This document shows, piece by piece, positions 1 through 64,000 of a stretch of 64,000 nucleotides of DNA. The translations under genes were made by a program, and so were the position numbers. The notes under the pieces are model-generated. The model ran no database searches. It saw only the letters and a list, made by a program, of their open reading frames with translations, and had not been told where the DNA came from. The stretch's first letter is position 1. Every line of letters starts with the position of its first letter. The DNA comes from Spirochaetota bacterium (GTDB lineage: Bacteria; Spirochaetota; UBA4802; JAFGDQ01): NCBI GenBank assembly GCA_034190085.1, contig JAXHTS010000064.1:57383-121382 (forward strand). Reading direction: 5' to 3'.

Positions 1-644
1 TAACATTACAAAATGGCGTTGGCAATGTGGAAACGATACTAAGTCATATGCCGGATGCGAAGATTATTGCAGGAATAACCTCCGAAGGGGCTACACTTAT
101 TGATATTGATCATGTCCGACATGCGGGAAAAGGTGAAACCTCCTTTGGCTCCGTTAAATCCGATCATCCTGAGGATTCATTTTTAAATAAATTATCCAAA
201 CTCTTCAATGATGCTGGCATTAAAACAGGAATTGCAAGTGAGGTTGATAATTTAATCTGGGGTAAACTACTCATAAATGTTGGCATAAACGCACTAACAG
301 CAATCCTTCGCATTCGAAATGGGCAGCTTCTTGAGATTCAACCAGTCCGAGATTTGATGTCTGATCTTGTGATAGAGGCATATAGTGTAATTGAAGCCAA
401 GGGAGTCACCCTACCCTACCCTGATCCAGTCTCAAGGGTTGAAGAAGTCTGTCGAATGACAGCGGATAACATCTCATCAATGCATCAGGATATACTTCGT
501 GGCAGTCGTACAGAGATTGATTATATAAACCAGGCAATATATTCCGAAGGCAAATCACTGGGGATACCCTGCCCTCTTAACAGAACTATGGCCCTCCTTA
601 TTCAAGGATTGGAGCATTCAATTCAGAGTCAAGATTCTCCTTAA
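1..644 (+). CDS. panE: 2-dehydropantoate 2-reductase (ketopantoate reductase), C-terminal part, cut by window edge
   Basis: Reduces 2-dehydropantoate to pantoate with NADPH in pantothenate/CoA synthesis, or acts as a paralogue of that family. The reading frame is already open at base 3 and gives TLQNGVGNVETIL, the conserved loop that follows the Rossmann half in PanE/ApbA proteins, so the GTG at 27 is internal and the N-terminal NADP-binding half lies outside the window. The C-terminal helical domain is complete: a central VDNLIWGKLLINVGINAL segment carries the conserved Lys and Asn, and near the end are SSMHQDILRGSRTEIDYIN and a GIPCPLNRTM motif, both typical of the family. It converges on the last glycyl radical enzyme gene. 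Whether it makes pantoate or another 2-hydroxy acid cannot be decided from this half. Confidence 0.88.
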   Translation, partial: TLQNGVGNVETILSHMPDAKIIAGITSEGATLIDIDHVRHAGKGETSFGSVKSDHPEDSFLNKLSKLFNDAGIKTGIASEVDNLIWGKLLINVGINALTAILRIRNGQLLEIQPVRDLMSDLVIEAYSVIEAKGVTLPYPDPVSRVEEVCRMTADNISSMHQDILRGSRTEIDYINQAIYSEGKSLGIPCPLNRTMALLIQGLEHSIQSQDSP

Positions 645-656
645 TCTGTTATCATT

Positions 657-696
657 GTGTACAGGAATAGATATTATTGAGTCCACCCCTGTACAC
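657..696. terminator. Convergent-gene hairpin between panE and the glycyl radical enzyme array
   Basis: Perfect 9-bp inverted repeat, GTGTACAGG (657-665) against CCTGTACAC (688-696), with a 22-nt loop. It lies between two genes that end facing each other. Neither side has a strong T-run, so termination is inferred from position and symmetry. Confidence 0.4.
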
Positions 697-717
697 TAAT
701 AATATTATAATATAAGC

Positions 718-3240
718 CTAGCCCAAACCTTGTATTGTCCTCTGTATGATGTTATCCTGCGTCTTGCGGCTGATATCCACAAAATGCGCGCTGTAGCCTG
801 CCACGCGAACGATCACCTCCTGATACTGCTCGGGATCCTTCTGTGCTGCCCTGAGGGTCGCATCATCTATCATGTTGAACTGAACGTGATCCAATCCCAG
901 ATCAGCCCAGGTCTTCATGTAGGACTTCCATAATTGATACCCCTTCTCTCCGGAGAGCTGAGCTGGTGATAACCTTTGATTCAACAAAAATGACCTGCCA
1001 TCGCTTACATGATCTATCTTTCCGCAAGATTTCAGCACCGCAGTAGGTCCTTTTTTATCGAGCCCTGGACCTGGCGATATACCACCATCATACAGCGCAT
1101 CTCCCAATCTTCTACCATTGGGAAGTGCATGCACCATATTAGCAAAATGAATATTCCCACTCACATTCTCAGGCAATGCAGGCCATGTGTTACCAGATGG
1201 ACATCTTACCTCCCTCGAATGCCTAGCCACCTCCCTAAGACATCTTACCATAATCTCATCCACATAATCTTCGTCATTGCCCCACTTGGGAGCATTCTTC
1301 ACAAAGTCCATGCGCATCCCTTCCTTGCCTTCCCAATCGTTCTCCAATGCCTCAACAAGCTCTTTCATCGTATACTTCTTCTCATCAAAGATTAATCTCT
1401 TTACTGCCGCTAAGCTATCAGCATTCTCAGTCCATGTGAAGAAGGTAATCCAAGCATTGCCTCTCTCTATCGATGGGTCAACTGCGTCAAGACCACTCTC
1501 GATACTCTTCTCTGATATAGCCGAGAGAAATGGTCGGCCATAATATTCTGGACTCTTCACTCTACCACGATTTACTATTCGTGTTGCGAAATTCACAATC
1601 CACTCCATCTGCTTTACCCATGCCTGAAACAGTTCTTCAAAATCTGCAAATTTCCTGGCATCCCCTGTTTTGGGTCCCATCTGCATATTTATACATCTGT
1701 CAAAACCATTATGAAGAGCATACTCAATCATCTTAGATGTATTCAACGTAGCTGTTGCCATTCTAGCTGGTTGAAAACCATGCTTCGTAGCAGGGCATGG
1801 CGACATGCAGGCCTGGTGTACCCATGTTCTCATCTCCTCCAAGGGATGGCTGTGCCAGTGCATACCATTGGCAATTAACACCGGATCATTGCGTATGCTG
1901 GGATACCCCAATCCATGCCGTATGCACTCGAATACCTCCCTCATCACCTCATCTGACACCTGTGGATGCCATCTGAATCCAAAGGTAGGCCCTGATACAC
2001 GCACTAGCCTTGCAGCCTGCAAGAGTGCTATGGTCAGGTCATTGCATGCATCGCTTCCATCGAGTTTAACTCCGCCTAAAGTCCATATCCATGTACCGGC
2101 TATACCCTGAACCCCCTCAGACGCGAATCGTGGAGCATATCCTCCCACTTCATGGCAGCGAATCATAAACTCACCAACAAGATCAAGCGCCTCCTCCTTG
2201 GTTAGACATTTATCAATGTTTACATCTTGATTATAATATGGCCAATGATAATAATCAGGTCGAGATGGCCATGCCCCCTCTAAATCCTCAAATCTGGTCC
2301 ATATTTGTATAAAATGATCATATTGCAATGACTCCTGAAAAGTCCTCGGTAGTTTATTAGGCACCCTCTTACAGGTCTCCTCTATCCTTAAGAGTTCTTC
2401 CCTACGCCTTGGATCGGATTCAAAATTCTCAGCAACAATCTTTGCTAACCTAGCATATCTTTTCGACATCCTGATGCAGGCCTCAAGTATAATCTGCATG
2501 GCCTCCCAATTGGTCAACCTGTCATAGAGCGGAAGGATGTCCGGCCCAGGATTGCCGTCAATCCTTTCCTCAGCATCATCTATTTTTTCCTGTATCTCAT
2601 CTATTATGTCTTCAAATGCCCTCTTCCCTGTCATAAAATATTCATAGTCCTTACCGGCATAACCGAAACTACCACCAATAGGAAGCCCCCACATAACAAC
2701 AGTACTCATGAGTTTAACAGCCTCTTCACTGGAGAGTTCCCTAAACACCTTCCCAAGATTATCTCTTGGCCCCCAGTAGTTGTTGAGTTCAGCCATAGTC
2801 TCAAGCGATTCATCCTGAGGCTCAGGTATAATAACTGGGTCATTATATATCTCCTCATTAAGGAAGCTTGCTATGTCCGGATGCCACATAAGAGTATTTG
2901 GAAGACTCCCATAATATCCAACAAGCTGAGCATGATCAGTAATAAAGATTGTTATGTTATCAAAAACGTACGAAAGCGCCTTTGCCCTTCTCATAATTAT
3001 CGGCTCATTTTCGTTTTCTTTCCAGGCCTCTGTGAATAAGAGCGGTCTTTCAAGATCAACCTTGAGCCCTGGCTCATACATTCCCCCCTTTTTCCCTTTC
3101 TTCCAAACTGCTTTCCTGAGATAATCGAGTCTTTCGGATCTCTTCTTCTCTGCTACCCACCACCATTCCCTGCTCTTCTCAAGTTCCTTTAAACTTTTCT
3201 TTTTAAGTACTTCAGTAACTCTAAGTGCTTCTGGTTCCAT
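718..3240 (-). CDS. Glycyl radical enzyme, X-succinate synthase-like catalytic subunit (copy 1, distal end of array)
   Basis: 840 residues. Predicted to add a hydrocarbon radical to fumarate, giving a substituted succinate. The active-site loop at 478-493 reads CMSPCPATKHGFQPAR. Cys478 would carry the thiyl radical, and Arg493 (Cys+15) has the spacing of the fumarate-binding Arg of benzylsuccinate synthase. Trp597 in RGNAW is a candidate for the second fumarate contact. The glycyl loop RVAGYSAHF places Gly815 25 residues from the C-terminus. The N-terminus has the REWWWVAEKKR and DYLRKAVWKKG signature shared by all copies. Copy-specific pocket residues include WHPDIAS (119-125), Ile188 and EVGGYAPRFASEG (364-376). 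A GGGAGGT ribosome site precedes the ATG. This is the last gene of the array as transcribed, 103 bp after copy 2. The glycyl radical class is certain; the fumarate-adding role rests on motif spacing; the substrate is unknown. Confidence 0.85.
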   Translation of the reverse strand: MEPEALRVTEVLKKKSLKELEKSREWWWVAEKKRSERLDYLRKAVWKKGKKGGMYEPGLKVDLERPLLFTEAWKENENEPIIMRRAKALSYVFDNITIFITDHAQLVGYYGSLPNTLMWHPDIASFLNEEIYNDPVIIPEPQDESLETMAELNNYWGPRDNLGKVFRELSSEEAVKLMSTVVMWGLPIGGSFGYAGKDYEYFMTGKRAFEDIIDEIQEKIDDAEERIDGNPGPDILPLYDRLTNWEAMQIILEACIRMSKRYARLAKIVAENFESDPRRREELLRIEETCKRVPNKLPRTFQESLQYDHFIQIWTRFEDLEGAWPSRPDYYHWPYYNQDVNIDKCLTKEEALDLVGEFMIRCHEVGGYAPRFASEGVQGIAGTWIWTLGGVKLDGSDACNDLTIALLQAARLVRVSGPTFGFRWHPQVSDEVMREVFECIRHGLGYPSIRNDPVLIANGMHWHSHPLEEMRTWVHQACMSPCPATKHGFQPARMATATLNTSKMIEYALHNGFDRCINMQMGPKTGDARKFADFEELFQAWVKQMEWIVNFATRIVNRGRVKSPEYYGRPFLSAISEKSIESGLDAVDPSIERGNAWITFFTWTENADSLAAVKRLIFDEKKYTMKELVEALENDWEGKEGMRMDFVKNAPKWGNDEDYVDEIMVRCLREVARHSREVRCPSGNTWPALPENVSGNIHFANMVHALPNGRRLGDALYDGGISPGPGLDKKGPTAVLKSCGKIDHVSDGRSFLLNQRLSPAQLSGEKGYQLWKSYMKTWADLGLDHVQFNMIDDATLRAAQKDPEQYQEVIVRVAGYSAHFVDISRKTQDNIIQRTIQGLG

Positions 3241-3343
3241 TTACTTATACCTCCCTTCATTTTTTTAAATAAGTTTACAATTATAAATATAAAATTTTAT
3301 CTCAACAAAAAATCAATCACCTCCTTTAGCCGCATTTTTATAT

Positions 3344-5866
3344 CTATCCTAACCCTTGTATTGTCCTCTGTATAATATTATCCTGCGTTTTGCGGCTGAT
3401 GTCCACAAAATGCGCGCTGTAACCAGCCACACGAACAATAACCTCCTGATACTGCTCTGGGTCCTTCTGCGCTGCACGAAGGGTCGCGTCATCTACCATA
3501 TTGAATTGCACATGATCCAATCCCAAATCAGCCCAGGTCTTCATGTAGGACTTCCATAACTGATACCCCTTCTCCCCTGAGAGCTGAGTTGGAGAGAGTC
3601 TCTGATTCAACAGGAATGCCCTTCCATCACTCACATGATCTATCTTTCCGCAAGATTTCAGCACTGCTGTAGGCCCCCTTTTGTCTAATCCCGGCCCCGG
3701 TGATATGCCGCCATCGTACAGGGCATCTCCCAACTTTCTTCCATTGGGTAAGGCATGTACCATATTTGCAAAATGTATATTTCCGCTCACGTTCTCAGGT
3801 AACGCAGGCCAATTGTTGCCAGAGGGACACTTAATCTCTTTGGAATGCCTGGCCACCTCTCTCAGGCATCGTACCATTATTTCATCAGCATTATCATCAT
3901 CATTTCCCCATTTAGGACCATTTTTTACAAAATCCAATCTCATCACCTCTTTGCCATCCCAGTTAGCCTCCAAAGCATCCAACAATTCATCCATTGTGTA
4001 TTTCTTTTCATCAAATACCAATTTCTTTACCGCTGATAGACTATCTGCATTCTCTACCCATGTAAAGAATGTAATCCATGCATTACCCCTCTCTATTGAT
4101 GGTTCTAATGCATCCAATCCACTCTCAACACATCTTTCGGAAATTGCGGAAAGATATGGACGACTATAAAATTCGGGACTCTTCACTCGACCACGGTTAA
4201 CTACCCGAGTTCCAAAGTTTGTCATCCACTCCATCTGCTTTACCCATGCCTGGAAAAGCTCTTCAAAATCCTTAAACGTCCTTGCATCACCCGTCTTAGG
4301 CCCCATCTGCATCTTGATGCAATTATCGAATCCATTATGCAGGGCATATTCAACCATTTTTGAACAATTTAGGGTTGTCGATGCCATGCGACAGGGTTGA
4401 TAGCCATGCTTAGTAGTCGGAGCTGGAGACATGCAGGCCTGATGTACCCATGTTCTCATCTCTTCCAAGGGATGTCCATGCCAGTGCATACCATTGGCAA
4501 TCAACACCGGATCGTTCCGTATGCTGGGATACCCCAATCCATGCCGTATGCACTCGAATACCTCTCTCCATACCTCATCCTGTACCTGTGGATGCCACCT
4601 GAATCCAAAAGTGGGATTTGATACACGAACAAGCCTTGCAGCTTGAAGAAATGCAATTGTCAAATCATTGCATGCATCAGTGCCATCCTTATTTACTCCA
4701 CCAATTGTCCATACATATGTACCAGGTATTCCTTGAATACCCTCTGCACCAATTCTTGGGAGATAATAACCCATCTCATTGGAGCGAATCAAAAACTCTC
4801 CCACAAGATCAAGCGCTTCCTCATAAGATATACTTTTCTCTCTGTTTACGTCCTTATCATAATAGGACCAATGATAGTAATCAGGACGGGCAGGCCATGC
4901 CCCATCCAAATCTTCAAATCTGGAAAATATTTGTATAAAGTGATCATACTGTAGCGATTCCTGAAAGGACCCTGGGGGGCTCTCCGGCACATTCTGACAG
5001 GTTTCTGCGATCCTAAGTAGTTCTTCTTTACGCTTGGGATCGGATTCGAAGTTCTCTGCTATTAGCTGCGCTAATCTGGAATATCTCTTAGCCATCCTAA
5101 TGCAGGCCTCAAGTATAATCTGCATAGCCTCCCAATTGGCTAGCTTATCATAGAGCGGAAGAATATCCGGTCCTGGATTGCCATCTATTTTATCCTCAGC
5201 ATCATCTATTATTCCCTGTATCTCATCTATGATATTCCCAAATGCCCTCGTCCCACTCATTAAATATTCATAATCTTTTCCTGCATATCCGAAGCTGCCA
5301 CCTACTGGTATGCCCCACAGAAGGACGGTGCTCATAAGTTTCACCGCCTCTTCACTGGATAATTCTCGAAATACCTTGCCCAGACTATCCCTTGAACCCC
5401 AATAATTGTTGATTTCAGCCATTGTTTTGAGCGATTCATTTTCTGGCTCAGGTATTATAACAGGATCGCTGTATATCTCCTCATTGATAAAACTTGCTAT
5501 TTCTGGATACCAATAGATAGTGTTTGGAAGGCTGCCCAAATATCCAACAAGTTGAGCTTGATCTGTAATGAAGATAGTAATATTATCCAAAACATGCGCT
5601 AAAGACTTGGCTCTCCTCATCATTATTGGATCATTCTCGTTCTCCTTCCAGGCTTCAGTAAAAAGAAGCGGCCTCTCAAGATCGACCTTTATACCCGGTT
5701 CATACATTCCTCCCTTTCTCCCCTTTTTCCATACTGCTTTTCTCAGATAATCCAGTCGCTTGGACCTCTTCTTCTCAGCAACCCACCACCATTCTTTATC
5801 CCTCTCTAACTCATCAATGCTCTTCCCATGAGATGCATCACTAATACTTTGATTCTTTTGTACCAT
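3344..5866 (-). CDS. Glycyl radical enzyme, X-succinate synthase-like catalytic subunit (copy 2, Ala482 variant)
   Basis: 840 residues with Cys478, Arg493 and Gly815 at the same numbers as copy 1. It is the only copy in which the residue four after the radical Cys is Ala (CMSPAPTTKHG) rather than Cys. It also differs at WYPEIAS (119-125), Val188, EMGYYLPRIGAEG (364-376) and GNNWP near 683-687. These changes cluster where the copies vary most, while the last 160 residues match the other copies almost exactly. The start is supported by GGGAGGT nine bases before the ATG. A strong hairpin plus T-run lies upstream (5914-5950), so copies 2 and 1 may form their own transcript or depend on read-through. 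The protein should need a radical-SAM activase encoded elsewhere. Substrate cannot be inferred. Confidence 0.85.
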   Translation of the reverse strand: MVQKNQSISDASHGKSIDELERDKEWWWVAEKKRSKRLDYLRKAVWKKGRKGGMYEPGIKVDLERPLLFTEAWKENENDPIMMRRAKSLAHVLDNITIFITDQAQLVGYLGSLPNTIYWYPEIASFINEEIYSDPVIIPEPENESLKTMAEINNYWGSRDSLGKVFRELSSEEAVKLMSTVLLWGIPVGGSFGYAGKDYEYLMSGTRAFGNIIDEIQGIIDDAEDKIDGNPGPDILPLYDKLANWEAMQIILEACIRMAKRYSRLAQLIAENFESDPKRKEELLRIAETCQNVPESPPGSFQESLQYDHFIQIFSRFEDLDGAWPARPDYYHWSYYDKDVNREKSISYEEALDLVGEFLIRSNEMGYYLPRIGAEGIQGIPGTYVWTIGGVNKDGTDACNDLTIAFLQAARLVRVSNPTFGFRWHPQVQDEVWREVFECIRHGLGYPSIRNDPVLIANGMHWHGHPLEEMRTWVHQACMSPAPTTKHGYQPCRMASTTLNCSKMVEYALHNGFDNCIKMQMGPKTGDARTFKDFEELFQAWVKQMEWMTNFGTRVVNRGRVKSPEFYSRPYLSAISERCVESGLDALEPSIERGNAWITFFTWVENADSLSAVKKLVFDEKKYTMDELLDALEANWDGKEVMRLDFVKNGPKWGNDDDNADEIMVRCLREVARHSKEIKCPSGNNWPALPENVSGNIHFANMVHALPNGRKLGDALYDGGISPGPGLDKRGPTAVLKSCGKIDHVSDGRAFLLNQRLSPTQLSGEKGYQLWKSYMKTWADLGLDHVQFNMVDDATLRAAQKDPEQYQEVIVRVAGYSAHFVDISRKTQDNIIQRTIQGLG

Positions 5867-5913
5867 TTAACTAACCTCCCATTAGTGTAATATTTAATAA
5901 ATCTAATCCCTAT

Positions 5914-5950
5914 AAAAAAACCCCCACAATAACTTATAGTAATGTGAGGG
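5914..5950 (-). terminator. Rho-independent terminator after copy 3
   Basis: Read on the minus strand, CCCTCACA pairs with TGTGGGGG (one G-U pair) with an inner partly paired AT stem, followed directly by seven Ts (5920 down to 5914). It lies 177 bases after the copy 3 stop and 48 bases before the copy 2 start, so it should end or attenuate the transcript within the array. Confidence 0.75.
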
Positions 5951-6126
5951 TATATTGTCTTACATTTCTAACATTCACTACCTCATAATAGTCAAAGCTG
6001 CTCATTGTCCTTGGCAACACACTGCAGAGTATTGACTTAAATGAATAGTAATTAACTTAAAGGTATTGGTAGTCAGCTAATTTTATTATAGATATGTATA
6101 TTAGATTCAAATCGTCTCCCTGACAT

Positions 6127-8649
6127 CTATCCAATACCCTGAATCGTCCTCTGTATAATATTATCCTGCGTTTTGCGGCTTATGTCCACAAAGTGAGCGC
6201 TGTAACCTGCCACGCGAACGATCACCTCCTGATACTGCTCTGGATCCTTCTGCGCTGCACGTAGAGTGGCATCATCTACCATATTAAACTGTACATGATC
6301 AATTCCCAGATCAGCCCATGTCTTCATGTAGGACTTCCATAACTGATACCCCTTCTCTCCGGAGAGCTGAGTGGGAGAAAGTCTCTGATTCAACAGGAAT
6401 GCCCTTCCATCGCTCACATGATCTATCTTTCCGCAAGATTTCAGCACTGCTGTAGGGCCCTTTTTATCCAGTCCTGGACCTGGCGACACGCCACCATCGT
6501 ATAACGCATCTCCCAGTTTCCTACCATTTGGCAAAGCATGTACCATAGGAGCGAAGTGAATATTGCCGCTCACATTCTCGGGCAGGGCCGGCCATGTATT
6601 TCCCGATGGACAACGTATCTCTCTTGAATGCCGCGCGGCTTCCCGCAAACAGCGTACCATTATCTCGTCCACATAATCATCATCATTACCCCACTTGGGA
6701 GCATTCTTCACAAAGTCTAGACGCATCTCCTCCTTGCCTTCCCAATTGTTCTTTAACGCCTCAATTAGTTCCTTCATGGTATACTTTTTCTCATCAAAGA
6801 CCAATTTTTTTACTGCTGCCAGACTATCTACATTTTCTACCCATGTAAAGAATGTGACCCAGGCATTCCCTCTTTCTATAGATGGCTCCAAAGCATCAAA
6901 ACCGGTCTCTACACACCTCTCTGAAATGGCTGATAGAAAGGGTCTGCCATAATTTTTAGGACTATTAATACGCCCCTGATTTACTATGCGCACACCGAAG
7001 TTTACCATCCACTCCATCTGTTTTATCCATGCCTGGAAAAGCTGCTCAAAGTCTGCAAATTCACTGGCATCACCGGTTTCTGGCCCCATCTGCATATTCA
7101 CAATATAGTCAAATCCGTTATGCAGAGCATACTCAACCATTTTAGATGTATTCAATGTAGCCGATGCCATTCGACATGGCTGAGCGCCATGCTTAGTAGT
7201 TGGGCATGGAGACATACAGGCCTGGTGCACCCATGTCCTCATCTCTTCCAAAGGATGTCCATGCCAGTGCATACCATTGGCAATTAACACCGGATCATTC
7301 CGTATGCTGGGATAACCCAATCCATGCCGTATGCATTCAAAGACCTCTCTCCATACCTCATCCTTTACCTGGGGATGCCACCTGAATCCGAATGTAGGAT
7401 TGGATACGCGCACGAGTCGCGCTGCCTCCAAAAAGGCTATGGTCAGATCATTACATGCATCAGAGCCATCTTTATTGACTCCTCCAAGAGTCCAAACATA
7501 AGTACCTGGGATTCCTTGAAGTGCCTCCGCCCCTAATCTGGCGAGATAGTGTCCTGTTTCATAGGCTCGAACTAAAAACTCTCCAATAAGATCAAGCGCT
7601 TCTTCCTTTGATAGATTCTTTTCAATATTTACATCTTTATCATACAAAGGCCAATGATAGTAATCCGGTCGACAAGGCCATGCTCCTTCCCAGTCCTCAA
7701 ACCTTGTAAACACCTGAATAAAATGATCATACTGCAATGACTCCTGTAGAGATCTGGGTGGTCTCCCAGGTACCTGCTCACAGGTTTCAGCAATTCTAAG
7801 GAGTTCCTCTTTTCGTTTGGGATCGGATTCGAAGTTCTCTGCTATTATTCGCGCCAATCTGGAATATCTCTTAGCCATCCTGATGCAGGCCTCAAGTATA
7901 ATCTGCATAGCCTCCCAATTGGCTAGCTTGTCATAGAGCGGAAGAATGTCCGGCCCTGGATTACCATCAATCTTCTCCTCAGCATCATCAATTCTTTCCT
8001 GTATCTCATCTATTATGTCTTCAAATGCCCGCTCACCTGTCATAAAGTACTCATAGTCCTTGCCAGCATAACCGAAGCTGCCGCCAAATGGAAGGCCCCA
8101 CATAACGACCATAGTCATAAGCTTAACAACTTCTTCAGGTGATAGATATCTCAACACCTTCCCCATACTATCATTTACATTCCAATAATTCACCAGCTCA
8201 GCCATGACCTTAAGTGACTCCTCCTCTGGTTCAGGTACTATAACTGGATCATTGTATATCTCATCATTCATAAGGGTCGCATGTTCAATATGCCATTGCA
8301 AGGTATTTGGCAGACTGCCCTGATAACCCACGAGTTGGGCATGATCAGTAATGAATATGGTGATATTATCTAGAACCCTTGATACCGATTTTGCTCTCCT
8401 TATCATTAAAGCGTCATTCTCGTTTTCTTTCCACGCCTCTGTAAATAATAACGGTCGCTCTAGGTCAATTTTCATTCCAGGCTCATACATTCCGCCCTTT
8501 CTTCCCTTCTTCCAAACCGCTTTCCTCAGATAATCCAACCTCTTTGACCTTTTCTTCTCCGCTACCCACCACCATTCCTTGCTTTTCTCAAGTTCATCCA
8601 GGTTCTTATTCTGAACCTGTTTCCCTTCTTTAATTTCTTCTAATGCCAT
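6127..8649 (-). CDS. Glycyl radical enzyme, X-succinate synthase-like catalytic subunit (copy 3)
   Basis: 840 residues; Cys478 (TGT codon; the other copies use TGC), Cys482, Arg493 and Gly815 are present. Distinctive positions are WHIEHATLMNDE (119-130), NYWNVNDSMGKV around 154-165, Phe188, ETGHYLARLGAEA (364-376), GPETGDASEF after the Cys loop, ENVDSL instead of ENADSL near 605, and HFAPMV near 698-703. Bulkier or more polar residues at the variable patches suggest a substrate different from copies 1 and 2 (inference). An AGGAGGT ribosome site precedes the ATG. The upstream neighbour is the dctP-like gene, about 300 bp away, and the gene ends at a clear terminator, so dctP plus copy 3 may be one unit. 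Confidence 0.85.
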   Translation of the reverse strand: MALEEIKEGKQVQNKNLDELEKSKEWWWVAEKKRSKRLDYLRKAVWKKGRKGGMYEPGMKIDLERPLLFTEAWKENENDALMIRRAKSVSRVLDNITIFITDHAQLVGYQGSLPNTLQWHIEHATLMNDEIYNDPVIVPEPEEESLKVMAELVNYWNVNDSMGKVLRYLSPEEVVKLMTMVVMWGLPFGGSFGYAGKDYEYFMTGERAFEDIIDEIQERIDDAEEKIDGNPGPDILPLYDKLANWEAMQIILEACIRMAKRYSRLARIIAENFESDPKRKEELLRIAETCEQVPGRPPRSLQESLQYDHFIQVFTRFEDWEGAWPCRPDYYHWPLYDKDVNIEKNLSKEEALDLIGEFLVRAYETGHYLARLGAEALQGIPGTYVWTLGGVNKDGSDACNDLTIAFLEAARLVRVSNPTFGFRWHPQVKDEVWREVFECIRHGLGYPSIRNDPVLIANGMHWHGHPLEEMRTWVHQACMSPCPTTKHGAQPCRMASATLNTSKMVEYALHNGFDYIVNMQMGPETGDASEFADFEQLFQAWIKQMEWMVNFGVRIVNQGRINSPKNYGRPFLSAISERCVETGFDALEPSIERGNAWVTFFTWVENVDSLAAVKKLVFDEKKYTMKELIEALKNNWEGKEEMRLDFVKNAPKWGNDDDYVDEIMVRCLREAARHSREIRCPSGNTWPALPENVSGNIHFAPMVHALPNGRKLGDALYDGGVSPGPGLDKKGPTAVLKSCGKIDHVSDGRAFLLNQRLSPTQLSGEKGYQLWKSYMKTWADLGIDHVQFNMVDDATLRAAQKDPEQYQEVIVRVAGYSAHFVDISRKTQDNIIQRTIQGIG

Positions 8650-8949
8650 TCTATACCTCCTAATTGTTAATTAAGTTAAATATAATCTCACTCTCAATGC
8701 AATTAAAGCTGCTTTATAATCCTTACTATAGTATTGTTATGAGAAACGCTTAGAACCATACTATAAGCGTATTTATTGAAAATATTGTTTCTATTGGCTA
8801 TTTCTCAATAAACTAATAAATCAATAGGAGTATAATATTTCATTTACTTTAACAGTTCAATATAAGAAAATGAGTATTGAGACCTTTCAATATGCTCAAA
8901 TTCAGAACTTTAAACAAATATTTATATACTCAATATCAGTATTAAAGGA
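8650..8949. other. 300-bp AT-rich spacer between copy 3 and the dctP-like gene
   Basis: No gene seen. It contains an 8-bp inverted repeat, TATAGTAT (8727-8734) and ATACTATA (8758-8765), about 80-115 bases upstream of the copy 3 start, which could be an operator or hairpin. I see no convincing terminator or consensus promoter. Confidence 0.4.
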
Positions 8950-9990
8950 TTACTTCTTTTTTTTGCGGTAATTTTTCAGATGACCTATAATCTCATCCAA
9001 CATTGATTTTGGATACTCCTTCCCAATCATCTTATCCCAAATCGGCCTAGTTCTCTTCTTGAATACTTCAACCTCTTCAGGTGTCATCTTCACCTCAGTA
9101 CACCCGTAGTTGATCATACCCTTCAGTGCATTAGTGCTCATTGGGCGAATCTCTTTATCTATCATTGGACCATACTTCTTCTTAAAAAAATTCTCAATAG
9201 TAGTAGTATACCCCTTAGGAACACTATTCCATGCCTTCATTGATACAACAAGAAAATAGGGATCAAATCTAATAGGAACTGGATTTATGTACTTTGTAAT
9301 CGTATATAACTGTGAGGCTAACCACCAGATTGATGGCGCTACCGCTGCATCTACCACACCGGCTCTCATAGAGGGGACAACCTCAGGCACATTCACTGGG
9401 ATTGGACTTGCTCCAAGTGCCTTCAATACCTCAGCCTCTAGTGGACCATGCCAGGATAAAACCTTGCTCTTCTTGAATTCTTCAGGTGTTTTTAAGGGAT
9501 ATTTTGATGAATAAAAATGCTCGAAATCCAGCTCAATAAACCATAGTATTTTAAAACCATTCTTCTCAGCAATCTTATTGAGTTTAGGTCTCATCTTCTC
9601 TCTGATATAGCGTACTTCCCCCCAATCCTGAAAGAGGAATGGCAGCTCAAATACTGATACACCAGGACATACCATAGCATTGGCTGTGCCTGAAATTCCA
9701 GCCCCCTGAAGTTGGCCTATCCTCATTTTGGTTACATAATCCTCTTCATCTCCCATTATACCACCCATATACCAGAGAAATTTCAATTCCCCATCAGTAT
9801 TTCTTAAGATATCCCCAGTCAAATCAACGGTTAAAACAGATATAAATTTTATTGTATCCTGCCCTAGGGTAGCGAATTTCCATGTATACTTTGGTTTCTT
9901 CCCAGCGACTAGCATTGATAGGCAAAAGCCAACAATAAACAAACCAAACAAAATACCTACTAAAAAACGTACTCTCCTCCTCAATTTCAT
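8950..9990 (-). CDS. TRAP-type (DctP family) periplasmic solute-binding protein
   Basis: 346 residues. An N-terminal Arg-rich stretch is followed by one hydrophobic segment (about 9-28, VRFLVGILFGLFIVGF), a signal peptide or anchor that takes the protein to the periplasm. The body has the DctP layout: a YTWKFATLGQDT first strand, a GQLQGAGISG turn, FELPFLFQDW, and a central GASPIPVNVPEVVPSMRAGVVDA region that matches the family's substrate-loop segment. TRAP receptors capture organic acids for DctQ/DctM permeases. Neither permease subunit is in the window, so this is an orphan receptor here. It sits inside the seven-gene enzyme array, between copies 4 and 3. A plausible but unproven ligand is a dicarboxylate such as fumarate, or a hydrocarbon-derived acid. 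The basic C-terminal tail (YRKKKK) is unusual. Confidence 0.82.
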   Translation of the reverse strand: MKLRRRVRFLVGILFGLFIVGFCLSMLVAGKKPKYTWKFATLGQDTIKFISVLTVDLTGDILRNTDGELKFLWYMGGIMGDEEDYVTKMRIGQLQGAGISGTANAMVCPGVSVFELPFLFQDWGEVRYIREKMRPKLNKIAEKNGFKILWFIELDFEHFYSSKYPLKTPEEFKKSKVLSWHGPLEAEVLKALGASPIPVNVPEVVPSMRAGVVDAAVAPSIWWLASQLYTITKYINPVPIRFDPYFLVVSMKAWNSVPKGYTTTIENFFKKKYGPMIDKEIRPMSTNALKGMINYGCTEVKMTPEEVEVFKKRTRPIWDKMIGKEYPKSMLDEIIGHLKNYRKKKK

Positions 9991-10298
9991 TTAAAAACTC
10001 CTATAATGCTAATATTTAATACATTCGTATCTCAAAGTAAAAAGTGATTAACAAACCAAAAAAAAATAGTTTTACATTTATCTTTTCAAATTGAAATTAT
10101 TATAACAACTCTCATCATGATTCCATATAACGTGCAAAATCACATCAAACACCTTACTCCATCGTTTTCAACACAATGGAGCAAGGCATTTGATAAATCC
10201 AACTCAATGACTCCCTGTAATATTTGTCACCAGAGATAAAGTTGTCACAATGATATTATAGAATACCCCCACTACTTGAAACCTTAAACTATATTTTT
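9991..10298. other. 308-bp spacer between the dctP-like gene and copy 4
   Basis: No gene seen. It contains the strong hairpin listed at 10152-10186. On the minus strand a TATAAT box occurs near 10253-10258, but without a good -35 box at normal spacing, so I do not call a promoter. Confidence 0.4.
10152..10186 (-). terminator. Intercistronic hairpin between copy 4 and dctP
   Basis: Eleven-base arms (10152-10162 and 10176-10186) pair fully on the minus strand with one G-T wobble, around a 13-nt loop. Only a weak T-rich tail follows, so it could be a terminator, an attenuator or a stem that stabilises the upstream transcript. Confidence 0.5.
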
Positions 10299-12812
10299 CT
10301 ATCCTAGTCCTTGTATCGTTCTCTGTATAATATTATCCTGTGTCTTGCGGCTTATATCCACAAAATGCGCGCTATAGCCAGCCACACGAACAATCACTTC
10401 CTGGTATTGCTCAGGATCCTTCTGCGCTGCACGTAGAGTGGCATCATCTACCATATTGAACTGTACATGATCTATTCCAAGGTCAGCCCATGTCCTCATG
10501 TAGGATTTCCATAACTGATAACCCTTCTCTCCAGAGAGCTGAGTTGGAGACAACCTCTGATTCAACAAAAATGCCCTTCCATCACTTATGTGGTCGATCT
10601 TCCCACATGACTTCAACACCGCTGTTGGTCCCTTCTTATCCAATCCGGGACCTGGCGAAATGCCACCATCGTATAGCGCATCCCCCAACTTCCTCCCATT
10701 AGGCAACGCATGAACCAGATTCGCAAAATGTATGTTCCCGCTTACATTCTCTGGAAGCGCTGGCCATGGATTACCAGATGGACACTTGATCTCCCATGAA
10801 TGTCTCGCAACTTCCCTTAAACAACGTAGCATAATATCATCCGCATAATCATCATCATTACCCCACTTGGGTGCATTCTTTACAAAATCCAACCGCATAT
10901 CCTCTTTACCTTCCCAGTTAGTCTCCAATGCATCAACAAGCTCTTCCATCGTATACTTCTTCTCATCAAAGACCAGTTTCTTTACTGCTGTCAAGCTATC
11001 AGCATTCTCTGCCCATGTGAAAAAGGTCATCCAGCAATTACCCCTCTCACCATCTGGCTCCATTACATCAACACCCATATCTATTGATCTCTCAGTAATG
11101 GATGACAGGAAAGGTCGCCCATAATTCTGTGGACTCTTCACCCTTCCATGGTTCATTATCCGCACTCCAAAATTGCACAACCACTCCATCTGTTTTACCC
11201 AGGCCTGAAAAAGGTCTTCAAAGTCAGTAAACATCCTGGCATCTCCAGACTCAGGGCCGACCTGCATCTTTACAACATGATCAAATCCATTATGCAGGGC
11301 ATATTCAACCATCTTGGCACAATTCAGCGTAACGGCCATTCGACATGGTTGTGTGCCATGCTTTGTCGTTGGACATGGAGACATGCAGGCTTGCTGTACC
11401 CAGGTCCTCATCTCATCCAGAGGATGGCCATGCCAGTGCATTCCGTTAGATATGCAAACTGGATCATTTCTTATGCTAGGATATCCCAATCCATGCCGTA
11501 TGCACTCGAATACTTCTCTCATCACCTCATCCTTTACCTGGGGATGCCACCTGAAAGCAAAGGTAGGATTGGATACACGAACCAGCCTTGCAGCCTGTAA
11601 AAATGCAATAGTAAGATCATTGCATGCATCAGTGCCGTCAACATTTATGCCACCGAGTGTCCATGCCCAACTGCCAACCACACCCTGAAGCGCCTCTGAT
11701 CCAGCCTGTGGAAGATAATGTCCAGTCTCATATGCACGAATTAGAAACTCCCCAATAAGATCAATCGCTTCATCCTTTGTTATATTCTTTTCTATGTTGA
11801 CATCCTTATTATAGTAGGGCCAGTGATAGTAATCAGGACGAGCCGGCCATGCCCCTTCCAAGTCCTCCAACCTAGCCCATGTCTGTATAAAAAAGTCAAA
11901 CTGAAGTGAATCCTGAAATGTCTTTGGGGCTTTCCCAGGCACTCGCTCACATGTTTCAGCTACCTGTAAAAGCTCCTCTTTGCGCTTTGGATCCGATTCA
12001 AAATTCTCTGCTATTATCCTAGCAAGCCTTGAGTATCTCTTCGCATATCTTATGCAAGCCTCCAGGATGATCTGCATAGCCTCCCAATTGGATAGTTTGT
12101 CATAGAGCGGAAGAATATCCGGTCCTGGATTGCCGTCTATCACTTCCTCCGCCTCATCTATTCGATCCTGTATCTCATCAATGACGTCCTCAAATCCCCT
12201 CTTGCCTGTCATTATATACTCATAGTCCTTGCCTGAATAACCAAAGCTGCCTCCAAATGGAGCGCTCCACATCAGAACCATGGTCATAAACTTGATGGCT
12301 TCCTCTGCTGATAAATCCCTTAACACCTTACCCATGCTATCCCTTGTGTTCCAGTAGTTGTTTAAGTCTGACATAGTCTTCAGCGATTCTTCCTCAGGTT
12401 CAGGTATTATCATAGGATCATTGTATATCTCCTCATTAAACAAACTCGCAGCATCATTATACCACATAAGAGTGTTGGGATGACTACCCAGATAACCCAT
12501 AATCTGAGCATGATCTGTGATAAAAATGGTTATATTATCAAAGACATGCGATAAAGCCTTTGCCCTTCTCATCATAATTGGATCATTCTCATTCTCCTTC
12601 CAACTCTCTGTAAAGTGCAATGGTCTCTCAAGATCTACCTTGAGTCCAGGCTCATACATACCTCCCTTTTTTCCCTTCTTCCAGATCGCTTTCCTCAAAT
12701 AATCGAGTCTATCAGATCTACTCCTCTCTGCCACCCACCACCATTCCCTATCCTTCTCAAGTTCCTCAAGACTCTTCTTAATTGAAACTTCACTAACCTT
12801 CCTTGTTGACAT
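10299..12812 (-). CDS. Glycyl radical enzyme, X-succinate synthase-like catalytic subunit (copy 4, most divergent active site)
   Basis: 837 residues, three fewer than its relatives: two are missing at the N-terminus and one just after the fumarate-site Arg (RMAVTLNCAKM, where others have RMASTTLNCSKM or similar). Key residues shift to Cys476, Cys480, Arg491 and Gly812. Further unique changes are SAPFGG before the GKDYEY motif (Phe at the position equal to 188), ETGHYLPQAGSEA, QGVVGSWAWTLGG, DGERGNCWMTF (a Cys beside the conserved Trp) and HFANLV near the C-terminal domain. These all lie in or near segments that line the barrel in related enzymes, so copy 4 is the best candidate for a distinct substrate. 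GGGAGGT precedes the ATG. It follows copy 5 by 83 bp and ends before a hairpin, so it closes the first four-gene block. Confidence 0.85.
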   Translation of the reverse strand: MSTRKVSEVSIKKSLEELEKDREWWWVAERSRSDRLDYLRKAIWKKGKKGGMYEPGLKVDLERPLHFTESWKENENDPIMMRRAKALSHVFDNITIFITDHAQIMGYLGSHPNTLMWYNDAASLFNEEIYNDPMIIPEPEEESLKTMSDLNNYWNTRDSMGKVLRDLSAEEAIKFMTMVLMWSAPFGGSFGYSGKDYEYIMTGKRGFEDVIDEIQDRIDEAEEVIDGNPGPDILPLYDKLSNWEAMQIILEACIRYAKRYSRLARIIAENFESDPKRKEELLQVAETCERVPGKAPKTFQDSLQFDFFIQTWARLEDLEGAWPARPDYYHWPYYNKDVNIEKNITKDEAIDLIGEFLIRAYETGHYLPQAGSEALQGVVGSWAWTLGGINVDGTDACNDLTIAFLQAARLVRVSNPTFAFRWHPQVKDEVMREVFECIRHGLGYPSIRNDPVCISNGMHWHGHPLDEMRTWVQQACMSPCPTTKHGTQPCRMAVTLNCAKMVEYALHNGFDHVVKMQVGPESGDARMFTDFEDLFQAWVKQMEWLCNFGVRIMNHGRVKSPQNYGRPFLSSITERSIDMGVDVMEPDGERGNCWMTFFTWAENADSLTAVKKLVFDEKKYTMEELVDALETNWEGKEDMRLDFVKNAPKWGNDDDYADDIMLRCLREVARHSWEIKCPSGNPWPALPENVSGNIHFANLVHALPNGRKLGDALYDGGISPGPGLDKKGPTAVLKSCGKIDHISDGRAFLLNQRLSPTQLSGEKGYQLWKSYMRTWADLGIDHVQFNMVDDATLRAAQKDPEQYQEVIVRVAGYSAHFVDISRKTQDNIIQRTIQGLG

Positions 12813-12895
12813 ATGTCTAACCTCCCATTTTATTATTAAATCATAGTTATATGTTATTAGAGGCCCTAATGAATAGGACCTCTAAATTATTTATA

Positions 12896-15418
12896 CTAGC
12901 CAATACCCTGAACTGTTCTCTGTATAATATTATCCTGCGTCTTGCGGCTTATATCTACAAAATGCGCGCTGTATCCAGCCACACGAACGATCACCTCCTG
13001 ATACTGCTCAGGGTCCTTCTGCGCTGCGCGAAGAGTGGCATCATCTACCATATTGAACTGTACATGATCTATTCCAAGATCAGCCCAGGTACTCATGTAT
13101 GACTTCCATAACTGATAGCCCTTCTCTCCTGAAAGCTGGGTCGGTGATAAACGCTGATTCAACAGAAACGCCCTTCCATCGCTTATATGATCTATCTTCC
13201 CGCATGACTTCAATACCGCTGTTGGGCCCTTCTTGTCCAACCCAGGACCTGGTGATATGCCCCCATCGTATAGAGCATCCCCCAATTTCCTGCCATTGGG
13301 CAGCGCATGCACCATATTGGAGAAGTGAATATTACCACTCACATTCTCAGGCAATGCAGGCCAAGTGTTGCCCGATGGACACCTTATCTCATGTGAATGC
13401 CTCGCAACCTCTTTTAAACAACGCACCATTATATCATCCACATAATCATCATCATTACCCCACTTAGGAGCGTTCTTCACAAAATCCAACCTCATATCCT
13501 CCTTACCCTCCCAATTAGTCTCAAGGGCAGTAATAAGCTCATCCATAGTGTATTTCTTATCATCAAAAACCAATTTCTTTACCGCTGCTAAACTATCTGC
13601 ATTCTCTGTCCAGGTAAAGAATGTTATCCAGGCATTCCCTCGCTCTAAAGAGGGCTCTAAGGCATCCATGCCGGTTTCTATCGACTTCTCCGAAATTGAA
13701 GATAGGAATGGACGAGTGAAATTTGAAGGACTCTTATATCTTGCCCGATTGATTACTCTCGTTGCAAAATTCGTTACCCACTCCATCTGCTTTACCCATG
13801 CCTCGAAAAGCTCTTCAAAATCCTTAAACTTACGCGCATCACCCGTCTTAGGCCCCATCTGCATCTTGATGCAATTATCGAATCCATTATGCAGAGCATA
13901 TTCAACCATCTTTGAAGTATTAAGTGTTGTTGAGGCCATTCGGCATGGCTGAGAGCCGTGCTTTGTCGTGGGGCATGGAGACATGCAGGCCTGGTGTACC
14001 CATGTCCTCATCTCCTCTAAGGGATGGCCGTGCCAATGCATGCCGTTTGCAATCAAAACAGGATCATTCCGTATGCTGGGATAACCCAATCCATGACGTA
14101 TGCATTCGAATACCTCTCGCCATACCTCATCCTTTACCTTCGGATGCCATCTGAATCCAAAGGTAGGATTTGCCACACGCACAAGCCTCGCAGCCTGCAT
14201 AAAGGCAATGGTGAGATCATTGCATGCGTCAGTGCCATCCTGGTTTACTCCGCCAAGAGTCCATACCCAGGTAGCCTGTATACCCTGAAGAGCCTCAGCT
14301 GCAAAATTCGGCAAATAACCCGCCAATTCATAGCTTCGAATCAAAAATTCGCCAACTAAATCGATTGCCTCATCTTTCGTGATATTCTTCTCAACATTAA
14401 CATCACGATCATAGCTTCGCCAATGGTAGTAATCAGGACGGGCAGGCCATGCACCCTCTACCTCCTCAAATCTACTCCATACCTGAATAAAATGATCATA
14501 CTGCAACGATTCCTGAAGTGTGTTTGCAGGCTTCCCTGGCACCCTCTCACAGCACTCAGCAATCTTAAGCAGTTCTTCTTTTCGCTTTGGATCAGATTCA
14601 TAATTTTCTGCTATTATTCGAGCAAGCCTGGAATACCTCTTCGCATATCTTATGCATGCCTCAAGCGCAATCTGCATGGCCTCCCAAGTAGACAGCCTGT
14701 CATATAACGGAAGAATATCCGGCCCTGGATTGCCGTCTATTTTTTCCTCTGCCTCATCAATCCGATCCTGTATCTCATCTATAATGTCTTCAAATCCTCT
14801 CTTGCCTGTCATCAGGTACTCATAATCTTTACCTGAATAACCAAAGCTTCCACCAACAGGAAGACCCCACATGATTACACTGGACATCATTTTAACCGCT
14901 TCTTCGCTGGATAACTCTCTAAACACCTTACCCAGACTATCCCTTGATCCCCAATAGTTATTGAGTTCAGCAATAGCCTTTAACGCTTCCTCCTGAGGTT
15001 CCGGGATTACCATTGGATCATTATAAATCTCTTCATTTAGAAAACTCGCCAATTCACTATTCCAATTAAGTGTATTCGGAAGGCTGCCAAGATATCCCAT
15101 AATCTGTGCCTGATCTGTAATAAAGATTGTGATGTTATCAAGAACATGCGCAAATGACTTCGCTCTTCTCATCGAAAGAGACTCATTCTCATTCTGCTTC
15201 CATGCTTCCGTAAATATTTGTGATCTCTCAAGATCAATCTTCACACCAGGTTCATACATTCCACCCTTTCTTCCCTTTTTCCATACTCCCTTTCTCAGAT
15301 AATCAAGTCTTGGAGATCGCTTTTTTTCAGCGACCCACCACCACTCCTTATCCTGTTCAAGCTCTTCAATACTCTTTTTCGATGTTGCTGCACCAATTTT
15401 GTCAGCTTCTGATGACAT
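12896..15418 (-). CDS. Glycyl radical enzyme, X-succinate synthase-like catalytic subunit (copy 5, recent duplicate of copy 6)
   Basis: 840 residues; Cys478, Cys482, Arg493 and Gly815 are intact. It shares with copy 6 the start MSSEA, the segment LDYLRKGVWKKGRKGG, NWN at 118-120, an Arg after the conserved YYHW motif (YYHWRSYDRDVN, where others have Pro), ELAGYLPNFAAEA (364-376) and RARYKSPSNFTRPFLS. The two proteins differ at few positions (Val188 here, Ile in copy 6; IHFSNM here, IHFSTM there), and the short spacers before and after them also resemble each other, so the duplication copied about 2.6 kb including the spacer. AGGAGGAA precedes the ATG. It lies 83 bp after copy 6 and 83 bp before copy 4, probably on one transcript. 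Confidence 0.85.
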   Translation of the reverse strand: MSSEADKIGAATSKKSIEELEQDKEWWWVAEKKRSPRLDYLRKGVWKKGRKGGMYEPGVKIDLERSQIFTEAWKQNENESLSMRRAKSFAHVLDNITIFITDQAQIMGYLGSLPNTLNWNSELASFLNEEIYNDPMVIPEPQEEALKAIAELNNYWGSRDSLGKVFRELSSEEAVKMMSSVIMWGLPVGGSFGYSGKDYEYLMTGKRGFEDIIDEIQDRIDEAEEKIDGNPGPDILPLYDRLSTWEAMQIALEACIRYAKRYSRLARIIAENYESDPKRKEELLKIAECCERVPGKPANTLQESLQYDHFIQVWSRFEEVEGAWPARPDYYHWRSYDRDVNVEKNITKDEAIDLVGEFLIRSYELAGYLPNFAAEALQGIQATWVWTLGGVNQDGTDACNDLTIAFMQAARLVRVANPTFGFRWHPKVKDEVWREVFECIRHGLGYPSIRNDPVLIANGMHWHGHPLEEMRTWVHQACMSPCPTTKHGSQPCRMASTTLNTSKMVEYALHNGFDNCIKMQMGPKTGDARKFKDFEELFEAWVKQMEWVTNFATRVINRARYKSPSNFTRPFLSSISEKSIETGMDALEPSLERGNAWITFFTWTENADSLAAVKKLVFDDKKYTMDELITALETNWEGKEDMRLDFVKNAPKWGNDDDYVDDIMVRCLKEVARHSHEIRCPSGNTWPALPENVSGNIHFSNMVHALPNGRKLGDALYDGGISPGPGLDKKGPTAVLKSCGKIDHISDGRAFLLNQRLSPTQLSGEKGYQLWKSYMSTWADLGIDHVQFNMVDDATLRAAQKDPEQYQEVIVRVAGYSAHFVDISRKTQDNIIQRTVQGIG

Positions 15419-15501
15419 TTTCTCTTCCTCCTAATATTCATTAATATTCAAATCATCCTATATTGACAGACTCCCTAAATAAAATCCCCTAAAAAAAATC
15501 A

Positions 15502-18024
15502 TTAGCCCAATCCTTGTATTGTTCTCTGTATAATATTATCCTGCGTCTTGCGGCTTATATCCACAAAATGCGCGCTGTAACCGGCCACACGAACAATAAC
15601 CTCTTGATACTGCTCAGGGTCCTTCTGCGCTGCACGAAGGGTGGCATCGTCAACCATATTAAATTGTACATGATCTATCCCGAGATCAGCCCAGCTACTC
15701 ATGTATGACTTCCATAACTGATAGCCCTTCTCTCCTGAAAGCTGAGTCGGAGATAACCTTTGATTCAACAGAAACGCCCTTCCGTCGCTTATATGATCTA
15801 TCTTCCCGCATGACTTCAATACCGCTGTTGGGCCCTTCTTGTCCAATCCTGGACCTGGTGATATGCCCCCATCGTATAGCGCATCACCCAGCTTCCTGCC
15901 ATTGGGAAGCGCGTGAACCATAGTAGAAAAATGGATATTACCACTCACATTCTCAGGCAATGCAGGCCATGTGTTGCCGGAGGGACACCTTATCTCATGT
16001 GAGTGCCTCGCAACCTCTTTTAAACAACGCACCATTATATTATCCACATAATCATCATCATTGCCCCACTTCGGCCCATGCTTTACAAAGTTCAACCTCA
16101 TATCCTCTTTGCCCTCCCAGTTAGTCTCAAGGGCAGTGATAAGCTCATCCATAGTGTATTTCTTCTCATCAAAAACCAATTTCTTTACCGCTGCTAAACT
16201 ATCAGCATTTTCAGTCCAGGTAAAGAATGTTATCCAGGCATTCCCTCGCTCTAAAGAGGGCTCTAAGGCATCTAAACCGGTTTCCACCGACTTCTCAGAA
16301 ATTCCAGATAAAAATGGACGAGTAAAATTTGAAGGACTCTTATATCTTGCCCGATTGATTACTCTCGTTGCAAAATTCGTTATCCACTCCATCTGCTTTA
16401 CCCATGCCTCGAAAAGCTCTTCAAAATCTTTAAACTTACGCGCATCACCAGTCTTAGGACCCATCTGCATCTTGATGCAATTATCGAATCCATTATGCAG
16501 GGCATATTCAACCATCTTGGAGCAATTCAGAGTTGTTGAGGCCATTCGACATGGCTGAGAGCCGTGCTTTGTCGTGGGGCAAGGAGACATGCAGGCCTGG
16601 TGCACCCATGTCCTCATCTCCTCTAAGGGATGGCCATGCCAATGCATGCCGTTTGCAATCAAAACAGGATCATTCCGTATGCTGGGATAACCCAATCCAT
16701 GACGTATGCATTCAAATACCTCTCGCCATACCTCATCCTTCACCTTTGGATGCCATCTGAATCCAAAGGTAGGATTTGCCACGCGCACCAATCTTGCTGC
16801 TTGCATAAAGGCAATGGTGAGATCATTGCATGCGTCAGTGCCATCCTGGTTTACTCCACCAAGGGTCCATACCCAGGTGGCCTGTATACCCTGAAGAGCC
16901 TCAGCAGCGAAATTTGGCATATAGCCCGCCAATTCATAGCTTCGAATCAAAAACTCGCCAACTAAATCGATTGCCTCATCCTTCGTAATATTCTTCTCAA
17001 CATTAACATCACGATCATAGCATCGCCAATGGTAGTAATCAGGACGAGCCGGCCACGCACCCTCTGCATCCTCGAATCTACTCCATACTTGAATAAAGTG
17101 ATCATACTGCAGCGATTCCTGAAATGTGTTCGCAGGCTTCCCTGGCACCCTCTCACAGCACTCAGTAATCTTGAGCAGTTCTTCCTTTCGCTTTGGATCA
17201 GATTCATAATTTTCTGCTATTATTCGGGCAAGCCTGGAATACCTCTTCGCATATCTTATGCATGCCTCAAGCCCAATCTGCATGGCCTCCCAATTCGATA
17301 GCCTGTCATAGAGTGGGAGAATATCCGGCCCCGGATTGCCATCTATCTTCTCCTCTGCCTCGTCTATTCTTTCCTGTATCTCATCAATGATGTCCTCAAA
17401 TCCCCTTTTGCCAGTCATCAGGTATTCATAATCTTTACCAGCATATCCAAAACTGCCTCCAATAGGAACACCCCACATAAGCACTGTACTCATCATCTTC
17501 ACAGCCTCTTCGCTGGAAAACTCCCTAAAAACCTTACCAAGACTATCTCTTGATCCCCAATAGTTATTAATCTCAGCAATGGTCTTTAACGACTCCTCCT
17601 GAGGTTCGGGGATTACAATCGGATCGTTATATATCTCTTCATTTAAAAAGCTTGCCAATTCACAATTCCAATTAAGAGTATTTGGAAGGCTACCAAGATA
17701 CCCCATAATCTGTGCCTGATCTGTAATAAAGATTGTGATGTTATCAAGAACATGCGCAAATGACTTCGCTCTTCTCATCGAAAGTGAATCGTTCTCATTC
17801 TGTTCCCAAGCCTCTGTAAATAATTGCGGCCTCTCAAGATCGACCTTCACGCCAGGTTCATACATTCCGCCCTTTCTTCCCTTCTTCCATACCCCCTTTC
17901 TTAGATAATCGAGTCTTGGAGATCGCTTTTTTTCAGCGACCCACCACCACTCCTTATCCTGCTCAAGCTCTTGAATACTCTTTTTCGATATTGCTACACT
18001 ATTTTTTTCAGCTTCTGATGACAT
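15502..18024 (-). CDS. Glycyl radical enzyme, X-succinate synthase-like catalytic subunit (copy 6)
   Basis: 840 residues with the full catalytic set (Cys478, Cys482, Arg493, Trp597 region, Gly815). Near-twin of copy 5 with the same Arg-for-Pro change in YYHWRCYDRDVN. Private differences include EQNENDSLSMRR early on, NWNCELAS at 118-125, Ile188, VKHGPKWGN in place of VKNAPKWGN, and YMSSWADLG near 774-782. Two close copies side by side point to recent tandem duplication, possibly for gene dosage. AGGAGGAA is the ribosome site. It follows copy 7 by 81 bp. Confidence 0.85.
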   Translation of the reverse strand: MSSEAEKNSVAISKKSIQELEQDKEWWWVAEKKRSPRLDYLRKGVWKKGRKGGMYEPGVKVDLERPQLFTEAWEQNENDSLSMRRAKSFAHVLDNITIFITDQAQIMGYLGSLPNTLNWNCELASFLNEEIYNDPIVIPEPQEESLKTIAEINNYWGSRDSLGKVFREFSSEEAVKMMSTVLMWGVPIGGSFGYAGKDYEYLMTGKRGFEDIIDEIQERIDEAEEKIDGNPGPDILPLYDRLSNWEAMQIGLEACIRYAKRYSRLARIIAENYESDPKRKEELLKITECCERVPGKPANTFQESLQYDHFIQVWSRFEDAEGAWPARPDYYHWRCYDRDVNVEKNITKDEAIDLVGEFLIRSYELAGYMPNFAAEALQGIQATWVWTLGGVNQDGTDACNDLTIAFMQAARLVRVANPTFGFRWHPKVKDEVWREVFECIRHGLGYPSIRNDPVLIANGMHWHGHPLEEMRTWVHQACMSPCPTTKHGSQPCRMASTTLNCSKMVEYALHNGFDNCIKMQMGPKTGDARKFKDFEELFEAWVKQMEWITNFATRVINRARYKSPSNFTRPFLSGISEKSVETGLDALEPSLERGNAWITFFTWTENADSLAAVKKLVFDEKKYTMDELITALETNWEGKEDMRLNFVKHGPKWGNDDDYVDNIMVRCLKEVARHSHEIRCPSGNTWPALPENVSGNIHFSTMVHALPNGRKLGDALYDGGISPGPGLDKKGPTAVLKSCGKIDHISDGRAFLLNQRLSPTQLSGEKGYQLWKSYMSSWADLGIDHVQFNMVDDATLRAAQKDPEQYQEVIVRVAGYSAHFVDISRKTQDNIIQRTIQGLG

Positions 18025-18105
18025 TTATTCTTCCTCCTAATTATTAATATTTTTTTCATTATATAATAATAGTCTCCCTAAACAAAACACCCTAAAAATA
18101 GAACA

Positions 18106-20628
18106 TTAACCCAATCCTTGTATTGTTCTCTGTATAATATTATCCTGCGTCTTGCGGCTTATATCCACAAAATGCGCGCTATAACCAGCCACTCGGACAA
18201 TAACCTCCTGATACTGTTCAGGATCCTTCTGCGCTGCACGTAGAGTGGCATCATCTACCATATTGAACTGTACATGATCAAGTCCTAAATCCGACCAGGT
18301 TTTCATATATGATTTCCACAATTGATAGCCCTTTTCGCCAGAAAGCTGGGTCGGTGAAAGTCGCTGATTCAACAAAAACGCCCTTCCGTCGCTTACATGA
18401 TCTATCTTTCCGCATGACTTTAATACCGCTGTGGGCCCCTTCTTGTCCAATCCAGGACCAGGCGATATGCCGCCATCATATAGCGCATCTCCTAATTTCC
18501 TGCCATTAGGCAGCGCGTGCACCATATTGGAAAAATGTATATTACCGCTCACATTCTCAGGCAATGCAGGCCATGTGTTGCCCGATGGACACCTTATCTC
18601 ATGTGAATGCCTCGCAACCTCCCTCAAACAGCGCACCATAATATCATCCACATAATCATCATCATTCCCCCACTTAGGCCCATTCTTGACAAAATCAATG
18701 CGCATCTGCTCCTTCCCTTCCCAATTGCTCTCAAGAGCGTCAATCAACTCCGTCATGGTGTATCGCTTCTCATCGAAGACCAATTTTTTTACAGCAGCTA
18801 GACTATCAGCATTCTCCACCCATGTAAAGAATGTAACCCATGCATTGCCCCTCTCAAGCGACGGGTCAACCGCATCTAGACCGCTCTCAACAGACCTCTC
18901 GGAAATAGCAGAGAGGAAGGGACGACCGTAAAACTCCGGACTCTTCACCCTACCGCGGTTTACTATTCTTGTGCCAAAATTCATCAACCACTCCATCTGC
19001 TTCACCCATGCCTGGAATAGCTCTTCAAAGTCTGTAAAGGTCCTAGCATCGCCAGTCTTGGGTCCCATCTGCATCTTGATGCAATTATCATACCCATTAT
19101 GCAATGCATACTCAACCATCTTGGAGGTATTCAACGTCGCTGAAGCCATGCGAGCTGGTTGAGCGCCATGCTTTGTTGTGGGGCAAGGCGACATGCAGGC
19201 CTGATGTACCCATGTCCTCATCTCCTCTAAGGGATGACCATGCCAATGCATGCCATTAGCGATCAAAACAGGATCGTTCCGTATGCTGGGATAACCCAAT
19301 CCGTGTCTGATGCACTCAAAGACCTCTCTCCAAACCTCATCCTGTACCTTCGGATGCCATCTGAATCCAAAGGTAGGATTTGCCACACGCACCAATCTTG
19401 CGGTCTGCATAAATGCAATAGTAAGATCATTGCATGCATCAGTGCCGTCCTGGTTTACTCCACCAAGAGTCCACACCCAGGTGGCCTGTATGCCCTGAAG
19501 AGCCTCAGCCCCGATCCTTGGCATATAACCTGCCAACTCAGCGGAACGGATCATGAACTCCCCAATAAAATCGATCGCCTCGTCACGCGTAATGTTCCCT
19601 TCTATATTTACATCCTTATTATAATATGGCCAATGATAGTAATCAGGACGACATGGCCACGCGCCCTCTCCATCCTCATATCGTGACCAGACCTGAATGA
19701 AATGATCATATTGAAGCGATTCCTGAAAACTCCTTGGAGGTTTTGCAGGAACCCTATTACAGGACTCGGAAAGGCGCAAGAGTTCATCTTTTCGTTTTGG
19801 ATCAGATTCGAAGTTCTCAGCGACTATTCGCGCTAATCTGGAATATCTCTTTGCCATCCTGATGCAGGCCTCAAGTATAATCTGCATAGCCTCCCAATTG
19901 GCTAGCCTGTCATAGAGCGGAAGGATATCCGGCCCTGGATTGCCGTCTATTGTTTCCTCTGCATCATCAATCCTCTCCTGTATCTCATCTATGATATCCT
20001 CAAATCCTCGTTGACCTGTCATAAAGTACTCATAGTCTTTCCCAGCATAACCGAAGCTGCCGCCAGAAGGGATACCCCACATTAAGACTGTACTCATCAC
20101 CTTTACTGCCTCTTCACTTGACAACTCCCTGAACACCTTGCCAATGTTATCCCTTGTACCCCAGTAATTATTGATCTCCGCCATAGTCTTTAGAGATTCC
20201 TCCTGAGGCTCTGGTATAACCATTGGGTCATTGTATATCTCCTCATTTAGAAAGCTTGCCCTATCAACGTACCACATGAGTGTATTGGGAAGACTCCCAA
20301 GATAGCCCACAATCTGAGCATAATCCGTTATATGTATAGTAATATTATCTAATATATGCGCAACGGATTTTGCCCTCTTCATCATAATTGGATCATTCTC
20401 GTTCTCCTTCCAAGCCTCTGTAAATAGAAGTGGTCTCTCTAGATCAACTTTTACGCCTGGTTCATACATTCCACCCTTTTTACCCTTTTTCCAAACCGCT
20501 TTCCTCAAATAGTCGAGCCTTTTAGACCTCTTCTTCTCAGCTACCCACCACCATTCCCGACTCTTCTCAAGGTCTTCAACAGTCTTATTCTGAGATTGAT
20601 AACTAGCATGTTCTAATCTTGATTCCAT
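18106..20628 (-). CDS. Glycyl radical enzyme, X-succinate synthase-like catalytic subunit (copy 7, first of array)
   Basis: 840 residues and the promoter-proximal enzyme, 78 bp after tetR. Cys478, Cys482, Arg493 and Gly815 are intact. The N-terminal half resembles copies 1-3 (REWWWVAEKKRSKRLDY, LRKAVWKKGKKGG), while ELAGYMPRIGAEALQGIQATW (from 364) and HFSNMV near the C-terminus resemble copies 5 and 6, so the gene looks mosaic. Distinctive sites are WYVDRAS (119-125, with an Arg) and Ser188, the smallest residue at that position among the seven. A GGGGAGGT ribosome site precedes the ATG. As in every copy, no activase or small subunit gene lies in the flanking spacer. Being first, it should be the copy most tightly coupled to TetR control. 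Confidence 0.85.
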   Translation of the reverse strand: MESRLEHASYQSQNKTVEDLEKSREWWWVAEKKRSKRLDYLRKAVWKKGKKGGMYEPGVKVDLERPLLFTEAWKENENDPIMMKRAKSVAHILDNITIHITDYAQIVGYLGSLPNTLMWYVDRASFLNEEIYNDPMVIPEPQEESLKTMAEINNYWGTRDNIGKVFRELSSEEAVKVMSTVLMWGIPSGGSFGYAGKDYEYFMTGQRGFEDIIDEIQERIDDAEETIDGNPGPDILPLYDRLANWEAMQIILEACIRMAKRYSRLARIVAENFESDPKRKDELLRLSESCNRVPAKPPRSFQESLQYDHFIQVWSRYEDGEGAWPCRPDYYHWPYYNKDVNIEGNITRDEAIDFIGEFMIRSAELAGYMPRIGAEALQGIQATWVWTLGGVNQDGTDACNDLTIAFMQTARLVRVANPTFGFRWHPKVQDEVWREVFECIRHGLGYPSIRNDPVLIANGMHWHGHPLEEMRTWVHQACMSPCPTTKHGAQPARMASATLNTSKMVEYALHNGYDNCIKMQMGPKTGDARTFTDFEELFQAWVKQMEWLMNFGTRIVNRGRVKSPEFYGRPFLSAISERSVESGLDAVDPSLERGNAWVTFFTWVENADSLAAVKKLVFDEKRYTMTELIDALESNWEGKEQMRIDFVKNGPKWGNDDDYVDDIMVRCLREVARHSHEIRCPSGNTWPALPENVSGNIHFSNMVHALPNGRKLGDALYDGGISPGPGLDKKGPTAVLKSCGKIDHVSDGRAFLLNQRLSPTQLSGEKGYQLWKSYMKTWSDLGLDHVQFNMVDDATLRAAQKDPEQYQEVIVRVAGYSAHFVDISRKTQDNIIQRTIQGLG

Positions 20629-20706
20629 TTTATATACCTCCCCATCATATTATTTAATATCGAAATAATATAATATTATATATTATATACAAAATTATAA
20701 ACCTAC

Positions 20707-21315
20707 TTATTCAATCCCTTCATTCACCTGAATTCCTTTAAATAAAGCATTTACAAATTGGGTCCATACCCTTTGATAATCCAACTTCTTATCACTTAGC
20801 CAGTACTGAATCATAAGTCCATCTATGGTAGAAATCATGATTGATGATATACTCTCATTATCAAAATCCCGATGTTCTTCCTCATGTATTGCACGATCGA
20901 GAGCCTCCTTTATCAAACCTCGTCTTTCATCGTAAAGTTCGCTAATCTTTTTTCTCATTTTACAATCCCTATAGGATTCAGCTACCAACTCTGCATAAAG
21001 CGGACGTATCCACCTACTTTCAAGATGAAGTTCCAAATACAGAAGCCCTGCATTAACCATGAATTCCATCCCCATTTGGTATTCCTCTAATGACTCTGAC
21101 CATAATGTCTTATCATCTCGTAAAACTAACTCTATTAAATCTAAAAAAATCTCTCTTTTACCTTTAAAATACCAATATATAGCTCCCTTTGTTAATCCAG
21201 AGCATCTAGAGATATCATCAAGTGTAGTCTCATGATAACCCCTACTTGAAAAACAGCGTAAAGCTGCCCCAAGGATCTCCTTCCTTCTAATTTCTTCTGA
21301 TTTTCTTTTTGTCAT
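20707..21315 (-). CDS. TetR-family transcriptional repressor heading the array
   Basis: 202 residues. The N-terminal DNA-binding domain (about 10-57) shows the family pattern: ILGAALRCFSSRGYHETTLD, then the helix-turn-helix ISRCSGLTKGAIYWYFKGKREIF. The remainder is a variable helical ligand-binding and dimer domain, as in regulators that sense small hydrophobic effectors. It is the first gene upstream of seven co-directional enzyme genes and starts six bases from a 36-bp palindrome, so autoregulation and control of the array are likely (inference). The ATG at 21315 overlaps no better start, although the ribosome site is weak. The effector is unknown; a hydrocarbon or its succinate adduct would be logical. 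Confidence 0.9.
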   Translation of the reverse strand: MTKRKSEEIRRKEILGAALRCFSSRGYHETTLDDISRCSGLTKGAIYWYFKGKREIFLDLIELVLRDDKTLWSESLEEYQMGMEFMVNAGLLYLELHLESRWIRPLYAELVAESYRDCKMRKKISELYDERRGLIKEALDRAIHEEEHRDFDNESISSIMISTIDGLMIQYWLSDKKLDYQRVWTQFVNALFKGIQVNEGIE

Positions 21316-21320
21316 TTCTC

Positions 21321-21356
21321 AATAAGTATATACCGACCAGTCAGTATATACTTATT
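21321..21356. promoter_or_regulatory. 36-bp palindromic TetR operator overlapping the tetR promoter
   Basis: The outer arms are a perfect 13-bp inverted repeat, AATAAGTATATAC (21321-21333) and GTATATACTTATT (21344-21356). The core ACCGACCAGTCAGT is itself nearly symmetric and looks like common TetR half-sites (ACYGAC/GTCRGT). The palindrome begins 5 bases upstream of the tetR start codon. On the minus strand a TTGACT -35-like box lies at 21375-21370 and TATATA/TATACT -10-like boxes lie inside the palindrome, so a bound repressor would block the promoter. Confidence 0.8.
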
Positions 21357-21620
21357 AAGTAAAAATTTTAGTCAATAATTTTTTTAATACTGAACTACGT
21401 CCAAAAAATTATAATCCAGTTACTCTAACAATATTAGTATTAACAAAATTAGAAAATCCGATATTGATTAAATAATTAAATCATTTCCAAATTCACTAAA
21501 TTACTGACATTATCACAATATCCCCAAAAGGAAAGATATCCTCACAGGTTCCATCATCAATTAATATCAACAAATGAAATGTAAAAAAAATTAAAAATTA
21601 CTTACCAATATCTATCTTGA

Positions 21621-21840
21621 CTAACGAATAACACCCTCTTGTTTAAGTTTCTCAACTTCATCATCAGTGAATCCCGTTTCGCGCATAACCATCTCTGTGT
21701 GTTCCCCCAGACCAGGTTGCAGGACTTCTTGTACCTGCATAATTAGAGCTGAAATGCACAGGGTAACCGGAAATCTTCATATGACTGCGTCAATTCTTCC
21801 TTTCCATATTGAGCCTAGTGACTCAGGTAATCATAGCAAC
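21621..21840 (-). pseudogene. Remnant of a CaiB/BaiF (family III) CoA-transferase C-terminus
   Basis: On the minus strand the last codons before the TAG at 21623-21621 read PGLGEHTEMVMRETGFTDDE followed by VEKLKQEGVIR, the standard C-terminal end of family III CoA-transferases. The preceding family-like text, KISGYPVHFSSNYAGTRSPA, is in another frame, with the shift near 21717. A third frame gives YEDFRLPCAF a little further upstream and there are in-frame stops, so the piece is broken. The N-terminal 300 or so residues are absent. Enzymes of this family (BbsEF type) make the CoA thioester of benzylsuccinate right after fumarate addition, so its position next to the enzyme array is suggestive. 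The upstream boundary is approximate. Confidence 0.7.
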
Positions 21841-21910
21841 ATCCTATCTAATAGCAGACGATTATTTTAAATATATTGGGTATTGTCTCTCGCTTCATTT
21901 AACAAAATAT

Positions 21911-21932
21911 CATTCCTGCGAAGGAAGGAATC
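21911..21932. repeat. Short palindromic REP-like element
   Basis: The 22-bp stretch starting CATTCCTGCGAAGG and ending AGGAATC folds into an ATTCCT...AGGAAT hairpin. It closely resembles a short palindrome I recall as dispersed in many bacterial genomes, with one mismatch. Only one copy was noticed in the window. Confidence 0.4.
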
Positions 21933-22034
21933 TATAAATTTCTACAAAACCAGAAGATTATACAACTCCAATCCGAATGAGAAACGATATAATTTAATAA
22001 TTCGATATATTTAAACGCTACAAAATAATAAAAT

Positions 22035-22607
22035 TCATATAAGATCCATCTCAACTAATCTCTTTTTTAGTAATCCCCTACCCCTGTGTATTCTAACCTT
22101 CACATTTGAAAGATTGATCCCAAGTTTATCAGCTATCTCATTATAGGATAAACCATTGATATCCCTTAATATCAGTATATCCCTATAATCATTCGGTAAT
22201 TTGCAGAGTTCATCCTTCATTATTCTCAATGAGTCACTTTCAATGACATCCTCTTCAGGATTTTGCTTCTCATCACTAAATTGCAATTCAAACTCATTAT
22301 TATCATTTACTCTGTTAATCGAATAATAACTAAATCTTTCCTTTCTTTTTAGATAATTCATACAATAGTTTATCATTATGCTATATATCCAGGTTGAAAA
22401 TTTTGATTCTCTTCTGAAATTTTTTAATTTTTCATATATAATGACAAAGACATCCTGAGTGATATCAAGAGCATCATCATAATTTCCAGCCTTTGAATAA
22501 ACATATCGAAAAATCCTGCCATTATACTTGTTAATTATCTCAGAAAAGGAGTCAATGTCTCCATCCAAAACCCTATCAATAATCTCAATATCATTCTCAA
22601 CCATCAT
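22035..22607 (-). CDS. ECF-type RNA polymerase sigma factor
   Basis: 190 residues, the usual length. Sigma region 2 (about 20-90) includes ALDITQDVFVIIYEKLKNFR and FSTWIYSIMINYCMNYLKRK. After an acidic linker, region 4 (about 130-185) shows LPNDYRDILILRDINGLSYN and a helix-turn-helix, EIADKLGINLSNVKVRIHRG. It directs RNA polymerase to a small regulon, usually for envelope stress. No anti-sigma gene follows: the downstream side holds only the CoA-transferase remnant and tetR. It is read in the same direction as tetR, but a 700-bp gap separates them, so I do not infer a functional link. Confidence 0.9.
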   Translation of the reverse strand: MMVENDIEIIDRVLDGDIDSFSEIINKYNGRIFRYVYSKAGNYDDALDITQDVFVIIYEKLKNFRRESKFSTWIYSIMINYCMNYLKRKERFSYYSINRVNDNNEFELQFSDEKQNPEEDVIESDSLRIMKDELCKLPNDYRDILILRDINGLSYNEIADKLGINLSNVKVRIHRGRGLLKKRLVEMDLI

Positions 22608-22859
22608 TTACCTCGATAAGTTATAATTTTCGCTATTATTACGTCCTAAGTGGTATAACATAGTACTCTTCGAACTTAAAAGCTATTATTTTAATTCAAT
22701 ACACTCATATATCTCATAAACAACTCTAAGAAACCGATACTCCATCTTAGTTTATAATAGGAATGAACAACAAATTATCATTTTCTGCTAATTAAGTTTA
22801 ATCTACAACAATTTCCATATCCAATAAAACTCTAAACCTATGGACACTATACAAAATAA

Positions 22860-22903
22860 AAATCAATTTAAAATCAATTCAAAATCAATTTAGAATCAAT
22901 TTT
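22860..22903. repeat. Four tandem 11-bp repeats, consensus AAATCAATTTA
   Basis: Units at 22860, 22871, 22882 and 22893 read AAATCAATTTA, AAATCAATTCA, AAATCAATTTA and GAATCAATTTT. The 11-bp period matches about one helical turn, so the A-tracts are phased on one face and could bend the DNA upstream of the sigma factor gene. Confidence 0.7.
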
Positions 22904-23325
22904 CATAAAATTTAATAAAATTTAGAATTATGTGAGATGTCCTTCCTATTTATAAAATGTAACTGCTCTAGAAGTGAGGGAGTAGAAATGGTTTATTAAT
23001 GGTATAAACTTAAGTTATTTCTACGAAAGCATATAATTGTAATAAATTATGAAATAAAAAGAAAAGAATTAAAGATGATTTTTATTAAGCGGTCGAAGCG
23101 CATGCGCGTCTAGGAGGAAGATACTTGAAAAAGGATTGTACTAACAGCATCCAATCTTACACTCCCATTTGCTTCTATTGTCAGTAGCTTATTCCAGCTA
23201 CTCTTTTAAAAATACTACTCAAATCTATAAGTTTACATGAGAATTTCTCAGAATAATAGCAGCAACTATAGTAATCTATGTAGTATAGTGTTTCGCAAAA
23301 GCGACCGTTGATCAACTTTTGCATA

Positions 23326-23363
23326 ATTTGACACTTACTCCTAGAGAGAAATAAGTGTCAAAT
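23326..23363. repeat. Perfect 12-bp inverted repeat (hairpin or operator)
   Basis: ATTTGACACTTA (23326-23337) and its exact complement TAAGTGTCAAAT (23352-23363) flank a 14-nt loop. It lies just downstream of the stop of the minus-strand gene at 23427-24023, so it could help end that transcript. A single arm recurs at 41428-41439. Confidence 0.6.
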
Positions 23364-23426
23364 GTTATCTAAACCGTTACATTCATAATCTGACAATCTA
23401 TATCTTATTAAGTACATTTGGAGATT

Positions 23427-24023
23427 TTACCAATCTACAATGTAAGTGCAGGAATTCGCTCCCTCCTTTCTACATTGAGCAGAATCATCATGTGTAACAC
23501 TTATAATAATAGAACCCTGTGGCTTAAATCTCTTGGTCATCGCTTCAATAATCCCCCTATCAAAATCACATGGATATGGATTATCACATACCATCATCGC
23601 CTTTGTTTCATCTATTTTTTTATAATTGTAGTGTCCAATGCCTTCTTTCATATTTCCTGTATTAGGATCAAATAACTGCTCACCAAAGAGACGATGATTC
23701 ATATGATAAGCTACATCTATTCCCTTCAACGCTGTTTCAAGACTATTAATTTCGGGTGGGAAATTGGCATTCTCTGGGATCTTCTTTCCAATCGAAAACA
23801 GCGTATTGAATCCAATTTCCTTTAATATTTGCTTAAAAGCATTTAACCAATTTTGTTGTGAATACCATTCTCCTTGTTTTGGATTATCAATCCCATTTTT
23901 TAATAGAATACTTAATGCTAAATCATGCATAACCCCCATCCCAGCGACTATAGATAGAACAGTTTCGCCATTAACCTCAACATCCTTATTAATCGCTATA
24001 AATTGAGCCAAATTATCCTCCAA
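23427..24023 (-). CDS. Uncharacterised cytoplasmic protein with a Cys-containing C-terminal domain
   Basis: 198 residues; I do not recognise a specific family. No signal peptide or membrane segment is visible. The C-terminal half has PYPCDFDRGIIEAMTKRF, followed by ISVTHDDSAQCRKEGANSCT and YIVDW. The Cys-x8-Cys at the end, in a Gly-rich strand, resembles the end of V4R/4-vinyl-reductase-type small-ligand domains, a weak comparison. The start is a TTG at 24023. The DNA here repeats GAGGATAATTTG twice, giving two equivalent ribosome-site-plus-TTG pairs (24023 and 24011), so the true start could be four codons later. No clear operon partner. Confidence 0.6.
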   Translation of the reverse strand: MEDNLAQFIAINKDVEVNGETVLSIVAGMGVMHDLALSILLKNGIDNPKQGEWYSQQNWLNAFKQILKEIGFNTLFSIGKKIPENANFPPEINSLETALKGIDVAYHMNHRLFGEQLFDPNTGNMKEGIGHYNYKKIDETKAMMVCDNPYPCDFDRGIIEAMTKRFKPQGSIIISVTHDDSAQCRKEGANSCTYIVDW

Positions 24024-24513
24024 ATTATCCTCATAAGTTGAAATTTTGTATAATCATACATCATTTGTTTATTAAAATAAAGAAAAATAAATTGGATTGA
24101 CTTTAATTCTATTTTAACTATGAATTACACAATTATTTCATATGAGAAAAAAGTATTAATAGCATATTATAAAATTAATTGTTACATAACTAAGTGAAAC
24201 AAGAGTAAAATTTTGTTTTTTTAAGGTTATAATGTAATATCGATTATTTAAGAGGACAGTAGAGGATTGTTATCAATATTAATCAAATGTACTCTACCAG
24301 AGATCAAGGGACTATATAATTAGTAAAATGCTATACTATTACATATGTTTTTAATTGACATTTATTATATATCATTTATTCTTAAATAACTACATTCACA
24401 AAATGTATCTATTTATTCAGCTATATTGATAGTTAATAAGTGGGTTTCATATCAATTTTTATATTGTCCCTCTAAATTATTTACAGCTTATCTATTTTTT
24501 ATTCGAGGGTGAA
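24024..24513. other. 490-bp AT-rich divergent intergenic region
   Basis: It separates the minus-strand gene at 23427-24023 from the plus-strand bactofilin gene, so it should hold both promoters. I find no consensus promoter, hairpin or small gene I can support. Confidence 0.3.
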
Positions 24514-24891
24514 ATGCCAGATTTAAAAGAAATTGTTGAAGATGAAAATAAAATTGACACAGTGATGGCAGACGATATCGAGTTTCGAGGAAAGCTTACA
24601 TTTAAAAACTCCTTTAAGGTAAAAGGTTTTTTTGAAGGGAAAATTGAAACCGATGGCCATCTAATCATTGGCCGGCAGGCAGTTGTTAATTCCGACATAA
24701 AAGCAGGCTTGGTATCGGTTAATGGCACAGTAAATGGTAGGATTAAAGCCACTCAGAGTATAGAGCTTTATAGTAACAGTAAAACAAGGTGCGATTTAAT
24801 CACTCCAAATATTTTTATTGAGAAAGGCTCCTCCTTTAATGGGACGTGCATAATGAATGAAGATAACAATACAAAAGCTCAAGTTGGCTGA
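24514..24891 (+). CDS. Bactofilin (polymer-forming cytoskeletal protein)
   Basis: 125 residues. The body (about 20-115) is one DUF583 domain of short beta-helical rungs with hydrophobic spacing, visible in IEFRGKLTFKNSFKVKGFFE, GKIETDGHLIIGRQAVVNSD, IKAGLVSVNGTVNGRIKA and LYSNSKTRCDLITPNIFIEK. Bactofilins polymerise on the inner face of the membrane and help shape cells or place wall enzymes. The short charged N-terminus (MPDLKEIVEDENKIDT) precedes the helix. GAGGGTG six bases before the ATG supports the start. The next gene, an exported barrel-like protein, lies 115 bp downstream on the same strand and may be co-transcribed. Confidence 0.9.
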   Translation: MPDLKEIVEDENKIDTVMADDIEFRGKLTFKNSFKVKGFFEGKIETDGHLIIGRQAVVNSDIKAGLVSVNGTVNGRIKATQSIELYSNSKTRCDLITPNIFIEKGSSFNGTCIMNEDNNTKAQVG

Positions 24892-25006
24892 CTTATCATT
24901 TAATAAACAACGATTGCCAACAGATGCAATATCAAGGGAATTTTTTTCCCCTTAATAGCAAAAATATTCATTTTATTTATTTGCGCAATGAGCCTTCCTT
25001 TTAAAG

Positions 25007-25735
25007 ATGAAAGTAATTCATAAAAAGTGTATGATTTTATTTAAAAGAGTATGTCTTACATTCGTGTTATTATTAGTTTTCATTTTCTCGATGCACTATC
25101 GGCTCTTCTCTTCGGTTGATAATAATCCAACTCCAAAAATATCTATGGGTATTGGGATTTCTTTTGGAGATTATGAAACAACTCGTGAATATGGAAGTGG
25201 GGGGGAATGGGAATCAGAAGGTGCATTTGGATGTGGTTTCATCTTTGAGAATATGCTAAGCAATAGATTTGGGATACATTCTGGTATATGGTTTTCTCAA
25301 TTCATTTTATCAATTCATGAGACGAACCATGGTCATCATGATGAATCAACAGAAGACAATTACAGCGATGATATTGAATCTAGAAATAATATGCTTACCA
25401 TTCCTTTATATCTAATAACCTCTTTCCAGTTCAGCATGATTACATTAAATTTATTAACTGGACTTAACTTCTCCTACATTACTGAATCATTCTTATATAA
25501 TAATACTTCAAATCAACAACGATCAGTGGATATTAAAAAATATATAGGCTATACACAAATAGGTATTGGTGGAGGACTCGAAATAAAATTTCGCTTCTTC
25601 AGATTTGTTGATATCTTCTTATCCGGAATTGGGGAAAGGTATTTTAATGATTATATTCCGGCTGATGATAATTGGGAAGGCTTCCTCTACGATTTCAGAA
25701 TTTTAACAGGTGTATTATTTAGAACTCATAAATAA
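25007..25735 (+). CDS. Putative outer-membrane beta-barrel protein
   Basis: 242 residues. The N-terminus has a basic stretch and a hydrophobic core (about 12-30, RVCLTFVLLLVFIFSMHYRL), a signal peptide probably cut around residue 34. The rest alternates polar and hydrophobic residues with many Gly and aromatic positions, as in small porin-like barrels (MGIGISFGDYETT, FGIHSGIWFSQFILS, TQIGIGGGLEIKFRFF), and ends in a strand, FRILTGVLFRTHK. The His/Asp-rich loop HETNHGHHDESTEDNYSDD could bind metal. No specific family is recognised. It may share a transcript with the bactofilin gene and converges on etfA. Confidence 0.65.
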   Translation: MKVIHKKCMILFKRVCLTFVLLLVFIFSMHYRLFSSVDNNPTPKISMGIGISFGDYETTREYGSGGEWESEGAFGCGFIFENMLSNRFGIHSGIWFSQFILSIHETNHGHHDESTEDNYSDDIESRNNMLTIPLYLITSFQFSMITLNLLTGLNFSYITESFLYNNTSNQQRSVDIKKYIGYTQIGIGGGLEIKFRFFRFVDIFLSGIGERYFNDYIPADDNWEGFLYDFRILTGVLFRTHK

Positions 25736-25741
25736 AAAAGA

Positions 25742-25763
25742 GAGGGCGAACTAATGCACCCTC
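25742..25763 (-). terminator. Rho-independent terminator of the etfBA operon
   Basis: On the minus strand GAGGGTG pairs with CGCCCTC (one G-T pair), with an 8-nt loop, followed by TCTTTTTTATT. It lies 40 bases after the etfA stop, between convergent genes. Confidence 0.75.
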
Positions 25764-25802
25764 CCCTGATTTGATTTCTTGCTAAGGACTCTTTAATTAT
25801 TT

Positions 25803-26759
25803 TCAAGCCTCAAGTGATTCCATAAGAGCGGGAATTACCTCAAAAAGATCTCCCACAATGCCATATGTTGCGACATTGAATATGGGAGCTTCAGCATCTT
25901 TATTAATTGCAACTATACACTGTGATCCTTTCATACCTGCAACATGTTGAATCGCTCCAGATATTCCAGCCGCAACATATAAAAGGGGAGCAACGGTTTT
26001 TCCAGACTGACCAACCTGACGAGCAGTGTCTGTCCAACCAGCATCAACTACAGCCCTTGATGCTGCAAATTCACCACCAAGCTTCTCTGCAAGCTTAACA
26101 ATTGTATCCTCAAATTTTTCCTTCTCTTTGGTGCCTCTTCCTCCAGCGATAAGTATCTTCGCTTGAGATATGTCCACAGCCCCCTTCATCGTCTCAATTA
26201 CTTCCTTAACCTTAGTTCTGATTTCTCCAATAGAAACAGATACTGAAGTTATAGTGCCTTCTGCCCCAGCTTCTTCTTTATCGTAGGCCCCCTTTTCAAA
26301 GGTAGCAACAAACTTATCGGTCTTTACAGAACGCTCCTCCTGAATTTTTCCATTGAATATATTCCTTGTAAAAACAACAGAACCGTCCCTAATCTCCGCT
26401 TTATTACAATTTGACACAATACCAGCTCCAATTGACATAGCAACCTTAGCAGCAAAATCTACACCATCATAACTATGAGCGATGAGTACTCCCTTTACAT
26501 CCTGACTTTCAGCTATCGATTTTACTGCCTGTGTATACCCATCAGCGGTGTATACATCTAGCTTTAAATCTACAGCAGAAAGAACTTCAGGTATATACTT
26601 GGACAACTCCTTAGCGATAGCATCATCCTTTGCTAAAACAGCTGCTGATGGAGAAGCTCCTAATCCTGAAGAAATTTCCTTTGCCAACTTACAAAGCTCT
26701 AAAGTACCATCGCTTATTTTTCCATCTCTATGCTCAGCTATAACTAATATCCTAGCCAT
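25803..26759 (-). CDS. etfA: Electron transfer flavoprotein, alpha subunit
   Basis: 318 residues, normal length. With EtfB it carries electrons from acyl-CoA dehydrogenases to the quinone pool. The C-terminal FAD-binding domain shows the family signature: LYVAAGISGAIQHVAGMKGS followed by CIVAINKDAEAPIFNVATYG and IVGDLFEVIPAL. The N-terminal half has the nucleotide-binding-like fold seen in EtfA (ILVIAEHRDGK, VKGVLIAHSYDGVDFAA). It follows etfB by 10 bp with a ribosome site in that gap, so the two are made together. No acyl-CoA dehydrogenase is in the window. A (benzyl- or alkyl-)succinyl-CoA dehydrogenase elsewhere would be a natural partner if the array makes succinate adducts (inference). 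Confidence 0.95.
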   Translation of the reverse strand: MARILVIAEHRDGKISDGTLELCKLAKEISSGLGASPSAAVLAKDDAIAKELSKYIPEVLSAVDLKLDVYTADGYTQAVKSIAESQDVKGVLIAHSYDGVDFAAKVAMSIGAGIVSNCNKAEIRDGSVVFTRNIFNGKIQEERSVKTDKFVATFEKGAYDKEEAGAEGTITSVSVSIGEIRTKVKEVIETMKGAVDISQAKILIAGGRGTKEKEKFEDTIVKLAEKLGGEFAASRAVVDAGWTDTARQVGQSGKTVAPLLYVAAGISGAIQHVAGMKGSQCIVAINKDAEAPIFNVATYGIVGDLFEVIPALMESLEA

Positions 26760-26769
26760 TTTTACCCCC

Positions 26770-27558
26770 TTATATCACCTTTGCTTCATTTCTTAATTTG
26801 TTCACCAATGTTGCTGCAGCAGTCTTCGCATCTCCTTCAATAATCTCTGCTTTATGTTCTGATACTGGGATGAACATTTTAATAAATTCTGTTTTTGATC
26901 CATCCTTTCCAACCTCTGAAATTCCTAGATCTGCAGCATTCATAACATCCAATTTCTTCTTCTTTGCCTTCATAATTCCAGGTAGTGTTGGATATCTTGG
27001 TTGATTGATACCTGACTGAATGGAAAGTACCGCTGGCAAACTCATTTCAATAACCTCATTTAAACCACCCTCAAGTTCTCTGTTTACAGTAAGTGATTTA
27101 TTATCAGAGCCAATCTCAACCTTAACAACATTTGTACAATGAGGCATATTCATCATGTCAGCCATCATAACACCTGTTAAAGCTGACTGATTATCCTCAG
27201 ACATAACACCAGTTAATACAAGATCCACATCTCCAATCTTTTCGATAGCCTTATTGAGTGCTGAAGCAACCACATAACTATCCCCAGCATCTATCTCTGG
27301 ATCATTGACATGGATACCCCACTGTGCTCCCATTGCAAAAGCCTGTCTAATGTCTTTGGTTATTCTGTCTGGGCCAGCAGATACGATGATAACCTCACCA
27401 TCTAGTCTCTCTTTAATCTGCAGCGCTTCCTCTACGGCATACTCATCGAAATCATTCATCTTGAAAGCAATCTGGGATTCATCTACCCTGCTCTCATCAA
27501 CAATCGTAAATTTTGATTCCATATCTGGAACTTCTTTTATACAGACAACTATTTTCAT
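26770..27558 (-). CDS. etfB: Electron transfer flavoprotein, beta subunit
   Basis: 262 residues. The beta signature VNRELEGGLNEVIEMSLPAV is intact at about 160-180, preceded by DLVLTGVMSEDNQSALTGVM, the stretch that contacts AMP or FAD in the family. The N-terminus MKIVVCIKEVPD is typical. First gene of the etfBA pair; its own promoter is visible at 27625-27652. In bifurcating ETFs the beta subunit carries extra FAD contacts; this sequence alone does not settle whether it is the simple or the bifurcating type. Confidence 0.95.
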   Translation of the reverse strand: MKIVVCIKEVPDMESKFTIVDESRVDESQIAFKMNDFDEYAVEEALQIKERLDGEVIIVSAGPDRITKDIRQAFAMGAQWGIHVNDPEIDAGDSYVVASALNKAIEKIGDVDLVLTGVMSEDNQSALTGVMMADMMNMPHCTNVVKVEIGSDNKSLTVNRELEGGLNEVIEMSLPAVLSIQSGINQPRYPTLPGIMKAKKKKLDVMNAADLGISEVGKDGSKTEFIKMFIPVSEHKAEIIEGDAKTAAATLVNKLRNEAKVI

Positions 27559-27902
27559 TGCCCTTCTCCCTTCAAAAATTTTTATTCATAATGCTTAATA
27601 ATATTGAAGTATTACTTGGATGTCATCCTACAATTAGCACTATCTATGTCAAGAATAATAATTAAATTGTTAATTTGGAAAATGAAGTCCACTAAAAAAA
27701 TTGTGAAGAGGCAAATAAAGTGATGCAATTCCCACTACCATAAGTTTGACTCTGAAGCGTATATATATATTCTTATTAACATTATAATTAGAATGAAAGC
27801 TATACTATTATTTTTTTATTAAACCTTTCAACGAACTAATTGACAATAACCGAAAAAACCACTAAGATAAGTATTGGTTTATGTGAAAGCAAGGGGTTAA
27901 TT
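27559..27902. other. 344-bp divergent intergenic region between etfB and a TPR-like gene
   Basis: Contains the etfB promoter (27625-27652). The right half is AT-rich with no further element I can support. An upstream TTG in frame with the TPR-like gene (27840) was rejected as a start because a signal peptide begins at 27903. Confidence 0.4.
27625..27652 (-). promoter_or_regulatory. Sigma-70-type promoter of etfBA
   Basis: On the minus strand TTGACA (27652-27647) is followed after 16 bases by TAGGAT (27630-27625). The -35 box is perfect and the -10 box matches 4 of 6. It gives an untranslated leader of about 60 bases before etfB. Confidence 0.6.
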
Positions 27903-28436
27903 ATGAATATGAATAAAAGAATACAATATTTTATGTTTGTAACGATATTGTTTTTGCTCCTCCCATGGACTGAGGCCTACACAGAAGACAAGGTATTCGC
28001 TCTTGTTGAAGAGAACAGATCCTTTTGGGACGAAATACTGAAGGATAGGTTAATTAAGAATAAAAACTTATTATACGCTAGCTTCGTTGCATACAAGGAT
28101 AGATTAAATGAATTATCCATAGAAAGCTTTCAGGAATGCATAAATACCAATTCCTCCAATGAAGTATTAAGGGGAATCGCTAATTACTATATTGGGAAAA
28201 ATCATTTTCTAATGGGAAATTATCAAGAAGCTATTTCTCAATTTTCATCTATTAAGGGGATTGACCTTTCACACCTAAATTATATCAAGTTGGCTGCTCT
28301 CTTAAATAGTGCTATAACATATTATCAACTAAATGAGATAGAGAAATGCAGAGAATATCTACAGACAGTGATAAATGAGGACAATACAGGTAAATATAAA
28401 AAAAAAGCAATGGCAATCCTCTCTCAATTAAATTAG
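27903..28436 (+). CDS. Exported TPR-like protein
   Basis: 177 residues from the ATG at 27903, chosen because AAGGGG lies eight bases upstream and the protein then opens with a clear signal peptide (MNMNKRIQYFMFVTILFLLL, then PWTEAYT). The mature part is helical with repeat-like hairpins: LRGIANYYIGKNHFLMGNYQEAI, YIKLAALLNSAITYYQLNEIEKC. These resemble two or three tetratricopeptide units, protein-binding scaffolds in the periplasm. No specific function is inferred. It stands alone between divergent etf genes and the convergent mgtE gene. Confidence 0.6.
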   Translation: MNMNKRIQYFMFVTILFLLLPWTEAYTEDKVFALVEENRSFWDEILKDRLIKNKNLLYASFVAYKDRLNELSIESFQECINTNSSNEVLRGIANYYIGKNHFLMGNYQEAISQFSSIKGIDLSHLNYIKLAALLNSAITYYQLNEIEKCREYLQTVINEDNTGKYKKKAMAILSQLN

Positions 28437-28617
28437 ACAGTATTTAATGTTTCAACCTTGAATCATTCTATTGTCAAACTGTGTAGATAAAATTACGGCT
28501 TCCCTTTATGAGGATAATCTTGAAGTATAACGACCATGATGATAGAAAAATAACATAGTCCTTTTAATATGTTTCCAAAAAATTATTTTAAAGAGTACTT
28601 AATAACTCAATTCAACA

Positions 28618-29997
28618 TTATATGTCCAATAATAACTTTGCTGTGGTAAAATAAATCGTAATACCACCCATATCCACTAGGGTGGTAAGAGCGGGACTAG
28701 ATATAACAGCTGGATCAAGCTTCAGTTTTGTAGCAAAAATTGGAATAACAGCCCCAAAGAGTGTTGACCAGATTACCTGAATCGATAAAGCTAGAGAAAT
28801 TAGAGCAGCAATATTTTGAAGCTTAAATCCTGATGGAATATCTTGCCCACTGGAAAACAACATTACACCGATATATACTACTGACCCAAGACATAAACAG
28901 ATCAAGACACTAATGACAAGCTCCTTCTTCACAACCTTCATAATATCCTTAGGGAATAATTCATTCAATATAATTGCTCTAAGAACAACAGAAGCAGCCT
29001 GGGTACCAGTATTGCCTCCAGCTGAGTTCAAAAGTGGTATATAGAATGTTAATAATATCAACTTCTCAAGGGATCCTTGAAATACCTTCAGGATTATACC
29101 GGCAAAGAGTCCAAGCACTCCCAATATTATAACCCAATAGATCCTTTTTCTAAAATGAATATAAGCAGGTAGGTCTAAATATGATTTCTCCTCAACCCCA
29201 CCACTGATGGCCATTAGTTTTTCTAAGTCCTCTGTTTCTTCCTCTCTGATGATGTCAATTGCGTCATCATGCGTTATTATACCAGCTAGCTTCTCATTAT
29301 GATCTACAACTGGTAGGGCAATAAGATCGTACTCTTCAATTATCTTTGCAGCCCTCTCCTGATCATCATCAACGTAAATGGAAATAACATCTTTTTTCAT
29401 TATGTCTTTAATCTTTTGCTTTGGTCTGGCAATTATAATTTTTCTTAATGAAACAAATCCGATCAACCGGTTCTGTTCATCCGTTACATAAATATAATAG
29501 ATTGTTTCCTTGGAAGGCGCAACCCTTCTCAACTTCTTAATAGCTATCTCCACGACATCATTCTCATATAATGTCGCATAATCAGTAGTCATTATTGCAC
29601 CAGTGCTACCCTCACAATAAGAGGTCAATTGCAAAATATCCCTTCTCTCTTTTGGTGGCAGAAGAAGGAGGAGTTTATCCACAACATCCTTTTCAAGATG
29701 CTGAAACAGATCAGCCCTATCGTCATGAGACATTTGCATTAAGAGTTCTGTAACATTTTTTTTAAGTTCTGTAGAGACCATCGAAACCTGGACATCCATA
29801 TCCAGATAGCTAAAAATCTCTGCTCTTTTGTATATATCAACGAGATTTAATATCTTCCATATCTCATCTGGCTCAAGAAGTCCCAGAAATTCTGCGTTTT
29901 CCTTTTCATGATGATCTTCTAGGAAGGATTTTAAGATTTGATATTTCTTTTTCTTTAATAAATCTCTAAGTTCTGGAATAAAAATGGGGTTTTTCAT
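28618..29997 (-). CDS. mgtE: MgtE-family magnesium channel/transporter
   Basis: About 459 residues from the ATG at 29997, chosen over the upstream in-frame ATG at 30063 because AAGGAGGTGGGAGAA lies directly before it. The N domain (about 10-125) contains LLPPKERRDILQLTSYCEGS and TGAIMTTDY. Two CBS domains follow (about 130-245; motifs ETIYYIYVTDEQNRLIGFVS and DLIALPVVDHNEKLAGIITH). Five membrane helices fill the C-terminus, with the pore motif PLLNSAGGNTGTQAASVVLR and the ion-site Asp in PALTTLVDMGGI. It admits Mg2+ down the gradient and closes when Mg2+ binds the cytosolic domains. A single-gene unit. Confidence 0.92.
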   Translation of the reverse strand: MKNPIFIPELRDLLKKKKYQILKSFLEDHHEKENAEFLGLLEPDEIWKILNLVDIYKRAEIFSYLDMDVQVSMVSTELKKNVTELLMQMSHDDRADLFQHLEKDVVDKLLLLLPPKERRDILQLTSYCEGSTGAIMTTDYATLYENDVVEIAIKKLRRVAPSKETIYYIYVTDEQNRLIGFVSLRKIIIARPKQKIKDIMKKDVISIYVDDDQERAAKIIEEYDLIALPVVDHNEKLAGIITHDDAIDIIREEETEDLEKLMAISGGVEEKSYLDLPAYIHFRKRIYWVIILGVLGLFAGIILKVFQGSLEKLILLTFYIPLLNSAGGNTGTQAASVVLRAIILNELFPKDIMKVVKKELVISVLICLCLGSVVYIGVMLFSSGQDIPSGFKLQNIAALISLALSIQVIWSTLFGAVIPIFATKLKLDPAVISSPALTTLVDMGGITIYFTTAKLLLDI

Positions 29998-30144
29998 TTC
30001 TCCCACCTCCTTCTTTCTTTCTCCAAAATATATGAGGCAGGAATAATTATCCAATAAAAACAAAGAGATTAAGGTAATAGTAAGACTATTTATAAATCCC
30101 AGTAATCCTATATTTCCCTACCACACACAATTTCAATATTTCAC

Positions 30145-30258
30145 TTACCCTTTGCCGGCACGAGCCGCCTTCCATATCTTCCTCCAAGAATCTTTAATAA
30201 ACAAGCCAATACCTATAAAAATCAATATCAGGCTGACCTGTAAATTGATATCCAACAT
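30145..30258 (-). CDS. Tiny single-span membrane protein (37 residues)
   Basis: An ATG 11 bases after the UDP-xylose-synthase-like stop opens a 37-codon frame: MLDINLQVSLILIFIGIGLF, then IKDSWRKIWKAARAGKG and TAA. One hydrophobic helix followed by a strongly basic tail fits a small inner-membrane protein with the tail in the cytoplasm. AGGT lies 11 bases before the ATG and overlaps the stop of the gene upstream, so coupling is possible. It recalls the short proteins found beside feoB but lacks their Cys residues. Too short for any ORF statistic; supported by composition and position only. Confidence 0.45.
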   Translation of the reverse strand: MLDINLQVSLILIFIGIGLFIKDSWRKIWKAARAGKG

Positions 30259-30269
30259 ATTAACAGTAC

Positions 30270-31244
30270 CTAATAATTTTTCAATAATTTATCAAAATAT
30301 TCAATAGTTTTTGTAAGACCATCTTCAAGACAGATCTCAGGTTTCCATAATAATTCTCTCTTTGCTAGTTCAATGTCTGGCCTTCTTCTGGAAGGATCAT
30401 CTTCAGGCAATTGTTTAAAAACAATGTTTGATCTTGAATTTACTATCTCAATAATCCTCTCTGCTAATTTTAGAATTGAGTATTCCTCAGGATTTCCTAA
30501 ATTAACCGGACCAACGAAATCATCCCTTGCATTCATCATTAAAATGATTCCTTTAACCATATCATCTATATAACAAAAGGATCTTGTTTGGCTGCCATCG
30601 CCATAAACAGTTATATCCTGATTCCTCAAAGCCTGCATAATAAAGTTGCTGACAACCCTTCCATCGTTTGGCTGCATTCTAGGCCCATAAGTATTAAATA
30701 TTCTCACCACCCTAATATTTATCCCATTTTGCCTATAATAATCAAAAAAGAGTGTCTCAGCACATCTTTTCCCTTCATCATAACAGGATCTCTTTCCAAT
30801 AGGATTAACCCTACCCCAATACTGTTCATCCTGTGGATGAACATCTGGATCCCCATATACCTCGCTTGTGGATGCCTGTAGAATCTTCGCCCTAACCCTC
30901 TTTGCAATACCAAGCATATTAATGGACCCTGCCACATTTGTCTTTATAGTCTTTACCGGATTGTACTGATAATGAATCGGAGAAGCAGGACAGGCAAGAT
31001 TATATATCTCATCTACCTCTAAAAGAATAGGATGCACTATATCATGCCTGATCAATTCAAAATTTGAATGAGCGAAAAGGGGTTGAATATTTTCTCTCGC
31101 TCCTGTAAAAAAATTATCAAGGCACAATACGTCATTGCTACCCTTTAACAACACCTCGCATAGGTGCGATCCGATAAATCCTGCACCACCTGTTACTAAT
31201 ATTCTTTTATTAGAATATCTCATTTCATATTCATCGTTTGACAT
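30270..31244 (-). CDS. UDP-glucuronate decarboxylase (UDP-xylose synthase)-like SDR enzyme
   Basis: 324 residues. An extended short-chain dehydrogenase that would convert UDP-glucuronate to UDP-xylose with bound NAD. Rossmann motif [20 protein letters not shown] (about 14-33), then [31 protein letters not shown], the catalytic Thr/Ser in [10 protein letters not shown], and Tyr-x3-Lys in [19 protein letters not shown]. The SCYDEGKR form and [20 protein letters not shown] are typical of UXS rather than of dTDP-glucose dehydratase. The first eight residues precede the fold, and an ATG at residue 8 is an alternative start. It sits in a minus-strand set with a Wzz-like protein, which fits capsule or LPS sugar supply. 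Confidence 0.88.
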
Positions 31245-31395
31245 ACACGAGTCCTATTCGTTATGCCCCATATTTATAATATTATACAATTATGCTACAC
31301 TCATCTGAGATCTATCTCAAGATATGTATCAACATCAACGAGAAAAGAAAACTATATCATTTTTAATATTTACATCCCTAGGTATATAAAAGAAG

Positions 31396-32307
31396 CTAAG
31401 ATTCATTCTCTCTTCTCTTATTTCTTTCTGTAATGAAATAGTCAATAAAGAAGGATAGAAAAATTCCAAATAAAAGAGATGCCATAAAGGCAACTGCAAG
31501 CTTTATAACTAATTTACGACTCAATGTCATCTTACTCTTACTGTTCATAAGCTTCCGTTTATCCCTAATATCTGGTGATATTGGCATTTTAGGCTCAATT
31601 ATTACTGACGAGGGGTAGGTGTAGGAATCTAGAACTAATATAGGATCAATAATCATCTTCGACTTCAATAAATCAGTATTTTCTCTTATTCTACTGAATG
31701 CCCTTCTATATAATTTATCATGTCTGTTCAATATCTTATCAATTGTCCTGTTAACACAATAATATGATATCTCCGGCAGGATAGAGGTATATCCTATGTA
31801 TATACAACCTTCCACTTCTCTATATTCCCATGAAGGCAAATCATAATCCATTTCCTGATTCTTATTCTTATTATTCTCATAAAAAATCATATTATCATGA
31901 TCCTTATCATTAGCTAATTCAAGAGTATGCATCTCAATTAACTCACCAATTGTTATAGGTGGAAACTTCTTATGGTAATCTTTTAAAAATTCCTCAATAA
32001 AAAAACTTGAGTCTAAATATAATTTAATATCCGACCATTGCTCAATTAATACATTTGCAATCTTGCCAATTTTCACCTTAGCATCAACAGTATAAGTATT
32101 TAGTTCAGACACGACATCGATCATCTCTGGGTTAGATTTAGGTTTAGAAGATAAGATTACTGTCAATAAAGTAATAATAATACTTATTCCGACTATAACA
32201 GATATCAAATACCTCCATTTCCATATTTTCATTACTATATCGTAAAGTTGTATCTCATCATCTTGATCCTGACTTTGGTTGTAATGATAATTTCGGTCCT
32301 CTCTCAT
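31396..32307 (-). CDS. Wzz/chain-length-determinant-like inner-membrane protein
   Basis: 303 residues. Two membrane helices bracket a periplasmic domain: the first at about 34-52 (LISVIVGISIIITLLTVIL) after a charged cytoplasmic start containing DEIQLYDIVMKIWKWRY, the second near 270-290 (LVIKLAVAFMASLLFGIFLS). A Pro-rich motif before the second helix (YPSSVIIEPKMPISP) is the usual sign of Wzz proteins, which set polysaccharide length. The middle is helical and Lys/Asn-rich. No tyrosine-kinase domain is attached. Next to the UDP-xylose-synthase-like gene it supports an exopolysaccharide role. Confidence 0.75.
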   Translation of the reverse strand: MREDRNYHYNQSQDQDDEIQLYDIVMKIWKWRYLISVIVGISIIITLLTVILSSKPKSNPEMIDVVSELNTYTVDAKVKIGKIANVLIEQWSDIKLYLDSSFFIEEFLKDYHKKFPPITIGELIEMHTLELANDKDHDNMIFYENNKNKNQEMDYDLPSWEYREVEGCIYIGYTSILPEISYYCVNRTIDKILNRHDKLYRRAFSRIRENTDLLKSKMIIDPILVLDSYTYPSSVIIEPKMPISPDIRDKRKLMNSKSKMTLSRKLVIKLAVAFMASLLFGIFLSFFIDYFITERNKRRENES

Positions 32308-32486
32308 GAATTTAACTCCAGATAAATCAATAGAATAGTCATTACCGAATTTAAATATTATCTATATCCATTCAGACATTAAATATTATTAAAAACACCC
32401 ATATCCCATTCAGAGTCGTGGCTTATAAATACACCAACATTTCTACTAATATATATTCAATAAAACTATAATAAGGTTTATAGCAA

Positions 32487-33257
32487 TTATTCAGAAGAGA
32501 TGAACAATCCATATTTAATATAATAGAAAAAGATACCTATGCTTTCCCTTAAAGCTCTGGCACTCTTAGATAAACTGTTTATATTAGGCAAAAAGTCATA
32601 TAAATTACAACCCTTCCCTTTCCCTGAAAGGGGAGCTGAAGAATGAGAGACAACATCTAGTCCTGCTTTTTTGAAAAGATATTCTGCCCTCCTTATGTGA
32701 TATGCAGAAGTAACTAATAAACCCCTTTTATATCCAATTTGAAATAATTTCTTTTTAACATAAAGGGCATTCTCTACTGTATCCCTACTCTCATCCTCAA
32801 TTATTATTTCCTTTGGTTTCACCCCAAGGTCGATTAAGAACCTCTTAACAACATGGGCTTCCTTTTGACTACCAGCAACACTTCCTCCACTAACCAATAT
32901 TGGAATATTGTATCTATTATGTAATCTAACAGCATCAACGATTCTTGGAATCATATCATATGAAGGGATGCTCACTCCGGAAAAATCTTCAACACCATCA
33001 ATCACACCACCTCCCAAGAGTATAATAACATCTACACCCTGTTCACCACTATAAATGCCTCGTTTCTCAACAATTCCGATCAAAGGGGTTGCAATACATG
33101 AAATCGATATAGAGTATAATATTATCCCTAAAAAAAGATTTATCAATAAAAGTTTATCTCTTCGATATAATCCGTATAAACCCAGAAACACCAAGCAAAC
33201 AACTAAAATACCTGGGATTGTGACAAAAGTGCTTATTATCTTCTTCAATGCAAACAT
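32487..33257 (-). CDS. DUF218 (YdcF/SanA-like) membrane protein
   Basis: 256 residues. Two N-terminal membrane helices (about 10-28 and 34-56) precede a DUF218 domain starting at about 76, with VDVIILLGGGVIDGVEDFSG, IPILVSGGSVAGSQKEAHVV, IIIEDESRDTVENALYVKK and LLVTSAYHIRRAEYLFKKAG. The family is linked to cell-envelope integrity and to the polyprenyl-lipid (ElyC) pool, but its chemistry is not settled. Its neighbours are envelope genes on the same strand, which fits. Confidence 0.85.
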   Translation of the reverse strand: MFALKKIISTFVTIPGILVVCLVFLGLYGLYRRDKLLLINLFLGIILYSISISCIATPLIGIVEKRGIYSGEQGVDVIILLGGGVIDGVEDFSGVSIPSYDMIPRIVDAVRLHNRYNIPILVSGGSVAGSQKEAHVVKRFLIDLGVKPKEIIIEDESRDTVENALYVKKKLFQIGYKRGLLVTSAYHIRRAEYLFKKAGLDVVSHSSAPLSGKGKGCNLYDFLPNINSLSKSARALRESIGIFFYYIKYGLFISSE

Positions 33258-33370
33258 AACAAAGGTGGTTTATATATTCGATCTTACTCTAGACTATTCA
33301 ATCATATGTTATAATATTAAATATTATATAGTTATTATAGATTGATAGACATGTCTATGTATTTCCGATG

Positions 33371-34036
33371 TCAAGCCTTTTTCAAAATTAGCTTACCATT
33401 CTCAAGATGATAATGAGAGTCAGAATTCCTGACAATAAATCTATTGTGGGTAGCAATAATAATCAATATCCCTCTCTTTTCTATTATATCCCTAAATAGT
33501 GCGAAAACCATCTTTCCTGTCTTCTCATCCAGATTTCCTGTTGGCTCATCAGCGATAATGACTTCTGGGTTGTTTATAATAGCTCGCGCAATTGATACCC
33601 TCTGCTTCTCTCCCCCTGAAAGTGTAGCTGGATACTGATGCACTATCTCTTCAAGATTTAAGTACTGTATCAGATAATCAACATTCTGCTTGATGTTTTT
33701 CATTGATGGATTCAGTATAGCAGGATATAGAATATTTTTATAAGCTGATAAATCAGACAGTAAATTATATGATTGAAAAACTAAACCGATTTGTCTATTC
33801 CTATATCTAGATCTTTTGAAATCATTCCATTTATATATATTATTACCTTTGAAATGAACTACCCCTGATTTGGGTTTTAACAAACCCGACAAAATGCTTA
33901 AAAGTGTAGTCTTACCAGATCCAGTCTTACCGGAAATCGATACCATATAATTTGAATCACACTCAAAATTGATATTATCTAATACCCTCCTTCCTCCAAA
34001 AGAAATCTTAACATCTTTAATGGATAGAATATTCAT
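33371..34036 (-). CDS. ABC transporter ATP-binding protein, LolD/MacB type
   Basis: 221 residues, one nucleotide-binding domain. Walker A is GKTGSGKTTLL (about 36-46), the Q loop is in IGLVFQSYNLLSDLSAYKNI, the signature is LSGGEKQRVSIARA, Walker B is VIIADEPTGNLD, and the H-loop His is in IIIATHNRF. The form DEPTGNLDEKTG is characteristic of LolD/FtsE/MacB-type exporters, which move lipoproteins or peptides using permeases of the FtsX fold. No permease gene adjoins it, so its partner is encoded elsewhere. Confidence 0.85.
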   Translation of the reverse strand: MNILSIKDVKISFGGRRVLDNINFECDSNYMVSISGKTGSGKTTLLSILSGLLKPKSGVVHFKGNNIYKWNDFKRSRYRNRQIGLVFQSYNLLSDLSAYKNILYPAILNPSMKNIKQNVDYLIQYLNLEEIVHQYPATLSGGEKQRVSIARAIINNPEVIIADEPTGNLDEKTGKMVFALFRDIIEKRGILIIIATHNRFIVRNSDSHYHLENGKLILKKA

Positions 34037-34297
34037 AGTTTACATGATAAAAAATACTATTTTAATTCCCCATATAATACGGAATGGGATAATGAAAACA
34101 AATCAACAAATAAATATCATTAATAAGTAATTGAAGATTACCGGTATGCATAAAGATGAAATAATTAGGGATTGTAAATGAATATAATTATTATTTAGGA
34201 AGAAATAGCACTCTCATTTATTGGAAAGGAATTTTAAAATAATAATTAAATCGTAATGTCAATCTTTTAGATTACTGAGTTTGGAAAAGTAAAGATA

Positions 34298-35005
34298 TCA
34301 ATACTCAATCGCCCTAATGATAAAATTGGTCATAGCCCGATCAGCATCCTTAATACCCTTATAGTATGTCTCAGCAATACTCAATAAATTATTATATACA
34401 AAAGTAAGATGTGGAATTAGAAAATCCCTCTTTAGGGAATTTCTTACTGGAAATGCCATATTATTCCTAATCTTTCCAAGAGCCTTTTCATCAATTAACT
34501 TGACTCTACCATTAATATGACTAAATACTACATCGTCAGTTCCTACAACTGTTGGTGAAGGATCAACAATCCTCACTACAACATTGGATTCAATATCATA
34601 TTGCCTCTCGCCAATTTCGAATTCCATTTTGGAAACATTCTGTCCACTTACAAACAATCTCGATCTCTTTGTCTGTATGCCAGTTATCCTGTTATCACCG
34701 AAAATATCTCTATGAAATTTGTATGTTTCAATTTCAATATAATCCTTGCCAAGTCTATAGGTTATCCTGTATGGCAGCACTCTGATATCCTTTGTGGAAA
34801 GCAGTTTATACTTGGCAACAACTTCCTCTATCTTTTTGTTCAGATTAAGTATCTGATTATCTAACCTTTCCCCATCCTTATTAAGCTTCTCAGACTCTAA
34901 TTGTGCTTTATCAACTGACTCAATTGGTTTCTTCTCAGCCCCAGCTTGTGAAATAAAATGCAGCAAAAATATTAATAGAAATAGTATCACATACCATCTA
35001 CACAT
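34298..35005 (-). CDS. Exported coiled-coil protein of unknown function
   Basis: 235 residues. A signal peptide (MCRWYVILFLLIFLLHFISQ, cleaved after AGA) is followed by a charged coiled coil at about 30-65 (KAQLESEKLNKDGERLDNQI). The mainly beta middle part contains YRITYRLGKDYIEIETYKFH and SRLFVSGQNVSKMEFEIGER. The helical end contains FIIRAIEY. I recognise no family. It lies 260 bp upstream of the ABC ATPase gene in the same direction, too far to assert an operon. Confidence 0.55.
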   Translation of the reverse strand: MCRWYVILFLLIFLLHFISQAGAEKKPIESVDKAQLESEKLNKDGERLDNQILNLNKKIEEVVAKYKLLSTKDIRVLPYRITYRLGKDYIEIETYKFHRDIFGDNRITGIQTKRSRLFVSGQNVSKMEFEIGERQYDIESNVVVRIVDPSPTVVGTDDVVFSHINGRVKLIDEKALGKIRNNMAFPVRNSLKRDFLIPHLTFVYNNLLSIAETYYKGIKDADRAMTNFIIRAIEY

Positions 35006-35376
35006 TTTTATATCCTAAATTCCATAATTGATATCCCGTAGTGTTTAAAAAAGTAATATATTATCACAAATCTCAGTTAGAGAAAATATATCATATTCTA
35101 GTTTATGTTTGATTGAAATTCAATCATTTTTTTAGTGATCCCTTGAAAAGTCCCTTAGAATTTAAAACTGTAAATTATTTCAGCACCTTAATAATACAAG
35201 TATTATGTAAAAACTTAAAATTCAAATAGCTAAAATGAAAAAATATGGGCGATCCATAAGATCGCCCTCGACTCAAATCCTTGATTCATATAATCATTCT
35301 TTCATTATATTCCAAAATTCATTGGTTTTTAATCAAATCTTATAAAAAGTTATCATCGCTTAATAACCAACTCATC
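35006..35376. other. 371-bp intergenic region after the acyl-CoA operon
   Basis: Contains the SDR-gene terminator (35247-35267) and presumably the promoter of the exported coiled-coil gene. Nothing else is supported. Confidence 0.4.
35247..35267 (-). terminator. Rho-independent terminator of the ligase-thiolase-SDR operon
   Basis: On the minus strand GGGCGATC pairs perfectly with GATCGCCC around a five-base loop and is followed by ATATTTTTTCATTTT. It lies 110 bases after the SDR stop. Confidence 0.85.
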
Positions 35377-36285
35377 CTATTGTAATAGTGGACCTAACGC
35401 AGAGAAAACCCCATTGGCATCATTATTGTACTGCGCGTTATCCAGACTATTGATCTTATCCCAATTATCCTTAATATCTTCTGGAGTAGGTACCTGTTTC
35501 CCTTCATGAAGGATCATTCCAGGACCTGTTAACATTGCCGATCTTGAAAAATATCCGGCACCAGCATTCATTATGACACCAGACTCAGTGAATTCCTCTG
35601 AACACATCCATAGTACTACAGGCGTTACATACTCAACCTTCAACTTATCTAATAGGTTTGGCGGCATAATATCCTCTGTCAACCTTGTACCAGCTAATGG
35701 GGCTAAAACATTTACCTTAATATTATATTTGCCGCCCTCTAACTTGAGAGTATTCGCCATGCCAACAAGCCCCATCTTTGCGGATGAATAATTTGCCTGC
35801 CCAAAATTACCGAATAAACCAGCGGCAGATGTTGTCATTATTATCCTTCCATATCCATTTTCTCTCATATTTATAAAGGCTGGTTTTGTTACACAATAAG
35901 CTCCCTTTAGATGCACCGCTAACACAGCATCCCAATTAGACTCTTCCAATTTAGTAAAGCTTTTATCCCTGAGGATACCAGCATTGTTTACGACAATGTC
36001 AACCTTGCCAAAGGCATCAATCGCTGTCTTTGTGATGTTCTCTCCTCCTTCAACAGTTGCAACATTATCATAATTAGGTACAGCCTCACCACCAAGAGCC
36101 TTTATCTCAGATACAACCTCATCAGCCGCTGCACTACCTGCACCTGTGCCATCCCTTGCCCCTCCTAAGTCATTAACTACAACCTTTGCACCACGTTTTG
36201 CCAACTCAATTGCATGATTCTTACCCAATCCAGCTCCTGCTCCTGTTACTATAGCTACTCTCCCAGTAAAATCAATCTTTGACAT
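35377..36285 (-). CDS. SDR-family 3-hydroxyacyl-CoA dehydrogenase (MFE-2-like)
   Basis: 302 residues, about 50 longer than a plain SDR. NAD site VTGAGAGLGKNHAIELAKRG, then VVVNDLGGARDGTG, the long acidic loop typical of the dehydrogenase part of peroxisomal multifunctional enzyme 2. It has NNAG, Ser in TTSAAGLFGNFG, and Tyr-x3-Lys in ANYSSAKMGLVG. The C-terminal extension (from about 240, LTGPGMILHEGKQVPTPEDI) is also seen in that group. It should oxidise a 3-hydroxyacyl-CoA, the step before thiolysis by the enzyme encoded just upstream. BbsC/BbsD of benzylsuccinate beta-oxidation are SDRs doing the analogous step, so the link to the array is reasonable but not shown. AGGAGGACG precedes the ATG. 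Last gene of the operon. Confidence 0.88.
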   Translation of the reverse strand: MSKIDFTGRVAIVTGAGAGLGKNHAIELAKRGAKVVVNDLGGARDGTGAGSAAADEVVSEIKALGGEAVPNYDNVATVEGGENITKTAIDAFGKVDIVVNNAGILRDKSFTKLEESNWDAVLAVHLKGAYCVTKPAFINMRENGYGRIIMTTSAAGLFGNFGQANYSSAKMGLVGMANTLKLEGGKYNIKVNVLAPLAGTRLTEDIMPPNLLDKLKVEYVTPVVLWMCSEEFTESGVIMNAGAGYFSRSAMLTGPGMILHEGKQVPTPEDIKDNWDKINSLDNAQYNNDANGVFSALGPLLQ

Positions 36286-36549
36286 TACATCGTCCTCCTA
36301 ATAATAATATTATTCAAAACCTATTCTCTTCCCACACCTCAACTTTCTCTCAAATCCTATGAAGCCCCTCTTCGACTTCGAACAGATTAATTATATAAGC
36401 TACAATTACTTATTTGCACAATAATCCAAAAATAAGATTAAATAGCAGGGAACATCGCCTCTCTTCACTTTAATTCTCAAAATCTATTCGCTATGGTGAA
36501 AATTCTGAAAACATCTCAAGACTCCGATCCCCGCTTATATCATATAAGA

Positions 36550-37761
36550 TTATGCATCTTGTTTTCCAATAATAGAGATGCTGCAGACGTTCATCATTGG
36601 GAATCCACCCAAATTGTGAGTAAGACCAAATTTTGGATCCTTTAATTGTCTCTCTCCTGCACGTCCTTGAAGTTGTAGATACATCTCATAAATCATTCGA
36701 AGACCGGATGCTCCTATCGGATGACCAAAACACTTCAAACCTCCATCTATCTGACAAGGAACTCCACCATCTTTATCATAAAATCCATCTAATATATCTT
36801 TAGGCGCTTTCCCTCTTTCTGATATATGTAAATCTTCCATGGTAACGAGTTCAGTTATCGAGAAGCAATCATGAACCTCCATCATGCTGATCTCCTCCCG
36901 AGGATTCTTTATACCAGCCTCTTCATATGCCTTCTTGCTTGCCTTTGTTGTAGTCACAACATGAGCCCCATCCCAGTTATTATACTGCATCTCTTCTCCA
37001 TTGCTCAAAGATACCTGCAAAGCCTTTACTGTAACGAAATCCTTCTTACCAAGTCCTTTGGCTATATCAGGGGTTGTCACAATCGCACAGGCAGATCCAT
37101 CACTAACACCACAGCAATCGAACAATCCCAAGGGATAAGCAATCATGGGTGCGGCTAATATCTTTTCTTCACTTACAGGCTTTCGAAGATGTGCTTTCGG
37201 ATTTATAGATCCATTTAAATGACTCTTAGCAGACACATGAGCCATTGCCTTCTTTAAATCATCCATCTCTATCTCATATTTTCCAGTATATCCACTGGCA
37301 AGCATTGCAAAAGCTCCGGGAGCTGACATATTGGGAAACCAGAGTGAAGCAACACCATAATTTCCTGACATGCCAAAATCTGGTAGTCCACCATAACCCG
37401 TGTCCTTTAACTTTTCCACACCTATTGCCAAGGCAATATCATAAGCGCCTGAAGCAACACCATATACAGCGCCCCTGAATGCTTCAGTCCCAGTGGCACA
37501 AAAATTTTCTACTCTTGTCACAGGTATATTATTTAATCTTAGTGTAACAGATGCAGAGGTAGCGCTCTTCCCTACGTTTATTTCATCAATACAACTACCG
37601 AACCATCCCGCTTCAATCTCCTTTGTGTCGATTCCGGCATCCTCTAGACACTCCTGATATGCTTCAACCATTAACTCCTCAGCACCCACATCCCATCTCT
37701 CTCCAAATCTTGTGCAACCCATACCAATAATAGCTACTTTATCTCTTATTCCTGTTGCCAT
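36550..37761 (-). CDS. Thiolase-family protein (SCP2/lipid-transfer type acetyl-CoA acyltransferase)
   Basis: 403 residues. The nucleophilic Cys lies in VENFCATGTEAFRGAV (about 87). The C-terminal catalytic His is in CFGHPIGASGLR and the HDCFSITE motif marks the SCP2/archaeal thiolase branch rather than FadA. The preceding gene encodes an HMG-CoA-synthase-like protein with a Zn-ribbon/OB domain, and a 20-bp spacer suggests co-production. Thiolases of this branch commonly work with such DUF35 partners, including the BbsA/BbsB thiolase that ends anaerobic toluene breakdown. Predicted to cleave a 3-oxoacyl-CoA with CoA. AAGGAGGT supports the start. The 264-bp gap before the SDR gene holds nothing visible. 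Confidence 0.88.
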   Translation of the reverse strand: MATGIRDKVAIIGMGCTRFGERWDVGAEELMVEAYQECLEDAGIDTKEIEAGWFGSCIDEINVGKSATSASVTLRLNNIPVTRVENFCATGTEAFRGAVYGVASGAYDIALAIGVEKLKDTGYGGLPDFGMSGNYGVASLWFPNMSAPGAFAMLASGYTGKYEIEMDDLKKAMAHVSAKSHLNGSINPKAHLRKPVSEEKILAAPMIAYPLGLFDCCGVSDGSACAIVTTPDIAKGLGKKDFVTVKALQVSLSNGEEMQYNNWDGAHVVTTTKASKKAYEEAGIKNPREEISMMEVHDCFSITELVTMEDLHISERGKAPKDILDGFYDKDGGVPCQIDGGLKCFGHPIGASGLRMIYEMYLQLQGRAGERQLKDPKFGLTHNLGGFPMMNVCSISIIGKQDA

Positions 37762-37781
37762 ATCTATTACCTCCTTAAATA

Positions 37782-39239
37782 TTAATTACCGGATTTAGGA
37801 AATGCTTTCCAAAAATATCCGTGATAGCCACGAATATTATCCACCTTTCTCTTTCTGAAACTCATAGCCATTGGTAATCCTACCTTCACTTCTTCCAAAG
37901 CACAATCAGTAAAATCACAAAAGAACCTGCCCCCTTCATCAAAGGTAACAACACCATAAATACCAGGCGGATCAATTGAAGCTGTTAGAAGATCCCCGGT
38001 ATAGGATAGAACCTTTCCAGATCTTCCTGCAAACTCATAATCTTCTAGGGTATGCAATGAATGACAATCTGGATTAACGCAAATATCCTGAGCAGGAAAC
38101 TGAATTGTACCACACTTGTTGCACTTGCCTCCCACAAGGCCCAAAATCATCTTGCGATTTCTCCATAGTGTTGTTAAAGCTGTCTGGCCATAGGCCTCCC
38201 CTCTAAGGCCTATATCTGCCTCAAGTAAACCTCTAAATCTTGCATACTTCTCATAATTAGCAAGATCCGCTCTCTTAGCAAGGCTGCCCTTGATTCCCAA
38301 AGGCTCCTTTATATCATTAATTCTATCAGTAACCTCAAAACCAATCACATCGCAACCCTGACCAAAGCTTGCCATCAAAATCTTATCACCGGGCTTCGCT
38401 TCCTGAAGAGCGGAGATAAACATTATAAAGGGATGAGCTGTCCCAGTATCGCCACATAACTCATGCATGTTGTCATGAACCTTTGAAGGATCAACGCCCA
38501 ACTTCTTTGTAATATTAGCGTGCTCTCTCTTGAAATAACATGGAAAAATAATTCTATCAAAACTATTAATATCCATACCTGTCTTTTTTAGGTAACCAGA
38601 AATCGCCTCAGGTATTATTTTAGCATACCCCTCATCTCTTACCCATCTCTCTTCCCAAGTATAGTCATAATCCTTTCCATAACCCTTATAATGATCCGCA
38701 AAATCACAACTATAAGAGTAATAATCCTTAATCTCTGCTATCACATCATCCTTTCCAAGAAGAAGTGCTCCGGCTCCATCACCTAAAAACATCTCATACA
38801 TAGTTACCATCTTTGTATGACGGTGATCTGATGCCACTACCAATATGTTGTTCCTCGTTCCAGCCTTTAACGCCTCATATGCAGAGATAACAGCGGTTGT
38901 GCCTGCCTTCAGGGAAGCGGCAAAATCCGCATTTGTTACACCAGCTTCCGGAACATTCAACGCTGTAGAAAGAATACCAGCATTCTGCCTATCCGCATAG
39001 GGCATTGAAACGGATGCTAAAGAAACACCGTCTACTGATTTCCTATCCTTACCCTTCATGCAGTCATAAGCAGCAGCTACAGCCATAGTCAATGCATCTT
39101 CATCCCAATTTGCAACTGATTTCTCACCCTGTGCAACTGCCATCATCACAGGGAACAGCCAAGACATACTCTGGGCTGCAACCATTCGATTCATTCGATA
39201 CCTAGGAATATACCCCCCATAGGATGTAATTCCGATCAT
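37782..39239 (-). CDS. HMG-CoA-synthase/KAS III-like protein fused to a DUF35 Zn-ribbon/OB-fold domain
   Basis: 485 residues. Residues 1-350 are a thiolase-fold protein of the HMG-CoA synthase group (MIGITSYGGYIPRYRMNR, FLGDGAGALLLGKDD, GTAHPFIMFISAL, SFGQGCDVIGFEV). Where the family carries its acyl-accepting Cys, this protein reads DFAASLKAGTTAV, with Ser109 at about that place, so ordinary HMG-CoA synthase chemistry is doubtful. From about 370 a zinc ribbon, CNKCGTIQFPAQDICVNPDC (C-x2-C-x10-C-x4-C), leads into an OB fold (GKVLSYTGDLLTASIDPPGI). DUF35 domains bind the CoA tail and channel substrate in thiolase complexes. It is followed 20 bp later by the thiolase gene, its likely partner. 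AAGGAGGT precedes the ATG. Confidence 0.82.
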   Translation of the reverse strand: MIGITSYGGYIPRYRMNRMVAAQSMSWLFPVMMAVAQGEKSVANWDEDALTMAVAAAYDCMKGKDRKSVDGVSLASVSMPYADRQNAGILSTALNVPEAGVTNADFAASLKAGTTAVISAYEALKAGTRNNILVVASDHRHTKMVTMYEMFLGDGAGALLLGKDDVIAEIKDYYSYSCDFADHYKGYGKDYDYTWEERWVRDEGYAKIIPEAISGYLKKTGMDINSFDRIIFPCYFKREHANITKKLGVDPSKVHDNMHELCGDTGTAHPFIMFISALQEAKPGDKILMASFGQGCDVIGFEVTDRINDIKEPLGIKGSLAKRADLANYEKYARFRGLLEADIGLRGEAYGQTALTTLWRNRKMILGLVGGKCNKCGTIQFPAQDICVNPDCHSLHTLEDYEFAGRSGKVLSYTGDLLTASIDPPGIYGVVTFDEGGRFFCDFTDCALEEVKVGLPMAMSFRKRKVDNIRGYHGYFWKAFPKSGN

Positions 39240-39389
39240 GATTAATACCTCCTTCTGATCAAATTTTTTACTTAATAGATATAATCTTACGAATCAAAAT
39301 ACAATCATCGTATTTCCTTCCAATAAATTCATTTTATAAAACATTGAGTCAACACGCTAATTATAACATCCCTCTAATATTTATAATTC

Positions 39390-41234
39390 TCACCCTCGCT
39401 TAGCAATTCCTTCCCAATATTGATCTTCAATTTCTCTCTTTAACAATTTGCCATCTAGATGTCTTGGAAGTTCTTTAGTAAACTTGACAATCTTAGGAAT
39501 CTTAAAACCATATAGTCCTTTTTTCCTACAGTAGTCCATTATCTCTTTTTTTGTAGATTTAACTCCTTTACGAAGTTGAATAACAGCTGCTACAACTTCT
39601 CCAAGATCATCATCAGGGGCTCGAACAACTGCAACATCAACTACCTTTGAGTTTTGCTTAATTACTGTCTCAATCTCATTGGGGTAGACATTCACCCCAC
39701 CGCTTATTATCATCTCCTTTACTCTTCCAGTAAGATAAAGGAATTCATCCTCATCCATATATCCAAGCAAACCATCATCAAACCAATGAACACCATTAAC
39801 TACCTCATATGCGCTTTGAAGCTTCTCAGGAGTGCCTGAATACCGAAGACTAATTGTCATAACGGTCCTTGTTAAAACCTTGCCCTCTTCATTTGGCTTA
39901 CACCACTCCCCTGTCTCACTATTATAGATTCTCGTCTCTCCACACCTTGGTTTACCAACACTGGCATATCGCTTAGGATTTTCCTCATAATCCTTGGGAG
40001 TCAATACTGTGGTCACCCCTGTCTCAGCAGAGCCATAATACTCCATAAAAACATTCCCCTTACAACCCCTCTCTATAAAAAAAGAATTTGCCGCCTTCTT
40101 TAACTCAGGCGAAGCAGGGGCAGCAGCACAAATTAAGGCACGCATCGAGCTTAAATTATATTTATTCTTCACTTTTTTTGGAAGATCCAATATTCTGTCA
40201 AGCATTGTAGGGACAACAAAAACCCAGCTTATCCTCTCTCTCTCAACAATTTCCAAGAACTCTTCAGGATCAAACTCTACCATGGGTATTACAGTTCCGC
40301 CATAGATCATAAATGGCGCCCATCCAGCCATTACTCCGGCATGATAGAGAGGACCCGGCACCAAACACCTAATATTATGAGTTATTGGATCGTGAATATC
40401 GGCACCATTGTACCAATATGACAAGCTGCCCTGCATTACGAGAAATCTCAAATACTCTTTAAATGAAGATCTGGGCCTTTCAGCGCTATCACTAAAGAGA
40501 TACCCCATACCATCAAAATAATTTACATTCTTAGGAACTCCTGTTGTTCCTCCAGTAAAGGGACTTGCCGCAAGAATAAAATTTGTTTCCGGTTTTGTGT
40601 TTGATGATTCTGACAACAAATTCTCATAAACGATCATATTCTTCGGGGCATTCTTCCCAACAACTATAAAAAACTCAACAGACTTTAGTTTTCTTTTAAC
40701 AGCCACCACATTCTTAACTAAATCCTCATGTATTATGAGAAGTCGCGGGGAAACCCTATTGATTGCCTCTGATAACTCATCCCCCTTCATATGCCAGTTT
40801 AGAAATGCCATGGGGCAACCGATCAATGATCCAGCGTTTAGCGCCTCAAAGAACTCATTACCATTGTATAGCATCTCTGCAAACTTATCCATTGGCTTTA
40901 GCCCTAAGGATTGCAAAGCATTTGATAGCCTGAAAACCCTATCTTTAAATTCACTAAAAGTAAATCTCTTATCCTCTACTATTATAGCCTCTCTGTCGCC
41001 AAAGACTTCCCACATTGATATCCAAAAGCTTGAAGCAATTTTACTTAATCTAAATCTAAATATGCTTTGAAGACTATTCAATAAGCCAACATTCTTAATA
41101 GTAGTATAGAAAATTAAAACCATGTTTCTAAATCCCCATTGCTTCCGCATCACCCTCCCGGAACCACGTGAATGCTCCATTGTAAGCAATTTTGGGATGA
41201 CCATCAAAATACTTATAAAGCTTTTGTCACTCAT
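39390..41234 (-). CDS. AMP-forming acyl-CoA synthetase (ligase)
   Basis: 614 residues from the ATG at 41234, chosen because AGGGG stands just upstream; an ATG at 41246 has none. It adenylates a carboxylic acid and transfers it to CoA. ATP loop FTGGTTGVPKNVNY (about 230), A5 motif MEYYGSAETGVT, A7/A8 TGRVKEMIISGGVNVYPNEI, and the C-terminal catalytic Lys in LDGKLLKREI. The first 60 residues are a basic, partly hydrophobic extension not usual in the family. First gene of the operon with the HMGCS-like, thiolase and SDR genes. The CoA-transferase at the array is broken, so a ligase could supply activation of a succinate adduct, but a fatty or aromatic acid is equally possible. Confidence 0.88.
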   Translation of the reverse strand: MSDKSFISILMVIPKLLTMEHSRGSGRVMRKQWGFRNMVLIFYTTIKNVGLLNSLQSIFRFRLSKIASSFWISMWEVFGDREAIIVEDKRFTFSEFKDRVFRLSNALQSLGLKPMDKFAEMLYNGNEFFEALNAGSLIGCPMAFLNWHMKGDELSEAINRVSPRLLIIHEDLVKNVVAVKRKLKSVEFFIVVGKNAPKNMIVYENLLSESSNTKPETNFILAASPFTGGTTGVPKNVNYFDGMGYLFSDSAERPRSSFKEYLRFLVMQGSLSYWYNGADIHDPITHNIRCLVPGPLYHAGVMAGWAPFMIYGGTVIPMVEFDPEEFLEIVERERISWVFVVPTMLDRILDLPKKVKNKYNLSSMRALICAAAPASPELKKAANSFFIERGCKGNVFMEYYGSAETGVTTVLTPKDYEENPKRYASVGKPRCGETRIYNSETGEWCKPNEEGKVLTRTVMTISLRYSGTPEKLQSAYEVVNGVHWFDDGLLGYMDEDEFLYLTGRVKEMIISGGVNVYPNEIETVIKQNSKVVDVAVVRAPDDDLGEVVAAVIQLRKGVKSTKKEIMDYCRKKGLYGFKIPKIVKFTKELPRHLDGKLLKREIEDQYWEGIAKRG

Positions 41235-41853
41235 TCTACCCCTCATTTTATTGAATAATTATTATAGATAGAATTTAATGCTAAATAATACTATTACTAG
41301 CTATATACTAAGCTTACATTTCTCCCTTTACCATTCTCTTGGAATGGAACAAATTTACAAAAAACTGAATTTGTAGATATATTTTGATTATAAAACAGGG
41401 TTAGATTATAAATTGTCACAATTAAACATTTGACACTTATGTAATAAATCAATTAATAATCCGATATACCCATATCAGCGCGTCTATTTGATCAAGAATG
41501 CTATCAAACAGAGTGATTCAGTAGCTGATTATTATATGGATTTTATTAAGTATTGCTAAATCATTATTCATTTAATAAAAACCAAATCACCAGCGATATC
41601 AATTTTTAGCATATCTACCGCTGTGATGTCGGTTGACAATAATGCGGTCATATTCAAATACTTCAGTAAAATAATCAATTATATTTTAGAATATATAACC
41701 ATTTTTGCTTATTGCTCTATAAGTGTGGGCATAGAGAAGATAAACAAGGATCATTCATCTAAAGTAGAAATTGATCTCTCTGATTTATACTATAATCAGA
41801 ATAATCTGCTTTAATCAGCATCAAGATATATAGAATTCCCTACACAAACATCT
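41235..41853. other. 619-bp intergenic region upstream of the ligase operon
   Basis: AT-rich. Contains one copy of ATTTGACACTTA (41428-41439), the arm of the inverted repeat at 23326-23363. A 63-codon frame near 41623-41814 was not accepted. No promoter I can support. Confidence 0.35.
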
Positions 41854-43635
41854 CTAAATTGATTCTTCTAATCCTATCGCATATATTGGTTCAGGATTCA
41901 CATATATACGTGCTCCGGCGTCCTTTATAATCTCTTCATGACTCAAATCATCATCACTTACCCTCACTTCATCGAGTATTCCATTCATCCATGCATCGTT
42001 ATCATGGGTAAAGACTTCATCAGTTGACATCAAAACCGGATCATCATTGGTTGCCTGTATTGCTGAAAGGCTTTTCACGCTATCAATTTTTCCGTTTATG
42101 TAAAACACTACAGAGGAACCATCATGAGTGAAAGCGATATGAGTCCATATCTCCTCATTGATGCTCGAATCTGATGCTTGTGAGATCATGTTAGACCCAT
42201 CACCAATCGTTGTAACCAATTGCCTGCTTGAATTTATGATAAATTGAAATCCTGAATTAGTTACGGTGTGAAGTTTATCAAGGATGATATGATACTCACC
42301 TCCTGGCTTAGTACTGATTTTCACCCATGCTTCAACAGTCATATCACCCGTAATATCCATATCGCCCGTATCACCGCCCTGGGTGGCTTGGGCCCACCCA
42401 TTACTTGTGGCATCGAAATCTATAGCAGATCCAAATCTTCCAGCTACCCAACTATACCCATCCTTTAAAGTAGCTACATCATCACTACCCGCGACATCAT
42501 GAGTTTCATTCCCAAGGCCCTCATTAAAATGCCATAAGGCCATTGTGTTGACATCTGAACTCAATTCCTGGGCATATGATCCATCACTAACAAAGGTATT
42601 ATCCCAGGAAGAAGGGGAACTGACTCCAGGATTTCCATAATACATATAAATCGTAGCTGAATCATTGGCCGGGATATCGATTACCTTTGTCCAGAGAGTG
42701 GCCAAGGGTGTAACAGAATCCCATTCCTCAATCCAATAACTAATCTCTGTTTCCGTATTTGTTATATCATTATAATAGGTAAATCTTATATCATCCCCAT
42801 TGATGTCAGCCTTAGTAAAATCAAAGTTACTGGAAGTAAGTTCTATCTTTACCTGATAATCACTTAAATCTACGCCAGATTGCTCAGTTACTGTAATCTC
42901 TTTTCGAAACTGCCATGATACATCAAACCATTTCTTAATAACAGTAATGTTGATGAACTCTGTATCACTAATCATAGGAATGCCTTTATCGTCTACAGTG
43001 AAAAGGATATTGGAGTAGACTCCTGTTTGTCCAAATGACGGCATCCAGCTAAACAATCGAGTTGTTGAATTAAAAGTTGCGCCTGAGGGGAGATCGCTTG
43101 CGGAATATATCAAGTCATCCTCATCTGGATCATTGGCATTAATCATAAATTCAAGGAGCTGATTCTCATCAACAGTCCTGTCTCCGATAAACTCAAGGAC
43201 TGGAGGACGATTTACATCTCCAACTGATATGGTTATGGACTCAGAGGCGACTGCAGGTGATGAGCCATTATCTGTCACCACAAAAAGAACATCTGGATAG
43301 TTCCCTGATTGTCCATAGTCAGGGAACCAACAAAATACTTGAGTAGTCGCATCAAAGGTTGCTCCTGAGGGCAGGTTATGTGCAGAATATATCAACTCCC
43401 CCCCTTCCGGGTCACTAGCTTTTACTGTGAATTCAAGAAGCTGATTCTCATCAACTGCCCTGTTTCCAATAGATTCAATTTCTGGCTGACGATTATCTGT
43501 ATTCTCAACCATCATAGGACTCTCTTCTAACAACCCTCCCAAGCCATTACCACACTTAGTAATGGAAACAATGAATAATAGAATCATAATTAGAATAGAA
43601 ATTGAACAGAATTGATTAATCGTTACCTTATTCAT
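41854..43635 (-). CDS. Surface lipoprotein with Ig-like, DUF2341 and LamG-like domains
   Basis: 593 residues. An N-terminal hydrophobic segment ends in SITKCGNG, with Cys28 as a possible but non-canonical lipid-anchor site. Two He_PIG-type Ig-like repeats follow (about 50-135 and 143-230), each with VDENQLLEF near its start and LPSGATF plus FCWFPDYGQSG or FSWMPSFGQTG. Next is a DUF2341-like domain (about 240-345, WQFRKEITVTEQSGVDLSDY, IYMYYGNPG), then a LamG/concanavalin-like domain (about 365-585: LWHFNEGLGNETHDVAGSDD, DMTVEAWVKISTKPGG, HIAFTHDGSSVVFYINGK). Such architectures bind carbohydrate or act as adhesins. Stands alone. Confidence 0.8.
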   Translation of the reverse strand: MNKVTINQFCSISILIMILLFIVSITKCGNGLGGLLEESPMMVENTDNRQPEIESIGNRAVDENQLLEFTVKASDPEGGELIYSAHNLPSGATFDATTQVFCWFPDYGQSGNYPDVLFVVTDNGSSPAVASESITISVGDVNRPPVLEFIGDRTVDENQLLEFMINANDPDEDDLIYSASDLPSGATFNSTTRLFSWMPSFGQTGVYSNILFTVDDKGIPMISDTEFINITVIKKWFDVSWQFRKEITVTEQSGVDLSDYQVKIELTSSNFDFTKADINGDDIRFTYYNDITNTETEISYWIEEWDSVTPLATLWTKVIDIPANDSATIYMYYGNPGVSSPSSWDNTFVSDGSYAQELSSDVNTMALWHFNEGLGNETHDVAGSDDVATLKDGYSWVAGRFGSAIDFDATSNGWAQATQGGDTGDMDITGDMTVEAWVKISTKPGGEYHIILDKLHTVTNSGFQFIINSSRQLVTTIGDGSNMISQASDSSINEEIWTHIAFTHDGSSVVFYINGKIDSVKSLSAIQATNDDPVLMSTDEVFTHDNDAWMNGILDEVRVSDDDLSHEEIIKDAGARIYVNPEPIYAIGLEESI

Positions 43636-44051
43636 AACTCAACTCCAATAGTTAAGAGTGATAAATCTTTGTCTCACATTGATTTATATTCATCACTATT
43701 ATTTACAAATCAGTAATAATTAGATTATTCAGATTTTACACTTGTTGACATGCTATTTATTGATCATATGTGGTGTTTTCTGAATACCATAATAAAATAG
43801 TAATTATCCTTGGAAGAGTCAAAAAAAAGCATGGATATTCGAAAAATTAGCATAATAACAAATTCTGACTCAAAGGTTGTGAATGGTTAAATGAGAATCA
43901 CATATTTAATAATTTATTGCCTAGCGAGGTAACCTTTCATTTGACAAAGTGATAGAAAATTATTATAATTTAATCTTGACGATTGAGTCCCTATGATAAC
44001 TATATTTTATAGCGATACCGCTATTATGAAAATTTCTAACAAAAGAGTAAA
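43636..44051. other. 416-bp divergent intergenic region with the heme-operon promoter
   Basis: Holds the perfect promoter at 43941-43969 and a second TTGACG box just downstream (43976-43981). On the left side nothing distinct is seen for the surface lipoprotein gene. Confidence 0.4.
43941..43969 (+). promoter_or_regulatory. Consensus sigma-70 promoter of the ahb heme operon
   Basis: TTGACA (43941-43946), exactly 17 bases, then TATAAT (43964-43969). Both boxes are perfect. It gives a leader of about 75 bases before the fused ahbA-ahbB gene, so the operon should be strongly and constitutively expressed unless repressed. Confidence 0.85.
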
Positions 44052-45074
44052 ATGAATACTTATACCATAATTGAACAAAAAATACTAAATCGGATTCAAA
44101 AGGATTGTAAAATTACAGAGACCCCTTTTGAAGAATTAGCAAATGAGATAGGCATCAACGAGGATGAGCTTTTAAGCGCTGTTTCAAGATTAAAAAAGGA
44201 CGGAATAATAAGAGATATCTCAGCTATATTTAATGCATCAATGTTAGGTTATCATTCGAGTTTGATAGCATTTGAGGTGTCAGATTCAGATGTTGAGTCT
44301 GCCTCAATGATCATAAATGAACATCCTGGTGTTAGTCATAACTATTTGAGAGATCACAAATATAATATCTGGTTTACTATTACTATTGATAATACCGCCC
44401 CTATAGAGAAAGAGGTTTCAATAATTGCTGAAAGATGCAGGGCGGAGGATTTTCTAATTCTGAAAAACAAGCAGCTTCTAAAGATTGGTCTCATGCTTGA
44501 GGTGGGAGATTGCGGCGATGGTAATGAATCAACAGATGTCGAATACACTTTGCATAATGAAAACGAAAAATTGTTATCAGAGGGGATATCAGAGGAGGAG
44601 AAGCGTGCCATTTATCTATTACAGATGGATTTACCCCTAATGCATAGGCCATTTAAATATCTGATCCACAGTAATAATATAGATATTGATGAGGAGAGTC
44701 TCATTTTAATGGGAGAAAGATTTAAGCGTGAGGGCATAATGAGAAGGTACTCTGCTATTTTAAGACATAATAGAGCAGGTTACAATGCTAACGCAATGAC
44801 AGTATGGAAGACGGACAGTATACAAGATGATAAAGAGATTGCCAGCATTTTCTCTTCGATTCCCAACATATCACATCTGTACCTTAGAACAGTATATCCA
44901 GGCAAATGGGAATACCCGCTATTTGCTATGATACATGCGAAGACTAGCTTAGAGCTTAATGGCATCATAAAAAGATTAGAAGAACGTTCTGGAATAAGAG
45001 ATTACCTCGTATTAAACACCCTGAGGGAATTTAAAAAGAAGAGGGTAAAATTGTTCCAAAATAATTACATTTAA
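44052..45074 (+). CDS. ahbAB: Siroheme decarboxylase, AhbA and AhbB fused in one chain
   Basis: 340 residues in two homologous halves (about 1-160 and 180-335), each an AsnC/Lrp-like winged helix plus an alpha-beta domain. The half motifs are VSHNYLRDHKYNIWFTITID and ISHLYLRTVYPGKWEYPLFA. In most organisms AhbA and AhbB are separate chains of about 150-170 residues that pair to turn siroheme into 12,18-didecarboxysiroheme; here one gene encodes both. The helix-turn-helix segments (ITETPFEELANEIGINEDEL) could mislead annotation to a transcription factor, but the following radical-SAM and precorrin genes fix the role. First gene of the operon. Confidence 0.88.
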   Translation: MNTYTIIEQKILNRIQKDCKITETPFEELANEIGINEDELLSAVSRLKKDGIIRDISAIFNASMLGYHSSLIAFEVSDSDVESASMIINEHPGVSHNYLRDHKYNIWFTITIDNTAPIEKEVSIIAERCRAEDFLILKNKQLLKIGLMLEVGDCGDGNESTDVEYTLHNENEKLLSEGISEEEKRAIYLLQMDLPLMHRPFKYLIHSNNIDIDEESLILMGERFKREGIMRRYSAILRHNRAGYNANAMTVWKTDSIQDDKEIASIFSSIPNISHLYLRTVYPGKWEYPLFAMIHAKTSLELNGIIKRLEERSGIRDYLVLNTLREFKKKRVKLFQNNYI

Positions 45075-45088
45075 AATAGGATTGAACA

Positions 45089-46360
45089 ATGATCGATGTT
45101 GGTAAACTATATTGTGGTGGAAGCTCTACTGGAGACGGACTGCGCTATGGCAGGGAATCCGGAATTGATTCCCATGGCAATGCGCCACACAAAACGGAAA
45201 AACAGGCAAAGGAAAGAAGGCCCATTGTAGTCTGGAGCACAACAAGAAGCTGTAATCTAAACTGTGTGCACTGTTACACAGATTCATCTAATATCAAGTA
45301 CAGCAATGAACTAACCACCGATGATGGCCTCAAACTTATAGATGATCTTGCTTCCTTTAATATACCATCCCTGCTATTCTCTGGAGGCGAACCATTGATG
45401 AGAAAAGACTTATTCATCCTTATTGAAAAGGCTGCCAACAAAAATATCAGACCAGTAATATCGACTAACGGAACCCTGATAGATAAGGACACAGCCAAAA
45501 GCATAAGGGATTCAGGGATAGTCTATGTTGGGATAAGCCTTGATGGGATGGAAGATGTAAACGATCACTTTAGGGGTGTTAAGGGCGCATTTACAAGGGC
45601 AATGAAGGGCTTTGAGAACTGTCTCTCAGTAGGTCAAAGGGTTGGATTGAGGTTAACCCTTACCAAACAGAATCATATTGACCTTAATAAAATTTTTGAC
45701 TTCATTGAGAGGGAAGGAATAAACAGGGCATGCTTCTATCACCTAGTCTACTCCGGTAGGGGAAAGGATATGTATAAAGATGATCTATCGCATAATGATT
45801 CCCGCGATGCGATGAATACCATTCTTACAAGAACAAAGGACTACTTTAATAGGAATCTGGACATCAATATACTCACAGTGGATAACCATGCGGATGGGGT
45901 ATACATCTACCGCAGGCTCATGGAGGAGAACCCTGAAAGGGCAAAAGAGGTATATGACCTCTTGGAATGGAATGGAGGGGGCGCTAACTCAACCGGTGTT
46001 GGGATAGGTAATATAGATTTTGTGGGCAATGTCCATCCGGACCAATTCTGGCAGGACTATACATTTGGGAATATAAAGGAAAGGAGCTTTGGTGACATAT
46101 GGATGGATGAAAGCGATCCCTTAATGAAAGGCCTTAAGCATAAGGCTGATTATATTAAGGGAAGATGCAGGATGTGTCACTATACCAACCTCTGTACAGG
46201 TTCTATGAGAGTAAGGGGGTACAGGACATTTGCCGATCCTTGGGCTCCTGATCCACAGTGCTATCTCTTGGATGATGAAATTGGGCTTGATTTGAATAAG
46301 AGGAGGACATTATCCGAAGCAGGAGAAGATTATAAGATGCCAGATGAGTTGACTCAATAA
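45089..46360 (+). CDS. ahbC: Radical SAM heme-pathway enzyme, AhbC/NirJ type (12,18-didecarboxysiroheme deacetylase)
   Basis: 423 residues. Radical SAM cluster CNLNCVHC (about 54-61) in VVWSTTRSCNLNCVHCYTDS, then FSGGEPLMRKDL. The N-terminal text VGKLYCGGSSTGDGLRYGRE and the later DNHADGVYIYRR and GGANSTGVGIG, with VHPDQFW, are marks of the AhbC/NirJ group. A SPASM-like tail holds a second cluster in GRCRMCHYTNLC and DPQC. It removes the two acetate side chains to give iron-coproporphyrin III. It starts 14 bp after ahbAB and ends one base before the next gene. AhbD, the last enzyme of the route, is not in the window. Confidence 0.9.
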   Translation: MIDVGKLYCGGSSTGDGLRYGRESGIDSHGNAPHKTEKQAKERRPIVVWSTTRSCNLNCVHCYTDSSNIKYSNELTTDDGLKLIDDLASFNIPSLLFSGGEPLMRKDLFILIEKAANKNIRPVISTNGTLIDKDTAKSIRDSGIVYVGISLDGMEDVNDHFRGVKGAFTRAMKGFENCLSVGQRVGLRLTLTKQNHIDLNKIFDFIEREGINRACFYHLVYSGRGKDMYKDDLSHNDSRDAMNTILTRTKDYFNRNLDINILTVDNHADGVYIYRRLMEENPERAKEVYDLLEWNGGGANSTGVGIGNIDFVGNVHPDQFWQDYTFGNIKERSFGDIWMDESDPLMKGLKHKADYIKGRCRMCHYTNLCTGSMRVRGYRTFADPWAPDPQCYLLDDEIGLDLNKRRTLSEAGEDYKMPDELTQ

Positions 46361-46361
46361 G

Positions 46362-46997
46362 ATGCTTTACCCTATATATCTTAACATTGGGAACAAGCTT
46401 GTCGCGATTATTGGTGGCGGAGAAGTCGCCTTTAGAAAGGCCAAAGACCTCATCGAGGCAGGGGCCAGGGTTAGGATAATCTCGCCTACAATACATGAGG
46501 GAATAATAGAATTAAAAAATTCCAACATCGAATCAATCAATCTCATCCAACGAGAATATTCTCAGGGCGACCTAGAGGGTGCGATCCTCGTCTTTGCCGC
46601 GACAAACGATCAAAACATCAATAGACAGGTCTTTAATGAGGCTGAGGGTAAGAATATATTTATAAACTCAGTCGATGATCCCCCAAACTGCTCATTTTTT
46701 GTCCCATCGATGGTAAGAAGGGGCGATTTTATACTATCAGTTTCTACTAGCGGCGCTTCCCCTGCAATGGCTGCCAAGTTGAGAAGGCTCTTTGAAGAGG
46801 ATATACCACATAACATAGAGGATATCCTGAAATCACTCAGGGAGGCAAGATTGACATTACAGGAAATTGAGGGACTTAACCCCACAGAGAGAGGGGCTGT
46901 ATTGAAGAATATCGTCAATGATGATAATCTGTTAACCAATATAGTAGAATACAGCAAGAAAAATAAGATGAAGGAATTCATACAGATGCTTATATAG
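46362..46997 (+). CDS. Precorrin-2 dehydrogenase / sirohydrochlorin ferrochelatase-like protein
   Basis: 211 residues, the size of the Met8/SirC (CysG N-terminal) unit. NAD site VAIIGGGEVAFRKAKDLIEA, then FAATNDQNINRQVFNEA, and the dimer/catalytic motif VDDPPNCSFFVPSMVRRGDF followed by ISTSGASPAMA-like text (LSVSTSGASPAMAAKLRRLF). It oxidises precorrin-2 to sirohydrochlorin and may insert iron, feeding siroheme to AhbAB. The ATG follows the ahbC stop after a single base, so translation is coupled. Last gene of the operon; it converges on the propeller gene. Confidence 0.92.
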   Translation: MLYPIYLNIGNKLVAIIGGGEVAFRKAKDLIEAGARVRIISPTIHEGIIELKNSNIESINLIQREYSQGDLEGAILVFAATNDQNINRQVFNEAEGKNIFINSVDDPPNCSFFVPSMVRRGDFILSVSTSGASPAMAAKLRRLFEEDIPHNIEDILKSLREARLTLQEIEGLNPTERGAVLKNIVNDDNLLTNIVEYSKKNKMKEFIQMLI

Positions 46998-47048
46998 GCA
47001 AGAGGTATAGATTCTCCAACCAACCCCTGTCGATAACGATGTTGCATA

Positions 47049-48254
47049 TTACATTCCGAGGAGTTGTTGATAAACCTCTATTTTCCTATGGATATACCTA
47101 AGGGAATATTCATTCTCAAATTCTTCCGTTCTTCCCTTCAAATCTCTATAAATTAAGAGTATGGACTTCCAGGATCTTTTCAATTCGATCTGTCTCTTTT
47201 CAATATTGCTCAAATTAACAATATAGAGCCTTTTATAGAATAAGGATGTGAATCTTCTTCCATCAGGAGAGAATGATATATCCTCACCCTCAATACCAGG
47301 GCTGATAAGTTTCTTAATATTTATAAAAAAAAGCTTCACAATCCCCTCCTTGAGAAATGAAAGAATTCTTGGGTGTGCTGAAAAGGTTATGTTTGTATTG
47401 AATGACTCCCTAAGGAGGGTGGTCATCTTTCTCAAGTTGATATTATATAGCTCAACCGAATAATATCCTGGTGATCCCCTTCTCATAACAAATTCATGAT
47501 TATTGATCCAAAAAACTTCTGTTGATGATGTTATTCCATTTATATTGATTGACGAGTCTCCATACAGTACTATTGCGCTGTATCTGCCTCCACTGCCATT
47601 GATAACCAATGTCTTCTGTTTATCAGGCGAGATATAGGCGATAGATGGATTGTTGGATAACGCAATATCTGAATAATCGGATTCCTTAACCAATAATCTC
47701 TTTACCCCTGAATCCGGGATAAGTTCAATAAATCCAGCCCCATCCTCGTATATAATTGAATCTCCCCCAGCGATTATCGAAAAATCAAGAAAGGAAGAGG
47801 CGCTCTCTTCTTTAGTAATAATTTTGGTTTGCAGATCAATTATTATCCGCTCTCCCCTTGGGATTACCCCACCCTTCTGTTTCAACCTTTTTAGGATGAG
47901 ATATCTCCCATTATTAGTGATACGCGCAATTGTAATAATACCCTTTATACTACAAATCTCAATACTTCTTTTCGACCTGAGTTGATATTTATAAATTCTG
48001 TTTATATTTGACTTTTCTTTAATGTAGACAATATCACCACCGGATGACCATTCTGAAAAGATTACATCCCTCTCTATACATTGAGCGTCTATCTTTTTAT
48101 ATGTATCGAGTTTACTCCACCTAAGCTTTTTAATGTAACTTGACGATGACTTGATGTAAATCTCATCCAGATTGATATCTCTGGCAAAGAGGTTTGGGCA
48201 TATTAGCAAACCCAAAAGTGTTAATAGTAAGTATTTTAATGATTTCAAAACCAC
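47049..48254 (-). CDS. Exported beta-propeller-like protein of unknown function
   Basis: 401 residues. Signal peptide MVLKSLKYLLLTLLGLLICP with a cut near NLFA. The mature part is almost all beta, with repeated strand sets such as VIFSEWSSGGDIVYIKEK, ITIARITNNGRYLILKRLKQ, ISFSPDGRRFTSLFYKRLYI and IAYISPDKQKTLVI. The SPDG/SPDK turns recall TolB/WD-like periplasmic propellers. The end is helical (YRDLKGRTEEFENEYSLRYI). No defined family. It follows the LysM lipoprotein gene by 70 bp on the same strand, so the two probably act together in the envelope. Confidence 0.6.
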   Translation of the reverse strand: MVLKSLKYLLLTLLGLLICPNLFARDINLDEIYIKSSSSYIKKLRWSKLDTYKKIDAQCIERDVIFSEWSSGGDIVYIKEKSNINRIYKYQLRSKRSIEICSIKGIITIARITNNGRYLILKRLKQKGGVIPRGERIIIDLQTKIITKEESASSFLDFSIIAGGDSIIYEDGAGFIELIPDSGVKRLLVKESDYSDIALSNNPSIAYISPDKQKTLVINGSGGRYSAIVLYGDSSININGITSSTEVFWINNHEFVMRRGSPGYYSVELYNINLRKMTTLLRESFNTNITFSAHPRILSFLKEGIVKLFFINIKKLISPGIEGEDISFSPDGRRFTSLFYKRLYIVNLSNIEKRQIELKRSWKSILLIYRDLKGRTEEFENEYSLRYIHRKIEVYQQLLGM

Positions 48255-48324
48255 GGGCTCTTCAATATATATTCAACTGATGAATCAGTAAGCGTTGATC
48301 TCTTGCTGAATTCTTTATATTCAA

Positions 48325-50043
48325 CTATTCAATAAAGGCTCCTTGAGATTCATCATTTGTATCGGCTTCGCTATTCATTCCTTCTTTATTGAATTTCTCA
48401 GTTGCATGGGGAGAATCATTCTTGATAGCAGGATTTTTCATCTTCTCATCTTGAATGGGCTCAACTGGAATCCCTGTCGGATCCTCTCCTATGGCAGGCT
48501 CCTTCACCTTCTCCTCCTCAGTGGACTCGACTGATGCTCCGGTTGGCGCTTCTCCTATGACAGACTTCCCCACTTTTCCTTCTTCTATGGACTCAACTGA
48601 TTCTTCACCTAGCCCTTCTCCTTTGGCAGAGTCCTCCATTTTATCTTCTTCAATGGACTCTACCGGTACTCCAGTTGGCCCTTCCTTTGCATCAATCCCA
48701 CCCCCCTTTTCTTCTTCCGTTGGTTCAACAGACACTTCAGCGGGTTTCTCTCTTATAGCGACATCCTCCCTGTCACCCTGCTTCCCACCCTCCCCTCTCT
48801 CAGGGATCGGGGGAATATCAAACTTTTGACCAGGGAATATTAAATCCGGATCCTTAATCATATCCCTGTTTGCCATATATATTAGTGGCCACAGCCTAGC
48901 ATTTTTGTATACATAGTATGCGATTCTCCATAGGCAATCCCTCTTCTTAGGATTCAATTTAACTACATACTCCTTATGAGAAACTCGTTTTTGCATCTCT
49001 TTCTTCTTCAATTCCCTCTCCTGAGCCTCGATCCTTTGCCTCTCCCTCTCTTTCTCCTCCGCTAATTGAATCTCATCTTCCTTCTTTTTGATATCAATCC
49101 AGATAGAACTAATAAGCTCTAAAGCCTCTTGAGATTTTTTACTCGAATCTGAATAGGATTTCCCATCAAATAATTCCTTACCCTCAGTAATGAGCAGGGA
49201 TGCCCTTTCTATATCCTTCATAACATATTGCCTTAGCTCAGATTCCTTCACCCTTGCTAATTCAATCTCAGCAGTCTTAAGCATTTTTGCCGCATGTCCC
49301 ATTTTTGTCTTCAACACAGCGATTTGAAGGTCCTTATCTGCCTCGGATATCTTGTAAAATGCATCCTTGATATTTTTCTGATCCAAGCTTGATTTTGCTG
49401 CTTCAAGTTTGGAATTAATCGCTTCAATCTCTAAAGGAGCAAACTCAACCCCTCCCTTGGATTTAAGATCTTCAGTATCCTTTAACAGCTTTGCTATATT
49501 TTTATTTAATTCCGGTATATTTTCCAGAGCCTTGTTCTTCGCATAGGTCCCATTATGAATAGCCTCTTTTAATTTGAGATAGGCATCATATAATTTTTTA
49601 TTAATGATCATAGTCTCTGCCTCTCTAATGTTATCATCTGCGAGGTTGAATGCCTCCTGCTCATACTTCTCGGCAAAAGCAAGGTCAGCTTCATCATAGA
49701 CTTTCCTGGCTTCAGCAAGAAGATCACTCGTCAATGGAGGAAGCGATTTCTCTATTGCAGCATCCGCAAACATCTTGGCTTCCACTGCCCTCTCTTTCGC
49801 TGTCTTCACATCATCAGTATTTACGGATTCATGACATTTAAATAGCTGCTCCTTCGCCTTATTGAGCTCTTCCGGAGCGTATTTCTTTGCCTTCACTTCA
49901 TTTGCCGTCGAAATTGCAGATTTGGCAAGGGACATCTCCTTTATTGGAACTTTTAATTTGCACGAGATAAAACATGAATACGATAAAACAAAGCACAAAC
50001 ACATATACCTCATCGTTTTTAACCTCATTATACTCATATTCAT
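48325..50043 (-). CDS. LysM lipoprotein with DUF4398-like helices and an acidic 22-residue repeat tail
   Basis: 572 residues. A lipoprotein-type signal ends at FISC (Cys28). Long charged helices (about 33-350, including AKSAISTANEVKAKKYAPEE and DEIQLAEEKERERQRIEAQE) resemble the DUF4398 group. One LysM domain at about 357-411 (EYVVKLNPKKRDCLWRIAYY, MIKDPDLIFPGQKFDIPP) should bind peptidoglycan. Residues 438-546 are five imperfect 22-23-residue repeats built on VESIEEDKMEDSAKGEG, very acidic and probably unfolded, able to span the periplasm. The DNA of this tail is a matching 66-bp repeat likely to vary in copy number. It heads a pair with the propeller gene. Confidence 0.78.
   Translation of the reverse strand: MNMSIMRLKTMRYMCLCFVLSYSCFISCKLKVPIKEMSLAKSAISTANEVKAKKYAPEELNKAKEQLFKCHESVNTDDVKTAKERAVEAKMFADAAIEKSLPPLTSDLLAEARKVYDEADLAFAEKYEQEAFNLADDNIREAETMIINKKLYDAYLKLKEAIHNGTYAKNKALENIPELNKNIAKLLKDTEDLKSKGGVEFAPLEIEAINSKLEAAKSSLDQKNIKDAFYKISEADKDLQIAVLKTKMGHAAKMLKTAEIELARVKESELRQYVMKDIERASLLITEGKELFDGKSYSDSSKKSQEALELISSIWIDIKKKEDEIQLAEEKERERQRIEAQERELKKKEMQKRVSHKEYVVKLNPKKRDCLWRIAYYVYKNARLWPLIYMANRDMIKDPDLIFPGQKFDIPPIPERGEGGKQGDREDVAIREKPAEVSVEPTEEEKGGGIDAKEGPTGVPVESIEEDKMEDSAKGEGLGEESVESIEEGKVGKSVIGEAPTGASVESTEEEKVKEPAIGEDPTGIPVEPIQDEKMKNPAIKNDSPHATEKFNKEGMNSEADTNDESQGAFIE
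48406..48733 (-). repeat. Five imperfect 66-bp tandem repeats in the LysM lipoprotein gene
   Basis: They encode the acidic tail units starting SVEPTEEEK, VESIEEDK, VESIEEGK, VESTEEEK and VEPIQDEK. Similar DNA words such as GTGGACTCG/ATGGACTC plus CTTCTTC recur every 66 bases. Boundaries are approximate. Confidence 0.7.
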
Positions 50044-50373
50044 TTACTCCTAGCTTAATATTATAAATTTGATAAATAAGACTACTTCTTTTATCCAAAT
50101 CTTTCAACAAAAAAATTGCATTTTACTTTACTCGTAATAGGGATTAAGATGAGACTATACTGGTGTGATCCTATTAAAATTCCTTGACTAATATTTTTAT
50201 CTACAATAAATTTGCCTATACATGGGCAACGCATACCCATTCATATCAGTGACTCAGATATTTAAGTAAATTTAGAGGAATTGGCAAATATAATCATCGA
50301 ATATCTATGTAAAACTTGAAAATTGCTAAGGCCTTTCTGGTCCATAATAATTCCCGGTTTTAGTGTAAGAACT
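50044..50373. other. 330-bp divergent intergenic region
   Basis: AT-rich; it should carry promoters for the LysM lipoprotein gene and the HNH gene. I see no consensus boxes, hairpins or small genes. Confidence 0.3.
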
Positions 50374-50940
50374 ATGCTGAATTTTGATGTCCTAGTCTTA
50401 AATTCAGGGTTTATACCTATTAGAATTACTTCTGTTAGGGAAGCTATATGCCTGGTAACAGCAGAGAGGGCTATCCCTGTGGTTGAAGGAGATACCTATG
50501 TTCGTTCCCCATCAATTTCATTAAGGATACCCTCCGTAATATCTATTATTGGCTACAATGGCTTTCATAAAAAAAAGGTAACCCTATCCAAGTTAAATGT
50601 AATCTATCGAGATGATATGATCTGTCAGTACTGTGGCAATAGATTCTCGATAAAAGACCTTACTGTTGATCACATTATACCCCGCAGCAGATGGGAACGG
50701 ATTTCTGGTAATCATTATAGGGATGGCTTTACAAGCTGGGAAAATCTTGTATGCGCCTGTAAGTGGTGCAACAACAAAAAGGGCAGCAAGCTCCTGAGTG
50801 AAATAAAATGGCATCTGCTTAGAGAACCCTTTGAACCTCAATATCTACCATATCTTATAGTATCAATGGATAAGGCAAAAAAAAGGGGTTGGCTACCCTT
50901 CTGTTCCGTCAATGTTAGACTTATTGAGATGATTCCTTAA
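50374..50940 (+). CDS. HNH-family endonuclease-like protein
   Basis: 188 residues from the ATG at 50374; the open frame extends upstream to a TTG at 50323, but family members begin at MLNFDVLVLNSGFIPIRITS. The N-terminal unit (about 1-75) is the short domain that precedes HNH in this widespread family. The HNH core is at about 88-150: zinc ribbon CQYCG and CKWCNNKKG, catalytic LTVDHIIPRSRW and SWENLVCACKWC. Such stand-alone proteins are common in anaerobes and are not proven restriction enzymes. No methylase or phage gene is near. It converges on the aconitase gene with 7 bp between stops. Confidence 0.82.
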   Translation: MLNFDVLVLNSGFIPIRITSVREAICLVTAERAIPVVEGDTYVRSPSISLRIPSVISIIGYNGFHKKKVTLSKLNVIYRDDMICQYCGNRFSIKDLTVDHIIPRSRWERISGNHYRDGFTSWENLVCACKWCNNKKGSKLLSEIKWHLLREPFEPQYLPYLIVSMDKAKKRGWLPFCSVNVRLIEMIP

Positions 50941-50947
50941 CGCATCA

Positions 50948-52864
50948 TTAAGAATAGTTCAAAAGGCCCCCTGCCAACAATATCTTTCTCTGTCGAGTTG
51001 TTGCTAAAATAAAGAGTTCAAGGTTTTTCCCACCAATTTCAATAGCAATAACCTCCTCATGTAGAATATTTTTCCTTAAATCCTTTACAACAAACTCATC
51101 ACCCTCTGCTATTCCACTATAATCATCTTCATTAGTAAATGTGAGGGGCAAAATTCCAAAGTTTATTAGATTTGTGGAATGAATCCTCTCAAAGGACTTT
51201 GCAATCACCAAACGCACTCCAAGGTACATTGGACATATCGCAGCATGCTCCCTACTCGATCCCTGGCCATAACTCAATCCGCCTACAATTGCGGTGTATA
51301 ATCTCCTATTCCTGTTTTCCATGGCTCTTTTAGAAAAGCTAGGATCAATATTCTCAAATACAAATTCAGAATATTTTGGTATATTTGATCTCAACAGCAA
51401 CCTCTGGCCTGCGGGCATTATGTGATCGGTTGTAATATTGTCCCCCAACTTGATTCCAACAATTCCCCTGATCTCATCCATCAATGGCTCAGTCTTTGGC
51501 ACCTTGCCTATATTCGGACCCCGTGTTATGAGAATCTCTTTATCTGACGGAGGGATAATGAGTGAATCATCAATGATAAATTTCTCAGGTATTGCTATAC
51601 TTGGATAAACATCTGACGGAAGATGAGTCGGATCAATTAGTTCTCCATAGATAGCTGAGAGGGCTGCGGTTTCAGGGCTCACAAGATAGATATTTGCGGA
51701 CTTTGTTCCTGATCTTCCTTCAAAATTTCTATTATTGGTCCTTAATGAAACACCCCCTGTTGGGGGAGCCTGTCCCGCGCCTATACAGAAACCGCAGGCT
51801 GTTTCCATAATCCTGGCTCCGCTCTCTATGATGTAGCTCAAGGCGCCATTTTTTGCAATCATCTGGAGGACCTGTCTCGATCCAGGGGCTACGATTAGAC
51901 TCACATCAGGAGAGACCCTCTTCCCCTTTAACAATTTTGCTACTATCATAAGATCCTTATATGAAGAGTTGGTGCAGCTGCCAATGGCAACCTGATCTAC
52001 CTTCATACCACTCAGATCTGCAACCCTCTTAATATTATCAGGTGAATGTGGGCATGCCACCATTGGATAAATTTCAGAAAGATCAATCTCGATGATTTTA
52101 TCATATTGAACCTCCTTCCCTGGCAATATTTCCCTCCAATCGCCTTCCCTCCCCTCTGCCCTCAAAAAATCCCTAGTTACCTCATCGCTTGGGAATATTG
52201 ATGTGGTGATTCCAAGCTCCGCGCCCATATTGGTAATAGTCGCTCTCTCAGGCACTGATAAGCCCTTGATCCCTGGCCCTGAATATTCAATTACATTCCC
52301 AACATTGCCCCTTGTAGTAAGAATTTCCAGCACCCTTAATATAATATCCTTCGCAGCTACCCATGGACGTAGAGTGCCCAATAATCGTATATTTATCACC
52401 CTTGGGCAGATTAAATAATAACTCGCTCCACCCATAGCTGCAGCCACCTCACAGCCTCCTGCCCCAATGGCTATCATCCCTATACCCCCAGCAGTAGGGG
52501 TATGACTATCCGAGCCTAGGAGTGTATAGCCAGGACGACCGAATCTCTCTAAATGAACCTGATGACATATCCCATTCCCGGCCTTTGAGTGATATATACC
52601 ATAGTTTGCATTCATTGACTGAAGATATCTGTGATCATCTGCATTCTCATATCCCATCTGAAGGGTATTGTGATCTACATAGGATACAGACAGATCTGTC
52701 TTTACTCTAGGTATTCCCATAGCCTCAAACTGAAGATATACCATGGTGCCAGTTGCATCCTGAGTAAGAGTCTGATCGATCCTTATCCCTATCTCATTCC
52801 CTGGAGCTATTTCCCCATCCTTCAGATGTTCCCTTAATATTTGGTAAAATACTGAGTCAGTCAT
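50948..52864 (-). CDS. Aconitate hydratase (short, monomeric form)
   Basis: 638 residues, the compact aconitase form of many anaerobes rather than the 850-900-residue AcnA/AcnB. It interconverts citrate and isocitrate. The [4Fe-4S] Cys residues are in VDQVAIGSCTNSSYKDL and ETACGFCIGAGQAPPTGG. Substrate motifs include LLGSDSHTPTAGGIGMIAIG, FEGRSGTKSANIYLVSPETA and, in the swivel domain, GQGSSREHAAICPMYLGVR. It should feed the TCA cycle or the oxidative branch supplying glutamate. The alcohol dehydrogenase gene lies 54 bp upstream in the same direction, so co-transcription is likely, though no metabolic link is clear. Confidence 0.93.
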   Translation of the reverse strand: MTDSVFYQILREHLKDGEIAPGNEIGIRIDQTLTQDATGTMVYLQFEAMGIPRVKTDLSVSYVDHNTLQMGYENADDHRYLQSMNANYGIYHSKAGNGICHQVHLERFGRPGYTLLGSDSHTPTAGGIGMIAIGAGGCEVAAAMGGASYYLICPRVINIRLLGTLRPWVAAKDIILRVLEILTTRGNVGNVIEYSGPGIKGLSVPERATITNMGAELGITTSIFPSDEVTRDFLRAEGREGDWREILPGKEVQYDKIIEIDLSEIYPMVACPHSPDNIKRVADLSGMKVDQVAIGSCTNSSYKDLMIVAKLLKGKRVSPDVSLIVAPGSRQVLQMIAKNGALSYIIESGARIMETACGFCIGAGQAPPTGGVSLRTNNRNFEGRSGTKSANIYLVSPETAALSAIYGELIDPTHLPSDVYPSIAIPEKFIIDDSLIIPPSDKEILITRGPNIGKVPKTEPLMDEIRGIVGIKLGDNITTDHIMPAGQRLLLRSNIPKYSEFVFENIDPSFSKRAMENRNRRLYTAIVGGLSYGQGSSREHAAICPMYLGVRLVIAKSFERIHSTNLINFGILPLTFTNEDDYSGIAEGDEFVVKDLRKNILHEEVIAIEIGGKNLELFILATTRQRKILLAGGLLNYS

Positions 52865-52918
52865 TAAATAATTATCCTCTCTGAATATTAGTTGGAATTC
52901 ACAATTGAAAAATAAATA

Positions 52919-54124
52919 TTACATCTCATGATCAATCACAATTTTAATAGCCTCTGAACGACTTTTATCCAGAAAAGTGTTTACTGCCTCCTTAAAGTCA
53001 TCCAACCTATAGCGATGTGTAATTAAACCTTCCATATTTATCTTCTTCTCTGCAATCAACCTTGTGGCAATATCAAATGAGGTCTCACTATCATACTCAT
53101 TGGCATGGCTGTTGATCCCTGACAACTGCACCTCCTGATACCAGATGGGGGTGTAGTCAATCTTTCCAGGTTTTAGATTAATCCCCAATATTATCACATG
53201 TCCGCCAGCCTTTGAAAGACGAAGGGCATTGTTTATGCTCCTGTCATTGCCTATGGTATCGTAAATGATATCATACCCACCTAATAGTATCTCATTTCCA
53301 AAAAATCCACGTATGTATTGGGCATCCGTCCTTTTTGCAACATCCCTAAATAGATCTTTACTACCCATCAATACATCATCCGCGCCGATCTTCATTGCAG
53401 CATCCACTTGAAAGGGGTATTTGGCAAGGGCATAAACCCTGGACTCCGGCTCAATGGCCTTAGCTACGGCTATAGTCATTAAACCGATAGTGCCACAACC
53501 TATCACAAGAATCCTATCCCCCTTTTTCGGCCTGTCTCTTAGAACGCCATGCACAGCGCATGCAGCGGGCTCAATAAGGACTGCTTCATCATCGCTTATC
53601 TCATCCGGCACCTTATGAGGCTGACTCCTGTGCATTATCATATATTCAGAAAAGCCACATCCCGTATCAATAACAGGGGGTTCAATCTTACCCAAGTTTT
53701 CGCATAACATATAATTGCCATCTGCACATTGCATACAAGGAGGATCAAACTCCATCTGGAAACATGAAGGCCAATCGATGCGAAGGACCACACGATCACC
53801 AATATTTATTCCCTCAACATCAGAGCCTACATCTACAACCTCACTAAGCAACTCATGACCAAGATATTTCCTTGAAATGCCGGGTATTGCCGCTGGGAAA
53901 CATTTAGGATCTACCTCCATATAAATAAAGTGAATATCGCTTCCACATAATCCGCAAATCTTGTTCCTAACCTTTAACCATCGTTGATTGGGGATCTCAG
54001 GATCACTCACCGATTTATAACTAATTGGAGATAATCTTCCCAGTGCGGCATTCTTATTGAATTTAATTGCGATATTCGTCATGATTATCCTGAAAATATT
54101 GTTTTCAAAAAATAGGGCTTTCAT
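52919..54124 (-). CDS. Zinc-dependent alcohol dehydrogenase (MDR superfamily)
   Basis: 401 residues; the ATG at 54124 has GGGAGGATAAG in front. Catalytic zinc ligands are Cys in KICGLCGSDIHFIYMEVD and the GHE motif in KYLGHELLSEVVDVGSDV. Structural-zinc-type Cys residues are in DPPCMQCADGNYMLC. The NAD Rossmann motif is VIGCGTIGLMTIAVAKA. It has extra residues at the N-terminus and near 240-270 (YIRGFFGNEILLGGYD) compared with a plain ADH, like polyol/threonine-type dehydrogenases. Substrate unknown. A terminator upstream separates it from the thiolase gene, so it and aconitase form one unit. Confidence 0.88.
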   Translation of the reverse strand: MKALFFENNIFRIIMTNIAIKFNKNAALGRLSPISYKSVSDPEIPNQRWLKVRNKICGLCGSDIHFIYMEVDPKCFPAAIPGISRKYLGHELLSEVVDVGSDVEGINIGDRVVLRIDWPSCFQMEFDPPCMQCADGNYMLCENLGKIEPPVIDTGCGFSEYMIMHRSQPHKVPDEISDDEAVLIEPAACAVHGVLRDRPKKGDRILVIGCGTIGLMTIAVAKAIEPESRVYALAKYPFQVDAAMKIGADDVLMGSKDLFRDVAKRTDAQYIRGFFGNEILLGGYDIIYDTIGNDRSINNALRLSKAGGHVIILGINLKPGKIDYTPIWYQEVQLSGINSHANEYDSETSFDIATRLIAEKKINMEGLITHRYRLDDFKEAVNTFLDKSRSEAIKIVIDHEM

Positions 54125-54235
54125 GATCTTATCCTCCCTAATAATTCCCCACTAGTGATTGAGAAGGGAATGACACTAAACGTTTATTTCCATCTCAATA
54201 AACCTACAAGGTAATATTAAATTAAAATAAAAAAA

Positions 54236-54257
54236 GGGCATAAATTGATCCATGCCC
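54236..54257. terminator. Bidirectional-looking rho-independent terminator after the thiolase gene
   Basis: GGGCAT (54236-54241) and ATGCCC (54252-54257) pair around a 10-nt loop, with an A-run on the left and seven Ts on the right, so it works on either strand in principle. It sits 76 bases after the stop of the minus-strand thiolase. Confidence 0.8.
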
Positions 54258-54332
54258 TTTTTTTGTGATTATTGATATAATCCAAATTTAAATATTTGAA
54301 TATTCCAATCCGTTTCCAATTTTTCAGATGGC

Positions 54333-55568
54333 TTATACCCTCTCAACCACAGTAGCAATGCCAACACCACCGCCACCGCACATCATCTGAAGTCCAGCCT
54401 TGCCGTTAGTGCGTCTCAGGTGATGGACCATTTCTGCGAAATAGACAACTCCCGACGCTCCGATCGGATGACCTAACGCTACTGCCCCGCCGGTAGGATT
54501 TTGGCGTGGATCAAAGCGATCATACCCCAGATCATCAGCGAATTGAAGAAGCGGCGAGACAAACGCCTCATTGGGCTCGATTACGTCAATTTTATCAATT
54601 GTTAATCCAGCGCGCTTAAGGGCCTTTCGCGAGGCCTCTATCGGCGCTAGAAGCATTGGCACTGGCTCGCCTCCTGAGTTAGCACAGGATGATATTCTGC
54701 AGATTGGCTCCAATCCTAGCTGCTCAGCCTTATCAGCGCTCATAATTATTGCAGCAGCGGCTCCATCCACTATTTGTGAGGAATTTCCTGCTGTGACCAT
54801 GCCACTCTCCTTAAAGGGTGTTGGAAGCTTGCCAAGATCCTTAAGAAAGGTATCAGGATCATCCACCGCCTTCTCGCGATATGTTTCATCCTTTTCAACT
54901 CGCCTCTTCTCACCTTCCCATTCAAACTCAAAGGGAATGATGAGTTCAGCATGCCATCCCTTGCGGGCAGCCTCGGTTGCCTTCTGCATACTCCACATCC
55001 CCCACCTGTCAAGCTCCTCTCTTGTATGGCCCTGATCTTCGGAAATCATCTCAGCGCACAAACCCTGTGGAACAGCCATACCACCCTCCTCAAAGCGGGG
55101 TGTCATGCGCACAGGATAATTCGCCAGCATCGCAGCCTGAACATCGGAACCCATGGGATAATGAGACATCAATTCCACACCCCCTGCCACAACGATGTCA
55201 CCCTCGCCGAGCATAACCTCATGTGATGCCATCTGTATGGCCTTGAGCCCTGCATTACAGTACTGATTGACTGTACAGGCCGCGGCTTCCTTGGGTATCC
55301 CGGACAGAAGTCCAACCACACGACCGATGTTGATAGCCTGCTCGCCAATCTGGCTTAAGCAACCCACAATTACATTCTCAATCTCTATTTCATCAAATTT
55401 ACTGGATTTTGCGTGTACTCGATCAAGCAAACCACGAATAGTATTAGACAATAGATCCTGTGCTGATGCCTGACAAAGCTGACCATTCTTCTTCATCCCA
55501 TCCCTTCCTGATTTTCCGATAGGGGAACGGACCACATCAATTACTACCGCTTCTCTTAGTTTTGCCAT
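54333..55568 (-). CDS. Acetyl-CoA C-acyltransferase (thiolase, FadA/AtoB type)
   Basis: 411 residues. All three thiolase motifs are present: the acyl Cys in TVNQYCNAGLKAIQMA (about 96), NEAF and GHPIGASG with the catalytic His, and the second Cys in MMCGGGGVGIATV at the C-terminus. Cleaves 3-oxoacyl-CoA with CoA in beta-oxidation, or condenses two acetyl-CoA in reverse. The form NQYCNAG differs from the usual NRLCGSG and suggests a sub-branch with its own chain-length preference. AAGGGAG precedes the ATG. Single gene with its own terminator; distinct from the SCP2-type thiolase at 36550-37761. Confidence 0.93.
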   Translation of the reverse strand: MAKLREAVVIDVVRSPIGKSGRDGMKKNGQLCQASAQDLLSNTIRGLLDRVHAKSSKFDEIEIENVIVGCLSQIGEQAINIGRVVGLLSGIPKEAAACTVNQYCNAGLKAIQMASHEVMLGEGDIVVAGGVELMSHYPMGSDVQAAMLANYPVRMTPRFEEGGMAVPQGLCAEMISEDQGHTREELDRWGMWSMQKATEAARKGWHAELIIPFEFEWEGEKRRVEKDETYREKAVDDPDTFLKDLGKLPTPFKESGMVTAGNSSQIVDGAAAAIIMSADKAEQLGLEPICRISSCANSGGEPVPMLLAPIEASRKALKRAGLTIDKIDVIEPNEAFVSPLLQFADDLGYDRFDPRQNPTGGAVALGHPIGASGVVYFAEMVHHLRRTNGKAGLQMMCGGGGVGIATVVERV

Positions 55569-56316
55569 AGTTTATCTCCCTTAAATTATTACTTATTATT
55601 TATCTATCTACTCTAATCAAATAATTCAAATTGACCAATCAGATTATACTATATGGAATAAAAATCCTTTAAACGATAATTAGCAGATAATGCATTTAAT
55701 CCAATCCATATAGAATAACTCATCCAAGATCTAATTATGTCCGGCAATAAAATCTTGATAAAAATTTTCTCTATAGAGTTAACCGGAAGAAGGAAATAAT
55801 ATTGATTAAGTAGAATAATGTATAATTACCCATGTTTAGGGCAAAATACAAATATGACATGGATATTTGGATGTCAAGTATAAAATATCATCGCCATCTA
55901 CAATATATTTATTCTCATTCAAGCCCTTCAACATCTTATTAGCATATATAACATCCCCCAAAAGAGCGAATTGTAAGTTTAAAGCTTGGGGATTAACTAA
56001 CATTTTATACTGAATTTAAATAACTATCAAAACAAATCAAAAAAGAAGCTTTTATTATTTTAATAAAAGCGCCAACTTACTTGACACACTGCATTCCTTC
56101 ATAATAAAGGTTATTATTAATAAAACCTTAAGGTATAAAAATAGACGAGCAGGGTTTCTAAGAAATCAATTTATAACCCTTAGATCCAAGAGATGTAATA
56201 GGGCTGAGAGTTGAAGTATTATACTACTTCAACGCAATATTAAAGAAGGACCATAGCGCTTATAGGGAAGTAACGCATATATACCATGTTTTGAATAATC
56301 CTTTCATGAGGCAGGG
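55569..56316. other. 748-bp AT-rich divergent intergenic region
   Basis: No gene seen. It contains a perfect 9-bp stem with a five-base loop at 56048-56070 (GCTTTTATT / AATAAAAGC) and, just right of it, a TTGACA box near 56090 without a well-placed -10 box. Confidence 0.4.
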
Positions 56317-57003
56317 ATGAAGATATTTGCCATTAGCGATGTACATAGCTGTACAAAGGCATTTGAATCAGCTTCCGAATTGATGTATGATTCTGATATT
56401 ATAATCATCTCCGGTGATTTGACCAAAAAGGGCACAAGAAAAGAGGCATTGGAGGTATTGAGTCACATTGAAAGACATAATAACAACATCATAGCTGTTC
56501 ATGGAAATATTGATAGATCTGAGGTAATGGATATTCTTGAGGAGAAGGGATACAATCTGCATGAACGAGGAAGGGTAATAAAAGGGATTGGTTTCTTTGG
56601 TGTTGGAGGATCTAGCCCAACTCCGATTAACACGCCAACAGAGTATAGTGAAGAAAAAATAATGGAATTTCTAAAAAAGGGATATGATGTAGTTAAGGAT
56701 ACAAATACAACCATCCTTGTTACCCATGCCCCGCCAAGATGGACAAGGGACAGAACCTTTATGGGATTAAGGGGGGGAAGCAAAAGTGTAAATAAATTTA
56801 TGCGTAAAAATCCCATTGATCTTTGCATTGCAGGACATATTCATGAGGCGGATGGGGTAGAGAATCTCGATTTTGGAATAGTAGCCAACCCAGGAAGCTT
56901 TAAAAGGGGCAAGTTCCTCACAATAGATATAGACGAGAGTATATCAATTCAACGAGGAAAGATAAAATATAATAACATAACAATCCATCCTCACTGCTAT
57001 TGA
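56317..57003 (+). CDS. Calcineurin-like metallophosphoesterase
   Basis: 228 residues. Two-metal phosphoesterase fold: DVHS (8-11) in MKIFAISDVHSCTKAFES, GD in IIIISGDLTKKG, GNID in IIAVHGNIDRSE, TH in TTILVTHAPPRW and GHIH in LCIAGHIHEADG. The NPGSFKRGKF ending is common in YfcE/MJ0936-like enzymes, which split phosphodiesters of unknown natural substrate. Closest in layout to small stand-alone phosphoesterases of archaea and anaerobes. GAGGCAGGG precedes the ATG. No operon partner. Confidence 0.88.
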   Translation: MKIFAISDVHSCTKAFESASELMYDSDIIIISGDLTKKGTRKEALEVLSHIERHNNNIIAVHGNIDRSEVMDILEEKGYNLHERGRVIKGIGFFGVGGSSPTPINTPTEYSEEKIMEFLKKGYDVVKDTNTTILVTHAPPRWTRDRTFMGLRGGSKSVNKFMRKNPIDLCIAGHIHEADGVENLDFGIVANPGSFKRGKFLTIDIDESISIQRGKIKYNNITIHPHCY

Positions 57004-57449
57004 GGCAAGTCGCACTTCTATCACTATTATTCAAATACCCCTTAAACATAATCCTAATCGAAATAATAAGCAACATCCTATTTATATTCCTGAGTCCGCT
57101 TTATAAATGAATAGCAATAATGGACTTGCCCCGATTGACTGCGAATGCAACCCAGATAATGCTGATGGAATATTATAATTCATAGAGATCACAAACCAAT
57201 AATATAAACATTTAAAAAACTAATTGACACTGGGGAATACAAATTCTTAAAGTATTCCATCCATATAATGTGGATATGCATAATAGCTGTAACGAGCATG
57301 TTAATCATCCCAAGGATATATCTTTATAAGATTATCATTTAATTTGCTTTATATTAGACCAAATGATATAATTTTATCAACAATATAGACTGTTTGAGCA
57401 AATTGAAAATATTCACAATACATTAACATGATGACAAATAGGAAAACGA
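57004..57449. other. 446-bp intergenic region upstream of valS
   Basis: AT-rich. A TTGACA at about 57224-57229 could be a -35 box, but the -10 region is poor. I looked for T-box features (specifier stem, conserved AGGGTGG block) and found none. Confidence 0.35.
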
Positions 57450-60095
57450 ATGGAACTCTCTTCTTCTTATGATCCAAAGCTTGTTGAAGATAAATGGTAC
57501 CAGATATGGGAAGAGGAAGGACTCTTTCATGCCTTAGAGGATGATGAGCTTGAATCCTTTTCAATAGTTATTCCCCCTCCAAATGTAACAGGAAGCCTCC
57601 ACCTTGGACATGCCTTAAACAATACCCTGCAGGATATTATTATTCGATGGCAGAGGATGCAAAGGAAATCGACTCTCTGGATGCCGGGGATGGATCATGC
57701 CGGTATTGCTACCCAGAATGTGGTTGAAAGGCTGCTCCATCAAGAGCAAAAGACAAAACATAAAATCGGAAGGGATGCTTTTGTAAAGAGGGTATGGGAA
57801 TGGAAGGAACACTCGGGGGGACAGATAAAGGAGCAGCTCAAAAGACTGGGTGCGTCCCTTGACTGGGAAAGGGAGAGGTTTACCTTAGATGAGGGACTCT
57901 CCAAGGCCGTAAGGAGGGTATTTGTAACCCTATACAATGAAGACCTCATATATCAGGGATATAGAATCATTAACTGGTGTCCCCGTTGTGGAACAGCCCT
58001 CTCTGATATTGAGACGGAATATCATGAGATACAGGGGAAACTCTACTATATTGCCTACCCTTTAGTTGACACCAACGAGACAATTGATATAGCCACAACA
58101 AGGCCAGAAACCATGTTGGGCGACACCGGCATAGCGGTTAATCCCGGGGACAATAGATACAAACACCTGATCGGCAAAAATGTCCTTCTTCCATTGATGA
58201 ATAGGGAAATTCCAATATTTGCAGACAGCTATGTTGATAAGGAATTCGGCACTGGATTGGTTAAGGTGACCCCTGCTCATGATCCAAATGACTTCGAGAT
58301 GGGACAAAGACATGGCCTTGAAGAGATCAACATTCTGGATAAGAATGGAGATATCAATGATAATGGCGGGCAATATTCGGGATTATCTCGATTTGAGGCA
58401 AGGGATAGGATTGTTGAGGATCTGAGGAAAGAGGGACAACTTGTAAAAATAGAAGATTACAATCACTCAGTTGGTCATTGCTACAGGTGCCATACAGTCA
58501 TTGAGCCATACCTATCGAAACAGTGGTTTGTAAAGATAAAACCGATAGCCAAGGAGGCGATAAGGGCAGTAGAAGATGGCAGAATACGCTTTGTTCCCCA
58601 AAACTGGGAGAAGACCTACTTTGAATGGATGCATAACATCCGGGATTGGTGCATTTCCAGGCAACTCTGGTGGGGGCATCGGATACCCGCATTTTACTGC
58701 AGTTCCTGTGAAAATATTATTGTATCGATGGAGGATCCTGAAAAATGCGATAAATGCGGCTCAATGGACATTTACCAGGATGAGGATGTTCTGGATACCT
58801 GGTTTTCCTCAGCGTTATGGCCATTCTCCACCCTTGGATGGCCGGAGATTACTCCCGCACTAGAGAAGTATTATCCTACAAATGTCTTAGTGACCAGCTT
58901 TGATATCATATTTTTCTGGGTCGCGCGAATGATTATGATGGGATTAAAATTTATGGGTGATGTGCCCTTCCATGACGTATATATTCACGCCCTCATCAGG
59001 GATGAGCATGGCAACAAGATGAGCAAGTCCAAGGGCAATGTTATTGATCCCATAATAATGATGGATAAATACGGAACTGACGCCCTCAGATTCACATTGG
59101 CGGTTCTGGCGGCACAGGGAAGGGATATCATACTATCTGAAAAACGCATCGAAGGGTATAGCGCCTTCTGCAACAAGATATGGAATGCCACCAGATTCAT
59201 CCTAATAAATCTGGGTGAGGGCTTCAAGCCAGAGGGAATTGATGTAGGGACTTTAAACAATTTTGACAAATGGATATTGCATCGTTTGAATATTGTTATA
59301 GATAATATAACCACAGCATTTGCAGAATATAAATTTAACGAGGCTGCCCAGACAATTTATGAGTTCTGGTGGCATGAGTTCTGTGATTGGTACATAGAGC
59401 TGACCAAATCTAGACTATACTCAGAGGATAATACACAGATTGACTCCGTCAATGCGGCCAAGCAGGTATTATATCACGTTTTAACAAATTCGATCATACT
59501 ATTACACCCCTTTATGCCCTATATTACTGAAGAGATATGGAGCAAAATATCCAATTCCTCAAAAAAGAGGATTGCCATATCCGACTGGCCTGAGATCAAT
59601 GAAGAATATAATTTTCATAAGGCATCGGAAGAAACCGATATCTTTAAAGAGATAGTTTACAAAATAAGGAATATTCGAGGAGAGATGAATATTCCCCCGG
59701 ACAGGAGGGCAACCGTTATCTTTAAAACGAAGAGTCAGGGATTGATCTCCCTGATAAAGCGTGATCAGATAAACCTGAAGGCGCTCGCCAAGGTGGAAGA
59801 GATAATTATAAAAGAAGATTATAATCCTGAAAGGACTGACGCCATAGCTGTTTTGCATAATGCTGAACTGTTTATTCCACTAAAAGAGCTTATTGATATA
59901 GAGAGGGAGAGGGCCCGGATCGAAAAAGAGATAATTAAAATTACTTCAAATCTTGATAAAATGGGAAAGAAGTTATCAAATAATAACTTTCTACAAAAGG
60001 CTCCTGAAAATATTATTTTGAAAGAAAAAAAGAAGATGGAAGAGTCTGAGTCGCTCCTTTCCAAGCTGAAGGAGAGTTTAGCCAAACTCCCCTAG
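57450..60095 (+). CDS. valS: Valyl-tRNA synthetase
   Basis: 881 residues, full length. Charges tRNA-Val. Class I motifs: HIGH as LHLGH in PPPNVTGSLHLGHALNN (about 42-56) and KMSKS in GNKMSKSKGNVIDP (about 525). The editing domain (about 150-350) includes TTRPETMLGDTGIAVNP and FGTGLVKVTPAHDPNDFEMG. Zinc-ribbon-like CPRCG and CYRCH motifs, and CSSCENIIV with CDKCG, occur within the insertion. The valine-specific C-terminal coiled coil occupies the last 70 residues (LKELIDIERERARIEKEI). Monocistronic as far as seen. Confidence 0.97.
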   Translation: MELSSSYDPKLVEDKWYQIWEEEGLFHALEDDELESFSIVIPPPNVTGSLHLGHALNNTLQDIIIRWQRMQRKSTLWMPGMDHAGIATQNVVERLLHQEQKTKHKIGRDAFVKRVWEWKEHSGGQIKEQLKRLGASLDWERERFTLDEGLSKAVRRVFVTLYNEDLIYQGYRIINWCPRCGTALSDIETEYHEIQGKLYYIAYPLVDTNETIDIATTRPETMLGDTGIAVNPGDNRYKHLIGKNVLLPLMNREIPIFADSYVDKEFGTGLVKVTPAHDPNDFEMGQRHGLEEINILDKNGDINDNGGQYSGLSRFEARDRIVEDLRKEGQLVKIEDYNHSVGHCYRCHTVIEPYLSKQWFVKIKPIAKEAIRAVEDGRIRFVPQNWEKTYFEWMHNIRDWCISRQLWWGHRIPAFYCSSCENIIVSMEDPEKCDKCGSMDIYQDEDVLDTWFSSALWPFSTLGWPEITPALEKYYPTNVLVTSFDIIFFWVARMIMMGLKFMGDVPFHDVYIHALIRDEHGNKMSKSKGNVIDPIIMMDKYGTDALRFTLAVLAAQGRDIILSEKRIEGYSAFCNKIWNATRFILINLGEGFKPEGIDVGTLNNFDKWILHRLNIVIDNITTAFAEYKFNEAAQTIYEFWWHEFCDWYIELTKSRLYSEDNTQIDSVNAAKQVLYHVLTNSIILLHPFMPYITEEIWSKISNSSKKRIAISDWPEINEEYNFHKASEETDIFKEIVYKIRNIRGEMNIPPDRRATVIFKTKSQGLISLIKRDQINLKALAKVEEIIIKEDYNPERTDAIAVLHNAELFIPLKELIDIERERARIEKEIIKITSNLDKMGKKLSNNNFLQKAPENIILKEKKKMEESESLLSKLKESLAKLP

Positions 60096-60128
60096 GTTAG
60101 ATGAATTATAAGCATAATCCCCAGCCAT

Positions 60129-60581
60129 CTATAGAGGATCAGAGGATGCATAATGGCTGAATACTGAGAATAGAATATAGACTGAGGGCACAAAGATATT
60201 AAGATAGTATCCAAAACTGATCTCATGCGGCTCCGCCTTTGTCAACTCGCCAGCAAGCGGAAGATAGATTACCCAGAATAGATAATATACATTCAATAAA
60301 ACTCTAATTAGTACCCTTTTGAGTCCGGAGATAAAAGGAGAGACAAGCATAACAACAATAATGCCCAGCATATAGACAGCCAATGGATTGTTAATGTAAT
60401 AGTATGCGCCGAAGATATAATACCTTGCCACTGGCAGGACAATTGCAATCAAGCCGGGAACTGAATTCAAAAAAATTATCTTTTCCCACAGGCTAATCCC
60501 TTGGAATCGTTCATAACCCCTCTCCAATAACTGAATCAATAAATCAACTAATCTACTAAAGATATTCTTTCTATTTCTCAT
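60129..60581 (-). CDS. Small integral membrane protein of unknown function
   Basis: 150 residues. An amphipathic, basic N-terminus (NIFSRLVDLLIQLLERGYER) is followed by about four hydrophobic segments: IIFLNSVPGLIAIVLPVARY, PLAVYMLGIIVVMLVSPFIS, VLLNVYYLFWVIYLPLAG and YYLNIFVPSVYILFSVFSHY. No family recognised. It begins 16 bp after the ATPase stop on the same strand, so the two are likely co-transcribed, although the ribosome site is poor. Confidence 0.6.
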   Translation of the reverse strand: MRNRKNIFSRLVDLLIQLLERGYERFQGISLWEKIIFLNSVPGLIAIVLPVARYYIFGAYYYINNPLAVYMLGIIVVMLVSPFISGLKRVLIRVLLNVYYLFWVIYLPLAGELTKAEPHEISFGYYLNIFVPSVYILFSVFSHYASSDPL

Positions 60582-60597
60582 AGGAGAGTATATTAAC

Positions 60598-62316
60598 TCA
60601 CCCCCTCTGTTTCATGATTATGGTTCTAAGACGATTTATTGCAGCAGCAAGCTCCAATCCCCTGAACTCAACATAGTCCACAACAGGCCTATTGTTTAAC
60701 ACATCCAAACCCTTATTGTCAATATCATCCAATACACATCCAATGATCTCCTTCATGGTCCTCTCCCCATCCATATACTTCCTTGCATAATTTATGGCAT
60801 CACCTATTGCCCTTGTCTGACTGATGTCCACCAACTGTTCTACAGACCCAAGATCAATAGTATTTTCGCCAAAAGCGATGGAATGTAATCCCTTGGAGGA
60901 TATCTTCACCTCCCTTCTGCCCTTGCCTGGATTGATGCTGTGAGATAGGGGGATGCGTTCCGCGATCATTCCAAAGGAATCTCCACCCTCCCCTCTTCTC
61001 TCTGCCCTATACTTATGGGCAATGGCTTGAGCCTCACTGGTCAAATCATTGGGTTTATAATCTACCATACATATAACATAATCCGCCACATCAAAGTAAT
61101 CGCCAGAACCCCCGATTACCAGGATCGACGAAACGCCTAGCTCATTGTAGAGCTGTTTTACCTTATCTATAAAAGGCGTAATAGGCTCCCTATCCTTTAC
61201 AACAAGCTCCTGCATTCTATGATCCCTGATCATAAAGTTTGTTGCTGATGTGTCCTCGTCTATGAGGAGGGCCTGACACCCCACCTCCAGAGCCTCAAGT
61301 ATATTGGCCGACTGTGAGGTGCTTCCGCTGGCATCATCAGAGGAAAACCCTGTGGTATCCTTGCCAAAGGGGAGATTGGAAATGAAGGGGGTGATGGAGG
61401 TCTTCTCAATACGACGGCCATCCTCTGCTCTAATCTTTACAGCATAGGGATTGGTTATTACGAATTCCCTGCCGTCACCGGGTATATGATTATATATCCC
61501 CAATTCAATCGCTTTCAGAAGGGTGGATTTGCCGTGATAGCCACCACCAACGATAAGCGTTATTCCCTTTGGAATTCCCATCCCTCTTACCTCACCCCTG
61601 TTAGGGAGCTCTATACTCACGCGCAGGGATTCCGGTGAGTCAAAGGGCACAGACTTTTCCCTCTCTAGGGGACGATCATCCACCCCGCTTCGCCTGGGAA
61701 GGAGAGCTCCATCAGAGATAAAGGCCACAAGATTGAGACTATCCAGCCTATCCCTTATATAATCAGCATCCTCAGCGGTCTCGATGTGTCTATATAACCT
61801 CTCCCTCTCAATCCCTTCAAAGAATAGGGATGATCGAATAATTTGGGGCAGTTCATCGAATATCATGGCGCGTGCATCCCTGCCCGAGATATTCCTTCCA
61901 AATGCGGGAAGTCCCATTAAAATCCTTGCCTCTACAAATTCATCATTCACCAGGAGCGATGTCCGTTCAAGCATCTCCTGCCCGGGCCGATCTATTGAGA
62001 TCAGTCCGCTCTTGCCAGTGCCCCGATTCCCCCTGCTATATCTCCTCGCGGCATCGTAAAACCTCCGAGCAAGAAAATCCCTCAGGGCTATCTCCCTACT
62101 CCTGTTATGATAGGCATCACCAGGGAAACGAGCCCCACACTGCGATACGCGAACCCGAAACCTACTGGGCAAGGCGAAGGGGTCTCCTGATACATGATCA
62201 ATATATAGAATATAATCTTTAAAATCAAAGACATCCTCTATATCCTTATAGGCCTTGTACCCCTTCCCATCAATTTTCTTCAATATATTTTTTAAATCTG
62301 CATCTCTTCTAATCAT
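60598..62316 (-). CDS. Predicted ATPase of the ABC class (COG3044 family)
   Basis: 572 residues. An N-terminal domain of about 240 residues (including FALPSRFRVRVSQCGARFPG) is typical of this family. The ATPase core has Walker A VGGGYHGKSTLLKAIELGIY (about 256-275), a signature-like DDASGSTSQSANILEALEVG, Walker B QALLIDEDTSATNFMIRD, and VIGGSGDYFDVAD before the switch. No membrane segment, so not a transporter. Relatives are soluble and some bind RNA (the trypanosome MRB1590 protein), but the bacterial role is unknown. It is richer in GC and Arg than its neighbours. Precedes the small membrane protein gene. Confidence 0.85.
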   Translation of the reverse strand: MIRRDADLKNILKKIDGKGYKAYKDIEDVFDFKDYILYIDHVSGDPFALPSRFRVRVSQCGARFPGDAYHNRSREIALRDFLARRFYDAARRYSRGNRGTGKSGLISIDRPGQEMLERTSLLVNDEFVEARILMGLPAFGRNISGRDARAMIFDELPQIIRSSLFFEGIERERLYRHIETAEDADYIRDRLDSLNLVAFISDGALLPRRSGVDDRPLEREKSVPFDSPESLRVSIELPNRGEVRGMGIPKGITLIVGGGYHGKSTLLKAIELGIYNHIPGDGREFVITNPYAVKIRAEDGRRIEKTSITPFISNLPFGKDTTGFSSDDASGSTSQSANILEALEVGCQALLIDEDTSATNFMIRDHRMQELVVKDREPITPFIDKVKQLYNELGVSSILVIGGSGDYFDVADYVICMVDYKPNDLTSEAQAIAHKYRAERRGEGGDSFGMIAERIPLSHSINPGKGRREVKISSKGLHSIAFGENTIDLGSVEQLVDISQTRAIGDAINYARKYMDGERTMKEIIGCVLDDIDNKGLDVLNNRPVVDYVEFRGLELAAAINRLRTIIMKQRG

Positions 62317-62387
62317 CCATACTCCATCATCAAATTGGATTTACACTTCCTAAGGGGGGCCTCTTTTGCCGTTAAGGGGATAATCTT

Positions 62388-62554
62388 TGCCCATCATGGG
62401 GCAGGATAAGCGCTCACTATGGACTGCATGTAGCCCTAAGTATGGCGGTTTAGGTCTACTAGGGTGGGATCTGCCCATTCTTGGGCAACCTCTGCCCTAC
62501 CTTGGAGAACCCTTGCCCCAACCAGGGCGAAGAGTGCGGAACCTGGGGCAGGTT
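62388..62554. repeat. Cluster of GC-rich short hairpins (TGCCC...GGGCA family)
   Basis: Four stems are visible: TGCCC/GGGCA at 62388-62403, TGCCCA/TGGGCA at 62472-62487, TTGCCC/GGGCGA at 62513-62530 and AACCTG/CAGGTT at 62540-62554. From 62471 the text is also an imperfect 21-bp tandem repeat beginning CTGCCC, CTGCCC and TTGCCC. The GC content contrasts sharply with the surrounding spacers. It fills most of the 270-bp gap between the ATPase and carboxyltransferase genes. Confidence 0.65.
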
Positions 62555-62586
62555 CCTCAAACCCTCAATTTAAGGATATTTCTCTG

Positions 62587-64000
62587 CTATACCCTCTTAT
62601 ACAATTCATCTAAGGCCTTCTTAATAACCTCATCCTCCTTTTTAACATCCTCCAAGCTCTTTGGTTTTACTTCAGGAGGCTTCTCTGCAAGCCCATACTT
62701 CCATTTTAGAAACTTTTCGCCAGTGATCGGGTACAAGGCATAAATGAGGAGATCAAAATCATTCATTGCAATATCACCTATCTTTTCCCGAGCCTTATCG
62801 AGTTCAGGTTCAAGATAATCCGCAGGGCGTCCGGCAACAGGCGTCTCCCCACGCTTATACCCCTTTAAAACCTTTTTCTGCACATCAGGATCAATTTCGG
62901 TAGGTGTTCTCCCATAAAGGCCGTATACCAGATCCTTAACCTGTGATGTTACAATCTTGTATTTGCCCATTAGGACATTCAAGACAGCCTGAGCCCCCAC
63001 TATTTGCGAAGTAGGGGTTACAAGGGGTGGAGTGCCCAGTTCCTTTCTTGTCATGGGGACCTCAGCATATACCTCATCTAGTCTATCTAGCGCATTGGAC
63101 TCCTTTAGCTGGCTTATAAGATTGGATATCATACCCCCAGGGACCTGATGCGCTAATACAGCCGTATCGATGACACTCATTCTATTAGTAGCAAGATAAT
63201 CGCGGTATTTTGGAGCGATACTCTCTAAATATGATCCAAGTTCAAGAAGCTTTGTAAAATCGAGCTTCGTATCGCGTTCTGTGCCAATCAGCGTAGCGAT
63301 AATCGGCTCCGCAGCGGGCTGAGATGTTCTCAGGGCAAAGGGAGCCAAACATGTGTCCACAACGTCCACACCAGCTTCAATAGCCTTAAGGTAGGTCATA
63401 GAGGCCATGCCGCTTGTATAGTGAGTATGCAACTGCAGGGGTATCTTAATATTCTTTTTTAATTCCGATATCAAAAGATATGCATCATAGGGGGCGATTA
63501 TCCCGGCCATGTCTTTGATGCATATGGAATCAGCCCCCATAGCCTCAATCTCTGCCGCCTTTTTTAAATAGTATTCCAGATTAAAGACATCTCCGCCCAT
63601 GCGCCTTTCAGTCAGTGAATAGCAGATTGCGCCTTGAAAATGCTTTCCGTTAGCCTTAATCCTCTCAATACAGGTTTCAAAATTTCTAAAATCATTGAGT
63701 GCATCAAAGACCCTGAAGATATCTATACCTGCCTCACAACTCTTATCCACAAAGAGCCTTACCACATCATCAGCATAGTTTCTGTATCCAATTAGATTTT
63801 GTCCTCTTAGAAGCATAGAGAATGGGGTTTTCTTAATATATTTTTTCAGCCTTCCTATTCGTTCAAATGGATCTTCAGCTAAGAACCTGTGCATTGTGTC
63901 GAATGTTGCACCGCCCCATACCTCCATGGCCCAGAATCCTACCCCATCCATCTGTTCAGCTATTGGCAGCATATCCTCAGTTCGCATTCTGGTCGCCAGA
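62587..64000 (-). CDS. Carboxyltransferase subunit (pyruvate carboxylase B / oxaloacetate decarboxylase alpha / transcarboxylase 5S type), cut by window edge
   Basis: At least 470 residues. The frame stays open past the ATG at 63987 as LATRMRTEDML, matching the family start SLLATRMRTEDM, so only some 20 residues are missing beyond the window edge. TIM-barrel motifs: AMEVWGGATFDTMHRFL, LLRGQNLIGYRNYADD, DIFRVFDALND, metal-site and biotin-Lys region MGADSICIKDMAGII, and LHTHYTSGMA. The conserved C-terminal part is present (GRTPTEIDPDVQKK), but the chain ends at ALDELYKRV without a biotinyl (MKM) domain, so the biotin carrier is a separate protein, as in 5S transcarboxylase. It moves CO2 between biotin and a 2-oxo acid. 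In alkylsuccinate degradation a transcarboxylase can regenerate fumarate from propanoyl-CoA (inference). Confidence 0.9.
   Translation of the reverse strand, partial: LATRMRTEDMLPIAEQMDGVGFWAMEVWGGATFDTMHRFLAEDPFERIGRLKKYIKKTPFSMLLRGQNLIGYRNYADDVVRLFVDKSCEAGIDIFRVFDALNDFRNFETCIERIKANGKHFQGAICYSLTERRMGGDVFNLEYYLKKAAEIEAMGADSICIKDMAGIIAPYDAYLLISELKKNIKIPLQLHTHYTSGMASMTYLKAIEAGVDVVDTCLAPFALRTSQPAAEPIIATLIGTERDTKLDFTKLLELGSYLESIAPKYRDYLATNRMSVIDTAVLAHQVPGGMISNLISQLKESNALDRLDEVYAEVPMTRKELGTPPLVTPTSQIVGAQAVLNVLMGKYKIVTSQVKDLVYGLYGRTPTEIDPDVQKKVLKGYKRGETPVAGRPADYLEPELDKAREKIGDIAMNDFDLLIYALYPITGEKFLKWKYGLAEKPPEVKPKSLEDVKKEDEVIKKALDELYKRV

What the first reader, a model, noticed from the sequence alone, without database searches (positions are those of the whole stretch)
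718..20628. Seven-gene tandem array of X-succinate synthase-like glycyl radical enzymes
Seven intact 837-840-residue paralogues lie head to tail with a period of about 2.6 kb. Every copy has the Cys-Met-Ser-Pro loop, an Arg at Cys+15 and the C-terminal glycyl loop. Known bss/ass/nms loci that I recall carry one or two catalytic genes with dedicated small-subunit and activase genes. A seven-member array looks like a substrate-range arsenal for anaerobic hydrocarbon activation, possibly a previously undescribed arrangement.
Basis: partly seen in the sequence, partly recalled or inferred. Interest (0 to 1): 0.95.

Follow-up and report, generated by a model that had tools for sequence, protein, structure and literature searches.

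The report
Thirty alkane-attacking enzymes, one helper set
This stretch of a Spirochaetota genome holds seven intact, long-diverged genes of the alkane-type alkylsuccinate synthase family in one row, part of at least 30 such genes in the genome beside a single detected gene for one of the enzyme's small subunits, and together they would likely let one bacterium attack many different alkanes without oxygen.

Summary
In detail: seven intact 837-840-residue glycyl radical enzymes lie on the minus strand at 718-20628, each with the Cys loop, an Arg at Cys+15 and the Gly loop. A TRAP solute-binding gene (8950-9990) splits the row 3+4. They are alkane-type alpha subunits (AssA/MasD), not BssA: inside the AssA clade, with MASS-specific active-site residues. 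The array is part of something larger. The host, a Spirochaetota by its ValS, has 25 intact AssA-clade genes, at least 30 in all; at E<=1e-150 it gives 33 matches against 0-11 in 19 other genomes. One gamma-subunit gene, one canonical activase beside a second one, one close delta and five beta genes were found, none in the window. At least 14 TRAP binding proteins, all without the Arg of solved relatives, accompany the arrays. Best reading: a shared core serving many interchangeable alpha subunits. Different substrates per copy are inferred, not shown. Aromatic substrates are unsupported.

The parts
718..3240 (-). W1: alkane-type X-succinate synthase alpha subunit (AssA/MasD-like), 840 aa
3344..5866 (-). 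W2: same family, 840 aa
6127..8649 (-). W3: same family, 840 aa
8950..9990 (-). TRAP DctP solute-binding protein (346 aa) without permease genes beside it; splits the array; one of at least 14 paralogues in the genome; Leu where two solved relatives have Arg
10299..12812 (-). W4: same alpha family, 837 aa
12896..15418 (-). W5: same alpha family, 840 aa (94.6% to W6, the only young pair among the seven)
15502..18024 (-). W6: same alpha family, 840 aa
18106..20628 (-). W7: same alpha family, 840 aa
20707..21315 (-). TetR-family regulator, same strand, 78 bp upstream of W7
   Evidence: regulation of the row is inferred
25803..26759 (-). Electron transfer flavoprotein alpha; possible downstream use, linkage only
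26770..27558 (-). Electron transfer flavoprotein domain protein (beta by position); as above
36550..41246 (-). Thiolase-type (36550-37761), HMG-CoA-synthase-like (37782-39239) and acyl-CoA-ligase-like (39390-41246) genes; possible acyl-CoA processing, linkage only
57450..60095 (+). Valyl-tRNA synthetase used to place the contig in Spirochaetota

Best explanation
The seven genes encode catalytic alpha subunits of the alkane-type X-succinate synthase family (AssA/MasD), and they most likely work as interchangeable alpha subunits that draw on one unlinked set of helper proteins to add different alkanes to fumarate. SHOWN: family and subclass; intact catalytic residues; at least 30 AssA-clade genes in one Spirochaetota genome, in two separate clades (18 and 7 intact genes), plus a deeper third clade; one gamma gene, one canonical activase with a second beside it, one close delta and five beta genes detected, none of them in the seven-gene row; operons in other genomes that keep these parts together. 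INFERRED: each alpha pairs with the common gamma, delta and a beta; the one activase installs the glycyl radical on all of them; the thiyl radical at Cys takes a hydrogen from an alkane held in the elongated MASS-type pocket and the alkyl radical adds to fumarate bound by Arg; the alkylsuccinates are then CoA-activated, rearranged by the multiplied B12 mutases and oxidised, and fumarate is remade by succinate dehydrogenase. UNTESTED: that the copies differ in substrate.
For: Family and subclass: W7 scores 1357.8 bits to MasD against 485.8 to BssA; Foldseek puts 9o8u first, TM 0.90 (model mean pLDDT 75.2); tree with BssA outside, own clade A 18 rows (98), clade B 7 (99), clade C 3 (100). Residues: over the 25 intact copies W185, Y194, C477, R492 and F600 are 25/25, T598 and E690 24/25; their roles come from PMC12358834. 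Multiplicity: 33 matches at E<=1e-150 against 0-11 in 19 other genomes. Single core: activase 61% at C35 with a second at 42% beside it, gamma 65% at C35 as the only hit at E<=10, delta 68% at C50, beta x5, an own beta matching MasB in the PDB; order delta'-AE1-AE2-beta-gamma-alpha-delta in L037 and L039 (beta last in L045), while C35 has delta'-AE1-AE2-gamma and no alpha. The seven are kept by purifying selection at nearly saturated synonymous divergence. The Gly-radical domain, which faces activase, delta and beta, differs 0.26 times as much as the whole protein in the seven and 0.50 times in seven non-own controls. Downstream: 8 MM-CoA-mutase-type genes, 5 of them 54-57% identical to a mutase in an ass locus elsewhere; SdhA and SdhB-Rieske on C66 near two beta genes, two class III CoA-transferases just upstream of a C64 alpha pair.
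Against: No activity or expression data. The first-shell pocket residues named in the paper are identical in the seven, so different substrates are not demonstrated; variation lies in neighbouring segments, and the uneven pattern is present in non-own AssA too. Segment 168-189 is even less divergent in the seven than in the controls (ratio 1.57 against 1.93 and 1.73). One AE1-type activase per genome is usual elsewhere, so sharing is new only in degree. The genome is a 96%-complete draft in 86 contigs with breaks inside arrays; missed gamma, delta or activase genes cannot be ruled out, and weaker delta-like hits exist on C45, C35, C30 and C1. Conservation of the Gly-radical domain may partly be gene conversion (pS falls to about 0.53 in the last windows).
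Confidence: 0.68

Rival explanations
1. Redundant isoenzymes: the copies all take the same narrow range of alkanes and are kept because different arrays are expressed under different conditions or to raise dosage.
For: Published pocket residues are invariant in 7 of 7 window copies; two arrays have a TetR-like gene beside them (window 20707-21315; L063:7781-8359, the latter judged from its sequence, not from a library hit).
Against: Dosage is normally served by near-identical copies; here 20 of 21 window pairs have pS 0.59-0.73 and protein identity 78.6-85%, and clade B changes F192 to A, G or S in 7 of 7 copies.
Confidence: 0.2
2. The alphas add something other than plain n-alkanes to fumarate (cyclic or branched alkanes, alkyl side chains, other hydrophobic compounds), so the range is real but not n-alkane chain length.
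For: Only one alkyl-type enzyme has a structure in the PDB search (9o8u); own copies differ from it by a third of residues, and clade C lacks W185.
Against: The closest characterised relative is an n-alkane enzyme; all first-shell MASS residues tested are kept in the window copies.
Confidence: 0.12
3. Aromatic or mixed range as the first reader suggested (toluene, alkylbenzenes, methylnaphthalene).
For: General X-succinate synthase chemistry is shared; C52a, outside the window, has Gln at the BSS Gln707 position.
Against: 0 of 7 window copies have BSS residues at S199, N615, I617 or Q707; F600 and W185 occlude toluene binding as seen in BSS according to PMC12358834; BssA falls outside the clade.
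Confidence: 0.03
4. Binning or assembly artefact: arrays from another phylum wrongly put in a Spirochaetota bin.
For: None of 58 relatives searched has a close match; breaks lie inside arrays.
Against: The seven alphas and a Spirochaetota-type ValS are on the same 121-kb contig; 18 intact own copies on four contigs form a clade without outside rows.
Confidence: 0.03

Closest known systems
(1-Methylalkyl)succinate synthase MasD of Azoarcus sp. HxN1 (PDB 9o8u; PMC12358834: abstract, first three of seven parts of the text, section 9 and first part of section 10 read)
   Same: 64-67% identical over the alpha subunit; same fumarate Arg, Glu690, Thr598, Phe600, Tyr194, Trp185
   Different: One mas cluster with its own beta, gamma, delta and activase genes; here at least 30 alphas with most helpers elsewhere and single
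Desulfatibacillum alkenivorans DSM 16219 (L038; G063)
   Same: 70-72% identical AssA; AE, beta, gamma and delta homologues
   Different: Two AssA, each near its own AE1-type activase; beta, gamma and delta linked at L038, not examined at the second locus
CSMAG_2994 Deltaproteobacteria MAG (L042, L053, L054; G067)
   Same: Second-highest copy number found: 11 matches, three on one contig, one AE1-type activase
   Different: A third of the number, another AssA subclade, another phylum by record title
CSMAG_2901 MAG (L034; G059)
   Same: Nearest relatives among the named records, 80-81%, two alphas in tandem with a beta
   Different: Two tandem copies plus one 49% relative; titled Deltaproteobacteria
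Ca. A. nitratireducens (PMC10811727, passages read)
   Same: Several AssA in one genome: three of 852 aa
   Different: Identities of 91 and 97% given between them; the paper's modelling and expression favour two as active
Atribacteria JS1 fumarate-addition operons (PMC6776118, passages read)
   Same: TRAP transporter genes inside fumarate-addition operons
   Different: A separate deep cluster of the enzyme; the paper assigns the transporter to C4-dicarboxylates, likely succinate and fumarate
Benzylsuccinate synthase BssA/TutD (PDB 4pkc and others)
   Same: Glycyl radical fold, Cys and Gly loops, Arg508 equivalent
   Different: 35-37% identical; Ser199, Asn615, Ile617, Gln707 absent in all seven

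Membership tests
Alkane-type X-succinate synthase alpha (AssA/MasD) | Glycyl radical enzyme domains PF02901 + PF01228 | tested here: met
   7 of 7
Alkane-type X-succinate synthase alpha (AssA/MasD) | Catalytic Cys (C477) and radical Gly in VAGYSAHF | tested here: met
   25 of 25 intact copies
Alkane-type X-succinate synthase alpha (AssA/MasD) | Fumarate-binding Arg (R492 = R508 of BSS) | tested here: met
   25 of 25 intact copies
Alkane-type X-succinate synthase alpha (AssA/MasD) | MASS pocket residues W185, Y194, T598, F600, E690 | tested here: met
   7 of 7 for all five; over 25 copies T598 and E690 24/25
Alkane-type X-succinate synthase alpha (AssA/MasD) | Placement with AssA/MasD, BssA outside | tested here: met
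   (quick ML tree, SH-aLRT only; NmsA, IbsA and HbsA not included)
Alkane-type X-succinate synthase alpha (AssA/MasD) | Accessory beta, gamma, delta subunits and activase encoded in the genome | tested here: met
   but unlinked to the seven genes
Alkane-type X-succinate synthase alpha (AssA/MasD) | Alkane + fumarate to alkylsuccinate activity | not testable with these tools
   needs expression or culture
Benzylsuccinate synthase | BSS pocket residues S199, N615, I617, Q707 | tested here: not met
   0 of 7
Other NCBIfam glycyl radical enzymes (sulfopropanediol dehydratase, PFL2-3, HypD, CutC and others) | Curated NCBIfam cut-off | tested here: not met
   best 441.7 bits against a cut-off of 1000
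TRAP DctP solute-binding protein (window 8950-9990) | PF03480 domain | tested here: met
   136.8 bits
TRAP DctP carboxylate-binding receptor | Arg at the K-x-R position of the solved relatives 4p47 and 8t9t | tested here: not met
   Leu in 14 of 14 own genes read and in 17 of 17 entries without outside source; 0 Arg in 103 other listed homologues. That this Arg anchors the ligand carboxylate is recalled, from no call

The most novel reading that the evidence does not exclude
A plug-in hydrocarbon system: one radical-installing core (one activase pair, one gamma, one main delta) charges at least 30 interchangeable alpha subunits, while a TRAP permease is shared by 14 or more interchangeable receptors that lack the carboxylate-anchoring Arg and would bind neutral hydrocarbons or their derivatives. 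Each receptor and each alpha would read a different alkane of a crude-oil mixture, making this Spirochaetota a generalist anaerobic oil degrader.
Probability: 0.27. Interest if true: 0.95.

Novelty: new variant of a known kind. Interest (0 to 1): 0.86.

Why it matters
How anaerobes cope with the many alkanes in crude oil is open: is one promiscuous enzyme enough, or are many specialised ones needed? A genome with 25 intact alkane-type alpha subunits and single detected genes for several helpers makes this directly testable, because the alphas can be compared with the same partners. It would also bring anaerobic alkane activation to Spirochaetota: none of the papers listed by my searches shows this in title or abstract start (one paper's passages read), and the one related title seen, in a reference list, calls Spirochaetes of hydrocarbon-contaminated habitats fermentative necromass recyclers. 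It would show that activase and accessory subunits can be largely uncoupled from the catalytic genes. For enzyme engineers it is a natural library of alkane-activating radical enzymes on one scaffold.

Tried and rejected
Rejected: that the organism lacks helper genes (they are on other contigs). Thought unlikely: that the second activase on C35 serves only the distant clade-C enzymes; a second activase stands beside the first in 5 of 10 other loci with an activase. Rejected for the seven: recent amplification; only W5/W6 is young (pairs outside the window were not tested one by one). Rejected as main reading: binning artefact. Toned down: conservation of the Gly-radical domain as proof of shared partners; non-own AssA show the same trend more weakly. 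Toned down: TRAP genes as a novelty of this genome; Atribacteria operons have them. No TRAP receptor of this kind was found in the 21 stretches with AssA loci from other genomes, which reach at most 10 kb on each side, so the linkage is not general.

Led nowhere: a 16S rRNA search of the own genome found none. A tree with NmsA, IbsA and HbsA was not made because no named sequences were at hand; BssA and MasD stood in. Literature searches for many assA copies or for Spirochaetota with assA gave no such report in the listings: 5,495 papers, 20 listed; 6; 14; 63, 25 listed; the term also caught words such as assay; 1; 1, passages read; 115, 20 listed. Passages of PMC7673041 were read (more than one assA variant in most of its assA-bearing MAGs); PMC4703814 and PMC4681840 were searched for copies, paralog, Spirochaet and duplicat with no occurrence. 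The library holds open-licence papers only.

Rows dropped before counts: the residue counts use 25 intact AssA-clade copies and leave out two interrupted copies (C66, C52) and the pieces at contig ends (C18, C52, C66, C67, C56, C79); clade C is reported apart. The tree leaves out those and the loci L046-L048, L050-L052 and L054, and uses 38 non-own homologues chosen by me, among them every non-own hit from P0008 to P0034; 412 proteins passed the threshold and 120 were listed. The non-own TRAP count covers the 120 listed of 197. The 17 entries counted as own are those listed without an outside source; four of them (contigs of 41,582, 42,859 and 3,665 bases) I did not see in the genome itself. 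A receptor on C52 read is not among them.
Full report
OBSERVATION. The minus strand of 718-20628 holds seven complete reading frames of 837-840 codons. All seven hit the PFL-like and Gly_radical Pfam domains and stay far below the curated NCBIfam cut-offs for the named glycyl radical enzymes (best 441.7 bits against 1000 for sulfopropanediol dehydratase). Each has C-M-S-P, Arg at Cys+15 and VAGYSAHF. The row is split 3+4 by a TRAP DctP solute-binding gene at 8950-9990, and a TetR gene at 20707-21315 lies 78 bp upstream of it on the same strand. No homologue of the D. alkenivorans small subunits (E<=1e-3) or activase (E<=1e-12) lies in the window.

WHAT THE ENZYMES ARE. For W7 the best solved relative is MasD, the alpha subunit of (1-methylalkyl)succinate synthase, with 1357.8 bits; BssA follows with 485.8; for W4 the order is the same. 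Identity over the 25 intact genome copies is 64-67% to MasD and 35-37% to BssA. In a tree of 86 proteins BssA lies outside the AssA/MasD clade that contains all seven (quick search, SH-aLRT only, long outgroup branches flagged). The 2025 structure paper (PMC12358834; section 9 and part of section 10) names residues that set the alkane enzyme apart from benzylsuccinate synthase: Glu690 for Gln707, Thr598 for Asn615, Phe600 near Ile617, Tyr194 for Ser199, and Trp185 gating the channel, with Arg492 binding fumarate as Arg508 does. All seven window copies have every one of them. An AlphaFold model of W7 has 9o8u as its first Foldseek match (TM 0.90), but the Cys loop is poorly predicted, so nothing beyond the fold is built on it.

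THE GENOME BEHIND THE WINDOW. The window is part of contig C64 of a 4.27-Mb, 96%-complete draft genome in 86 contigs. Searching that genome with W7 gave 43 matches, 33 of them at E<=1e-150. Read out, these are 25 intact AssA-clade genes, two interrupted copies (C66, C52), and three amino-terminal (C18, C52, C66) plus three carboxy-terminal pieces (C67, C56, C79) at contig ends. The near-identical ends of C52 and C66 part beyond about 300 bases, and those of C56 and C79 just after the stop codon, so they are different places; the six pieces need at least three more genes: at least 30 in all. A third, deeper clade at 47-48% identity adds three intact genes and one decayed copy. In 19 other genomes reached through AssA loci, the same search at E<=1e-150 found none in one, 1-5 matches in seventeen and 11 in one. 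In 58 relatives of the own genome (two of the same family, none of the same genus) no match exceeded 351 bits.

HOST. The valyl-tRNA synthetase at 57450-60095 has as its best outside hit a 'Spirochaetota bacterium' record (75% identity), is 72% identical in the two same-family genomes, and 50-55% in three of five AssA-bearing genomes titled Deltaproteobacteria, Desulfatibacillum or Dehalococcoidia (no match in the other two). The contig therefore belongs to a Spirochaetota. Clade A (18 own genes, including all seven, on C64, C66, C67 and C79) and clade B (7 own genes) are each own-genome-only in the tree; B is sister to three rows including a Dehalococcoidia MAG (L049), A to 16 rows including L034. 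Separate lateral gains followed by amplification inside this lineage are the simplest reading (inference).

THE HELPERS. In other genomes the order delta'-AE1-AE2-beta-gamma-alpha-delta is seen in L037 and L039; L045 has the beta last. Of ten other loci with an activase in the stretch held, five have the second one beside it. Subunit identities were checked against PDB entry 9o8u: an own beta to MasB, and the D. alkenivorans query proteins to MasC and MasE. In the own genome AE1 (61%) and AE2 (42% to the AE1 query, 63% to its counterpart in L049) stand together on C35 with a delta-like gene and the only gamma detected, without any alpha. A close delta lies on C50, with weaker delta-like hits on C45, C35, C30 and C1. 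Five beta genes lie next to alpha genes on C66 (two), C52, C56 and C67; the last is short, 95 codons. So alphas outnumber the gamma and the canonical activase about 30 to 1. One AE1-type activase per genome is common elsewhere: 15 of 18 genomes had a full-length match of at least 54% identity, one more a partial one, and only D. alkenivorans two. The principle of sharing is thus not new; its extent is.

EVOLUTION. Among the seven, 20 of 21 pairs have pS 0.59-0.73 and one (W5/W6) 0.32; dN/dS is 0.045-0.096. The copies are old and kept by purifying selection. The Gly-radical domain (678-839) is invariant at 144 of 162 positions in the seven; segment 356-383, which by the alignment holds the counterparts of BSS residues 384-391, at 8 of 28. 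Against seven non-own AssA of similar overall identity, the relative divergence of the domain is 0.26 versus 0.50, that of 356-383 is 2.32 versus 1.81, and that of 168-189 is 1.57 versus 1.93; the larger control of 14 gives 0.47, 1.47 and 1.73, and own clade B 0.36, 1.51 and 1.24. The pattern is a family trait, stronger here in the first two respects and weaker in the third. Clade B replaces Phe192, toward which the extended pocket reaches according to the paper, by Ala, Gly or Ser in 7 of 7. That is the clearest sign of different pockets, but it lies outside the window.

TRAP RECEPTORS. The gene that splits the array has 13 paralogues in the stretches that I read; one search lists 17 entries without outside source, 13 of them on contigs with glycyl radical enzyme genes and four on contigs that I did not identify, so 18 in all is likely. 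The eleven contigs with such enzymes are 14% of the genome, which makes 13 of 17 unlikely by chance (binomial 1e-8; tandem copies make this optimistic). On C4 they alternate with the clade-C enzymes. All have Leu where 4p47 and 8t9t have Arg, 14 of 14 and 17 of 17, and none of 103 other listed homologues has Arg, so this is a trait of the subfamily. A DctM permease lies near three of them on C66, next to a small gene of DctQ size that hit no family. Atribacteria fumarate-addition operons also contain TRAP genes (PMC6776118, passages), read there as C4-dicarboxylate transport. No such gene was found in the 21 stretches with AssA loci from other genomes.

PATHWAY. The genome has eight methylmalonyl-CoA-mutase-type genes, five of them 54-57% identical to a mutase in an ass locus elsewhere (L043). 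Two class III CoA-transferases stand just upstream of an alpha pair on C64, and SdhA, an SdhB fused to a Rieske domain and a cytochrome b stand near two beta genes on C66. These fit CoA activation, carbon-skeleton rearrangement and fumarate renewal (inference from the known alkane pathway).

VERDICT. The finding is real and larger than reported: an alkane-type X-succinate synthase family expanded to at least 30 catalytic genes around what looks like one shared helper set, in a phylum for which the listings of my searches show no such report. Substrate diversification is likely but untested.

Noticed in passing
L062:9987-14939 (own genome C66, beside beta and alpha genes): Succinate dehydrogenase flavoprotein followed by an iron-sulfur subunit fused to a Rieske domain, a cytochrome b and a small gene with a weak Sdh_cyt match: an unusual Sdh/Rieske-cytochrome b operon that may remake fumarate.
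   Followed up: partly
window 8950-9990; L056:4802-5839; L060:8180-9223; L062:361-1395; L073:10009-13510; L064:6597-7625; L069; L071: At least 14 TRAP solute-binding paralogues without the Arg of solved relatives, on contigs with glycyl radical enzyme arrays.
   Followed up: partly
L063:8602-11121 (C52a): One clade-B alpha has Gln for Glu690 and Ser for Thr598, i.e. a BSS-like Gln at the fumarate site in an otherwise alkane-type enzyme.
   Followed up: no
L069 and L071 (own genome C4, C45), L072 (C76): A third, deeper clade of fumarate-adder-like enzymes (47-48% to the window copies) without Trp185, alternating with TRAP receptors on C4; one decayed copy on C76.
   Followed up: partly
G067 (CSMAG_2994; L042, L053, L054): A second genome with 11 AssA matches, three on one contig, and one AE1-type activase: possibly an independent expansion.
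   Followed up: no
L103:8849-12600, L105:4250-7975, L108:9202-10965: Five mutase genes related to an ass-linked mutase, two pairs in tandem.
   Followed up: partly
L111:7838-8686 (own genome C30): AAA_5 (MoxR-like) ATPase 73% identical to a gene in the ass locus stretch L045.
   Followed up: no
window 44052-46997: Fused siroheme decarboxylase AhbA-AhbB with a NirJ/AhbC-type radical SAM gene and a siroheme-synthase N-terminal-type gene: alternative haem pathway.
   Followed up: no
L056:8647-19199 (C64) against window 10299-20628: The other four-gene array on C64 pairs in the tree with the window copies W4-W7 and lies on the opposite strand, suggesting an old inverted segmental duplication.
   Followed up: no
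C52 end and C66 start; C56 start and C79 start (own genome): Contig ends inside near-identical gene pieces (1 difference in the last 200 bases, 3 in the first 218), with different flanks: the assembly breaks at close repeats and hides further copies.
   Followed up: partly
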